Below, in pieces: positions 1 to 64,000 of a stretch of 64,000 nt of DNA (position 1 is the first letter of the stretch; each line of letters starts with the position of its first letter). This stretch comes from Hericium rajendrae (Eukaryota > Basidiomycota > Agaricomycetes > Russulales > Hericiaceae), in contig CM065881.1 of NCBI GenBank assembly GCA_033439255.1, positions 2,728,001 to 2,792,000 on the forward strand, read 5' to 3'. The position numbers were made by a program, and so were the translations under genes. The notes below the pieces were generated by a model. The model saw nothing but the letters and a program-made list of their open reading frames with translations. It was not told the DNA's origin and did not search any database.

Positions 1-720
1 TACCCTCCGTCTCTATCCATTGTCACTAGAGCGGTCGGCTCTTCTGGCACAACTGGCCGTGGAAGAGAAGAATTCGCTCGAGAGCATCGAAGCGGCATAT
101 GACCTCGAGAGGGAACGAGTTGAAGATGAATGGAAGCGAGGACGGGATCGAATACGTGAGCGCCTTTTGGAAGGCATCGAAGAGCGCAGGCGGAAAGCGA
201 GAGAAGAGAAGGACGGGGAGGGCACCGTCGGTACGATCAGCTTCGCTCCTCACCTTGATTCATCTGTCCCAACTGACTCGCTACTCTAGACGCGTCTCTT
301 GACTCGCAATCACGCCCCCACATAACACGCAAGCTGCGCAATAAGTTAGGAACCTCGCCACCCCCAACGCCACTGTCAACGCAGATCAACGGCATAGGCC
401 CCGCAAGCAGCGGGCCCATCATCTCCGGCCCTATCACAAATCCACACTCACTCTCCGTCGACGAGCTACCCTCTCCCTTCCCTCTCCCTCTGACTGCAGC
501 ATCGCTGCCAAGCGCATCCTCGGGTGGTGGTGGTGGTGGAAATGGTCGGCGTCGCGCCAAAGGCGGTGGTTTCCAAGTGCAGGCCGTCGGTGGACTCGGA
601 AAGAGCTTCAGCGGTCTGACGAGCTGTAAAGAAAGTGAGATTGAGAGCGATCTGGGAGATATCAGAAGAGGCAATAAGCGACGGCGAGTTGCAGCCGGGG
701 CTATGGCAGGGAAGGCATGA
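1..720 (+). CDS. SDS3: Sds3-like Sin3/Rpd3 corepressor subunit, 3' part
   Basis: The gene starts upstream of the window. The first visible exon (to 230) encodes a charged coiled-coil stretch (LLAQLAVEEKNSLESIEAAY, then an Arg/Glu-rich helix). A 59-bp intron (231-289) follows, and exon 2 (290-720) ends at TGA 718-720. Exon 2 begins with DASLDSQSRPHITRKLRNK and is then Ser/Pro/Gly-rich with a (Gly)6 run and a basic tail (KRRRV). This coiled coil plus the RPHITRKLRNK block is how fungal Sds3-like proteins look. In the family, Sds3 bridges and stabilises the Sin3-Rpd3 histone deacetylase complex in the nucleus. The frame is intact. The exact edge of the first exon at bases 1-30 cannot be judged; bases up to 29 could be the end of an intron. 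Confidence 0.7.
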
Positions 721-1048
721 TGCCGGCGCTCAGGTTTCCCTTGCTTGTATTGTTTCTTCTTGGTCCCCTACTGGTCTCCTCGATCCTGTATTGCTGATGT
801 TTATCTCTCTCCTACCTCTTTGTCTTTATTAAGATCGCATTATTATACACCGCTATATTATTCACCGCCCATCTGTTGAGCCTGTCGAGACTGGACAATG
901 CAAGGACAATTTGTCGAGAGAGATGAATTTTCCCGGTCCAAGATACTCACGTGAGGTGTACGTCATCGGTCTTTGGGTCCTTCGCGGTCCCTCGTGGACC
1001 ATCCAACAGCTTCCAACGCGCGTTTGCTCGTGAACGCGACATGCTCGA
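721..1048. other. intergenic, SDS3 3' end to HD-domain gene
   Basis: This stretch should hold the 3' UTR of the Sds3-like gene and the promoter of the next gene. A CACGTG E-box palindrome lies at 949-954, about 95 bp before the first possible start. No ORF in it looks coding. Confidence 0.5.
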
Positions 1049-2297
1049 ATGCTTTCAAGGCTTACTCGATCTGTCTCCTCTCGAATCTCGAATCCTTCCA
1101 GGTCGTTTTTTAGGCGTAGTATGGAGCAATCAGACTCGTCGGTCAAGCCTTTCAAGCGCACATATCCCCCGCTGTATCAACCCACAGGAGAGCCATCGAT
1201 TGATAGATTGGCTTTCTTCCATATCCTCGAAAGATTGAAGGCATGATTAGCAGCGTCCCATGATCTGATGAAACTAAGAATCATTTCACCCACTCAGACT
1301 CAAAAGCGGACGGGATGGGTCAATAACGACGTTAGCTCGATCTCTGCACCTTCATGCCGGGTTTCTTACGCGCCGCACCGATGTTTTCAGATACCCAATC
1401 CAGAGAGGTGGCTATATGCCCAGCATGCGCTGTGATTGAAGCGGTACGCTTATATGCGCCCAGCATCTCGGACCATATGTACAGGATGGCAGTCCTGGCC
1501 ATGTGCAGCTCAGATACGCGTCTCGACATCGCGAAGTAAGTGATGCCATCCGTAATACAGACCTTTCCTGCGACCAAACGTGTTGTTGCAGGTGTGTGAT
1601 GATAGCCATTGTTCACGATCTGGCAGAAGCTCAAGGTAGTGTTGTCGTTTCATGCCCGCACCGCGGATGAAGGTGCATGTATGCGCCCTGTCTGATTCGC
1701 ATTTGCTCAGTCGGCGACATCGCCCCACGAGAACGCATACCGAAAGCGGAAAAGCACCGGTTAGAAGCTGTTAGTATTCTATCTGAAACTTCAAGTGTGT
1801 GGTCTCGTGTTAAACTTCGCTTCGCGTTCGCAGGAAGCGATGCAGAATTTTGTGCACGGGATGTTGCACAACAGTCCAGCTGCTCAAAGGATCGAGGCAT
1901 TGTGGAAGGTGCGTCCGGACTGTCTTATTATTTTTTGTTCAGAAGGATTCACGTTGGTGTTCAGGAATACGAGGATCAATCATCCGACGAAGCTCGGTTT
2001 GTGAAAGGTACTATTCAAGGAATGTTGTTCTTCGTATAACACCTCACAGTCTATACAGATCTCGACCGTTTCGAATTGGCGACGCAAGGTAAGTGCACAC
2101 TTGGACATGACACTGCCGCCTTAACACGTTTGCACCTTTCCAGCATTGGAGTACGAACGCGCACATGGTGCCTCGCTGCAGCCTTTCTTCGACAGCAGTC
2201 TTCCGGACTCTGCCATCCGGAGGTCCAAGAGTGGGGTGCAGACTTGGCGAAGGAGCGCGAGCAAATGCAGGAGGAGGCGTCTGAAAGGACACGCTAA
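1049..2297 (+). CDS. HD-domain 5'-deoxynucleotidase (HDDC2/YfbR/YGK1 family)
   Basis: Ten short exons (1049-1240, 1298-1330, 1391-1407, 1464-1535, 1592-1635, 1711-1769, 1834-1908, 1964-2007, 2059-2088, 2144-2297) encode the full family core: FHILERLKTQKRTGW, PESISDHMYRMAVLAM, the metal-binding IVHDLAEAQVGDIAP, and HPEVQEWGADLAKEREQ near the C-terminus. The family hydrolyses deoxynucleoside 5'-monophosphates with divalent metal. The first intron has a GC donor. Exon 3 is only 17 nt. There are two in-frame starts: 1121 gives the usual family length, while 1049 adds 24 residues rich in Arg/Ser with no acidic residue, as in a mitochondrial presequence. Between 2208 and 2214 the frame slips by one base relative to the conserved C-terminus. 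Read literally, the protein would run to a different end at 2367. Confidence 0.85.
1241..1297 (+). other. GC-AG intron in HD-domain gene
   Basis: No GT donor fits. Cutting before GCATGA at 1241 and after CACTCAG at 1297 joins ERLK to TQKRTGW exactly as in the protein family, so the donor dinucleotide is GC. Confidence 0.75.
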
Positions 2298-2712
2298 TCA
2301 TGAGCGCACGATTATAGATGCGGTCAAAGAAGTTCGCGGAGCAACTGACTCGTGTGTATCAGTATAAAGTATCGTTGGTGGCAAACTGGTGGTATAGAGA
2401 TGGATGGCAAGCAACAGCAAGTACGCGAGTAAGTGGTATGTATAATGAACAATATGTAATGAAGGTCAGGCAGTCTGTCCTTGACTGCGGTAGAGCAGGC
2501 CACGTTGGCAATGTGTCGTGGTGGGTATGGAATTTAAGCAAAAGAAAGTGACATCACAAATTAACGAATGAAAGGATAGGGTATATGCTTCAACATCATT
2601 ATCACAATTGTCGACGAATCGTCTCAAATTCACCTGTAAGTGCATTAGCTGAGAATTTTCCAGCTGAGAACTTTGTGGACTGTAGACTTACAATATGGCC
2701 AACCTATGCGCT
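2298..2712. other. intergenic between convergent genes
   Basis: AT-richer sequence between the stops of the HD-domain gene and BTB gene A. Probably two facing 3' UTRs. I see no gene or structured element. Confidence 0.5.
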
Positions 2713-3813
2713 TTAGTGCTCTGAACCTCCAACGTCCGCGTCCGCCGCCTTCTGCGCGGCTTCCACGGCGGCCCAGTCTTTAAACCCACAGTGCCCAGGC
2801 AACGCGAACCACAGCTTGCGCTGGATCATGTCGTTGATATAGTCCAACTTGGAGCAGCAGTCGCCACAAAGGTCATTGAACTCAGGTTGCTCCGTGCAAT
2901 CGACAGCGAGACGGAACGAGAAGTTAAAAACGCTGTCCGACAGGCTTCGGTAGTACAACTCGACCTGGTGCATAGCTGCGCTGGAGAGGCCTTTGCAGGT
3001 TTCCGGTGTATCGGGAGGACCGTGGCAGTGGAAGTCCTCCATGGACCATATGAAGTCCTCGCACAGCTCGTCGAGCGTCTCCATCATCTTCTCCCTAAAC
3101 TCGAGGACCATCCTCCGGGCATTTATAGAGGCCTCGCCATGAGGCATTCCGTGGCTGTCAAGGATCTTGAGCACTCCGCCGCCTTTGGAAGCTGCTACGT
3201 GGCACGCTGCAGGGAGAATTATGGGCACGTCGCAGCTGAGGCTGATTTTGACGCCGAGCAGACCGCTGAAGTCGGACGGGAAAATCTTGCGACCCCATTG
3301 GAATCTGAGTGTCTTCGGGAAGAGGACTAGAATGTAGTCGATGAGCTCTTTCCGCAGCTCGTCGAGCATGTACTTGCTTGCGATGCGCAGTAGGCGGCCA
3401 GTCGTTTCGAGTTGGAATTGCCGTCGTGCGTGGGAGGATAGCTAGCAAGTTGGAAGGTGAGCGACGCGCGCATGGACAGGGTGTAGTTGTCATGACTACT
3501 CACCGGAGACGATAGAGGGACTTCAGAAGATGGGAGAAGTCGTTTGCGGCGTCGGGAAGGCGAATCAGGAGCATCCGTCGAACGTGTCGTTATCTTGCGG
3601 ATTGCACATGGAAAACATATCTTTGAAGATCCTGGAATGCATGGAGAGGACGCTTTGATGGACACGGAAGCCTGTGGATTCGCAAACGAGGACAACGTTC
3701 CCGTCGGCGAGCCAGAATTCGACATCCTTGGTGAAGGAGGATGAGTTCGAGTCGGACGAATCGAGGACCGCCTCGTCCTCTCTGCGGCGTTTGGGTGGAC
3801 GCGATGTGTCCAT
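2713..3813 (-). CDS. BTB/POZ domain protein A, frame-broken copy
   Basis: Exon 1 (3813-3504) holds a basic nuclear-signal-like start (PPKRRR) and a BTB/POZ half with GNVVLVCESTGFRVHQSVL and the F-K-D-M-F helix. The intron is 3503-3442. Exon 2 (3441-2713) holds LLRIASKYMLDELRKELI and a long conserved C-terminal region. The layout matches the neighbouring BTB-B gene, so the pair is a tandem duplication. BTB domains mediate dimerisation; the function of this fungal expansion is unknown. Two single-base losses break the frame: one near 3570 after the DTFDGC segment (where BTB-B has GGCPVIR) and one near 3428 just after the intron. Either this copy is decaying or the sequence has errors. Start ATG at 3813. 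Confidence 0.7.
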
Positions 3814-4756
3814 TGTGGAAGCGGTCTAGCTGTGAGATGTTTGAACTTTGCAGGACCTTTGGGCAACGCAAAGGCGTTGGTTAATGGAGCGATACGTTAG
3901 ACACTACAAGGTGAATAAGTAATTCATTATGAGGAGGTTTTTGTCAAGCACATGAAAGATGCTTCGTACCTGAGTTTGTACACGCGACAGAAAGAATAAA
4001 GAGACGCTGATGAACGTGGTTACGATGAAGGCCAATCTAATAAATTACGAATTTGTCCAACACCGGGCGCTTCTCCGTAGGGAGGGTTCGAGACAGCCGA
4101 AGATCGAGAACAAATAAGCTTAGTACTTATGTCTAGATGTTTAAATGCTGAATATCAGGGTCCAATGACCGCGACCGGGCGCTCAACGTAGCATCTCTTC
4201 ACTACATACATGTCAAATTACTCAAAATGTCAGGAAATAAAATGACTAAGAATGATTTTAGATTAAACAATGATTGAAGGTTAACAGACTTGAGCAACCA
4301 TGACGAATGATGAAAACGTACGAGCCTAGATCTTAATAATGTCAATTCCCAACGAAAGCAATGCTTGTTAGAAACTAGATACGATTAATAGGAAGGGATG
4401 ACTTTATTTACCTAGATATCCCGATTAGACTATCGAGAAAGGTACATGAGCTTCTAGTATAACGAGAAGGGAAACAGAAGCTCACCTCAGTCGTAGGAAG
4501 GGATAAGAACGATAACGAAATAAGGTATATAAGAGAAACAGAGACGAACATGACATCACACGTAGGCAGAGTCCGTCCGTAAAGGGAGAGAGTATGACCG
4601 AAACGAGAGAGGAAGAGACAGATCGCGTCGTCCGGTGGACAACGCATTTCCATGTGATATTCCAACAATGCTTTGGAGGGGAATCGAGTGAATCTGGAGG
4701 CGCAGCATCAACACCTCTGTATGGCATAAGGCGCATCAACTCACAATAGTTATAAC
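3814..4756. other. intergenic between the two BTB genes
   Basis: About 940 bp, AT-rich in the middle (4100-4400). It should contain the promoter of BTB-A and the 3' UTR of BTB-B. No coding pattern, RNA gene or repeat stands out. Confidence 0.5.
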
Positions 4757-5847
4757 TCATGGACTGCCTACAATGATGTCCGCATCTAACGCTGTCTGCG
4801 CCGTCTTGACCGCCTCCCAATCCTTGAACCTACAATGGCTAGGCAAAGCGTTCCACAATTTCCTTCGCAGAATATTCTCTATATCCTTGAGTTTGTCCCA
4901 ACAGGCCGAGCAGAGCTCGTCAAACTCGGGATCTGCATTGGCAAGGCGGAACGGCAGCCCGAAACACGGCTCCTTCATGTCCTTGAAGAACGCCTCGAAA
5001 TAGTGCATGCCTGCGCTCGATATGCCTCGACAGCCCACAATGCCCACGGACTGGCACGGAAACTCATGCATGGACCAGATGAGCTCCTCGCAGAGTGCAC
5101 TGAGCGTAGCCACCAGCTTGTCCTTGGAGTCGAGGCAGAGCCGCCGAGCAGCGAGCGACGCCTCGCCGGGAACCTCGGCGCTGTCGACGATGCTCAGCGC
5201 GCCTTTGAACGCGGCGCGGTAGCACGCGACGGGCAGGATCTCGGGGACCTGGCAGTTGAGGGCGATCTCGACGCCGAGCAGACCGTTGAACTCCACGAGC
5301 GGCATGTCGCCGAAGTCCCGTCTCAGCTCGCCAAAGGTCGTTGGGAAGATTGCGCGGAGGTGGTCAACGACTGCGTTGCGCACGTCAATGCATTTGTACT
5401 TGGTCGCGATGTGCAGGAGGTTGCCTAGATCTTCCAGCTTGAATGTTCGTGTTGGCGGAGGGTATCTGAGGGTGAACATGAACATGCGCGTCTGTACGAG
5501 GTTGATACGAAGGCAACTGTCGTGACGCCTCACCGAAGATAAAGGGCCTTCAAGAGTTGTGAGAAATCATCGGCTTTATCTGATGGACGAATGACGGGAC
5601 AGCCTCCGTATGTCTCGCCGTGAAGGCCATGATCACAGACTGCGAAGATGTCCTTGAAGACGGTAGAATGTAAAGCGAGGACACTCTGATGGACGCGGAA
5701 ACCCGTGGATTCGCAGGCGATGACGATATTTCCATCTAAGAACCAGTATTCACTGTCCAAGGAGAATACCGTTGGAACAGGGACTGGCGATGATTCGCTT
5801 TCACCAGTCAGTGTGAGTTCACTGCTACTAGGAAAATTGAATTCCAT
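4757..5847 (-). CDS. BTB/POZ domain protein B
   Basis: An intact two-exon gene: exon 1 5847-5534, intron 5533-5466, exon 2 5465-4757, giving 340 residues. Residues about 30-110 are the BTB/POZ fold (WFLDGNIVIACESTGFRVHQ, then VLALHSTVFKDIF). The junction reads ALYLR then YPPPTRTFKLED, with a helix LLHIATKYKCIDVRNAVVDH typical of the BACK-like segment in basidiomycete BTB proteins. A conserved C-terminal half (CEELIWSMHEFPC, WNALPSHCRFKDW) is shared with BTB-A. Cysteines are frequent, but no zinc motif is clear. The molecular role is unknown. It serves as the reference for locating the frame breaks in BTB-A. Confidence 0.85.
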
Positions 5848-6560
5848 GGTGTCACGGCGTCTCTTCGAGTGTGATGGGGTTGACTGTAGCGTAGATCCTA
5901 GGAAACACTTGGATTGTTAGACAGCGGACGTATCAGGTTCGAGAAACAAGACGAACCCTAGGTAGTAGAGATGGTGTAAGACAGAGCGCAGGGAATGTTC
6001 AAGCGTTCCGCTTAAATACATGCCGACGCGTAGGAAGCTCCATTTTACCGAGCGACTATCGACTTCTTACTCCAAAAGCGCTTCGCGATGTCGTCCTTGG
6101 AGTGACGCGACGCGTTCATGGAAGATCGTCGAAGGTTATTTCCGAGCCAGAGTGATGATGCGGACACGAATCGGGGATCATCGATCATCAGAGAGTTTTC
6201 GCAGCCCTCCAACTCGACCCCAGCCAGTCCTACGCTCCATTGGTCGCTCCACCCTGCCACCCAAAGCCGCTTACAGTTGCATCGGCACTCCACCAGTCGA
6301 GTCTGAGTCTGAGTCTGTCAGTTGCGAAAACTCTCTATCGCAGCAAGCGCGTGACGTGCGACTATCTCCTGTGTAAAGTCAGCAACGTGACGGACCATTC
6401 ATGAGGATGACTGTTTCTGGAGGGGTGTCCAGCTCAGCGTTGAGTAAAGAAATTCGGAACAAAAAGCCATAGGGTCCTCGGCATCGACAGAATACAAGAT
6501 TTGATTGGTCGTCGGCTATTGGTATACACCATCATACACGCCTGACTTTTGCTAAATTTG
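5848..6560. other. intergenic, BTB-B promoter and ADE17 3' side
   Basis: About 710 bp with no convincing gene. A short tandem GAGTCT repeat (three copies) lies at about 6299-6317. Confidence 0.45.
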
Positions 6561-8719
6561 TTAGTGGTGGAATAACCTCAGTGAAGTATGAGCAAAGACA
6601 ATGCCATGCTCATCTGCCGCCTTGATGCACTCCGCATCCATGACGCTCCCCGACGGCGCCGCCAAGTACCTGACCCCGCTCCTGCGTGCCCGGTGCACAT
6701 TGTCGGGGAACGGGAAGAACGCGTCACTCGAGCACGCGACGCCGTCGAGCTGCCGCGCCTGGTCCGCGCGCTCCTCGGGCGTCAGCGGCGCGGGAACCTC
6801 CTCGAAGAGCGATTCCCACTGCGCCTTCTCGCCGCCCTCGAGCACCTCGCCGCCGACGAAGAGGTCGATCGCGTTCGCCTTCTCTGCGCGCTTCACGCCC
6901 TTCTTGAACGGCAGCGCGAGCACGCGCGGGTTGTGCCGCAGCCACCAGTTATCCGCCTTAGATCCCGGCGAGCCGCGTGCAGTGGATGCGCGACTGCTGG
7001 CCCGCGCCGAGGCCGATGATGGAGCCGTGGTAGGCGTAGGCGACGCTGTTGGATTGGGTATACTTGAGAGCGAGGGTGGCGACGATCAAGTCGGTGATAG
7101 CAGCTTCCGGGAGCTGCAGACTTATAAGAAGATGAGAGGTGCGTAGCATAGGCATGACTCGCCTCCTTGTTTTGGGTGACGATGTTAGTGAATAAGTTAG
7201 CATCGATCTTGGCGTCGTTCCTCCTCTGCTGCAGGGAGATGCCATAGACTTGTCGTGTTTCGATCTCCCCAGGAACGTAGTCCGCGTCGATCTAGAGAAG
7301 TTTAGCTATGTGCGTATTCTGGTCAAGCTAAGAGCGCTACCTGGAGCACGCAGTATTTTCCGGCCTTTTTCTTTCTGAGCACATCAAGCGCTTCCTCGGA
7401 GTATCCAGGAGCGATGATCCCATCGGACACCTCGCGAGAGATGATGCGGGCGGTTGCGAAGTCGCAAGGTGCGGACAACGCGATGAAGTCACCGAAGGAT
7501 GACATGCGATCAGCGCCTGGGTTCGCGACTAAGATTAGAGACCATCACGACTTCTAGGATAAACTCACCTCGAGCGCGGGCATAGGCGGATGCAAGCGGC
7601 GTCAGAGGCTCTTTCAGGTCGTCCACGCCGTACACTTTCTTCTCAATCTCACTGAGCTCAATGCCGACGGCCGCTCCCGCAGGCGACACATGCTTGAACG
7701 ATGCAGCAGCAGGGAGGTTGAGCGCCTCTTGAAGCTCCTTCACGAGGGCCCATGAATTCAGTGCATCCAGGAGGTTGATGTATCCGGGAGATCCAAAAAG
7801 AACTGATCGGAACCTTAGTATGGAACTAGAGGGGCATAAAACATTTAGTCACCTTTGAAAGGCAGTTCACCCTCTGTCACGAAGGCCTGAGCAGGCTTCT
7901 GGTGCGGGTTGGCACCATATCTGAGAGCCATTCTCTGCACGGGCGCCGCGAGCTTATCTCCCAAAGATGCGTCCGCATACTGCTCCCTGAAGTATCCGCT
8001 GATAGCCTCGTCGTAGTGGGCAGTCTGCTCGAACGCCTTCAAAGCGAGTTTGTTCCGGACAGCCTGGCCCACCTCTCCCTTGCCTTCCTTCCAGGACTTC
8101 ACAAACTCGACGTAGTCTGCCGGGTCAGAGAGAATGGAGACGCGCTCGTGGTTTTTCGCAGCTGCGCGCAGGAGGGTGACACCCCCGATGTCAATCTCCT
8201 CAACGGCATCGGCGAGCGTGCAGCCTGGCTTTGAGATGGTGGAGGCGAACGGATACAGGTTGCACACCACGATGGAGATCTGCGAGATAGACTGCGCAGC
8301 GAGATCTTTGTGATCGGACTCGATGTTGCGTGCAAGAATGCCTATCTCAGATTTAGCAAGGATCTATCCAAAGACAATGCGATCTCACCTCCATGGACGG
8401 CAGGGTGCAAGGTCTTCACTCTTCCACCAAGCATCTCAGGTGCTTTGGTGATATCAGATACATCCCTGGAGCATTATAAACCCCCAGCCACGCATCCCAA
8501 AACGCAGTCGTGCAACTCACTGGATCGGAATGCCGGCATCTCTGATCTTCTTCGCTGTGCCACCCGACCCCAGCAAACGCACGCCGGCATCATGCAGACC
8601 CTGAGCCAAATCGAGAAGATTGGTCTTGTCGTAGACCGACAGAAGAGCTAGCGTGATTCATGGTCAAACGGCCTTGCGACCACGAAATATCAAGAGGTCT
8701 CACCGATGGAAGAAGTCAT
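6561..8719 (-). CDS. ADE17: bifunctional AICAR transformylase / IMP cyclohydrolase
   Basis: Eight exons: 8719-8704, 8647-8521, 8465-8389, 8341-7853, 7802-7569, 7528-7341, 7291-7163, 7113-6561. They encode the last two steps of IMP synthesis (formylation of AICAR by 10-formyl-THF, then ring closure), in the cytosol. The N-terminus is the MGS-like cyclohydrolase domain ([43 protein letters not shown]). The rest is the transformylase domain ([82 protein letters not shown]). The first exon is only 16 nt. The seventh intron uses a GC donor. At about 6957-6966 one extra base (GGG run) puts a stop right after RLAG; the conserved frame resumes at once and runs to TAA 6563-6561. Divergent from GRX5 across 763 bp. 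Confidence 0.92.
7114..7162 (-). other. GC-AG intron in ADE17
   Basis: On the minus strand the only junction that rebuilds NIVTQNKE followed by LPEAAITDL is GAG|GCGAGT ... CTGCAG|CTC, so the donor is GC in a strong context. Confidence 0.75.
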
Positions 8720-9482
8720 GATGCACAAGACTTGAATCAAACTTCAAGAGGAACAGGTCGATCTGCTTGAAGATGAGACGAAGGATGATTCCGACAAGCG
8801 CTTTCGAAAACTGATGACCTTACATTAGGGTTTGGGTCGCCATGACGTCGCTCGACAATTTACAAGACAACGGTCGACAACCAAACGAGTGTGCGAAAGG
8901 ATTTGTTCGACGTTCGACGTGTAGAATATTGCTAACTTACATTCATCGGGGACTCGCAATGCATACACTTGTCATGCTTCACAAAGATCAAGACGACCTG
9001 CTGCAGTGTCATTCCTAGACAAGTCGCATGGACCACAAGGGTGAATCTGTAGAACAGCCGTTGGAAATTTGTGAGCCAAAAAAAGAGATGCTCAGCTTCA
9101 TAACTGGTAATAGCAGAAGCAGCTGAACACGCGCATTTCAGGAAGATGCATCGAGTGGGCGGGTCAGATCCATTGAGTCCGCGGATCGGATGCATCTCAG
9201 AAAAGAATGCCTCACTGACCACGTCCTGCACCACCAAACCCTAGCGAGACTGCTACAGAACAGTGAGAGTTCGAGCACGGTACCATTTGCCATGATGTGT
9301 CTGCAACGTGGAGTCGTGGACTCATGAGCGTTGCAAGCGAAAAGCCAACAGGACGAAGCTCATTGGACAGCCGGCCGCGGCGGCCCTAAAAGGCAGCTCG
9401 GCGTGATGACGTAATGCCGATGGGAGCCTCGTAGAAATCGCTAACCCGTGTCTGCTCACACATCACCTCTCCCTCTACCACC
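8720..9482. promoter_or_regulatory. divergent promoter region ADE17 / GRX5
   Basis: 763 bp between two divergent starts with no coding pattern. It contains a TGACGTAA ATF/CREB-type site at 407-414 of the 9000s (9407-9414), 69 bp before the GRX5 ATG, and a GC palindrome (GGCCGCGGCGGCC) near 9373. Regulatory roles are inferred from sequence only. Confidence 0.4.
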
Positions 9483-10136
9483 ATGTTTCGCAGTGCGTTC
9501 AAAACGTCGGTGAGTATTGGACCGTTGGGTACTCCTCGCTTATGAATGTCCTGCGCTCATTCTGCGTGCCGTTCAGTTCGCTCTAGCGCGTTCTGCGCCT
9601 CTTGCGCCTCCGAGTGTACCGTCATTCGTTCTGCGCCGACTGCTTTCCACCGAATCACGCGCACAAATCCAAAAGGCTGTCGAATCATCACCACTCGTTG
9701 TGTTCATGAAGGGCACGCCAGATTTGCCTCAGTGTGGTTTCTCGCGTGCGGTGATCCAGGTGCTTGACTTGCACGGGGTGCCACCAGAGAAGATGCAGAC
9801 GTACAATGTTCTCGAAGATTCGGAGTTGCGGAGTGGGATCAAGGAATTCTCGTGAGTGCCTATCAACTTGAATAAGGGTTCAATACTGAACGTGTCCCAT
9901 TTCTTCACAGTGAATGGCCAACGGTTCCGCAAGTGTATGTGAACTCTGAGTTCGTCGGCGGTTGTGACATCTTGCTAGGCAGTGAGTACTGATCTTCGTC
10001 GCCATAGTGATATATCGTACAGGTTCTAACATCTACTCTAGTGCATCAGTCAGGAGAACTTGAGGACCTTCTTCAGAAGAACAACATCATCCCGAAGTCG
10101 GCGGAGGCAGAGGCCACTCGAGCTGCATCCTCGTAA
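9483..10136 (+). CDS. GRX5: monothiol glutaredoxin, mitochondrial
   Basis: Four exons (9483-9509, 9577-9851, 9911-9981, 10042-10136), intact. The first about 35 residues are Arg/Ser/Ala-rich with no acid until STES, a mitochondrial presequence. The single glutaredoxin domain carries [19 protein letters not shown] with the CGFS active site, [10 protein letters not shown] (the cis-Pro glutathione site) and [15 protein letters not shown]. Known role: Grx5 takes a 2Fe-2S cluster from Isu with help from the mtHsp70 system and hands it on to Isa proteins and clients. Its 3' neighbour on the other strand is ZIM17, an mtHsp70 partner. Start and length (about 155 aa) fit the family. Confidence 0.95.
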
Positions 10137-10286
10137 CGACATCTCCGGACATCCGCCTTCCATCTAGACTATTACCATGCTTGTATAACTATGCAAAAAT
10201 ACATTATTCATCCCAGCTCGTTGCAATGTGTGAGTAGCGGTTGAGGCGTGTCGCCGTAGGTGTCGGAAGTATGAATTGCATGTCCT

Positions 10287-10885
10287 CTATTGGTCCGGAG
10301 TAAACTCGACGTCGCCATCGGCATGTAAACGACCGCGTCGCACGGTTTCCCCGCGCGCGCTCAGGATATCCTCGATCGTGCGCAATTTCCCGTCTTGGGT
10401 AGAGTCTTTGAACCAACCCAAGTGGTCTGCGATGAGGTGTCTGGAGAAGTAATCTGTGAGCCTGACGAAAGGAGCCGATGGCCGTGTGTAGCACACCTGT
10501 TTTTGCATCCTGGGCACTGAACAATGACGATCCCTTTCTCATACGACTTCTTCGCAAACTGGTGGGTCGAGCGCTCGTTGCAGTTTGGCACTGTGCATGT
10601 GAAGGTAATGGATAGCCGTGGCTCTTCGGTCTCCAGTTTGAATGTCTGACTGGTGGTCAAACCAGGAGCCTGTGACGATGAAGAGCCAGACGAGTCTCCA
10701 TCAGAGGGTGTACTGCTAGAGGGAGGTGCGCTGCTCGATGGTGCATTATTCGAGGACTGGTAACGAACAGAGAGCGAGAAGCGAAGCTGGGTGGAGATCG
10801 TCGGAGGCAAGGAAGGCGACGGGGTGATGAGGCTGCGGAGGCGAGGGGATATGCCTGTGTTTCGGAAAAGACGTGATGGCAGCAT
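10287..10885 (-). CDS. ZIM17: DNL-type zinc finger protein, mtHsp70 escort
   Basis: Two exons (10885-10497 and 10440-10287), 180 residues, intact. The N-terminus (MLPSRLFRNTGISPRLRSL) is a clear mitochondrial presequence, followed by a Ser-rich linker. The zinc finger spans FTCTVPNCNERSTHQF and QCPGCKNRHLIADHLGWF, the two Cys pairs and the D-N/H-L core of the family. The first pair is C-x4-C. Zim17/Hep1 keeps mitochondrial Hsp70 (Ssc1, Ssq1) soluble, so it supports protein import and Fe-S assembly. Convergent with GRX5 (150 bp between stops) and divergent from POL1 (234 bp between starts). Confidence 0.92.
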
Positions 10886-11119
10886 GGCGTATGTTTTGAC
10901 GTTGACGAGCACTGCGAACGAATATTCTGCGAATTATGCCTTGAATTTTGGGCGACTCGTCATGGAGCATGACCGTGGGAGTGACACGCTTTCGATCTCC
11001 GCCCTAAAGCGCGTCGAGACGCGTCGCACTCGGACACGAGGTCGCTGTTGATTGCTGCTCTATATCTGCTCTCCATCGTCGTCTTTACTCTTATACCCCG
11101 CAAGCTGCGGCTGTAAGAC

Positions 11120-14100
11120 ATGGCTGAGCGCTCGAGACGCGAACGGACTGACAAGCTTTCGAAATTGGCTGCGTATAAGAAGGCGAGGGAGGGCGGTAAA
11201 AGAGAATGGAAGGTTCGTTGCGAGATTCCTACCTGATTGACGCGTTTTATCAGGATCTATGGGCTGACTTTATTTTTTCTGGATATTAGCCAGAGGAGGA
11301 TACAGAACTATATGATGAGGTCACAGAGGAGCAATACAAGAGTGTGGTCAAGGGCCGTCTAGCCAAAGACGACTTCGTCGTAGATGACGGAACGGGTGAA
11401 TATCTCGATAACGGCATGGATGATTGGGGTGGAGGCAGTGGAGACGAGAAGGAGGCATGGGATGAGGACGATGAAGTTGATCGCCGGCTGAGTGCGCATA
11501 GCTCGCGTCATCATATGCTGTTTACTGACTTTCAGAGTATACAGCCAAGAATAAGAAAAGTAAGAAGGAGCCCAAGGCGAAAGGCAAACCGAAGGCGCCA
11601 CCACCACCTGTAGCGGCGGCCTCCATGAGCGCGTACAGACCGGTGGTTGATGTTGAAAAAGAGAGCGATTTCATGCAGTCGCTGCTCGGCGGCATGGACG
11701 AGCTGGATCACACCGCTATTGCCGCCGCCAAATCATCGAAAGTTCGGAAAAGAAAACCTCGCCTGACTATACATATGACAGATCCTCTTCGCCAGCTCGC
11801 GCCTCCTTCCGCAAGCCGCATGCCTCCACACACGGTTATGATGATTCATCTGATGGCCCAATCTCAGACGGCTTCGACATAGGCCGCGATCCATCGTCCG
11901 ATGACGGATTCATGATGAGTCCAAAGAAGAAGGTCAAGAGAGATGTGCAAGGAATTGCCCCCGCCGTCGAGAAACTCGGCCGTCTGGATGTGACAGGTTC
12001 TGCGCCGGTCAAAGACGAATACGACTACGACGCGTCATTCGACGAGATCGATATGGACGCGTTCATGGACGTTGACCAACAATCAGATACCAAACCTGGT
12101 GCAAAGACTGAGACCAAACCGAGCATCTTCCCAAAGAAGACGGACTCTGATCTTGGGAAGAAGCCTCTTGGGACAATCAACGGTTCGCCGTCCAAGAAAG
12201 AGGAGGCTAATCCCACCTGGCTGTCTGTATACGATTCTCTGACGGTCGCTTCCGACGAGTCGTTTGGAACGCTGAATGCCGCCACCGCTGCCGCCTCGTC
12301 TGCAAATGCGTCAAGCATCGATGCACTAGAATCGGATGGGTCTTTCCGCTTCTTCTGGATGGACTACCTCGAGCACGAAGGCGTCTTGTACTTCATTGGC
12401 AAGACGTTGGACAAGAAGACGAAAGCATATGTATCGTGCTGCGTCACTGTCAGCAATCTACAGCGCAACCTTTTCGTCCTTCCTCGACAGCGCCAGGTAG
12501 ACGAGGACGGGTTTGAAACCGACGTCGTCCCTGGGATGAAGGAGGTTTATGACGACTTCGACCAGGTGAGAAGGAAAGCAGGGATCAAGTCTTGGAGGGC
12601 GAAGTTCGTCAAGAGGAAGTATGCTTTCGGCGAAGACGACGTGCCTAAAGAAGAGACACAATGGCTGAAGGTCGTCTATGGCTTCAATGGTAGGCCTTCT
12701 AGCTATCCTTCATCTAACCTGTTAATGGGATTTTTGCCGGCAGAACCTGTGATACCGGCCAACGTCTGCAGTCCCAACTTTTCGAGAGTCTTCGGCACCA
12801 ACACTAACGCCTTCGAGCTTCTGGTCTTGAAACGCAAGATCATGGGACCATGCTGGCTGCAGATCAAGAAACCTCAGGTCGAATACAAAGGAGTCTGTGC
12901 CGTTCGTTCCATACCTTCCGTGCGACAAATCTGAAACTTTGTCACAGGTCTCTTGGTGCAAGCTGGAAGTCTCCATTTCGGATCCTAAGGACCTTAATCC
13001 CTTTTCGGATTCAGATCCAGAAGCACCGAAGGAAGTCCCTCCGCTCACAATTGCGAGTCTTAGTGTCCGGACAATCGTCAATCATCAAGAGAACATCAGG
13101 GAGATAGTCTGTGCAACAGTTCGGATCTGGTCCAACAGTAGGTCACCCTGCCATGGCACTAAGTCTCGTCTAATTCGGTTGATAGTTCAGCTGGACGATC
13201 CTACCCCACCCGAGTCCTTGCCTTGCTCAGTTCACACACTGGTTCGTCCACTTGAGCGATTCCCACCCAACTTTGAGAATGTCGCTCGCTCCAATGGCAA
13301 AGGCGTCATCTCGCCTATGCGAAATGAGCGGATGCTATTAAACAGCTTGCTGAGTACGATAATGCTTTCTCTCCTTTCTGACCTTCCATTGACGACGTTT
13401 GCGTTCCAGTCACTCTACACAAAGCCGACCCCGACGTGATAGTCGGACACGAATTCCTCGGTGTTTCTCTTGACGTTCTGCTCCACAGAATGCGGGAACT
13501 GAAGGCAGACCACTGGTCACGCATTGGTCGCTTCCGTCGATCAAGATGGCCCAATATCGGCAAGCAAGGCACGAATCTGCGTTTCCTCAACGGCAGACTC
13601 CTGTGCGATCTAGCGTCCGACGGCGCGAAGAGCATGATCGCCTCTACGACGTGGTCGCTCTCGGAAATGTGCAAGACCCATCTGAAGAGCGAGCGGCAGG
13701 ATATCGATCCCGATGACACGGCCAGCTACTTCGACGGAAGCGTCAGCTCGCCCGATCGACTCATGACGTTCGTGCGGCACTGTGAGCTGGACGCGCATTA
13801 CCAGATGGCGATCGCGTCCAAAGTGCAGATATTGCCGCTGACGAGGCAGTTGACAAATCTCGCTGGCAACTCATGGTATGTGATACCAAGTGATCGCTTA
13901 CAGGACGGGAGATTCACGGCGGATATAGGAACAAGACGCTGAACGGCGGTCGTGCTGAGCGTAACGAGTACATTTTGCTGCACGAGTTTCATCGTCTCAA
14001 GTACATCTGCCCTGACAAGTCATGGGGAAAGAAAACTGCTCCGGTCAAGAACGAGAACGAGGACGATGCGGAAGGAAAAGCAACTAAGAAGAGGGATAAG

Positions 14101-16394
14101 TACAAGGGTGGTCTCGTCTTCGAGCCCAAGCGAGGGCTCTACGACAAGTTCATCCTGGTCATGGACTTCAATTCGCTGTATCCGAGTATCATCCAGGAGT
14201 ACAACATCGATTTCACGACCGTGGATCGTGTCGAGGATGAGGTCAGTTGCTTTGTCGCTGTACGCATAAGTCGGGCTCTTATCGCATATTGTAGAATGGA
14301 GAAGAGAAGATACCTGAGCCGCCGTCATCTGAGGTGCCGCAGGGCGTTCTTCCGCGGCTTATTGCGACCCTCGTCAATCGACGTCGGGCGGTCAAATCGT
14401 TGATGAAGGATCGCTCTGTGTCCCAAGCCAAACTGCTTCAGGTATTTCATTTCCACCGCACTTCCGAAACGATGCTGATGCGATCTGTATGCAGTACGAC
14501 ATCAAGCAGCAAGCCCTGAAGCTCACGGCGAACAGTATGTATGGATGTCTTGGGTTCGAATACTCAAGGTTCTATGCACGGCCACTGGCTGCCTTGACGA
14601 CATTCAAAGGCCGAGAGATTCTAACGCATACAAGAGAACTGGCAGAAAGCCTTCAATTGGATGTGAGCTCGATACGAACTCGTTTTAACGGAAGATGCTA
14701 AAATGTCACAGGTTGTGTACGGAGACACGGATTCCGTCTTCGTGAACTCGAACGTCACAGAGCTGTCCGAAGCCCTCAGAATCTCTGCCGAATTCAAGAA
14801 AGCCGTCAACGACCGCTACAAGCTGCTGGAAATCGACTTGGACGGCATTTTCCAGCGCTTGCTCCTTTTGCAGAAGAAGAAGTACGCGGCCATCAAGGTC
14901 GAAGATGGCACACGGACATCGACGGAAGTGAAAGGTCTGGACATGAAGCGCAGAGAATACTGCGCGCTTTCCAAGGCTGTATCACAGTGAGTAATAATAG
15001 CTGGTATCTGATTCGTCGTATTGAAAACTTCCCAGATACGTTCTCGACCAAATCCTCTCTGGTGAAGCGACGGAGACAGTGGTCGAGCGAATCCACGAAT
15101 ACCTGACAACCGTGGGCGAAGACGTGCGCGCGGGCAAGGTCAAGCTCGACGAGTTCATCATCTTCAAGCGGCTCGGTAAGAGGCCCGAGGACTATCCCGA
15201 CTCGAAGAGCCAGCCCCACGTGCAGGTCGCGCTCAGGCTGAAGGCGAAAGGAGGGAATGCGCGTGCAGGAGACGTCATGCCGTACATATTCGCCTTGGGC
15301 GAGACGGGCGAGACGTCCAAGACGGCGCAGGCGGAGAGAGCCAGGCACCCTGATGATTTCCGCAGAGCGGGGAGCGAGTTCAAGATCGGTAAGCCGTCGT
15401 TCTTAAACTAATCTTACTCCTCTTGTTGATTGGCTGCCGGTCAGACTACGAGTATTATCTGTCGCAGCAGATCCTGCCGCCCATCGAGCGTCTTTGCGAA
15501 CCCATAGAAGGCACAGACCGTGCACGCCTAGCGGAATGTTTGGGTATGTAACAGTTCCTCCAATTCCGAGCAAGGATCTGATATCTTTGGATCAGGGCTC
15601 GATCCTGGACGATACCGCACCGTCGTAGCCGGCGAGGAAGAAGAGCGCTACTTCGGTACCCTCGATTCACAGCTGTCCGACACCGAACGGTTCAAAGACG
15701 CAATGCCGTTCGTCGTGCGGTGTCGGAAATGTGACGCCCAGATGTCCTTCGCACCGCTCGGCGATCTCGAGGTGAGCTTCTTCGCTCTGCTAACTATTTC
15801 TCCTCGTTGAACGCACAATTCTAGTCCTCGTTGATTACCCGCAAGGGTCTTCTGTGTTCTGCGTGCAACGCTCCTCTGAATACCGCCAGTCTGCAGGTGC
15901 AGCTGGAGAACCAGATCCGGGAGCGGATATCCAAGTACTACGAGGGATGGACAGTTTGCGATGATGCGACGTGCGGGAACCGGACGCGGATGATGGGGGT
16001 CTATGGGCACAGGTGCCTTAAGACAGGTTGCATGGGAAGAGTTTCGTTTGAGGTATGTTGGGTATGCTCGCAGATCGTCCTTGTGCTGGTGCTGAATTCT
16101 GGAACCTTTCCAGTACTCGGATTCAATGTTGTATAATCAGTTACGGTATTTCGCTTACCTTTTCGATGTGGAGAAAGCGGTGAAAGCGGCCACTGGTGCC
16201 AAACAAGGTGTGTACTTTTGGTTCGTCTTTCAAGTAGGCAATAGCTGATGGCATTGTCAGATCAAATCAGGAAGCTGGCAACAGACCATCACGCTTTCTT
16301 GACAGTGATGTCGCACACGGTCGACCGCTTCCTCCAGCAGAACGGCCGGAGATGGGTAGACATGGGTTCTTTGTTTTCCTTCATGAAGCTATGA
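11120..16394 (+). CDS. POL1: DNA polymerase alpha catalytic subunit
   Basis: A large multi-exon family-B polymerase. The N-terminus ([20 protein letters not shown]) and the acidic [14 protein letters not shown] block are the Pol12/primase-binding region of Pol alpha. Then come an inactive exonuclease-like region ([20 protein letters not shown]), motif [18 protein letters not shown] near 14163, motif B with [14 protein letters not shown], and motif C YGDTDS near 14716. The C-terminus has two Cys pairs each for CysA (CRKC, CSAC) and CysB (CDDATC, CLKTGC). It extends RNA primers at origins and Okazaki fragments. Exon 1 is 11120-11212, exon 2 starts at 11290, and the last exon ends with TGA 16392-16394. 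One base appears lost near 11757 (CC run after VRKRK), shifting the frame to the following SPDYTYDRS segment. The exon 2/3 junction near 11470-11540 is uncertain. Confidence 0.95.
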
Positions 16395-16584
16395 GTTTTG
16401 CTGTGCATACATCGTGTTTTCGCATCTGTTGTTCAACTATTAGATTTGCAGCACTGTCCAATTTGTAACTGGACAATGAAAGGGGATATCCAAACAATGT
16501 AATTCGCATCCGTTTGCCAAATGCCATGCAGCTCAAAAGGTGTATCCACGTAGATGAATGCAAATAAGATCTACCCTCTCGCAA

Positions 16585-17357
16585 TTACGTCCCGCCATTA
16601 GGCGCTGGCGGGCCTAAACCAGACGGCAAAGCACCTATTGTTGCGTACCCCCGGCGATGATACAACAAGAGGCATAGTCCGCAGCGCGTCATCCTCCACA
16701 GAAATCGACTCGTCCCTGGCGCGTCCTCGACGCGCACCACCCGCGCAACGTATAGCTTCGACGCAACGCCCGCCCCGCTCCACATCCCCGGGTCCGTCCA
16801 GTTGTCCAGCGCGTCGAGATCGTGCAGCGCCGCGCTCGTGACGAGCCTGCACGAGAGCGCGCCGAGACTGCCGTGCAGCACGGGCAGGCCTCGCGCGACG
16901 TGGACCACGGGACCGCGTCGAATGGGCGCGGGTGCATGTCTGGGCGGGAGAAGAGGAGCGCGTGGTGCGCCTGCGTTGCGGAGAGGAGGTTGATAACCAT
17001 ATGGCCGGGATCCATGGGGGTGAGCGTGGAAAGGGTCGTGGCCATTCGTGAAGGTATACGCAGGGCGAAGGCGACGAGGGGATGTGGTTCCATGGCGATG
17101 GATGTGAAGGAAGAGAGGGTCGCGCCGTGGAAGCAGGATGAGTCTGGTGAGATGCCAGAGGTGATGTTCGACAAGGGTTTGGGCCGGTGTTCTGGAGGCA
17201 TGAATGACGTGACGACAGCGACGGGTTGTGCGGTTTCGCGAAGGAGGGCGCGTATGCTATGGAGCAGCTCGGGACTGCTGGTGGCGGTCGAATTGTACCG
17301 TGCAAAGCTTCGGGATATCTCCAGAAATGCATGCCGTCGCGCAGAAGGTATAAGCAT
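16585..17357 (-). CDS. flavin reductase-like domain protein, probably mitochondrial
   Basis: Read from ATG 17357, the first about 25 residues (MLIPSARRHAFLEISRSFAR) look like a mitochondrial presequence. The body has the FMN-binding split-barrel pattern of the flavin reductase-like family: PVAVVTSFMP, GATLSSFTSIAMEPHPLVAF, ATQAHHALLFSRPDMH, GLPVLHGSLGALSCRLV, and a closing LLYHRRGYATIG. The family binds FMN and reduces free flavin or acts as a small oxidoreductase; the substrate is unknown. One base is missing near 16905 (GG where GGG would keep frame), between the PFDAVPW and HVARGLPVLH segments. No intron is needed. TAA at 16587-16585. Confidence 0.75.
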
Positions 17358-19191
17358 TGCGAGCACTGAGGTAAAGGATGATTTGACGGGTATGAATGCA
17401 ATGCTCTGCTCCCCTTGCAGCCTCAGCGGACAACTTCCAATTTCGGCAAGGATTCGAGAGGTTGTTTGTCTTTGTTAGGATCTAAAGCTCTTGCACAACA
17501 TGTACAAAGTCGAGATAGATCTACGTTCCTGGAAAGCTGGAACACCTCTTTAACTGGACACGTCGACATTCAGTTTATCGGAGGAGTTGTTGCGGCGTGC
17601 TTCAAAAGAGACATATCTCATATCATGTTAACGCTGGTTCTTTTGCATGCAGGAAGTTGCTCTGTAACTGAAGTCCTCCCAAAATAGTACAGAACAATTC
17701 AGATGGCAAATGCCTCAGCCGATAGTGAATACAGAGGGGGCGGGGCGGGGCGGGGCGGGCGCGGGGAAGACTGTCGGCAGCATAGGCTTTCAGACTGACG
17801 GTGCGACTTGTAATATGCGATAATTCAGTCAGATCTAATCTCGCTGCGAGGAGCCAGCTCAGAAAACATAGTAGGTCGGGGGCGGCCATTATGATTGATC
17901 CTTGGTCCGGGGCTTGCTCTCGAGAGACTTATTGAAATCACGGGAAATGAATATTAATGAACCTGGGGAAGTTTCGATCTGAGTAGATCACGTTGCCAAA
18001 GATGGAACGGGAGTATCTTCATGCCGCCATCAATATGTCCGGACCAGAGAAGTACCAGAGATGAGCCACGGCGTCAAAGCCCTGAGTCACGACAGAGTAT
18101 GACATACTTGGAGGTCCTCAGGATTTCCTCGTGACGCAATATATTACCCCGCACTTCACTGGTTTACACCAATAGCCTATGGAGATGGCGCAATTTTACG
18201 CCGTGAAAGTTCACTGGAACGCACGCGCCTTGTTCTGCTGGTGTTATGTCGACTCTACATATGATGGATTGTCATAATAAACAATTCCCCGCATAAGTTA
18301 CGTACGCACCGGTAAGTAGCGCAAATGTAGATCGATAGGCATGTCAGGATCTAACAGCACGCGATAGTCAGGAAAACCAGCTCTATATACAACACACCGA
18401 AAATCGGGTTCGGTGATATATCCTGCATGTAGCAGCGTGCATGCTTGTGAGCTCCGATTTCATCACGATCGTCGACCGCTCGAGGAAGCGCTGGCCTGGC
18501 GGAAACAGGATGTGCCGGTATGTAACATAAGGTGTAAAGCATCGCATATAAATAGTTTACCGGCGTCTACGCGGTTGGCCGTTGGCGTAGGTTGGCGTGC
18601 ACTTGACGTGCCTAGTGGTCGTATGGGGAAGTACGGGGAGCACTCTCTGGGCCGCCGGTACGAGGACACTGTACACTGTATGGGTGAACTATTTCCCGCG
18701 ATTTGGACATGACATGATCCGATTAAAACACGCCTATTACCGGTGTAGAAAATGTCAAACCTGACCAGACGTGATCATACGATGTTTCAGATACAATACA
18801 CACAATGACATGTGTGAATAGGCCATAACTCACCGAGAACAAGCAATTATATCGATAGAAAGTTAACGTCCGACCCGAACATGGTCTGAGGTTCGGAGAT
18901 TGAAAGCGCTATCTTATCAAGCATGCGTTGAGATAGGGCAAGGAACTCCGCGATGCGCGTTTGATCTGAATTTGCAAGATCAATCCGAAGTCCGAAGTCA
19001 GCTTTTCGATTGAAAGTTGATTTGCCAATGTGAAGCATCGTGTTGGAATCGTCAGCCGGTTGATCTTGAAGCCGTCGACTCGAGCGCTGTCTCCTTATTA
19101 TACCCCTCATGCCTATTTCGCAATGTATCCCAGTGCAGTCTCGTTGCCGCCTCGCCCTGTTCTAGCATTTGCTCTTCGTTGAGGTTCGTCC
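17358..19191. other. 1.8-kb intergenic region
   Basis: No ORF here has homology I recognise or convincing splice signals. It holds a G-rich tandem block at about 17736-17766 (see repeat). It should include the promoters of the flavin-reductase gene (left) and the MFS gene (right). Confidence 0.5.
17736..17766 (+). repeat. (GGGGC)n G-rich tandem repeat
   Basis: Four to five units of GGGGC/GGGCG in a row (GGGGGCGGGGCGGGGCGGGG and on). Four G-runs of four with one-base loops could form a G-quadruplex on the plus strand. It could also simply be a GC-box cluster. Confidence 0.6.
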
Positions 19192-21644
19192 ATGGAAAGC
19201 AAATCAGACTTCGCGGCGAAGGCGGCTGTCGTGCCGAGCTCTGATGATTCCAGCATCCATACCGTCCCCGCGTCTCCGGGAGAAGGCCTTGTCATACACG
19301 GCAGTCAGGATGATACTTCGGTGACCAGCACCGTCATCGACCCCAGGATTGGGCCGCTTGCGCCTCCAAGCGAAGAGGTCCTCGACGAAGGTTATGTTCA
19401 CCAGCTGAGCGACATCGTCCATCACAAAGAACACCCCCATGTCACTGATCTGGAAAAGGTCCTCGAAAAGCACGAGATCATATATGTGAGTGCATTCCTA
19501 GTACTCTCATACGAAGTGCTCATTGGGGAAGTTAGGTGGAATTCGAAAAACATGACAAGAGGGATCCGGCCAACTTCTCGAAGGCAATAAAGTGGGGCAT
19601 CACGCTCAGTGCTTGCCTTTTCACTATGCTGTCTGGTAGGCAATCTTGTCTCGCTCATGCTCAGTGCCCTTTATTAAGTACCCTTTGTTTCAGCGACCTC
19701 AGCGTCTTCGTACGCGCTAGGTTTCGATACGATGACTCGAGACCTCAACTGCACGGAGTTCCAGGCCACCATTGGTCTCAGCGTCTACCCTCTTGGTTTC
19801 GCCATCGTGCCTCTTCTGACAGCCTCGCTGAGTGAGGAATTTGGCCGGCGATACCTTTATCTCGTTTCTGTCTTGGGTTTTATGATGTTCCAGCTCATGA
19901 CTGCACTGTGCGTCGCGTCGACTTTAATTAATATTGAAAAGATTAACTTTTTGGCCTTCAGTTCTGGAAACATCCAGAGTGTAATCCTCTCTCGATTCCT
20001 CGCGGGGGCTTTTGGCTCGACTGGCTCAACGATGGTCGGCGGATCCATTGCTGACATTTGGCAACCTCATGAGTAGGTCGCCTCTTTTCCGCATGGAAGT
20101 CCACGCTGACAGCCAGCCAGGCGTGGACTTCCAATGGCCATATTCTCCCTTGTAGCCCTTGGCGGCACCGCAATTGGTCCAATAGCTTCCGGCTGGATCG
20201 ATATGAACCCGCACATGGAATGGCGCTGGATTCAGTGGATTCATGTCATGTGCGTGCTCTCCTTGGCAATTGTCGGTTTCCCATGAGATGCTGATGCCGT
20301 CTGTGAAGCTTCACCGGCGTGGACTTGCTCGCGCTTTGCCTGGTCGGTAAAGAGACGCGCAAGACGGTGATCCTGACGCGTTTAGCGCGAAAGCTCCGGA
20401 AGGAGACAGGAGACCACCGCTACCGCGCCCGTGCTGAAGACGAGTCGGCCAGCTTGAAGACGCTTGTGCTTATTTCAATGACACGACCACTCTGTAAGTT
20501 TCGCGGCTGTATTTGCGGTTTTCGACCTCTGAGACCGACTTGGACTCACAGACTTGCTCCTCACGGAGCCCATCGTGATTGCGTTTAGCGTGAGTTCACA
20601 CTCCAAGACGAGCATATTATACCTGGCTGTGTACTCATATCTATCCTTAGATCTGGGTCGGTTTCGCATGGGGTATTCTTTATGTCTTGATGGAGTTCGT
20701 ATCGCTCTATATCCAAGCTCTACTCACGCCGTTGACCGCCGCTCTAGGTCTGTATCTCCGATCTTCCGTGATGTGTACGGGTTCAACACTGGAGAGACTG
20801 GGACCGTTTTCGTCGCGGTGTTGTATGCGCCCTCATCTGCTGTGGACAACACTTTTTGACGATCCGGCTCTACAGGCTGGGCACGATTTTCGGGTACCTC
20901 GGGAATATGCACCAAGAGCGTCTCTATCAGTGCGTTACGCGCATATCTCAGCATCCTTGGTTGGTCTAAACTGATTTTCATTCCCTCAATAGGAAACATT
21001 TCGCGAAGCGCGGCCCCGAAGCTCGTTTATTCTGGGTGTGCCTCGCGGGCATCATGTTCCCGGCTGGGATGTTTATCTATGCTTGGACAGCATATAGCCG
21101 GATTACATGGGTTGCATCTTGCATCGGGATCGTTGTATGTATCTTTTACTGGTGGTATGTCCATGTCATTGAACATTATTGGCATTTCAGATTGTGATTT
21201 TCTCGATATTCCTGATTTACCTCGCCGTCTTCACGTATCTGGCCGATTGGTGAGTCCAGAGTGACCTGTCCTTGAATATATTGCTCAATGTTCTTCGCAG
21301 TTATGGGCCCTTTGCATCATCAGCTCTCGCCGGACAAAGTTTAGCTCGTGCGTGTACCTTAGTCTCGCGTCATTGTTAGACTAACGTTTTGTGTGCGCAA
21401 AGGTAACCTCATGGGTATGGCCTTCCCGTTGTTCACACAACAGATGTACGCCAAATTGACAGTGCACTGGGCCAATACGCTGTTCGGCTGCATTGCAATC
21501 CTCATGGCGCCGATACCTTTCGTACGTATACGTCTTGCCGCGTGCTGCGGGCCACGCTGATCGATAACATGGCAGATCTTGCTCAAGAACGGCCCTAGAA
21601 TCCGGATGATGAGCAAGTTCTCCAGAGAGGCGATGCATGGCTAG
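19192..21644 (+). CDS. MFS transporter, DHA1 (TPO1/polyamine-drug antiporter type)
   Basis: About twelve exons. A hydrophilic N-terminus (residues 1-100) precedes the first helix. The N-half carries SASSYALGFDTMTRDL, FQATIGLSVYPLGFAI, the loop motif SEEFGRRYLYLVS and FLAGAFGSTGSTMVGGSIAD. The cytosolic loop has KLRKETGDHRYRARAEDE, and the C-half has GFNTGETGTVF, CLAGIMFPAGMFIYAWTA, TYLADCYGPFASSALAGQS and RNLMGMAFPLFTQQMYAKL. These are hallmarks of the 12-TM DHA1 group that exports polyamines and drugs with proton exchange at the plasma or vacuole membrane. The substrate cannot be told from sequence. One base is missing near 20826 (after FVAVLY, before ALICCGQHF). Start ATG 19192; stop TAG 21642-21644. 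Confidence 0.88.
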
Positions 21645-22219
21645 GGCTAGATGCTTGATTTCTTCGACTCAGCCTAACCAATCCATCCCGCCGCGCATGC
21701 CAACTATTGGTTGCCGTAACATATATCGGGAGCCACACACCCCATGATCACCCGTAGATTATAAACGTCTGTTTATTGGGTGACCTGGCATGGACTTTCT
21801 ACGAGGTCCTATTTATTCTGCGTGAATTGTCATTTTTCTGGACTTGTGCAGGATTTCCACAACCAAGCAGTATTCTACCTCTGCTCCCCCATCGCCTTCA
21901 AATGGTCGACGCATAATACACCGCTTCATTCTAGACACATAGATACCTCTGTACAAGCATTCTATCACGAGCAATCAACGCAGCTTTTATGACGATTGGC
22001 TTAGTAGGGTCGGCACGCGGTGTGCTGTAAACTTGACAACAGGATGCAGCACTGAGCACGGCGGTTCGCGACGGCGACAAAACCTTTGTTAGCGATCACG
22101 TGAGGACATTGTAGTGCAGTCGCGAATCAGTGGCCTTGTCCCTTGCAGCTCTCTGCAACGACCATCTCCTTCCTCCTTTTCACTATCATCTCCTGTTCTC
22201 TCATTAACCACGCATACCC
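21645..22219. other. intergenic, MFS 3' end to unknown membrane protein
   Basis: 575 bp with no gene seen. A CACGTG E-box at 22097-22102 lies about 120 bp before the next start; CT-rich sequence just before the ATG is typical of a fungal promoter. Confidence 0.45.
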
Positions 22220-23878
22220 ATGCCCCTCATGCCATTCACGTTCACATTCAGCATCTCGGTGCCCGGGATCACCAACCCGTTCTCCACGCACTCAGACGAT
22301 CGGAAGTCTAATCCGGAGGCTCCAGAAGACATGGTGTCCGACCAAGGCTATGTCCCGCCCCCACTCGTCGCCGCCCCCATCCCGCAACGCTGCCACCCCC
22401 GGAGCCGCTGAGCAGGAAGCGCGGTTGGGTCCCCGCCGAAGCTGAGCCGAGCCATGCGGCAACCATCAACGCCTCGTCGAGCGGCTATCTCGATACGCCG
22501 GCAAAGTACAGAGACATGGTGCCCGAACTTGAAATACTGGAGCAGGAGATTGAGAGATGGTCGGAGGTGCGTACCATGCATGTTACACACCTTCCTGCGC
22601 GCGTCGCGCACGGTGTACATAATGATGAGGAGAGAGGCGCCCTGCCCTTTTCCCGCTACGCGCGACATTCTGCAGGCACGTGCATCATGCACTTTACCCT
22701 CATGTTTTCCTTGCTTTTGCGATGCCTTCCTCCTCCCCGTCATATATAGCTTTACTATGCTCTGTCTAACGTTCATGTTTCTCGTTATCTCTGTCCATGT
22801 GCTTGTAGATTTGCCACCCGCAAAGCGGCAACGCACGCTTGCGGGTTCTATCGTATCGACCGCGGTGAGCGCGGCCCTTATCGGGACAGCTGTCGGCCTC
22901 ACTGTATATCGTCTGTGAGTGCATTAAGCCCTTAATCTTAATTGGTGCTCATGCAGGTTGGTCTTTCAGATGGAGGGATCGGGGCAGGGAACCCGAGCTG
23001 GCACCTCCTCCACCTTACGAACAAGGAAACTGGGTTCATCCCCAAGTATGCATTTCCGATCTTTTCATATGCATCTATTCACGAGAGGGCTTTTTCAGGA
23101 CTCACCCAACAAACCACCAGTTACCGTCACTCCACCCACGCCTCGAGGCAAGAGGTCCCGACAGGTACCTGCAACCGCTAGTCGTCGACCTGCAAAAATC
23201 GCCATCGACGCACGCGAACGCGTGCCCAGAACGCAGTAGCAGGTCCTTCGCGTACCGTCTCTCCACCTGCACCTGCGCATCCGCTCCTCACGGTCGGCCT
23301 GAATTCAACTTCAACTCGGCATCTATAGAAGAGGAGGAACCGGAAGTAGATGACCCGGTATGTGTTGTAACATTTCTTGTTTTTGATTCGCTCTAATAGA
23401 TCTCCCATACAAGATGGATTGGATGGGTGACAAGCTCGCTAAACTTATTGAAGAAGGAAAGAAAGCTCTCGGGAAGGAGGTTGTGGTCATGAGCGAAACC
23501 CAGGAAGACGAAATCGACGACGGCAGCGGGGAATGGGAAGAGGAGCTCGGACCAAGCGCGAGTTCCTCCTCTCGCCGTGGATCTTTCCGTCGTAAAAACA
23601 AGCCGCAGCATCTCGGCCTGCCGTCATCCTACTCCTCACACCACATCTCTCCCCCGTCCAGTGCCTCTCCGTCTCGCGCCCAATTCTCTGGGCATTCTCT
23701 TGGCGCGAGTTATCCGCTTCCCAGTCTGGGGGATTCACCACGCAGACTCGGTCGCGGCGCCTCTGTAGAGTCGGTAAACTCCTTCTCAAGCTATCATGAG
23801 GATACCGAGTATCTCAGCCCCGAGCTTCGTGAGTCCATGGAGCAGGCTCGGGCGCGGTACCTACGCAACAGGTCATGA
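22220..23878 (+). CDS. uncharacterised single-pass membrane protein
   Basis: I do not recognise the family. The start at 22220 gives MPLMPFTFTFSISVPGITN. Further on comes a basic stretch (LSRKRGWVP), a helix (KYRDMVPELEILEQEIERW), KRQRT, and then a good transmembrane helix (AGSIVSTAVSAALIGTAVGL) followed by YRLWRDRGREPELAPPPPY. The last exon (23414-23878) has an amphipathic helix (MDWMGDKLAKLIEEGKKAL), an acidic patch and a Ser/Pro-rich tail. The positive charges on either side suggest one membrane span. Frame is lost at about 22385, and the structure between 23160 and 23400 cannot be settled (one or more base losses). The phase of the intron ending at 22810 is also unclear. TGA 23876-23878. 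Confidence 0.5.
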
Positions 23879-24422
23879 TGCCCCATTGACTGGTTTCCTT
23901 GGGACAATGTATGATTAAAGGAAGGTTGATTCTGGAAGGAAGGTAACAAGGTTGTACTCATTCTATTAATGACGGCTGGCACTGTTTTTTAGAGCAACGT
24001 TGCTTCTTACTTGCATTACCTTCTGCTTTATTTCTCATGGCTTCATCCTTTATGGCACATAGTACTTACATACCACATTGCTTCTTCAGTCCTAAACCTC
24101 TCGGATAACTATCTTGTAGCAACTTTTTATGACTGAAATGAATGTTATGAATTAATCCTGATGATCATTCTGCCCAATCTGCAGGCGCGCGTTTGTCCCC
24201 GTTGACCAAAATATGCACGGTCCCGGGGCGGCGGAAACGCCGCGCGGGCGCGGGCTTCGGACGCGCTCATCAGCCACACGACTGATGCTTGGCCGACAGC
24301 AGTCCTACCTGTATCAGTCTACCATACCCCGCTTTCCTTTGACGAAACTTTCTGAGCAGTTTGTAGCAACAGCATTGCGACTCTGCTTAGCCACATCGCG
24401 CTGAGGTCGCGCATCGCACAAA
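23879..24422. other. intergenic, promoter of Rab GAP gene
   Basis: 544 bp, AT-rich to 24180, then GC-richer near 24215-24260. No gene seen. Confidence 0.45.
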
Positions 24423-27400
24423 ATGGCCACCATTTCGACCCAGCTACGGAACTTCAAGGAACCGTCCAGGGAGCAGCAAACGGAGCTCTTCTTCTCGATC
24501 CCGCGCAACGAGCGCACGAAGAGCGAGCAGGGCAACTTCGCAGATGGCCAGGAAAACATGGAGATCAACGCCGTGCTGAGTCTGGGAGTGCAGGGCGTGG
24601 AGGACTCGTATGTACGTCGTGGTGGCTGCCTGTGCTATGCGCGCTTCGCGAATTGACAATGTTCATTCCATGCGCTGCGTGAAGGCCGGAAAACTGCATC
24701 TTTTGCCGCCGTATCTCTGCTTTGCGAGCGTGGACAGGAAGTCTGCGAAGTTCACGCTGCCCCTGTGCACCATCCGGCGTGTCGAGAGATTGAACGCGCG
24801 TGCGGGCATCTATGCCCTGAGTCTATCGCTATGGCATGGCATGAAGATAGTAGGTTATCAGTGCTGTTTTCCTTAATGTTGATGTCTGAGGCGGGCTGTG
24901 CATACAGATCGTACAATTAACATCCCTCCGCCCTACTGCCGACTTGTTCTGCTCTTTGCTCCGCGATGCTCTCAAAGCCGAGTTGCAAGCAGGTCACATG
25001 AAGCTCGTGAAGGGGTTCGCAAAGACCTGCTATTCCGAAAATCTCATCGTCGACGACTCGCCTGTTGCTGAAAATGAGCACGAAGATGGGAGTTTAATTG
25101 ACGGCGAGAAGAGTGCGGATGGCACGGGTCCCGCAGTCCATGGTGGATTGGGACTCAAATTCAGATTCCCTGGCGACCCAAAGAAGTACGTATCTATGTT
25201 AAGAGTTCATGGAATATATGCGAATACATCACAGGTTGCGCGAGGCGTCCAAGACAAAGCTTTGGACAAGTTACCTGAAGAGTACGTCTCCTCGTATGAC
25301 CCTATCAGATGGTGTTAACTCTGTCACAGCACACGGCCGACATCTGACATTACTGCGATATCCTCAATGTACCCGCCTGGTCCAGGTTGGCCTTCCCAAT
25401 CGCTTGCGTGGTGAGATGTGGGAGACGTTATCTGGGTCCCTATACCTTCGATTTCTCAACCCCGGCGTGTATGAACAAATTCTCGCGGAGAATGCGGGTC
25501 GTATGAACACTGCGACGGAGGACATTGAGAAAGATCTCCACCGCAGTCTGCCAGAATATCCGGCCTATCAGTCAGAAGAGGGGATTTCCGCTCTTCGACG
25601 GGTACTTCAGGCGTTCTCCTTCAAGAATCCAGAAACGGGATATTGTCAGGTGAGTGATGCCGAATGAGAAGGGTCAGTAGATCTGAACTGTTGTAGGCCA
25701 TGAACATTCTTGCAGCAGCAATCCTCATGTAAGTGCTTCAGCTTATTGCTAACAATAGCCCACCAAGCTTTGTTTATAGCTACCTGTCGGAGGAACAAGC
25801 ATTCTGGCTTCTAGAAGTCATCTGTGATCGCCTCCTCCCAGGATACTACAGGTATGTGCGGTAGACAGCGAAGAATCGATAGAGGGCTAATTCGATCGGA
25901 CAGTCCATCCATGCATGGAACGTTGTTAGACCAACGCGTCTTCGAGTCTCTCGTTGCTCGATGTTTACCCATCCTCCATGACTATTTCCAGGAAGTGGAC
26001 GTTCAGTTGTCTGTGGCATCCCTTCCTTGGTTCCTCAGTCTGTCAGTTGCATCAAGTCATACGAATTTTGGCTGGTGTTGACATCAGTTGTAGGTTTATC
26101 AATAGCATGCCCATGGTTTTCGCTTTCCGGATAGTAGATTGTTTCTTCTGCATGGGATCGAAAGTTCTTTTCCAAGTCGGGTGAGCGTGTTGTATGTCCT
26201 GAATCGTCACATATCTGACTCTTCAATGCAGATTAGGTTGGTATGATCCTTTGAGGTCTAATTGCAGTCACTCATAATTGATCCCAGCTGTCTTGAAGAT
26301 CAACGGAGAGAAGCTCCTTCAAATCCAAGATGACGGAGGCTTCATCCAGTGAGCATACAGTTGTAACTAAACATCGGTCGATTCATCGTCTGAAACACTG
26401 CCTCTTCCAGCTTGATGCGTGATTATTTCGGCTCGCTGGGCGAGTCTGCCCACCCAACTTCCCCCGACCCTCGCGTGCGCGCCATCACTCGTTTCCAAGA
26501 GCTGCTCCTCGTTTCTTTCCGCGAATTCTCTATCATCACCGATGAGACCATCCTGACAGAACGCCGCAAGTTTCGGAGCGAGGTGATCACCAGTATCGAG
26601 TCGTTCTCCAAGCGCTCCGCCGTTCGAAATTTGAAGACCCTCGAGCGCTTCTCGAAAGACCAGGTCGGTCTGATATACGATGCGCTGTATCGCGCAATCT
26701 GCCTCGAGCCGCCGCCGACGGCCATTCCTCCACCTCCGGCATTGCTGACGACGAAGGATGGGATGGAGGAGAGGGCCGAGACCAGGATCGAGCTCAAGAC
26801 ATTCCGAATATTCCTGAGCGAGATTGCGACCTGGGCAAGGGACGAGAAGATCGTGATGAATGGCTTCCAGGTATGCTGTGCGCTGTATACCAAATTCAGA
26901 TCCTGAGCCAATTCATTGCAGCAACGAGTAGACCGGGAAGTTGCTGAACATGAACTCATCGATCGGCTATTCTTCTTTTGGGACACGTCGTACCGTGGAG
27001 CATTGTCATTACAGGTGAGATTTTCGACTTGATCATCGTGTAGCATACTCACAGATGGACCAGGACCTTGTATGCGGACTTGATGGCGTCATGTTCAACG
27101 ATTTGATGGAGAACATTGAGTGGTTCTTCAACCTTCACGACAAGAACAAAGACGGTTTCTTGACCAAAGACGAGGTGCTGACGTTATCAGAGTCCTTGCT
27201 AGTGAGTGGTTGATGCTTCATGTTCTTTAATAATCTTACCCGTTGCCTTCTTCAGTTCATTTTCAGATTTGAGGTCGGAGATGCCTACCTAGGCGCCATT
27301 AGCCGCTTCATGTCCAATGCCTTTGAGTACGGAGATGCACTCCTTCCGCCCCCCGAACGACGACGAGGACTCGGACGCCACACCGCACATCGAGTCAAAC

Positions 27401-28238
27401 CAACCTTACCTAAACTTGGCAACATTCCGGATGGTCATCCTTGCAGAGGAAGTTCTGGAATCCTTCTTCGAGAGCGATTTGTCTGCGTCGTTCAAGCTTG
27501 AGCCGGTGCCGCTCATGGACCTTCCACCGGCGAGCAGCGGGTTCCTCGGCCTGGGCGGTCTCTGGTCGAACATCGCGTCGGACGACAACAAGAAGCTGTT
27601 CCACAAGGTCAGCGATGAGATCGGGAAGACCATCGGGAGGCACCAGGTCGTCCACCGGCCGTCCATTGGCCGTTATACGACTGTTGAGGAGCCGAGAGCG
27701 CGCGAGTCGCTGCTTACGCCTGGCATGCGGCGCTCTCCATCGAAATCGAGCCTATCGCAGACGGAGTCGACTACTGCGGTGGATTCGGCCTCGACGAAGT
27801 CAATACCGTCGTCAACAACAACTCTCAGTGTTGATGCCGCGGGCGCTGCATTGTCGGCCGATGCATCTTTGCCGTCTGCGGAGTTCAGCCCGATGCCGTC
27901 GTTGGTCCAGGCTGCCAATGCTGCACTCATGGAGCGCACGCCGTTCGCGATTGACGATGCTGGAGATGAGGATGAGGACGACGACGACGAGGATGCTGTC
28001 GTGGATGACGGCGTCATGGATGAGGTTTGCCTTCTACCACTATAGACACGACTATTAAACTGATTGACACACAAACAGGTGGATGCATTCCTTGAGGCCC
28101 ATGATTCTGGATTGTCCGAGGCAGACAAACAGCTCGCGAATGGTGCGCATTTCATAAGTTGCATATATTCGAGCAAGAATGTCTCACCACCGTTGCGTTG
28201 CATGTTTACTAGATCTGATTCATGCAAAGCCAGTGTAA
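24423..28238 (+). CDS. MDR1: Rab GTPase-activating protein, GRAM-TBC-EF-hand type
   Basis: Domain order matches yeast Mdr1/Gyp2 and animal TBC1D8/9. A GRAM-like domain comes first ([34 protein letters not shown]). Next is a TBC domain with the arginine finger in [11 protein letters not shown] and the glutamine finger in [15 protein letters not shown], then ENEQAF-like [20 protein letters not shown] and [18 protein letters not shown]. An EF-hand-like loop ([13 protein letters not shown]) follows near 27140, then an acidic Ser-rich tail. It should speed GTP hydrolysis by Rab GTPases in membrane traffic. Many small exons; the last is spliced at 28141/28213 and ends at TAA 28236-28238. A C6 run at 27349-27354 appears one base too long, breaking frame before NDDEDSD. 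Convergent with the Ayr1-like gene (197 bp). Confidence 0.88.
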
Positions 28239-28434
28239 TAATCGCGAGGCTGGTGCAGAACATCGCTTTGGTTGTGCCAGGAGCTCTCGGACTGTCGTCA
28301 TGTCGCTATCTTCGTGCATATGTTGTATCACTATCACGCTTTGTCGAGGAGATCAACCTCATGAAATCTATGAGTAAAACTCCAGTGACATAAATCGTGG
28401 TATAGGTACATCCGTGGCCAAAAGCGGTCGCAGG

Positions 28435-29741
28435 CTAGGCGGTCTTCTTCTCAGCCTTTTTCGCCTTGACTATACGAGCTAGCTTCTTCAGCCCGAAAAT
28501 CCTGCTCAGGATCCAGTCCTGAGAAATCCTCAGCCACGGAGATATTACATCGGTTCTGCATGTCCAACTCACGAACGAACCCGCAGGAAGGAAAACAGAG
28601 ATCAACCAAACTATGGTAGTATAGCAGCCTGCCCAAAGCCAGAGCTTCGGCTTGGCTTTGGTAACTTCTGTGACGACTTCTCGAGCATAGGATGTGGCTG
28701 GTGTCGCCTCCACTGTCTGGGTGTCAATAATCGAACACAGGGCATACAGGATAGGCACCTTGGGAAACTGTGAGACGTCGTTCATACGCGTCGGCGATGG
28801 GCAAGAATAGCGAATCCGGGGATAATTCTCGATGCATTGGGATAATGTTACTCTTCACGGCACCCGAAATGATCTAGATTGTCGAAAATCTGAGTAGTGC
28901 TTCTCGGTATTGCTATTGAGTGCTTACCGTGATCACCTTGATGCTATGGCGGCGTGTCAAAAGGATATCTGGACTGTGAAGACGCAGTGCTGACGTACTT
29001 GAAAGGTGCAAGCTCGAGGCGAAGGGTGTCGCCATACGCAGCCAACGCTGCCTTCGACGCGTTGAAAACTGCGCCAAAGGGCGTTGGCACGAAGGCACCA
29101 ATGCTGCCAAGGTTGACGATGCGACCGTCGCCAGATGCGATGAGCAGATGGACAAACTCTTTCACCAAGGCCATAACGCTGAATAAATTGACGTCGAACA
29201 GCCTCTTGACGTCGTCGATGTCCAAGTCCGTCGTGGGGACGGTATATGCTGATGTGCATGGACAACGTATCGTCAGTCCAGCCTTGGCTACGCAGCTGGT
29301 CGTGCTCACCCGAGCCTCTGAGATTTTCCATAAGCATGGTCAGATAATGGGCATGGAGGCAACTCACGCATTGTTCACCAGAAAATCTAGCTTTCCTCTG
29401 GTCATCTCAGCGATTCTGTCTCTCGTCTGTTTTATAGCATCCAAACTTGTAACGTCTAACACGAGGACTTCGAGGCCCGCAGTGCCTGCTAGGTCTCGTA
29501 CTTTGCTGAGATTCTGCACCGTCGCAAAGACACGATAGCCTTGAGGGGTGTGGTTAGTCTACTAAGACACGGCAGATCATATGCAAGAACTTCACCTTTG
29601 GACGCGAATTCGATAGCGAGTGCATGGCCGATGCCTCCGATGCTGCATCTGCAAAGTTCGAAGATGAGTGGACCCGTGAGCAAGGCTCGAGAAACGTTGC
29701 AAATCATACCCTGTAATGAGCACGGATTTGCGGGAACTCAT
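28435..29741 (-). CDS. short-chain dehydrogenase, Ayr1-like
   Basis: Read from ATG 29741 (MSSRKSVLITGCSIGGIGHA). The Rossmann cofactor motif TGCSIGGIGHA is split by the first intron; then come VLVLDVTSLDAI, LDFLVNNAG, FDVNLFSVMALV, NLGSIGAFVPTPFGAVFNAS and K. A C-terminal hydrophobic helix (LWLWAGCYTTIVWLISVFLP) should anchor it to a membrane. Yeast Ayr1 is an NADPH-dependent 1-acyl-dihydroxyacetone-phosphate reductase of lipid droplets and ER. The usual catalytic Tyr of YxxxK is Phe here (FNASK, codon 29066-29064), while Ser and Lys remain, so activity is doubtful. An 8-nt microexon sits at 29317-29310. The introns all fit and the frame is intact to TAG 28437-28435. Confidence 0.82.
29310..29317 (-). 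other. 8-nt microexon in the Ayr1-like gene
   Basis: Minus-strand AGGCTCGG is flanked by CTCAG| and |GTGAG. Including it joins NNA to YTVPTTDLD as NNAGSAYTVP, matching the family's NNAG motif in frame. Skipping it loses the Gly and the frame. Confidence 0.7.
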
Positions 29742-30454
29742 CGTGGAACGATATGGAGAGTTTACTGGAGAAGTCTGTCCAAGAGAGTGTGGAAATAATG
29801 ACAGGGGCCATGGGTGCCTCCTTATTCAAACCCCTCGTCATCAGGCCTGACCCAGGAGCTCGGAGCAGGAGCTTGTGTGGAGAGATCAAGTGTAATCTTC
29901 CTCGGGCTGTTCCAGGTCTGAATAATGCGCAGAAGGGTAGCTTTACAAAGTTCGTGTTGGTTGCTGGTCGCGGAGATATCAGAATGGGCTCCTGAGTCCC
30001 TGACCGCGGGTGTCGCATAGGGAAGGAGACCGCCCGGACCCGTACGCGCTCAATGCAAATGCCGATGGTCTCCGGGTCAGCATCGGCGGCGCTCAACGGA
30101 TCCCAGAGTTTGCTCTGTAGCAGTCGCAGGATCGTTCATGATGACCTTTGAGCCGATTCCGATTGTGGATGTGACTATACTCAGAACGAGGCCAGCGAAG
30201 TAAGCATTCCATGAGCACTGGTATGGGTTAACTGCGCTTCAGTGTACAATAGCTCATGGTTGGGACCTCTGTTATCATTGATCTGCGAGCCTGGAAGTGG
30301 TGCCTACCAAAGTGAGAAACATAATGAGATTACTCACAACTTCGAACGACCGATAATCCCAACCTCCGCATGTAGACAGAAATCAGATACTTTCCCGGTA
30401 TGATACATGGACTAACTGTACAGTCGATGGGCCAAGAAACGGATGAAAATAGAA
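29742..30454. other. intergenic, Ayr1-like promoter and WDR5 3' side
   Basis: About 710 bp. ORFs here have no splice signals or homology I recognise. Confidence 0.45.
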
Positions 30455-31907
<1,453 letters not shown>

Positions 31908-32069
31908 ATTGCTTGTAGCGAAGATTGGCAGAGCACAACATAAACTTCACGGTCGGTGTTGAAGGAAGTCAATACTTACGTCAGCCCAGTGTTGACATGT
32001 TCGAACTCCGATCAGTGTGCCGAGCGCCTGGCTTCTGCAAACCTGCAGCCATCTCGACGTTCGACGTCC

Positions 32070-32994
32070 ATGTCGATGTTCGCATTGACGAGGAGACGAT
32101 GCTGTCAATCAGTCGTTTCAGTTAGGTCATACTCATCAGCAGTCTTCTCAGATACAAAGGACGCGGACTATCTCACCTCTGCCGTGGCATCTTCCGCCCT
32201 GCCTCAAATCCACGGTCTTCCTGAGGTGAGTCGATGCGACCCACTGACGTATCTCTTGTCAATCTCATTGTGTAGATTGTTGTCACAGGTTAGTACAGGA
32301 CTGGAAGCGAGCTCCCGAGGCTCACTTCATACTGCAGGTCGCTCCAATGTAGGCAAATCCACCTTGCTTAACGCTATACTCGGCCGGAAGGACCTTGTCC
32401 TGGCCAGTAGGAAGCCCGTAAGCCGTGCCTTCTTCAACAGCTAATAGCTCATTGACTGTAATGTTAGGGAAGAACAAAGATGTTGAATTTCTTTCGCGTC
32501 GGAGCGGACGTCGGCAAACTTGTTGTGGTCGACGCTCCTGGTTATGGTGCGCGTGGTCGCCCAGAATGGGGAGCACTATTTCAGAACTATCTTAAGACTC
32601 GTGCAGAGTAATATCTTTGTCTTGAATACTTGGCTTTCTTAAGCTGATATCTTCAACGCAGGCTGCGACGCGTTTACATCCTATTCAACGCGAAGCATGG
32701 ACTGAATGACGCAGATAAACTCATGTTGCAAGACTTAGACGCACAATGTCAAGCGTCCGGAGGGACCCAATGGACCTTACAGGCGATCATCACGAAAGCA
32801 GATACAGTCCATAAGAAGGATATCCCTACTCAACTTGCGAGGCTGCGACAAGAGATTTTGCCAGTGCCCCAACATGCCTACCACCAATAATCACTGCTGC
32901 TGGCATCCAGCCACCATTTGGCATCGAGGAAACGCAAAAATCTATTGCAGAAGCTTGCGACCTACTTCAGACCGGGCGCATTACAAAGATTTAG
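32070..32994 (+). CDS. EngB/YsxC-type GTPase, mitochondrial
   Basis: Exons 32070-32225, 32276-32288 (13 nt), 32338-32417, 32468-32607 and 32662-32994. The N-terminus (MSMFALTRRRCCQSVVSVRS) is a mitochondrial presequence. G1 is GRSNVGKSTLLN, the G2 region GRTKMLNFF, G3 DAPGYGARG, and G4 TKAD in LQAIITKAD. The circular order and LPPIITAAGI-type tail are those of EngB GTPases, which in bacteria help build the large ribosomal subunit; fungal mitochondrial members (yeast Mrx8) act on mitochondrial translation. One base is missing at about 32877 (CC for CCC) just before LPPIITAAG, so a literal reading stops early at 32889. The conserved frame ends at TAG 32992-32994. Confidence 0.85.
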
Positions 32995-33039
32995 TTACTT
33001 TATATAGACCGGGTTGGATGCTTCTGTTCTCTCAAACAA

Positions 33040-34031
33040 TCACTGAATGTCGAAGAGTAAAATCTCCACCGCCGTTTTTCCTGTGTTCTCCACCTGCAGC
33101 TCACTCCCTTCTTCGCAGTAGACAAAGGCTCCATCGCCCTCCCCAAAGACCGCCTTCTGTTGATCGATCTCCAGCACCGCAGACCCGCCACTTGCCTGAC
33201 CCTGATTGAACCCTGAGTTCTGGATGATCTGTAAGTAGGTTTTCTTCTCCGGTCTTGCTCCATACGATGCGAACTTCCTCAAGAGCTTTGCTCCCGGCAA
33301 CAGGACGGTTGTCCAGAGGCTAACGTCTGAATGCACAGACGCTGGCCCAGTTCCATCTCGCTGCAGGGACATGCCATCCGCATTAGCAGGTGCAACGACT
33401 TGCACCCAGTTGTTGGTCTTCTCCTCGTCGGAGAAGTGGCTACATAGTCGTTCGTCAGCTATACGGCATCAGCGAAAACGAATTCAGTGACGCGTATTGC
33501 GTTAGTATTTCGGCTCCAGATTTCTTTGCCAAGGGGCCGTCCAGATCTGTATGAGATGGGCTTCTTCGAGTCCGTGGCACGCTTCGCTGCGACGATCCCA
33601 CTGCCGGCGGATATGAGCTGTATATCCCCTTGCTTGATGATTTCTACATTGCCCATGCTATCTTTGCTCAAATCCATGAGCAGACGAGCTGCATGCACCG
33701 TCACGCGCTGAACGGACGTACTACTCAATCTCCCCACGCACCATGTAGGTGAAGATTTCGAGTTCTCTATGGGAGTGGAATCCGAAGCCGTTGTTGACCG
33801 CGATACGGTCCTCATTGATCACGCGCAGATCTCCGAAGGATTGCAGGCCGTCTGCATCGTAACCCTCTGTACCCTGGAAGCAAGCTGCATCAGCATTCTG
33901 ACGAGCAATCTGAACGTCATGACCGACGGTGGGACCGCGAAAGTCCACAGCGCCTTTAGCCAGCTGGCAGGCGTCCCCCCCCCTCCGCGCCGTGCATTTG
34001 GACGGATTTTGATCCTGGACTTTGTCGCCAT
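33040..34031 (-). CDS. pirin-family bicupin A, altered copy
   Basis: Read from ATG 34031 (MATKSRIKIRPNARRGGG). Then TPASWLKALWTFA, an intron, [20 protein letters not shown] and the metal-site FHSHRELEIFTY, a further intron, and DSMGNVEIIKQGDIQLISAG. The C-terminal cupin is whole (WTTVLLPGAKLLRKFASYG, VFGEGDGAFVYCEEGSEL, EILLFDIQ). Pirins bind Fe in the N-terminal cupin; some are quercetinases and some nuclear cofactors. A base is missing near 33594; with the frame followed, the third metal ligand reads RRSE where pirin B has RHSE, so one His is lost. Near 33490-33530 the junction between EPKY and HFSDEEK does not splice cleanly. The copy may be non-functional. Pirin B at 58467 is the better copy. 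Confidence 0.68.
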
Positions 34032-35082
34032 TCAAGTTGTAGCTGATTGTAAGTGACGCTAGGATGCAACGTAGGCGGGCGGGTTAAATACGATTTGAGC
34101 CCCCAGCTCTTGTCCATCACGTCGACATGGGGTTCAGTAATCGGAAGTCAGTATAATTGTTGTTAGATCGACGTGAGTTGCATGGTCTGGGAAAGTTTAG
34201 TCAACGCTTCATGACTGGTAAGCATGACTGCAGTGGTAACGCACCTTACAGTATGAAAGTTGTCCTTAGGCTTTGTCACTGGTACCCATTTGACCATATG
34301 CCGAACCTTCGGGCAAAAGTACTTGACCTGCTCTCTGGACAAAACGCGGCTGACGAAGTGAAGAGACATTGGATGAGACACATGTCAAGATTGTCATCGA
34401 GATAATGCCCTGGGATTCAAGCAACCACGAGAATGTGAGGACATCAACCCTCAGTGGCTTGCATATCTCTGGGGAATTCACGAGCGATTGGGAACGGCGG
34501 ATCATAATCATACCACGTAGTGACGAATGCTTAGTGACGAATCCTTTATTCAGGTTCATGCTGCTTGCATATGCCAAATTGAGTATCAGATGCGTTCATA
34601 GCCAACACGAATCCTGAGACAATTTATGAGTAACTGAAAATGTGCAAGGTAACAAAACAACAAAACGTGGGTTGAGCGGCGATCTTGGAGCCGGGGCGGC
34701 AACGCCGGGCCGAGAGCGCACGGCGTCGACGCCGCACTCGACGACGTCAGACAAGTTCACTATTAGCTACCGTCCTGTTGGTCTTGAATATTGAATGCAC
34801 GCACCGTGCAGGTAAGTGCAACTGTTTTGTGCGCTTTCGTCGCTAATTATGAACGACAAACACAGCTTTCTATTTCCATCATAATACTGCTCAAATGCTG
34901 TGTAGTACGTCTCTGTAGACCTTCCGTAGTCCAGCAACAACTTGACTTTCGAACAGCACTTTGACGCTCGCCTGCCCTGATTCACAAAGCCTTGACACTT
35001 ATACTGAAGGTGTATCTGTATATGCCACCCAACATTCGTCAGCGTCACCCACTCCAACCATCTCGCCACTTGCCTCGGTTCC
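34032..35082. other. intergenic, pirin A to App1
   Basis: About 1 kb. A GC-rich patch lies at 34680-34745. No gene or element recognised; it includes the two divergent promoters. Confidence 0.45.
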
Positions 35083-37449
35083 ATGGCTAACGACATGCGC
35101 TCGAAATACTGGAAGTCACTAACCTCGGCGTCTTCTTCTCGCTTGTCTACAGTGAAGGATTACATATCGCAACGTGATTTCAAGCCTCGGAAGGACCAGA
35201 GACCCGGGAGCCAGGTTACACTGAGGGCCAGTCGAAGAGGCAGTCGTGGGCACAATGGGCGGGTCAGAAGATAGCGAAGAGGTTAGATGATGTCGGAGGT
35301 GGAAGCTCAGAAAAGGTGATTCTGTTTCCTGGTTGGGCGTCCAGGAGATACCATGAAGGCTACTCGGCGGATACCCAAGGTGCGCTAATCCTTGCCCAAT
35401 CCTGTGTGGCCCTCGTTGTGAACAGTGCCGCGATACATCAGGAGCTCCTTTCGACATAGAAGTCTTCGTTTCTGGATATGCAGTCAAGCAGCGTGCGTTG
35501 GGAGCCATGTCTCGGTCCCAGAAGGCATTTATCAAAGTGGCAAAAGGTAGTATATTCCTGCTAGAATTCCAGACTCGTAGCTCAACATGTCTTTCGGAGG
35601 TTTTGCGAGTCTTCCTAAACTTCCCGACTCGCATAGTCCCAATGGCAGTCCCCAAGTCGATTTCATATCGAAGTCTACGGAGGACTTGCTAGCAGATTTC
35701 GAGCTTCCCCCACGACCGGATGAAATGGACGAAGACCTAGAACGACGAACCCTCTTCAATATTGCGACGCGCAACAGCTCATCGACGACACTGGTTTCAT
35801 CCGGGGCACCATCTACTCCGAACACCTTAAGTCCTTCAACTCCGCCAACTACAGCCTCACTTCCCCCTGACCTGCAGCGTTTACATCTCAATCTCGAATC
35901 GCGTCTCCGTCCTTTCTGGGCGGTAGCCCTATCTCAGCGGACCGTAAACATCTCCCTGTATCCATGTGCTGATGGCGAAGGCAACAGGTTGTCACAATCA
36001 TCCGACGGTAGTTCAGCCGAGCGGACTCTTTTGACCTCCCCAATAGCCGCCCAGCCTATCTTCACAACTACCGAGGGCGCCTTCCAAACTAAATTCAACA
36101 TCCCCTGGGAGAACCTGTGCACACACCCGAAAGGTGTCCATGTCGCCTTCGGGGATCCGCTGGAGGAACATGACTTCGCCGTTCGCGCCGAATTGCTCCC
36201 GCCGCCGCCTCCCGCGAGCAAGCCCAGTTCTGCGAACTCATCACCTGTTGCTATGTATGCGACCCTACCTCCTGCCCCAACCGCCGTCGCCGAAGAAGTT
36301 GTGCCTCTGACATACTCTCCAATACGAGTGATTTCCGACATCGATGACACTGTAAAGTTGTCGAATGTCATCAGCGGGGCGCGAGCAATGTTCTATAATG
36401 TGTTCGTGAAGGACTTGAAGGAAAACGTCATCCGTGGTATGGGCGAATGGTATGGTGAAATGTGGAAGAGAGGTGTTCGGTTCCACTACGTAGTGAGTCG
36501 CTTCGTCAGGCATATTGCCTTGTGGGATGCTTATTCTCGACGGCAGTCCAACGGCCCATTTGAACTTCTTCCCGTTATACACGAGTTCTTCCAGCTTGCT
36601 CAGCTGCCTCCTGGTCTGTAATCAACGTCTATTGGTCGATACACTTTGCTGATTGTTCTCACAGGATCCATCCGACTCCGGTCATACGGCACCCGCTCCC
36701 TATTTTCCGGTCTCCTCTCCGCACCTGCAGCACGCAAGCGTGCCGGTGTGCTCGACGTCCTCACCAGCTTTCCAAGCTCGCAATTCATCCTCGTCGGCGA
36801 TTCGGGCGAGCAAGACCTAGAGCTCTATGCCGCTGTCGCCCGCGAACGACCGTCCCAAATCCTGGCCGTGTTCGTGCGCGACGTGAACACATACGACGAC
36901 GGCGACGGTGGCGTCGAAGACCCAACCGGCCGCGCGGTGCTGGAAAACGCCGCGCTTGCGCAGGCCCTGAGCCCGCGGCCCAGCGCCTCCCGCGCGAATA
37001 GCAGGAGCGGCACGGGCCTCAGCGTCGTCACCACGCCCCTCGCGCGCACACCCAAAGGCGCCGACTGGCAGACCCCGTCGGACACGCTCGTGCCGCCCGC
37101 GCTCCCCTTCGCCGACGGGCGCACGCGCGCGCTGAGCACGGACTACTTCTCGCATCCGGGCTCGCGTACGCCCTCGCCGCGCTCGAGCCCAGTCTTCACC
37201 GCGGAGCCGCAGCAGTACGGGTCGGTGCCGATGACGCCCACGTCATCTCGGTCATCATCGTCGTCGATGTCGGAGGGCGAGAAGCGGCGCAGCGCGCTGC
37301 AGACGCGGGTGTGGAAGGCGCGCCTCGAGGTCCCGCCGGAGATCGTCCTGCGCGTGTTCCGCGAGCCGGAGGAGTGCGTCGAGACGCGTGCCATCCTGGA
37401 CCGGCACAACCTGCAGAGAGCGGCGCCGCGCAGCCCGCTGTTGTTTTGA
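35083..37449 (+). CDS. APP1: phosphatidate phosphatase, App1 type
   Basis: The N-terminus is basic (MANDMRSKYWKSLTSASSSR). It is followed by FPGWASRRYHEGY, PFDIEVFVSGYAVKQR and SQKAFIKVAKGFA segments of the App1 N-domain, then a Ser/Pro-rich insert. The catalytic HAD-like domain carries the DxDxT nucleophile motif in RVISDIDDTVKLSNV (near 36330), HYVSNGPFELLPVIHEFF, GSIRLRSYG and the Mg-binding FILVGDSGEQDLELY. A long Ser/Pro tail follows. App1 dephosphorylates phosphatidate to diacylglycerol at cortical actin patches. Introns are at about 35381, 35557, 36493 and 36616. One base is missing around 35203 (CCCGGG) in the N-terminal region. TGA 37447-37449. Confidence 0.9.
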
Positions 37450-39346
37450 TTTTGGCGCCTTTCGCGCGTATGAGTTCTGCTATGATAGCGTATATACATC
37501 GGATAGTCGGGTTCTCGCGGGACGGATTGATAGAGCATTATTTCGTTAACTTAGTTGTTGTATTATTCACTGGCATCACACCTGCATTTGTTGGTTTACT
37601 GCAATGCATCAGTCGTATCTGCATGACGTGCATAATAACAAAGCGACGACGAATGGTAAGGGTTGCAATGTCGATGGCTTGTGACAGGGCCCCATACGAA
37701 GTGGGATGATAGTCATGGATGGAGTATGCAAAGCTTACACAGGCAAGAAGCCAAAGTGAGGAATCCAGCAATCTTTGTGATGGACACCAGCGGGCAATCA
37801 GAGTGGCCAGAGTAGGCAATCGGGCCGATGGACTTCGCGAGTCAGATTGTCCACGAACACTGTGCGCCACTTCTCGGCGCTTATGGCATAGCAAGAATCG
37901 TGAAAATCGTAAGTAAGGGAATGCATCTACTACTACCATGACCGTAACTTTGCATTAGACCAAAACGCATTGATTATAACTGATTGGAAAAAAGCGACGA
38001 TTCTTGCGGGAATGGTAGAGCGACATAACTGAGTTTGAAATTACATGATATAATCAAGCAGAATCGATGGCTTGAAAAAATGTCAAACCTTGCCAATCGG
38101 TTGAGAAAAGGGCGCCCGAACTTTTTTCGAGTCGAGAAAGTGGGAAAATGATCACCAATTGTGCAGATGATGTTCAATTTCATGCTTGTGATGAGCAACG
38201 GTTGTTCCCCAGCCTCGGATCTTTGTTTTCAAGGTCCTGAGATATATCCAGGTGCGGAGAGCAGAAAAATCGATAAACTGGCATACTTGGTAATAAGTCT
38301 GCTCCTGGAGATGAGCTCCCCGATGGCCAGATGAATTCTCGATGAGCACTCTGTAAGAAGTTTCAAGCTTATGCGAGCCCTCGCGATTTGTGAAACTCAA
38401 GATCTCTCTCGCTCAGCAGAGCGGCGAGAAGCGCTGATTTGCTCCTTGCCGGGCGCCGAAGGCGCCCCGAAAAAATGGCAGACCTCTGTTGATATCCCTA
38501 TCACACTCAATCTACGAGTTTCAGGGAAGATTCATTGAGAGGATAGTCATGAAACATTTGACGTGTTGCTCCCCCCTTCCCCTCTCCTTCCTTTTTCGAT
38601 TTAATTTATTTAATATTGATTTAATATTGAGCCCATGTACATCTATAACATGACGTCTGGCTGCTCCGATGTGCAAGGAGAACGTGACAATGGCTTTCTG
38701 CATAAGCGATGGTGCGCTCTGTGCACCGGGGTTGGTTTCGCATATTGGGCTCCCGACCGTGATGCTCGAAGCCGTATGTGTGAATCTCCCTCGCCGCCAC
38801 TCTACTTGCATATGACCACTTACTGTAGTAAATACAAAGAGTGAGTGAATACTAGTCAATATTGGTATCTTGCACATTCGACCAAGGCTGTTGACTCCGA
38901 CCACGACGAACATGTCTGCGTTGATGAAACCGCTAAGAATCGTCATTACGCAAAGGTATCTGACTACAAAATTAGCGAGATTGTCTATAACCGACAATCT
39001 GACTTGGTGGTTTCGCTCGATCTGATCGGATTGCCTGACCACGGCTTTCGGGATTGTCGAAGCTATTGCATCGGCCCGATTCCTTATGCTGCGCTCTCAG
39101 CATGGGCAATCTAGCTAATCCGGAGTGACCCAAATCCGACATCACTGAGATCGTCCAAAATCGACAATCAAAGTCCTGCCCGTGTATCCCGAGGAAAACG
39201 CTCTAATAAGCGCGTGAAGCAATGAATGATGAGGTCCCAATCAACAGTACCAAGAACGAATCCTAAATGTACAACAACGTCGGCGCCAGCACGGAAACGT
39301 CAATGCGGGATGCACACAGGTGGTATCGCATGGGTATAGTCCGTGC
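37450..39346. other. 1.9-kb AT-richer gene-free region
   Basis: The left part is the App1 3' UTR, and the right end the 3' side of SEC72. In between no gene is visible. It has short inverted repeats: a GGGCGCC/GGCGCCC hairpin at 38452-38470 and GATTGTC-TATAACC-GACAATC at 38980-39000. GATTGTCGA-like words recur to 39175. It may be an old repeat remnant. Confidence 0.4.
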
Positions 39347-40268
39347 TTATGCCTCGGCAGGCTGTGAGGACTGTTCCCGTTTCTGCTCACTAATTTTGCG
39401 CAGGGAGGCCTCGATGTCGTTCAGCACGCCGACCATTTCCTGAAAGAAGCCGTGGCATCAGTGACGTGTCCACCTCGTGCGTATTCCAAACCACGTACGA
39501 CGTTCTGGGGCTCGTACTGCAAACCGAGCTTGATGGCCTCCTTCGCTTCTGCTATGCGGCCGAGGCCCACGAGAGCCTTCGCCTTGCGGAAATGGCCTTT
39601 TGACCACGGCCGCTTCAGCTGGACGACAGCGTCTGCGTCTGCGAGCGCGGATATGTAGTCACCGGATTCGAAGTATGCGGCGGAGCGGTTGGAAAGGATG
39701 GTGGTGAGCTCTTCGCGCATGTACTGCTGGGCCTCCCATGGTGGCCGCTGGCAGGCATAATTTGCAGCGGCTGTATACCGTTGAATTGCCTTTTCGTGCT
39801 GGCGCGTGCGGAAAAATGTCTGCGACAGTGGACGGTCAGTCGGACATGGAATAATAGCAGAACAAAGAGACGCACGTTTCCCTCCTCCTTCGTGACGTTG
39901 ATTGCCATGGAGAGTTTCTGCGTGACGGCTTGTGGCGGGGGCGGGCATAGCAGGTGGGGATTCGCGACTAGGAGTCTCGATAGCCGGTTCAGATTGACAA
40001 AGTCCACACCGCACTCCTCGCATTTCTCGATCTTGTGCGCCCCACACAACGCTGCTGCGCCATTCGGCTCGCCAAATGCGAGGTCGATGGGTCGGTAGTC
40101 CGCCTCGATGACGGCCTGCATGACGGGGTCTGGTTGTGGTACTGGCTGCATTTGCTGTTGTTGTTGCTGTTGCTGCATTTGTTGTTGCATTTGCTGCTGC
40201 ATGAGGCGCTGTGCCTGCTGCTGCTGCTGGGGCGTAAGGCCCTGGGCCGGGCTCTGCGGCTGGGACAT
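39347..40268 (-). CDS. SEC72: ER translocation subunit Sec72
   Basis: Three exons from ATG 40268 (MSQPQSPAQGLTPQ). The first about 45 residues are a glutamine-rich tract. The conserved body reads YRPIDLAFGEPNGAAALCGA, CEECGVDFVNLNRLSRLL, PPPPQAVTQKLSMAINVTK and then TPR repeats (AIQRYTAAANYACQRPPW, LTTILSNRSAAYFESGDYIS, WSKGHFRKAKALVGLGRIAE). Sec72 sits with Sec62/63/71 on the cytosolic face of the ER and receives chaperone-bound precursors through its TPR. An in-frame ATG lies upstream at 40409, but the family start fits 40268. Frame intact; TAA 39349-39347. Divergent from DED1 (252 bp). Confidence 0.88.
40149..40260 (-). repeat. CAG/CAA trinucleotide tract (poly-Gln)
   Basis: Inside SEC72 the minus strand reads near-perfect CAG/CAA triplets broken by ATG, coding (MQQQ)-type blocks and a run of eight Gln. 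Confidence 0.85.
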
Positions 40269-40520
40269 GCTATGTTGTTGGAAAGGACAGCGGGCGGGTC
40301 TCCGGAATTGAATGTGCTGGCGGACTCCGGGCCGGAGTCCGCCGGAGATTGCCGGGGTAGATGCGGGGCGTGGGAAACGCAGCTGCTTTGTCAGCAGGGA
40401 ATCGCTCAAAGCAATTTTTTGGGCCTCAGCTCTTCAGGCATCCCTCTACTCATAGCCACCACCATCTTCGAGGCTTTTAGACACAACACCCTTTCTTTCA
40501 AAACACTCTCCCATTCTAAT

Positions 40521-42608
<2,088 letters not shown>

Positions 42609-44940
42609 ATCGTCACCAAACCCGAGAAGACCTCTCCCCTAATGCCCGGAGAACGTCTAAGCATTCCAAATTTCTTTATCTCCATGATCGTCTCATCGGT
42701 GGCTTGTCGACATCGCATACTACTCATGAATCTCACCATTCTTCCTCCCCATATTGTACACCCACCTCGACTCGACATCGATCATCTCAAGTTATCCGTC
42801 TCACGTTTCGACTCGCACCCATCTCCGATCTCCGATCCCCAGGACTTTGCGCTGCTCTCACGACTACACATGTTTTGTCTCGTTGCTTTCCCGTCTGGCA
42901 TGACTTTATGGCCCTATCTTATTCATTTCTCCTGTTTGTGTCTCCATATCAAATCACCCCAGGCGTCCGCGTACCCACCCTCCTTTCCCGCCCCTCGCCC
43001 CGCAGCAGTACCCTACGCCTTCCTCCCCTTGCACTTTATTTGCTGATTTATAGACATAAACGGGTGGGCCAATCCTCCGTTTCGCGTGGAGCATTTTCGT
43101 TCGGTGGTATTGATAATGATGAGTACTTAGTAGTAGTGTCGGTATTGGTCGTCGTTTCGCGATACCCTGCTAGTCTTCATATGCGTTATTGCACCGCGCA
43201 CGGACAGTAGTCTTAATATTCCTCCCTATCCAGCCAGCATTACGAGACAATCTGTTAGAGCATCGCACATCTTGTATTTCTCTAGTTCTTTTTTTCTACT
43301 TATATCGAATCATCGCATTCAGTATCGACCTGTGTGAAGTGTGATTCTCAGAAAACTGCGGAATGGTATCGGGAGCCCGAGGCCTGCGCTCGGAGTTCGT
43401 ACTGCGCACGCACACGATACCAAACGACGAACATCGGCTAGCCCAATGGCTCCTACTTAAGCCCGTGGGTAAGTACTTAAGTTCCTCCCGACACCGATGT
43501 GTGCTCCCGATAAACAATAAATCAAGGAACTGACTGCTGCGCAAGGAGCCTCGGAGCCCCATCCTGATCCGATGTCCAGGATTCAATATGGTCGAAGCCA
43601 TGATGCCGAAGGTGGGACGCACCATCAATGATCCAATGATCCTTCGCCGGATAGTTTAATGGTAAATGTCTGCGCCATTCCAACGAGCTGCCATGGAGAC
43701 CCTCAACACACAGAACGACTCTTCTGGTGTGAGGTCAGCAACGGAGACTAATGAGGATCTCAAAAAAAAATTCGTCGCGATCGGGGCGCTGCAACAGCGT
43801 ACATGGTAACTATATGCGGCACCCGCAGGCTCCCCGTCCGAGAAGACCATCCCACCCCACTCCATCGTCCTGCAACGATGAAAATAGCGACCGCTGACCG
43901 TCAAAGTCGGACAGATGGTGACATATAGAACGTATACTGTGTCATGGGTGTTGATACCGTGGTACATATCGGGACTCGGATTGGACTCGGACTGGGCTCA
44001 GACTGCAGCATGCGGAGAAACACAGGCAGTGACCGTCCGGGGATCCGAATTGCGGCGAGGCTCAGATCAGGAAGACACGGTCATACGTGTGTGATATTTT
44101 GATGTCGAGGATGCCTTCGCACGCGTTCGAGCAATATCAGTCGAAAATGTCCCTGTCAGAGCGACGATTGGGGCGTGTTCACCCTAGAAGACAGGCTAAG
44201 TAGCAGAATGAGACAAATGCGAGGCTCTGGTACATGTAGCCTTGTGACCGTGGATATGCCTGTGGTCTATCATCTCATCGTTGTTCAATGTCTCACCGAT
44301 GCTCGTTGGTCTGTCCCAAACAAACCTGGCACGGAAGGAGACGGACGAGTCCGAAGGAACCCGCCGGCCGGCTGACGATCATAACACGGTCGTGTCAAAC
44401 GCGTCAAAGGTAGACTGAAACACACGCCAGCATGCTTGTCGTGTGACGCACGAAGGTCATGGAGAATTTTCTCGCACATTGACGCATTTTGTTTGTGCAT
44501 TGAGTAGCAAACAAAGAGAAGCTTGCCCATTTTGCTGCAATGCAATTACTGGGCCCTTGACAGTTCTGCCCTGAAACATGATATCATGCAAGTCGATCGC
44601 AGAAGACATACCCTTGCAGCTTTCTTTCAGCGAATTGTCAGGCTCATCTCTGTGGGATGCAGAGACCTATACATAAGCCAGTGCCAGTCGATTTGAGTGA
44701 TATGACAGAAAGAAGGAAGCATGTGCGAAAGTGGGGTCGGCTGTGATCCCGCATAAAATTATTAATAAGAGGCCCTGTCACCTTCCTTTCTCTACCAGCG
44801 TGGCGCTTTCTTTCGCTCACTGCTTACAACGACGAGCACTAGTAATCTACAGCAGAAAAAAAGTGGCCAGCTGAGCACTAAGACCACACCCCACCGCCGT
44901 CCTTGTCCACTCTCTCAGTAATCGATCGTTGGCCATAACC
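42609..44940. other. 2.3-kb intergenic region
   Basis: DED1 3' UTR (CT-rich, to about 43200), then no recognisable gene. A perfect A-box-like TAGTTTAATGG occurs at 43651-43661, but no B-box follows. The last 200 bp before 44941 are the likely promoter of the next gene. Confidence 0.45.
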
Positions 44941-46766
44941 ATGGACAGCGCCGAGCTACCCTCTCCCATCATGTACGATGGCGCACCATCGCCCATCTTC
45001 GATGCCCCCGAATTCCCCTCGCTCCGCCGAGTCAAGCCGCTGCCCAAGCGCAGGCGCACATCCGCAGCATCGGACACCATCCCGCAGGACGTCGACGGCA
45101 TGCTGCCCCCGATGCTGCCCCCGATGCCCGGCCCCGACGCCACCGCCGAGGAGCTGCTCGCGCACGCCGAGGAGCTCTCCGCGCAGATGGCGCTCCAGTC
45201 GTACTACATGCCCATCATCGGCGGCATGCAGGACTTCATCAAGAACGAGGCGGGCTATGCGGAGCACACGGGCACGCCGCCGATCGATTTTGGCGCCGGC
45301 TTTGGCGGTGGCAACGATGAGGACGAGCACGGCGACGGGGACTACATCGACCATCTGCAGCAGCCGGGCAACACGAAGAAGAGGAAGGTGCCAGCGAATC
45401 AGTCTGCGTCGCAGCACGGGCCTGATTCGGCGGATGGGCATTCTGGCGGGGAGGACGAGCAGGCAGATAGGGCCGTCCCGGGCGGGATGCGGCAGGACGC
45501 AGATGCACAGGACGCTGCGCCGCTGCCGCCGGCGCCGGAGAAGCAGAGGCGGGGGAAGATGCTGCCGGCGACGTTGGTTGGGCTGCAGCATAAAGAGATA
45601 CTCAAGAATCGCAAACGGCAGTTGGCGGCCGTGCTCGGTGCGCTTCTCATGGTGATACCCTCGCTCTCGACCAGGCTCTTTCAGCAAATTATCCACTCTT
45701 TAATACCGCCTTTGGTGGTTCGCTCAAGGTGTCTGGCATCAAGCCGTCGGTGCATCGGCGAGCGAGCCGTCTCGCTCGTCGCTATGCTAAGGCCATACAC
45801 CCCGCTCTCCCGGACGGCACACAACAATACCCATTTCCGACGAGCGAGTTCACCTTTGTGTGTCACAGCTCCAGTGAGTGTCCCAGCGTCCGATCCACGT
45901 CCGGTCTCAAATTAGCGTTTTCCCCATGTACAGCGTCTGACCGTCTCATCGCCACTCGTGAGGAAGTTGCTGTCCTCCACGCCCGCTTCGAAGCAGAACT
46001 GGCACGCCAAGCAGCGAAGGCTGCAGAGGCAGCCAAGCTCGCGGCCGAGGCTGCCCGTGCTGCATCCAAGGCGACTGAACGGGCTCAGCGAAAGGCTCGC
46101 ACTGGGGCACCGGCGTCCCAGCCCGTCGAGCCGGTGGTGAACGGTCAGGCCTCCTGGCGTCAAGCTCCGGGGCAAGAAGAAGAAACGCTCCGCACTCGCA
46201 AACGCGTCCAATCCGCATCATCTGCGCAACTACGTCCCGTCGCGCCTGCCAAACCAGGGCCCGCGAACTCTGCGCCGGAGAACTTCCTCAGCCCGTTTCC
46301 GCTTCAATTCCTGTCAGCGCAGATCCCGCCACGGCGGCGAAAGAACAACGCGCCGGTGCCGGCGATCCCGCAGCTCGTGAACCCGGCTGACGAGTGGATC
46401 TGTCCGTTCTGTGAGTATGAGCTGTTCTACGGCGATGAGCAGGCCTATCGCCGCGGGATGCGCAATCGCAAGAAGATCCTTAAACGTCGACGTCGCGCCA
46501 GGGAGCGCGCCGCGGCGGCCGCTAGTGGTGCCAATGCGGCGGCAGCACCGACGAACGTGGCTGAGGACGAAGCAGAGGAACGGTACGACGTGATGGAGCA
46601 GAAGGCAGCGTCGAAGGCGGGGCAGCCTAAGACGGGGCGAGAAAAAGAAGGAGATAGAAGCGAGCCAGTAGAGCAGGCAGGGGAGATAGATAGAGACGAT
46701 TGTTATTATGGACTGGGACAAACAGCCTACACTCATTCGTGCATGGAATGTATGGATTTTAGTTGA
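44941..46766 (+). CDS. conserved unknown protein with zinc-ribbon-like C-terminus
   Basis: Not a family I can name. From ATG 44941: an acidic/Pro start, a nuclear-signal-like KPLPKRRRT, Met/Pro-rich and acidic stretches, KKRKV, then LALDQALSANYPLFNTAF and a long Ala/Lys coiled coil (REEVAVLHARFEAELARQAA). The end has WICPFCEYELFYGDEQAYRR with CxxC, followed by the strongly basic KILKRRRRARERAAAAASG. This suggests a nuclear, possibly nucleic-acid-binding protein. One intron at 45870-45937. Frame breaks: one base missing near 45647, one extra near 46170 (GGGG) and one missing near 46261; the last two cancel, leaving about 30 residues out of frame. TGA 46764-46766. Confidence 0.65.
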
Positions 46767-47427
46767 AAGACGGAACCGCCACCGTAGCAGGCGCCTTGTT
46801 GAGATTAGCGAGCTTACCAAAAGAGTCGGCTGACGCGCCGCGTTATTGTTACATACAACGTCTACAAAGAACGCGAGAGGTGCGCCTTCTGTTCTGCTCA
46901 CGCCGACATCGCACCTGACATCGGCCTTTCGTATGGCTGGCACGTAGACAGCCAACGTCCAGGCCTTTCCCTGTTGGCGCTGTCGTCACCAAACCCGAAC
47001 GTGCAACGCCTGTAGGACCGGGTTGCAGTGTGGCTCTGCTCTGCCCCTTTCGTATTTGCAATATTGTTGGACACGCCGCGGTGACGTGCAGATAACAGCC
47101 ATAACGGCGCGTTAGTAACTCAGGCGCACTCGGCGACATCATCAGTCCAGGAATTGGCATCAGCGATTGCAGTAAGAATCACGTCGTGCCCCCTAATTTT
47201 GGCCTTTTCTAGGTCAGTTCATATTCCTCCGTTGATCTTTTTCGAGGCGCCGGGGCATACCGAGGCTCGGTTAGCTTGTCTGCTGCCCTCTGCAGTCCCA
47301 AATGCCCATGCCACTCGTCCTGAGCCTCTCGCTCTCCGTTCGTGCATTCCATACGTAGCATGCCCTGTCAGTGTCACGCGTAAAGGCCAAGTCGCCAGGA
47401 CTCGCTTTGGTTCTCCTCTCTCTCTTC
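46767..47427. other. intergenic, promoter of GATA factor gene
   Basis: 661 bp with no gene seen. CT-rich sequence precedes the start at 47428. Confidence 0.45.
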
Positions 47428-48932
47428 ATGTCTTCCCATTCCCTCTACGACCGCTCACATCCCTCTGCCTCAGCCTCCTCCAGCTCCTCGCGGCAGCAGC
47501 TCTCCCACCCGCCCCCCGCCTCTGCCCGCCGGACATCCTATTCTTCCCTCAACGAGGCCCTTGGCTCCACCAGGCAGCCTGAGCAGCCCTATCCGCATCA
47601 GTTCCATCCCTCCGACACCCCAATCACCGCCCAAATGTCTTCCGATGGGCGTTACATGTACCAACACCCCCCGGGAATGTCTTCTTACGAATATCCTCCA
47701 AATTACTCCTCCGCCAACTACAACCCACCCCAGTTCCCGCAAAATCCGCCGCGCGCCCCGCCGCGAACCGCGTCCGCCCAGTCCCAATCGCCTAGTCAAC
47801 AAGCCTATAATCCCCCACAACCTCCTTATCACCAATCTTATGGATCCGCATCGTATTCCGGCATTCCTCCGCCTCCATCCGCGCCGCCGCCGCAATGGAA
47901 CGGCGAGGGCTGGAGTCAGTACGGCCAGCCGTTCTCCGCACCACCCATCCAGGAAGCGCCCGTCGTCGAGGGACAGGGGAGGACAGAGCCGGCTCCCTCT
48001 CCCGCCGTCCAACGCGCCTACCCACCTCCCGTGCAGGCGAGTCCCGATGTGCACCGACCTGAGCCTGCACCAGCCGTCGCGCCTTCACCTCAGCCCAAGC
48101 GCAAGCAGCGGGAGCAGGAGCCGCCGCGGCAGCCTTCGCCGCCTTCCGGCCTCGATTTCCGCAAGGTGCGTTGCCTCATGCGTCTTGCAGTGCCCATGTC
48201 TTATACGATTCTTCGCAGTTACTGGAGTCTTATCGAGTTATAATCGACACTACCCGCTCGCTGGCGACAGACCCGAGCACCCAGGGCCGCCCACCGCCTC
48301 CCGACGCACTTCACCGCATGCTGCAATCCGCGCACTACGGCTTCCAGGTCCTTGGCGCCGCTGCTGGGCCACCTCCCGCGCCTCCTACGCCAACGGAAGC
48401 CGCCGCCGCCGCCGCCAGTGCCAGCGCCAGCGCCCGCTAAGGCCGGGGAAGAAGGTGAAGGGTAGCCGTGAAGCGACAGGCACGTATCATTCGCGCGACA
48501 CTGGCCTGCTTGCTTATTCGCCTGCAGAAATCGGAGGGCCCCGTACCCGAGGGGCAAACGTGTCTTGGGTGCAACGCAACATCCACCCCTGAATGGCGTC
48601 GCGGGCCCCTAGGTAAGTAAATTGTCGTGGTTGCCTTGCTCCAAACTGAATCCATTCGGTGTAGGCCCGCGAACCCTGTGCAATGCCTGTGGACTCGTGT
48701 ATGCCAAGCTTGTACGTCATGGCGTCCGTCCGTGCGCGTGCCCACTGACGACCCACAGATCAAGAAGCGCAACCGCGAGGCCGCGCGGAAGGCGGGCGCA
48801 CGGGGACGCGCGGAGAGCGGGAGCGTGCCGCCCGACGAGTCGGGCGCGCCGTCGAGCGGCGAAGAGGACGAGGACTCGTACACGGGCTCGCAGGAGTTCA
48901 GGAGCGAGCTCGGGGACCACGGGGGCAGATGA
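47428..48932 (+). CDS. GATA-type zinc finger transcription factor
   Basis: From ATG 47428, about 250 residues rich in Pro/Tyr/Ser/Gln, then a basic KRKQREQEPPRQ. After an intron comes a helix LLESYRVIIDTTRSLATDP and DALHRMLQSAHYGFQVL. The single GATA finger reads CLGCNATSTPEWRRGPLGP and TLCNACGLVYAKL (C-x2-C-x17-C-x2-C), split by an intron after RRGPL, then a basic IKKRNREAARK and an acidic end. It should bind GATA sites in the nucleus; the target pathway cannot be told. Frame is lost once in or after the (GCC)6 run near 48399-48418, before the finger exon. TGA 48930-48932. Confidence 0.82.
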
Positions 48933-51189
48933 GGACGGGCCATTTCCGTTTCCGTGCCACACCGGTGTTTTTCTGTATCGCTTTCGCTACGTTTGTTGTG
49001 CATCGGTGAGCTTTGCGCGTTGTGTGATCGTGTTTCCTGTGTCGTGCAGCATGGCCGCCTGGTCTTAGCCACGCTGATCGGATATGCATTAATATAGACC
49101 AGTCAGTGCACGCGCCTTCCTGGCCCATCGCTGCTGTTGTGGCACCTGGCCCATTCGATCCAGGTAGGTTTGCGCCGCTTGTAATTCTGCTGCGCAGTCG
49201 TGTGTGGAGGGCCTCCACCACGTTTGTGCCTGCCGCATTGTGTAGGCGCGCGACAATCTGCCGGATTGATGTGCGGCTCGACGTACCTAGCGGCTCGTTC
49301 TGGCTACGCGGACCGACACCCGACGGCGAGGCCAATCGCCAATACCACCGCCAAACGTGTTCGCAGGGCACCTTCGCAAGCCATCGGGTCGCAGATCTTC
49401 GCGCGATGGCACGTCCATGCTTATTTCTGTCGATACACGTTCCACAGCCGCGAAGCCCGCTTGTGCGGTTCTGTGATTTCGGGACAATTATGGACGGTCC
49501 CGTATTGGTAGCGCTTTTCCAGGATGCAGGGTCATGCGCCGGTCTGTCGCGGTGGGTACTGTAAGTGTGACTTTAGGGCATCAGCGGTATTCTATGCCAC
49601 GCGAGTGCGGGCCTGAATTAAAGAAGCCCACAGATGAGGCCTGGAGGCCTTAAAGTTTCTTATTCGCTGGCCCCCGCCGCTTTCCCCGCATTCGTAGTTG
49701 TCTTTGCGGCCGCAAGGCTGAAACGCGTCCCTTTTTGCTTAATGCACGGTGCGTAACTTATGTGCGGTGCGCGAGCGTCGACCAGGGCCATCCTCAGGCA
49801 TTCTTTTTGCGAAGCGCGTGGCAGGCTGCGTTGCTCCTTTTGTGCACATGCTCGCCTTCTATCACGGCTCCCAGGAAAACCTGTCCCCACGCGGGCGACA
49901 CTACGGCAATACTGCGGCAGCGCGGGACGGGCTTCGTGCGACGGCTGATCCGCGATGGGGACCTAGAAGTCGTGGAAGCAGGTTGAGAAGCATATAGTGT
50001 GGATGGGGATGACTCACTAATTCTCCAGGTGGAGGCCGTTGAATCAGTCGAAACTGCGTGTTATACGGTAAGTCCTGGGGTGCTGATGCGTTTTGTGTAT
50101 TCCGAGCAGAAAAACGACATTTCTGTTTGAGAATGCTTATTTTGTCAAGCCTCTGCCAACTCGAGACCTGCAACTCTACGAGCCAATCACGCATGCACTC
50201 ACGGCACGCTCGCCTGTTTCCGCCTTGCGTGTCGCGGTCGACAGGGTCGCCAGACCCTTTCCTGACTTGTCAAGGCGACTGCAGCACCAGCGCCATGGAA
50301 CACGATAATGGGAGGCCTTATTTTTATTCTATGATTTGGAGCTCATTTAGGTTCAGAGTCCGCTGATTTCTAATTGGATGAAGAGAGGTCATTTTGGACG
50401 CTAGCGAGGCGTTTGAAATGGCCTCTGGCGGAATATCATAACATAGACTTAAGGCCGCGGAAAGTCGTCCAATCAGACGCACGAACCAACCGCTGTGTAT
50501 CGCAGCCAGCCATCAGAACGTCCACTGGGCGCCACTGCAAAACAGGTCTCCCATGTCCGAGGCGCGACGTCGCAGGCATCGGCGAAACTGCCTCTGGCGC
50601 ATGGCGAGCACGCGCCCGGCCCACCTCCCGCGAGCCGAAAGCACGCCCGCCATTCGTCTGCGGCTTCTGGTCGATCAGTGGAGTTAGAGCAGCGCTGCTC
50701 TTCCGGGGCTAGAACTGGTGCCGCACGCAACGTGATAGCCACGCCGTGGCGAACCGCAGGTCGTTGCGTATAGCTGCCGAGGCGCGAAAGGAGAACGCGG
50801 CGCCGCGAGGACTTGCGCTGGCAGACGCGTGGAGACGGAGTTTATGGACACATTACGCACTGGATCATCGTCGTCTGCGCTATCGTGAGTCGGGTGCAGA
50901 GTGCTGTCGGATCGTCGTGTCTGGACTGAGCGATCAATCGGCAAATTGAGCAGGGCTCTTGCGCAGCCCTGAGAAGGAAAACATGGGCCCTGCAATATTG
51001 AGAGCGCTGAACCTGAACTTAACATACCGCATCACGGGCCGCGCTGATGGCGTGCCCCCTCGTGAACCGACGCCTTGATTGGAGAAAGCCCCATCCTGGG
51101 GCCAGCGCATATCCATTCCAAATCCGATACATAAAACGCCGCCATCGTACATCCATCCAAAGAGAAAAGAACCAGAGAAAACAGGCCCT
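48933..51189. other. 2.25-kb intergenic region
   Basis: Both flanking genes end here. ORFs up to 152 codons exist, but none has recognisable motifs or clean introns. I see no RNA gene or repeat I can support. Confidence 0.45.
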
Positions 51190-53523
51190 CTAACGGCCCT
51201 GCGCGCCGCCGCCCTGCCCCGTCTTGTTCATATTCATCGGCACCTGCGCGCCGCCCGCGCCCGCGCCCGCACCCGGCATCACGCCGCGCCCGTAGCCCAC
51301 CTGCCAGCCCGCGTACTGCGGCGGCATGCGCCCCATCTGCATGCCCATCTGCGGCGGGAAGTTGAACATCTGCGGGTACTGCGCGAGCATCGCGTGCTGC
51401 AGCGCCTGCTGCTGCTGCTCCTGCGAGACGCCCTGCGCGGGGGAGCGGCCCTGGCGCGGTGCGGGCGAGGCGGACTGCGCGCCTTGTGCGGCGGCGAGCT
51501 GGTGCGGGTGCAGCTGGCCCTGGTTGTGCATTGCGGCTGCCTGAGCCTGGGCCTGGGCCTGAGCCTGGGCCTGGGCGTTCTGCATGGCCGCTGCGCGCAT
51601 CTGGGCGCTGTACTGCTGCTGGGCCATCTGGTAGTTCAGCTGCGGATGCATGCCGGCATGTTGTTGCTGCTGCTGTTGCTGCTGGGCCTGCTGCTGGGCA
51701 TTAGGCATCGGCGAGCGCGACGCGACCTGCTGGTTCGCGACCATCGGGCTGCCGTTCGCGGCAGGCTGCTGGTTCTGTACCATCGGGCTGCGCGACGTCG
51801 CCTGGTTCTGGCCAGCCTGGCCCTGGCTTGCAGCGAGCCGCTGTTGCTGCTGCTGCTGCAGGGCCAGCTGATGCTGAATATGTCGCATCTGCTGAGCGTA
51901 GGCCTGCATTTGGGCGGCCGGCGGCATCTGGCCAGGTGCACCGGGTAGTTGACCGTTCTTTGGCTGCGCCTTTCCTTTCGCATACGCGGCTTGGAGTTGA
52001 GCTTGGGTGAATTGGGTATATGGTTGAGAGACACCGGCCGGATATTGCTGACCGGGTTGTTGGGGGTACGGCTGCTGTTGAACGGGGGTGGGTTGGGGGA
52101 CAGGAGGGTGGGGCGACTGGCTGGGTATACGTTGCGCAGGAGAGGCGGTCGGCCTGCTTACGGCACGCGGAGACGAAGCATAAATGGCCGCTGGGTGGGG
52201 AGATTGAGATGGAGGATGTGGTGATGGGCCAAGGGGACGGAGCTGCTGAGGTGCAAGCTGAGGCGTCGCAGATATTGGCGTGGGCGCGGGCGTCGGAGTC
52301 CCTGCATTGCTTGGAGTCTGACCTTCCCTCTTCGCTGGATGCTTTGCCTTCTTTGTGACGGGAGTTCCTGTTGCTCGTGCTGGTGTTGGCGCTGGCGCCG
52401 CAGCCGCCGGTACAGGAGGAACAGGCGTACTGGACAGGCGTTGTGGTTGTGGTTGTGGTTGTGGCTGTGGCGGCCGAGGTTGCAGCTGAGGAGGCTGCTG
52501 AAGGACTTTAGGATGGATCTGCTGAAGATGCTGAAACGGGGTGTGCGGCTGGGTTTGTAATTCAGAAGGGACAGGTGCCGTCGCTGCTGCCGCCGGAGGC
52601 ACGACAGCTTCCGCCTTCTTCGCCTTCTTGATTTGCATTGCATCCAGTAGACGATACCTATACACAATACAGTTAGAGGACAGTCGTTCATAAACACTAA
52701 AAGCGTACGTTGGTGTCATTGATCTGTTCCTCTGGGGATTCATAAACTGCATGAGCTTGGCCCGGCGAGCGACAGTGGCTTCGTCAATCTCAGGCTGGTC
52801 CAGAGCCGCAGCCTTGCGCTTGCGAGGTCGAAGGGGAGCGGGTGTCCTAGGTGTCGAAATCCTCAGCACCTTGTTTGCCACCCTTCCAAGATGGGGATTA
52901 GGGTCAAGGCACAGTGGCGGCGCTGTGGCGACCTACAAGCGAGTTCAGCGAGAGCAATGGGATAACTTCGTCCGTTCATGAGCTCACCAGTATCCGAGCC
53001 TCTGCTTCCAGCGCGTCTTGGTCGGTCCATTTACCGCCTGCCTTCTGATTCAGCAGGCAGAGGTCCGCCCAGAAGCTTTCTTCATTCGGCCGGAGAACCA
53101 CGCGCATGGATTCAGGCTGGACCTTCGATTCATCTGTGCCTTTCTTGTCCTTAGGCCTCTGGACTCTGTAGTCCTGAAGCTCGACAATTATGCAACCTGG
53201 ACGGGGTCAGGCCACGGAGAGGACTATGCGACGCGACCGCTTACCTTCGTAGAACGGGACCTTCGCCGCGTCGAATAACTCCAGCAAGTCCACCGGGATT
53301 CGATGCGCTCTAACATCATCGAGAAGTGCCTGCAAAACGCGTCAGAATCAGGTTCTCTGGACAGATGGAGGGCACCGAACCGCTGCGGGACTGTTGTAGA
53401 GGAACTTGGATCCGGAGTTTAGCGTCCAGTGATCGTTATACAGCTGAATTGCCAGCGACGCGGGCGATGAGGAGCATGCTGCTTGAGCAGCTCTGTGTCC
53501 TGCCGGGTTATGTTGTACGCCAT
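51190..53523 (-). CDS. SPT20: Spt20-like SAGA complex subunit
   Basis: From ATG 53523: MAYNITRQDTELLKQHA, then LYNDHWTLNSGSKFLYNSPA, an intron, and LLDDVRAHRIPVDLLELFDA, KVPFYEGCIIVELQDYR and VLRPNEESFWADLCLLN. This is the conserved Spt20/p38IP N-domain. Exons: 53523-53381, 53329-53245, 53196-52988, 52932 to about 52713, then the long last exon to 51190. The C-terminal two thirds are Pro/Gln/Ala-rich with poly-Q and an (AQ)n block. Spt20 is needed for SAGA integrity and activator response. One base is missing near 53473, between the first helix and SSPASLAIQLYN. Divergent from HGH1 with 143 bp between starts. Confidence 0.82.
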
Positions 53524-53666
53524 GTCATGGAGAAAGGCCAAGTGTAAGTGAAGTGAAAGGGAGGACGAGTCGAGTCGAGAGGCACAAGCACGTCGATTAT
53601 GTAATACCCCGCGGCGTCATTGTTGTGTGCATCAGACATCGTGAGAACCTCGACTTCCCCGCAATC

Positions 53667-55311
53667 ATGGAAGGACAACTCAAGGAGGTCTGTCCGTCTC
53701 CTCAAGTTCAACGACTGTATATTCACGTCTTGGCCAGCTTCTCCCTTCCTGCACGATAAAAATTCACAGGTCAGACAGATCGCGCTCACCAATTTACTCG
53801 GCCAGACACCCAAAGATGCTCCCTACCGCAAAATTTTCTTCGATGGGCTCGGCGGCGGCGGACTGCAGAAGGCGAAGGAGAGCGAGGTCATCCGCGATCT
53901 AAAGTTATTGTGCAGGGATAACCTGGTGCGCACGCTTTCTCGTGAAATTTTCTCCAAGCCGAACTCACAGCGAACGCACCGGCAGGCCGTTGCTCACGAT
54001 GCATTCCGCGCCCTCGTCAATCTTTCAGACTCGCCGATGCTGGTCGGACCGCTTTCTCGAAAAGTCGTTCCTAGACTTCCTCGTATCGTCCATCATCGTG
54101 CGTCCCCAACCAACAGCTTCTCCCGCAAAGACCTGACGAAACCCGCCCAGAACCCCCACGCAACGCTCGCCGATCTCGCAGCGATGCTGATCTCCAACCT
54201 CACCGCATCGCCCACCACCTGCGCCGCCCTCCTGTCCACCTCCATCCCCGTCATCCCCGACGACCGCGTCCCCGGCGGCCTGTACCCCACCCTGTCGCGC
54301 TCAGGGACCTGCGCCGCGCCCGTGCCGTACCCCTCCGGCGCCGAGCGCGCCGCGCCCGCGCTGCCGCTGCTCGTCGACGCCTTCGTGCAGGGCGCGACCG
54401 TCGACGAGGCGCGCACGCGCAAGAGCGAGCTGCACTTCCTCGCGAGCGTCTTCGCGAACATCACCACGGTGCGTCCCTCTGTCCCTGCCCTCGCAGGACT
54501 GCACTCACCGCGCACAGTCGCCCGCGGGCCGGCTGTTCTTCCTGACTCCCGCGCCCGCGCGCCCTGCACATCCCGCGGGGCCCCTCGAGTACCCGCTCGC
54601 GAAGCTCGTCGTCTTCACGGAGCACAAGGACACGATCCGCCGCGGCGGCGTCGCGTCGACGATCAAGTGCGTGCCCCCACTTCGGTGTCCACGTTAACAT
54701 GGTACTCACCCCGACACGCGACAGAAACTGCGCGTTCTACACACAAGGCCACCAAGCGCTGCTGCTTCCCGAGACCGAGATGGTCGCCGTGCCGCCGTCG
54801 AGCATAAAAGCCCCCGGCATCGACGCGCTGCCGTACATCCTGCTCCCTCTCGCCGGCCCCGAGGAGTTCGACCTCGAGGTGCGCATCCTACCCCACACAC
54901 GCCCCGGCGCGACCCTACGCTGACCGTATTGGTGTGCAGGAGCAAGAGCTGCTCCCGCCCGCGCTGCAGTTCCTCCCGCCGACGAAGACGCGCGAGCCAG
55001 ACCCCGCGCTGCGCCTTTTGCACGTCGAGACGCTGCTGCTGCTCTGCACGACCCGCTGGGGGCGCGACTATCTCCGCGCGCACGGCGTGTATGAGGTCGT
55101 GCGCGCGCTGCACGAGAGCGAGGCCGTCGACAAGGTGCGTTTTCCCTCTCTGTTTGTTGAGTGTGCGTTGGCTGATGAGGTATAGATTGCGGAGCATGTC
55201 GAGCGGCTTGTGAATTTGTTGAAGCGCGATGAGGGGCCGGAGACGGCGCGGGATTTGCAGATCGAGGAGATCGAGCTGGCGGGGGAGGATGATGTGGTCG
55301 AGGAGGTGTAG
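53667..55311 (+). CDS. HGH1: Hgh1-like eEF2 folding co-factor (DUF383/384)
   Basis: Exon 1 is only 21 nt (53667-53687, MEGQLKE), then LLPFLHDKNSQVRQIALTNL-type ARM sequence, AHDAFRALVNLSDSP, LADLAAMLISNLTASP, HFLASVFANITT, the signature RRGGVASTIKNCAFYTQGHQ, LPYILLPLAGPEEFDLEEQE, ALQFLPPTKTREPD and TRWGRDYLRAHGVYEVVRAL. Hgh1 is an ARM-repeat chaperone adaptor that brings TRiC and Hsp90 to translation elongation factor 2. Frame breaks: one base missing at 53743-53745 (CCC) and one extra at about 54046 (GG) before DRFLEKSF. GC content is high and codon use strongly G/C-ending. TAG 55309-55311. Confidence 0.88.
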
Positions 55312-55723
55312 GTGCGGTGGATGGGGCTTGGGTTGCTTTGTATCGGTGTTATTTTTGATTTTGTAGCACTTGATGTCTTGTTCATGTAGCCATTTGCGCC
55401 TATAGAGTATCGTTGCGTAGAGGATGGAGTTATCGTGGTCCGTTGCTGATCTACCCAGCATTTTCAGCCCTATTTTCAGATCGACGTTCACGGACAGTAA
55501 CTCATAACTCGTAATGAATGTGCAGTCGGCTGTAAGCAACAGCACCGAAACGAGCCTACACGAATCCACACCAAGTCCATCCGTCCAAATGTATGCATTA
55601 AAATAAGACAATGAACAAACAACGAGACAAGTAGCGAACAATGAAAAACCACGCGACCACACATGCGGCAGGTATTATAGTGTACGTGGATATCTATACA
55701 ACAACACGCGCCACACCAACACG

Positions 55724-57577
55724 CTACGCAGACTCGCGCACGGTGACGTCCTCGACCGACACGCGCACGCGCCACCGCCGCGCGCAGCCCTCCTCCTCGC
55801 TCGTCTCCGCGTCCGTCGTGTTGCTGCTGCTCTCGCCGCCGTAGCAGCGCGCGCGCACCAGGGCCGCCGCCGCCGCGCGCTTCGTGACGGGGCTCGGCGG
55901 GTAGAGCGAGAACGGGCTCGGCGGGAGCAGCGCGGGCGACGGGAGCGCTTTGAGCGCGGGCGTGGGCAGCAGGTCGGGGGCAGCGCGCCGAGCACGTCCG
56001 CGAGGGGCGGGAACGGCGAGGCGTCGAGGTCGGCAAAGTCGAGGTCGTTGTCGGAGTGCGGGGGGCGAGGGCGAGCGGCGGCGTGCTGAGCGCGGAGGAC
56101 GCGGTGGTGGTCGTGCTGTAGGCGGTGAGCGCGGGCGAGGCGGTGAGCGCCTGGGGAGGCCGTGTGTGGGGGGAGGGCGGCTCTGGCGCGCTCGGCGGGT
56201 CGGCATGAGAGGTCGGGAGCGAGAAATAGGAGATGGATGGAGAGGTGGGGAATGGGGAGGGCGGAAGAGACGAGGGAGCGGGAGAGGGATTGGTGGATGT
56301 CGGAGTGGGGAGGTTGAATTTGTCGGCAGAATTACGGTCTATGGGTGTTGTTGCGTCTGGCTCGGGATCTTGAGTTGAGTGTTGGGAGGACGGCGCGTCC
56401 CGGGTCACCGCTGGTTCGGGCGTCATGCTATCGAGCAGGGGCAGGAAGCGGAATTTAGATCCAAAGCGATCTGGGGGTGAAGTTGGAGATGTAGATGAAA
56501 TGGGATGAGGAGATGGGTCACTCGGTGGCGATTGTATATGTGAGACAGAGGTGTCTTCGGTGGTGGGCGAAGATGTTCCGAGAGGTGCCGGTGCTTTAAG
56601 AGGCGCGGGCGGGTTGTCATGTATTGATGATGATGTGGGAGAAGGTGCTCTATTTGGCTGAGAGTGCGGTGGTGGATTTGGCGAGGCAGACTGCGCAGAC
56701 CACCGGGATGGCGGGGGTGGAGCACGGGAGGTCGCTGCGCGGGGAAGAAGGGGCAGGAGCCCAATAGGCACGTTTCTGAGAAAATGGCGCTGCGGACGGA
56801 CGTGTGGCTCGTCGACGTCGGTGTCTACATCCACGTTGAGCAGGAACTCAGGCTCTGGCTCATAGTCGGGGTCCAGAGGCTGCTCAGCGCGGGGAAGTGA
56901 CCGCTGGATCTCTTTGAGTTCCAGCATGTCTCTGAGGAGATGCGTGAGTAAGAACAATGAAACGGAGGAGTGCTTGAGGTGTGAGAGGAGGGGTAGGAGG
57001 GGGCGGGTGGGGACGAAGAGTAAAGTATGTATGGGGAACGTGTTATTGATTTCAGAACTGCAGGGAGGGGGCAAACTGGTGATACAGTACAGGGGCTTCG
57101 GCGAACGGGACGGGCAGGGACTAGCATGCCACGGCCGAAAGCACATGTCCAGCACATAGGCCCGGACTGGGCTATTCGGCGCATCCTTGTGACAGACCAA
57201 ATGGAATAAAAGGCGAATGCTCACTGGTATGTGAGACGCGGCGTAACGTCCGCTGGGGAGCGGTCCCACTCGTCGGCGAGGAACACCTGGTTGCGGTCTC
57301 TGCGCAAAACTGGACGCATTTGCGCACACGACCACATTCTGAACTGGCCGGGGACGGGCTGGAGGGAGGGGAGTTGGCGGCGCTGGACGTCGCGCTGGAT
57401 GACTTCTTCAAACAGGCCCTCATCGGTAAAGAAGCCGGGAAGGGAAAGGCGGGAAAAGTAGGTGAGGACGGGAAGAGCAGGCGAGGAGACGACTTGAAGC
57501 AGTCCGTTAGAAAACTGTCCACGCCGGACATACCCGAACCCCTTTCGGATCCCCGTCGCCGTTCCCGATGACTTCAT
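55724..57577 (-). CDS. conserved unknown proline-rich protein
   Basis: I do not recognise the family. From ATG 57577 (MKSSGTATGIRKGFGYVRRG) the first about 230 residues look globular: LPVLTYFSRLSLPGFFTDEG, LFEEVIQRDVQRRQL, MRPVLRRDRNQVFLADEWDR, IRLLFHLVCHKDAPNSPVRA and LLTHLLRDMLELKEIQRSLP. The rest is a long Pro/Ser/Thr-rich region with a conserved-looking end (ALKALPSPALLPPSPFSLYP, CYGGESSSNTTDAETSEEE, WRVRVSVEDVTVRES). No intron is needed. Frame breaks: one base missing near 57224, one in the G6 run at 56060-56065 and one in the G5 run at 55976-55980. No catalytic or membrane motif seen. TAG 55726-55724. Confidence 0.6.
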
Positions 57578-58466
57578 CCGCTATTCCTCCGTCTCTGCTC
57601 CATTCCGCTCCACCCGTCCACGCAACCTCCAGTTCGGTCCACAGCTCCAGCTGCGACACTTCTTTCAAGGCTAGACACTTTCTGCTGGAATTTCTCGAGA
57701 ATTTCTTTGCTATTCTCGTCACTTATGGCTGCATGATATCCCAGATGTTGACTCCATCCTGCTTGTTGCCACGAGTACTGCTCTGCGCTGCTGCATGCGC
57801 AGGGACACTGATGTACGTATAATTTCCGTGAAATTACGTGCAGCGGCGGTCAGCTGCCGTAGATTGTGCTGAACAATGTTCGTGGACCTTGTGAATTGCG
57901 CGTAAACGCATCACGTCCTGTACGTATCGACGTGACCTCACTGCACGCAGAATAACTGATTATCTCTGTGTACATGAAATCAGCTACGTCGCGATCATGA
58001 CCTGTGTGCTCTTCAGTGGCACTTCACCCCTGGGGCCCTTGAAAGGTAAAATCCATTGAAGTTCATCAGCGCCCTTCTGGTTCTGTTGTCAGCCATGAGC
58101 ATGCATGACACGCGTCATACTTACTCGAAGGCGAAAACAAGTCTTCGAGACTACCGTAACCAGTGATGCTTTCTGTCGAACATCAAACCTCCGAATTCAC
58201 GATCCACAGCCCGGGACGCCTATTTCAGAAGGACCCTACAGTGACCCTGAAAGGATCAACGACGACCCTCGGGCAGTTCTCCAAGACAGCCTGGGCGTGT
58301 ATCCTACTTTGGCAGATTTCTCAATGTACATAATGATTGGCTTTTTTGTTTCAGGCTACCAAAGTTGGCGGATTGCAGGCAATGATTATACAACGGCGTG
58401 TACCATACAAAAATATTAATTTCTAGACGTCCAAATGCGAAAGGAATCCCAACGTCCCTCTGATCC
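57578..58466. other. intergenic, unknown gene promoter to pirin B
   Basis: About 890 bp without a recognisable gene. Confidence 0.45.
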
Positions 58467-59405
58467 TCACTGGTCAATCTCAAACAACAGCATCTCCGCC
58501 GTTTCCTCCCCCACATTCGCCACCGCCAGCTCCTGCCCCGGCTCCGCAACAACATACAGCCCGTCCCCTCCCTCAACACGACCTCCCCCGCGCCCGCACC
58601 CGCAACGCTGACCGCCGCGCCCCGCGCCACGTCCGCATTATACCCCGACGTCTGTATCACATGCACATACGCCCTCCTTGCCGCCAGCACCCGCGGGCGC
58701 GCCGCCCCTGCCTCCAAAATCGTCGCAAACAGCGACACGGGCGCGTGCACGGGCGCAGGCCCCGCCGCCTCGCGCTCCGTCGACACGCCCGGCGCGCCCG
58801 CGGGCGCGACGACGCGCACCCACGCCTGCGCCTTGTCCGCGTCGGCGAAGCGGCGCGTGTAGTACGCGGGCGGGAGGCGCGCCTGCGCGGGCGTGGCCCA
58901 GATCTGGAGGAAGTGCACGGGCTGCGCGCCGTGCGCGAGCTCGCTGTGGCGGATGCCCGTGCCGGCGGAGGTCATCTGCAGGTCGCCGCGGCGCAGGACT
59001 TCCTTGTTGCCCATCGAATCGTTGCTGGCGCGGTGTCAGGGAGTGGGAAGGAAGAGGAGGCGAGGGGGCGTACTGCTGCAGCTCGCCGGAGACGATGTAG
59101 GAGAAGATCTCGAACTCGCGGTGCCCGTGCGTGCCGAAGCCTGTGTGCGGCGCGACGCGGTCCTCGTTGATGACGCGCAGGGAGCCGAACTCGGTGTGCG
59201 CTGCATCAGAATAGCTATTGTTAAGAATGAAAAGCAGTCAGCATGCTGCGGTGGGCGATTGTGAGCGAGAAGCGTACTCGGCGAAGGAGAAGGTGTGGAA
59301 ACTTTTCAGCCAGCCGTGGTCCGCCCTACCGCGCTCCGTGCTGGGGCGGACGAGGAACTTCATAGGGGAAGTCTCAGCCTCAATCTTTGTCTGCGTGGGC
59401 AACAT
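58467..59405 (-). CDS. pirin-family bicupin B
   Basis: From ATG 59405 ([20 protein letters not shown]): [38 protein letters not shown], the metal site [39 protein letters not shown] and TGIRHSE, then [41 protein letters not shown], a cupin 2 half and a closing [10 protein letters not shown]. The two His of HGH plus RHSE keep the four pirin Fe ligands that pirin A lacks in part. Introns are at about 59334-59211 and 59076-59008. One base is missing in the CCCC run at 58565-58568 near the end. Enzyme (quercetinase-like) or regulatory role cannot be chosen from sequence. TGA 58469-58467. Confidence 0.85.
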
Positions 59406-59740
59406 GATAGATCTATGAATGGAGGGAGGGCTTGAAGTTGAATGGGATACGGGAGGCCTTGATAGCGGATGTTAGGAGTGAAGACTTTGTAAAAGCCAGC
59501 TTATAGATGCTTGGAGGGGAGGAAATGTGGCTCTTCAGTCGGCATCGGGTTCTCTTATATATTTTCTATGGCAGTTGAGACCTTGAATTACAGAAATGGC
59601 GTCCTACGTACAGGAGATGAGCGGAGCTGCCTGATATGGCTTGCGCGCACACACGGCGGGGAGGGCGGGATTAGTCAGCAGGCTGATGCGCCGACATCGA
59701 TCACCAAATAAGGCAAAGCGCGTCAACGTCGCTGATGCCA
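59406..59740. other. divergent promoter of pirin B and unknown gene
   Basis: 335 bp, no coding pattern. Confidence 0.4.
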
Positions 59741-60756
59741 ATGAGCAAGACAATCCGCTCGCCGCCGCAGACCGTCCGTCATCTCCTGTCACCCTACGAT
59801 TATCGAGCACAGACTTACTGATTACAACAGACCTCACCATGCCCAGATCGGCGATCCGTTCTCGCAATCGGCTCTCCTCGACGACTGGGCGACATGGGTG
59901 CAGGCGTCCCCGTCCAGCGCGCCGCCTACACCCTGCAGCGCGTCGAGCACATGAAGTCGACCATCGACATGGAGCACGAATACCTCCTCATCCACGTACA
60001 GACGCCCTCCGCGCGCCCGCTCCTCCTAAAGGTAGACCGCAACGCGTCGAGCGCCCAAGACGCCGCCTCCAAGACCGGCGTACTCGCCCCCGCGCCCCGC
60101 GCCTTCGACTGGGTCGAAGTCGCGCCGGACCGCCTCATCGCGGCGCACGGGCCCTCCCTCGCGCTCGGCACGCTCACCTTCCCCGGCCTCGCGCCCTCGC
60201 TCCTGCACCTCGCCGTGCTCCTGCAGACCGTGCGCGCCGCGTTCCCCGCGTACGTCCTGCTCGCGCACCAGTGCTTCTGGTTCGCGCGCACGCTCGTGCT
60301 CGCGCTGTGCGAGCTCTTCGGCGGCACGGAGACGCCCGCGTTACACGCGGCCCTGCGGGGCACGTTTCGCGGCGCGCATGTGTCGCTGTACCAGGCGGGC
60401 TCGGCGGCGCTGCAGAACGCGCTGTTGCTGCCGCTGGCGGATTTTCCGCTGCTGATTGTGCCGGCCGGGCTGTTTGCGGTATGGAGCGCGCTAAGGATGT
60501 ATGGGGGTATGAGGTGAGGGATGCGCGTGAGCGCAGTGCGATTTGGTGCGTGGTTGATTGTGCTGTGTAGGTTGAGGCGTGCGCTGATGAGAAGGGGTTT
60601 GGTTGCAGTGATGAGAAGATCAAGCAGCATCGTATACCGGAGAAGTACAGGGAGGTTTGGACTGTGTACCAGACTCGCCAGGGTGCTGAGGATCCCAACC
60701 GTCATGAATTTCGCGCTGGCCTCACCAGTGCCTCACCTCCCATCCCTTTCGGTTGA
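59741..60756 (+). CDS. conserved unknown protein
   Basis: I do not recognise the family. From ATG 59741: MSKTIRSPPQTVRHLLSPYD, AQIGDPFSQSALLDDWATWV, VPVQRAAYTLQRVEHMKST, a DWVEVAPDRLIAAHGPSLAL segment, LLHLAVLLQTVRAAFPAYVL, CFWFARTLVLALCELFGG, a hydrophobic FPLLIVPAGLFAVWSALRMY, then after an intron (about 60512-60570) EACADEKGFGCSDEKIKQHR and REVWTVYQTRQGAEDPNR. The hydrophobic helix could be a membrane span or a core helix. Frame breaks near 59808, 59905 and in the G5 run at 60503-60507. Codon use is strongly GC-ending like the flanking genes. TGA 60754-60756. Confidence 0.55.
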
Positions 60757-60993
60757 TTCGTCCATGCATTCCGTCATTTCTTCTAGCCTCTGCTTTCTTA
60801 CTGTCGTCGGCTCGAAGACCGAGTTCGCTACACCGAGATCTGGGTTAGGGTCACCAGACCGAGCCAGATCGTCAGTCCACTTCCCAGCTGCATCGTCCCA
60901 TCAATCTAGACTGGTGACCAAGTCTCTATAACACAGGTGGGAAGGGTTGTGTATAGAATCAATCCACGCATCCACCTCTCTCAACCCATCAAC

Positions 60994-61929
60994 ATGTCGG
61001 GCACCTACGAAGAGCGTCGCCAGATCGCACTCGACACCATAGCCCGCACACCCTCCATCATCGAATCCACGCCCGGCGCCTCCGACGACTCCTGGTTCGT
61101 CGCCGCACAGCTGCCCCCGCTCGACCCCGCTCAATGCCCGCACTTCCTGCCGACGAAGGTACAGGTCGTCGGCACCGACACCTTCACGACCGCGCGGCAG
61201 CTGCTGCGCGACGCGGGCACGGATCTGCGGGGCAAGCTCGCGGTGCTCAACCTCGCGAGCGACGAGCGGCGCGCAGGCGGGTGGATTGGGTATTTCACGC
61301 GCACGCAGGTACGCCTTCGACTCGCCGTCCGCGCCCAGCTGCAATGCGCTCCGCAGGAAGAAGCGCTCTGCTACTCCTCGACGCTCTACGCGACACTCAG
61401 GGAGTCCTACTACCCGTGGCCGAACCTCGGCCCTGGGTGCGTCGCGGGGATATTGTCGCCCGCCATCGTCGTCTTCAAAGACGACCTGTGCAACGACTGC
61501 GTGGACCTGCCCATCGATGAACGTGTGCTCGTGTCCGTGATAACAGTCGCGGGCCCGCGGAAGCCCGCGTTGACCCCGGACGGCATGAAGCTTGCGAACG
61601 CGTCTGATGTGCGCGATCTGCGGGGGAAGATACGGCTCGTGTATCGCATGGCCGCGACGTATGGGAAGCATGCGGTCGTGCTGGGTGTGTAGGCTGCATA
61701 CGCTATCTGGCGGCAACATGGACTGAGAATTTTGGTTTGCGCAGGTGCGCTGGGGTGCGGTGTCTATGCATGCCCACCGGGACAGGTCGCCGAGGAAATG
61801 CGGGACGTGTTGCTGGAGAGCGAGTTTCGAGGGTGGTTCAGCCATATTGTCTTTGCGGTGTATCGGCCGCCTGGAGGATCGCCGGACAACGATGCGTTTA
61901 GGAAAGCATTTGAAGGTGTCGTTGTCTAG
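60994..61929 (+). CDS. microbial-type PARG-domain protein (DUF2263/TIGR02452)
   Basis: Intact, 275 residues, three exons: 60994-61308, 61357-61684, 61745-61929. Order of motifs: YEERRQIALDTIARTPSIIE, VLNLASDERRAGGWIGYF, the TQ|EEALCYSSTLYATL catalytic region (the intron falls inside QEE), YYPWP, GCVAGILSPAIVVFKDD, VSVITVAGPRKPAL, MAATYGKHAVVLGALGCGVY, CPPGQVAEEMRDVLLESEF and FSHIVFAVY. The family is predicted to bind and hydrolyse ADP-ribose (poly or mono). The usual Gly-Gly-Gly loop reads RAGGW, with Ala at the first Gly, but the catalytic EE pair is present. Start 60994 follows a CT-rich leader. Confidence 0.85.
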
Positions 61930-62310
61930 CTGCCCATTCACTGACTTCGGTGCAGCTTTGTGAGCTACTCCGTGTATTGATATATACCACCACTTTGCTG
62001 CTATATAACCACGTGCGCGAAACATAGCCATCTGTATGCATGCTTTATCTCATGGCCTCGTCGGTCATCAGAAGTACAGCTCAACGTTCGTCGATGCAAA
62101 ATTAGCTTGGATGCTAGTTAGATTGCCAAGCATAGAACTCGTAAATTACAAACATGTAGTGCGGATGTGCGTGCAGATTCAGTGCGATGGATGTAATGTC
62201 AGATCAGCAAGGACAAATGATAGAAAAATCGGGCAGGCAGCAGAGGCCTCTAGATGCGGTTGATTACCGATGGGAAGATCCTGCACCGTGGGCGCGATTT
62301 AATCTCTCAT
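61930..62310. other. intergenic between convergent genes
   Basis: 381 bp, AT-richer, facing 3' ends; nothing else seen. Confidence 0.45.
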
Positions 62311-63143
62311 TCAAGGGAAAGCAGAAAGAGGAAGCGCAACATACCCCAGTACACCCGTACACGTGATAATCAGTGCCCATACGAAGGCACCCACCTGCGC
62401 GCAATCATCGCCGTCAGTACAAAATAAGTTTGAGGGAACAGAACGCAGCACGTACGTCGAGACGTTGAACTTTCCAGCGGCGTACAGCGCGGCGAGGAGG
62501 TAGCCCACGACGACGCTCCCGAGAAGGGCGGATGCGACGTCCGCGGCGAAGAACACGAACAGCACGAGCAACGCGTACGTGTAGCGCGTGCGGCGCTCGT
62601 TTGGCTGGTGCGGGCGGGCCACGAACGGGATTAACGGCGCGGGCGGTCTGTAGCTATCGGAGGAAGACGCTGGGGGCGTGGGCACGTGTGGGGAGGTGGG
62701 TGAATGCGGGGCGAGGAAGACTGTGTGCGGTAGCGGGGGTGCGGGGAGGGCGCACGGCGCGAACTTATAGGGGTCAGAGGAATCGGTAGCGAGGGTTCTT
62801 TCGCTCTGTGCTTGGTGACGCTTTTGGGGGGCCGTGGGGGATGGCGTAACCGGTAGGGAGGGAAAGCGAGGTTGAAGAAGGCGTAGATGCCGGCGAAGAG
62901 GAAGAGGGGCGAATGGAAGATGAGGGTCCAGTAGAAGGTGAAGCGAAATACGTCTGGTGTGATGGTCCCAGTCAGCTATCCCATCAAGGACACCAAGCGC
63001 ACCCGCTGCGTACCATTTGCATTGGAGAGATAATGCCCGCCGCGGCGGATTGGAGGGCGGTGCTCGAAATCGATGACCTCGAGCGTCGGGTTGTATAGTG
63101 AAGGGAAGGTGGGTACGGGATGCGGCTGCCCTGTGGTAGTCAT
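62311..63143 (-). CDS. small multi-pass membrane protein, unknown
   Basis: From ATG 63143 ([19 protein letters not shown]). After an intron (about 63012-62954) comes a hydrophobic helix [20 protein letters not shown] and [10 protein letters not shown], a Pro/Ser-rich loop, then [20 protein letters not shown] and [18 protein letters not shown], and a last helix [20 protein letters not shown]. About four membrane spans with a basic [11 protein letters not shown] loop facing the cytosol. No family name that I can defend. One base is missing near 62855 (loop). Around 62375-62450 either the frame reads straight on or a short intron plus one lost base gives STWVPFVWAL, which looks more like related fungal proteins. 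TGA 62313-62311. Confidence 0.6.
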
Positions 63144-63420
63144 GACCTCGCAAAGCCCTTGCAGACAATGCTATCTGCTTGTGTACATGAGAAAGATCTG
63201 GAGCAAGAAACGCTCGAAGGTAAGTCACTGCACTGACTGTTAGGGGACCTTGGAAGAGTTGACGCGGAGGAGCGAGCCAGAAGGAGATCTTACCTAAAAA
63301 CGTATGTCGTTCTCGACACGTGCATGCGGCGCGTCGCGTGAGCTGCGGTCGTGTTGTCTCTTTCCAACAAGAAAACAAAGAAATGAATACATAAAACCAA
63401 AATAAAAGGAGGAGAAGGCT
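63144..63420. other. intergenic left of the SINE-like element
   Basis: Promoter side of the membrane-protein gene; no other signal. Confidence 0.35.
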
Positions 63421-63700
63421 GGGGTATTACCCCACTCAGATAGCAACTATGTCGGACCTTTCAGCCGGCTCGAGTTCTACTCTGAGACCTTAGCCAGGAG
63501 TGGTAGTTCCTGGGTTCGAGGGGACACTACGATGAGTAGCGTGGGCTCTGTCAAATCTTTTTTATGCGAGTACCCGCTTAACCCCCCTGAGTGGCTGATC
63601 TGGGGCTGATTCGAACCCGGGACCTTCATGCCGTTAAGCAGAGAGGTGCCGTATTGCAGACCGGGAAGCATGGTGCCACTAAGCCATGCTCGCCCTTCTA
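63421..63700 (-). mobile_element. tRNA-derived SINE-like element
   Basis: The minus strand reads, from about 63690 down, a Pol III A-box-like TGGCTTAGTGG, then 58 nt further a B-box-like GGGTTCGAATC (around 63612), as in a tRNA gene, but the 3' half of the T-stem and the acceptor stem do not pair. About 200 nt of non-tRNA sequence follows, down to a GGGGTAATACCCC palindrome at 63421-63433. A second GGGTTCGA lies on the plus strand near 63512. Conserved boxes plus a degenerate cloverleaf and a unique tail fit a short interspersed element rather than a working tRNA. Ends and target-site duplication were not established. Confidence 0.4.
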
Positions 63701-63839
63701 ATATTATATTTACCATTCAAAGTATAAACAATCATTATCAACCATGTGCAGATATTTCTGTCCACAAAGGCCATACTATGAGACACGAGAGAGACGAATT
63801 CCTTGGCTCGCCTGATAAAAGAAAGGAACCAAGACTCTG

Positions 63840-63868
63840 ACGAAACCAAGGGGGAAACCAAGGGGGTT
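63840..63868 (+). repeat. short tandem GAAACCAAGGGGG repeat
   Basis: Two adjacent copies of GAAACCAAGGGGG; possibly chance or slippage. Confidence 0.5.
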
Positions 63869-64000
63869 CAGTCTCCGACTGACGGGGCAACGTGCGCTGT
63901 GAATCCAGATTCGCCATTCACGTAAAGAAACGCCTCATATCCTCAAACACGATCATATTAGCTATAGATGGTGCTAGTGATATACAGAGGATATAGAGGA

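Follow-up and report, generated by a model that had tools for sequence, protein, structure and literature searches.

Single-base frame breaks in conserved genes of a Hericium rajendrae assembly, most likely residual consensus errors

In the nanopore assemblies described in the Kastor report (PMC12007338; excerpted text), bases are lost at homopolymers, and gains show no link to any particular homopolymer. The window analysed here, a stretch of 64,000 nucleotides, most likely lies within contig 4 of the assembly of Hericium rajendrae NPCB A08, a wild dikaryon with a divergence of 3.61% of bases between its two nuclei (PMC10608310). That assembly was made from nanopore reads with two rounds of Racon and two of Pilon, duplicate haplotigs were purged, and the paper itself states that the heterozygous sample was collapsed to one sequence (PMC10608310). 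The word 'uncorrected', applied to the assembly in an earlier note on this DNA, is therefore wrong; the errors outlived correction. Short-read polishing (PMC10608310) should have cleared ordinary errors, which counts against the error reading. The BUSCO value of 91.6%, versus 96.4% and 97.5% in two relatives (PMC10608310), is in line with gene predictions that have been cut short.

Conserved genes of the window contain single-base frame breaks that leave no space for an intron and are flanked on both sides by conserved reading, and the same is found on other contigs. The breaks are present in the sequence but most likely absent from the organism; we infer, with a probability of about 0.92, that they are consensus errors left over in the genome assembly and not features of the genome.

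Frame breaks at the named sites

Nine sites had been named in the earlier note as breaks of conserved genes with no intron possible. Homology bears this out at three of them, codon statistics support a break at another three, and three are undecided (Table 1). In the ATIC-like gene (6957-6966) four bases stand where relatives have one residue. For the loss placed at 16905, a single Flavin_Reduct profile is matched in two frames whose matches overlap in the DNA (16896-16860), and for that at 58565-58568 the pirin and cupin parts of the gene are in different frames, the exact place being taken from reading of the DNA. Intron space is absent in all three cases.

Codon statistics point to the gain at 27349-27354, past which there is no Pfam match, to the gain at 54046, and to the loss at 56060-56065, the last sharing its score with a further loss at 55982. 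The gain at 54046 lies in a DUF383/DUF384 gene that we take to be HGH1-like. In the same gene a break at 53743-53745 is plausible by reading of the DNA, but a 46-nt intron fits too, so the claim that no intron is possible is not established there. The putative gain at 46169-46172 is scored with a partner loss, and at 32877 every frame lacks a positive codon score. Pfam searches found no homology across 27357, 32877 or 46169, nor, in the genes called broken at 3390, 55982-56061 and 62793, across those sites. Scans of the window for tRNAs and Rfam families were empty.

Table 1. Genes and candidate frame breaks of the window
Feature	Position	Strand	Basis
ATIC-like gene (AICAR transformylase / IMP cyclohydrolase), one frame break	6564..8720	-	PDB relatives, best 7mgq; span from gene model
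Single-base gain, confirmed	6957..6966	-	Homology; gene model calls a gain at 6962 (16.1 nats)
POL1 (DNA polymerase alpha catalytic subunit)	11206..16302	+	12 frame changes, all with intron space; no proven break
Single-base loss, flavin reductase-like gene, confirmed	16860..16905	-	Homology; model loss at 16889, 10.3 nats
Single-base gain in gene model 25657-28238	27349..27357	+	Ab initio, 15.6 nats
Named site	32877..32877	+	Codon statistics give no support
DEAD/Helicase_C stretch, single open frame, unbroken	41316..42248	+	Open frame
Named site, weak	46169..46172	+	6.0 nats as part of gain/loss pair
HGH1-like gene (DUF383/DUF384)	53667..55311	+	Pfam domains and gene model
Named site in HGH1-like gene	53743..53745	+	Intron-only model fits equally
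Single-base gain in HGH1-like gene	54040..54050	+	Ab initio, 10.1 nats
Two single-base losses near C runs	55980..56065	-	Ab initio, 23.8 nats jointly; homopolymer weight
Pirin gene, one frame break, intron ~59025-59073	58485..59327	-	Pfam profiles and gene model
Single-base loss in pirin	58560..58572	-	Place by reading of DNA; model: loss at 58705 plus intron

Number, density and context of the breaks

A frameshift-aware gene model placed 14 calls in 11 of the 23 window genes. At least one is false: the call at 7116 is, by reading of the DNA, a GC-AG intron. The earlier count had been 19 broken genes of 28, and since only 38 of 60 injected breaks were recovered in the second calibration (1 call in 108 kb), the true number may approach it. 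The first calibration used synthetic genes without proper starts and stops, and gave 0.27 false calls per kb with 17 of 31 injected breaks recovered; real genes fall between the two. In this cruder calibration the false-call rate was as high as the rate in the controls, which counts against the error reading. Six breaks were read in the DNA; for five of them the called direction of change was correct, the exception being an HSP70 gene where a loss was called and a gain read. The call in pirin lies ~140 bases from the break as read, and the conserved part of POL1 at 14535-14646 was mistaken for an intron.

Single-base breaks occur throughout the genome regardless of gene importance, as model calls at control loci and, read in the DNA, in an HSP70 gene (C7:1,050,303, read as a gain), a chaperonin gene (C7:~1,921,330, a gain) and a kinesin gene (C4:2,711,634), each with one zero-gap break. 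Strong calls number ten in the window versus five in 20 control loci (5.6-fold, p=0.0012), or nine versus five (p=0.003) if 55982 and 56061, which share one joint score, are counted once. For weak calls the excess of the window over the 20 loci is 2.2-fold (p=0.04); when the HSP70 loci, two of seven of which carry break calls, are added to the controls, the window hardly differs in weak-call density (p=0.086), a point against the error reading, and the HSP70 loci reach its level. Call density is patchy along the genome (dispersion p=0.015 by chi-square, 0.027 by Monte Carlo). Near-identical repeats on C7 and C12 differ by 26 substitutions and 0 indels in 1,739 bases, which counts against the error reading; within the window no near-identical repeats were found for 1-3000 or 29000-36000.

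The losses (n=10) concentrate in runs of at least four bases (weight 0.18 versus 0.05, P=0.002), and no association with homopolymers was found for the gains (n=13). In this test the pirin site was taken at 58567, from our own reading, in place of the model's 58705, and the HSP70 site was taken as a gain. The earlier view that most breaks are bases lost in homopolymers thus holds for the losses only, the gene-model calls comprising nine losses and five gains in the window and eight and ten in the controls. Homopolymer run lengths showed no clear difference between the window and the 20 loci.

Alternative explanations

The majority of the frame changes that could be checked are ordinary short introns. 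Introns explain the changes in POL1 (where one further model call, at 11808 with 10.7 nats, falls in the poorly conserved N-terminal part), the call at 7116, perhaps the site at 53743, and almost all of the 94 exon junctions from seven families (181 of 182 rows, the window's own DEAD row being the one omitted, with two of the eight listed candidates examined). It is nevertheless very improbable that the breaks at large are misread introns, as the frames at the confirmed breaks meet with zero gap or overlap and the intron reading is refuted there. Programmed +1 ribosomal frameshifting at some of the gains is the least probable explanation of all. In the ATIC and HSP70 gains the upstream frame meets a stop codon directly at the break, and the HSP70 site presumably resembles the antizyme shift site; however, such a stop was seen at only two of the five gains examined by eye, and not at those of the chaperonin, the HGH1-like gene or 27357, losses are equally common, and the best-matching HSP70 gene (C2:3,148,289-3,150,195) is without a break call. 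Real decay, in which the assembled haplotype would carry genuine null alleles masked by the other nucleus, draws on a dikaryon heterozygosity of 3.61% that could shelter them (PMC10608310) and on the denser strong calls in this window. Neither 53500-59500 nor 5800-8800 has a second copy in the assembly, where a purged haplotype would be invisible, and because the other haplotype was purged a missing intact copy proves little. Decay is still improbable: an HSP70 and a chaperonin subunit are broken too, and in what was read of six broken genes (ATIC alone read whole) there are single-base changes only and, outside introns, no nonsense codon that arose otherwise. Frames past the breaks also remain conserved, for example over 139 ATIC residues up to the end of the chain, which argues for error. 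A narrower version is slightly less probable again: part of the breaks would be true null alleles confined to one nucleus, with the other nucleus supplying intact copies, and the region would be a gene-loss block of one nuclear lineage. The preference of the earlier note for assembly error over decay is supported by breaks of the same type in genes elsewhere (HSP70, chaperonin, kinesin), by the conservation past the breaks and by the absence of a second copy of the two searched stretches.

If the breaks are consensus errors, the losses would be nanopore homopolymer miscalls missed by correction. That all breaks are plain residual nanopore indels, with no haplotype merging and a density that tracks short-read coverage, has somewhat less than an even chance. 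The same split between losses and gains in the nanopore assemblies of the Kastor excerpt (PMC12007338) agrees with plain indels, as does a two-allele test of the gains which, allowing any synonymous pair side by side, gave no signal (P=0.32-0.35) because chance alone makes the pattern common (0.54). The two Pilon rounds (PMC10608310) argue against them, as do the rarity of gains in runs of at least three bases (0.12 versus 0.24 by chance) and the same test restricted to transitions. In that restricted form the gains depart from random insertion (P=0.019) and match simulations of allele merging, but transitions were singled out only once the unrestricted test had failed. Some of the gains may, tentatively, come from a merging of both nuclear haplotypes: reads from two diverged haplotypes would be fused into one consensus, and some gains could be left because no single correction had majority support at heterozygous sites. 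Uneven haplotype collapse or read coverage along the chromosomes may account for the patchy density.

Genes predicted on this assembly will come out truncated or bridged by false introns, as happened in our own gene model at pirin and HSP70, and reads should be consulted before the assembly is used for statements on gene loss, pseudogenes or Ka/Ks. The biological interest is low, and the use of the result is as a warning on this gene set. If haplotype merging causes the gains, a particular class of error survives short-read polishing in assemblies of wild dikaryons, and a phased assembly would avoid it.

Comparison with described assemblies

A close likeness is to the cases in the excerpted Kastor text (PMC12007338), which share gene-splitting single-base indels, losses at homopolymers, gains without a particular homopolymer and a lower BUSCO value. 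Those, as far as the excerpt goes, are bacterial genomes mostly without heterozygosity, whereas the present case concerns a dikaryon with a polished hybrid assembly and a patchy density of breaks. The assembly of Laccaria trichodermophora (PMC10995626; partial text) resembles it in the heterokaryotic sample, the hybrid assembly and the use of Pilon and Purge Haplotigs. It differs in being based on PacBio and not nanopore reads, and the available part of that paper discusses duplication and fragmentation rather than single-base frame breaks.

Frame breaks and introns in the window

A lone frame change is weak evidence of a break here because introns are short, with a median of 56 nt in our gene model. 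In POL1, the DNA polymerase alpha catalytic subunit, comparing all three frames with polymerase alpha chains of solved structure gave 12 frame changes (counted by eye), every one with room for an intron. In the ATIC-like gene (AICAR transformylase/IMP cyclohydrolase), homology comparison places four bases between the two frames where relatives have one residue, and 6957–6966 is a true gain. The flavin reductase-like gene matches one Pfam profile in two frames whose DNA overlaps, which marks a true loss near 16890. In pirin the cupin part and the N-terminal part lie in different frames (Pfam), with no gap up to ~58565 (DNA read by eye). Among the nine sites named in the earlier note, 6957–6966, ~16890 and ~58565 are thus upheld by homology and 27349, 54046 and 56060 by codon statistics; 53743, 46169 and 32877 fall in neither group.

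The ATIC-like gene also contains a putative GC–AG intron of ~49 nt at 7114–7162 (minus strand), placed by its two flanking frames, which was miscalled as a frameshift because the gene model uses GT–AG introns. Downstream of the gene, 6190–6338 is a SINE- or MITE-like dispersed repeat of ~150–165 nt with 34 more matches on 14 contigs (71–93% identity), mostly slightly longer than the window copy; it has no match in Rfam.

Density of breaks in the window and elsewhere

The ab initio gene model (phase-specific 5-mers, GT–AG introns and optional single-base frameshifts at a penalty of 7 nats) was trained on the window together with 20 control loci, each 10 kb long. It placed 14 calls in 11 of 23 gene models in the window (28.6 kb coding) and 18 calls in 9 of the 20 control loci (80.7 kb coding). 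At ≥10 nats the window has 10 calls versus 5 in the controls, a 5.6-fold excess (p = 0.0012; 9 versus 5, p = 0.003, with a joint pair taken as one). For all calls at the lower threshold the ratio is 2.2-fold (p = 0.04, or 0.06 without a known false call). Control calls are patchy (dispersion p = 0.015–0.027), and 14 calls were reached in 1.7% of draws in a bootstrap over control loci. The 6 kb directly downstream of the window holds no calls in 1,074 coding bases of the gene model. As the window was chosen by a reader who saw breaks, the excess may be partly selection.

Calibration on 108 kb of synthetic intact coding sequence gave one call and none at 10 nats, and 38 of 60 injected breaks were detected, 20 at 10 nats. 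A cruder calibration put false calls at 0.27 per kb, which is as high as in the controls; weak calls are therefore not proof of breaks.

Seven HSP70 loci (16.9 kb coding) carry 8 calls confined to two of them, one call reaching 10 nats. With these loci added to the controls, p is 0.086 over all calls and 0.0007 over strong calls (≥10 nats). In weak calls the HSP70 loci thus match the density of the window, but in strong calls they fall short of it. The HSP70-like locus at C2:3,599,300–3,603,664, with five model calls within 3.0 kb coding, is a possible second dense patch.

Exon-by-exon matches to seven conserved families gave 87 clusters and 94 junctions in 59.5 kb of conserved coding sequence (181 of 182 rows used, the window's own DEAD row being omitted). 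Eight junction candidates were below 40 nt, and two were opened: kinesin and a chaperonin gene that we take to be CCT-delta. With two of the eight opened, the three breaks outside the window are a lower bound. In the Pfam-covered coding sequence of the window (~6.9 kb, summed by hand with AICARFT taken as completely covered) the number of breaks is two (p = 0.087) or three (p = 0.018).

Breaks outside the window read in the DNA
Gene	Position	Change	Evidence (nats)	Origin of the site
HSP70	C7:1,050,303	gain		gene model
Chaperonin	C7:~1,921,330	gain		junction test
Kinesin	C4:2,711,634 (16 kb before window)	loss	9.5	junction test

Two pairs of DEAD-helicase matches with equal or nearly equal scores lie on different contigs (C7:2,197,119 with C12:2,142,298; C5:3,331,318 with C16:743,088) and are perhaps recent duplications. 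Locus L007 contains a large near-palindrome at 382–1248 (C3:2,000,382–2,001,248), 867 bases that are 96% identical to their own reverse complement without a spacer; a fold-back artefact and a mobile element are the two candidate origins.

Assembly error or decay

The window is positions 2,728,001–2,792,000 of contig C4. The assembly comprises 19 contigs and 46,767,965 bases (C1, 5,307,752; C6, 3,238,877). Its total, contig number, largest contig and N50 equal those in Table 1 for the culinary mushroom Hericium rajendrae NPCB A08 (PMC10608310), and on that agreement it is most likely the same assembly. That paper describes a dikaryon with 3.61% heterozygosity, a NECAT assembly of nanopore reads treated with purge_haplotigs, and a BUSCO of 91.6% versus 96.4% and 97.5% in two relatives. 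It also reports two rounds of Racon and two of Pilon with Illumina reads, so the earlier note's "uncorrected" is not supported. The H. coralloides genome size is inconsistent within the paper (35.33 Mb in the text, 55,905,675 bp in Table 1).

Real decay, the less likely alternative of the earlier note, would make the breaks null alleles. Neither 53500–59500 nor the ATIC-like gene in 5800–8800 has a second copy in the assembly beyond short paralogous or repeat matches, although a purged haplotype would escape this search. The stretches read of six broken genes, ATIC alone being read whole, contain no nonsense codon other than break-derived or intronic stops; in ATIC the 139 residues past the break match, reaching the chain end; and breaks also occur in HSP70 and a chaperonin subunit, where decay is unlikely. 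These observations tend to argue against decay. Assembly error is supported by the zero-gap or overlapping-frame breaks in the window and by others of the same kind in HSP70, chaperonin and kinesin elsewhere. Near-identical stretches of C7 and C12 (loci L013:2638–4376 and L018:1–1739), a recent duplicate usable as an error yardstick, differ over 1,739 bases by 26 substitutions and no indels (98.5% identity). This bounds the indel rate in the pair to <0.86 per kb, so errors are not dense everywhere. The breaks are most likely an assembly artefact, patchy over the genome, locally dense and left after polishing. The literature passages searched contain no account of such artefacts in the H. rajendrae assembly.

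Losses, gains and haplotypes

Losses at ≥9 nats (n = 10) have a weight of 0.18 in runs of ≥4 bases versus 0.05 by chance (P = 0.002), owed mainly to 55982 and 56061. With the limit set at ≥3 bases, P = 0.083. Gains (n = 13) show no enrichment in runs of ≥4 bases (0.02 versus 0.06 by chance) and are rarer than chance in runs of ≥3 (0.12 versus 0.24). Fusion of reads from two diverged nuclei into one consensus may plausibly be a source of some of the gains. Read as two adjacent synonymous alleles, the gains gave no signal over any pair (P = 0.35 and 0.32); for transitions only, a statistic picked post hoc, the observed value was 0.34, compared with 0.35 for simulated allele merging and 0.24 for random insertion (P = 0.019). 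A similar split between losses and gains with regard to homopolymers is described for nanopore assemblies in the paper on Kastor (PMC12007338), and the split by itself is therefore no pointer to haplotypes.
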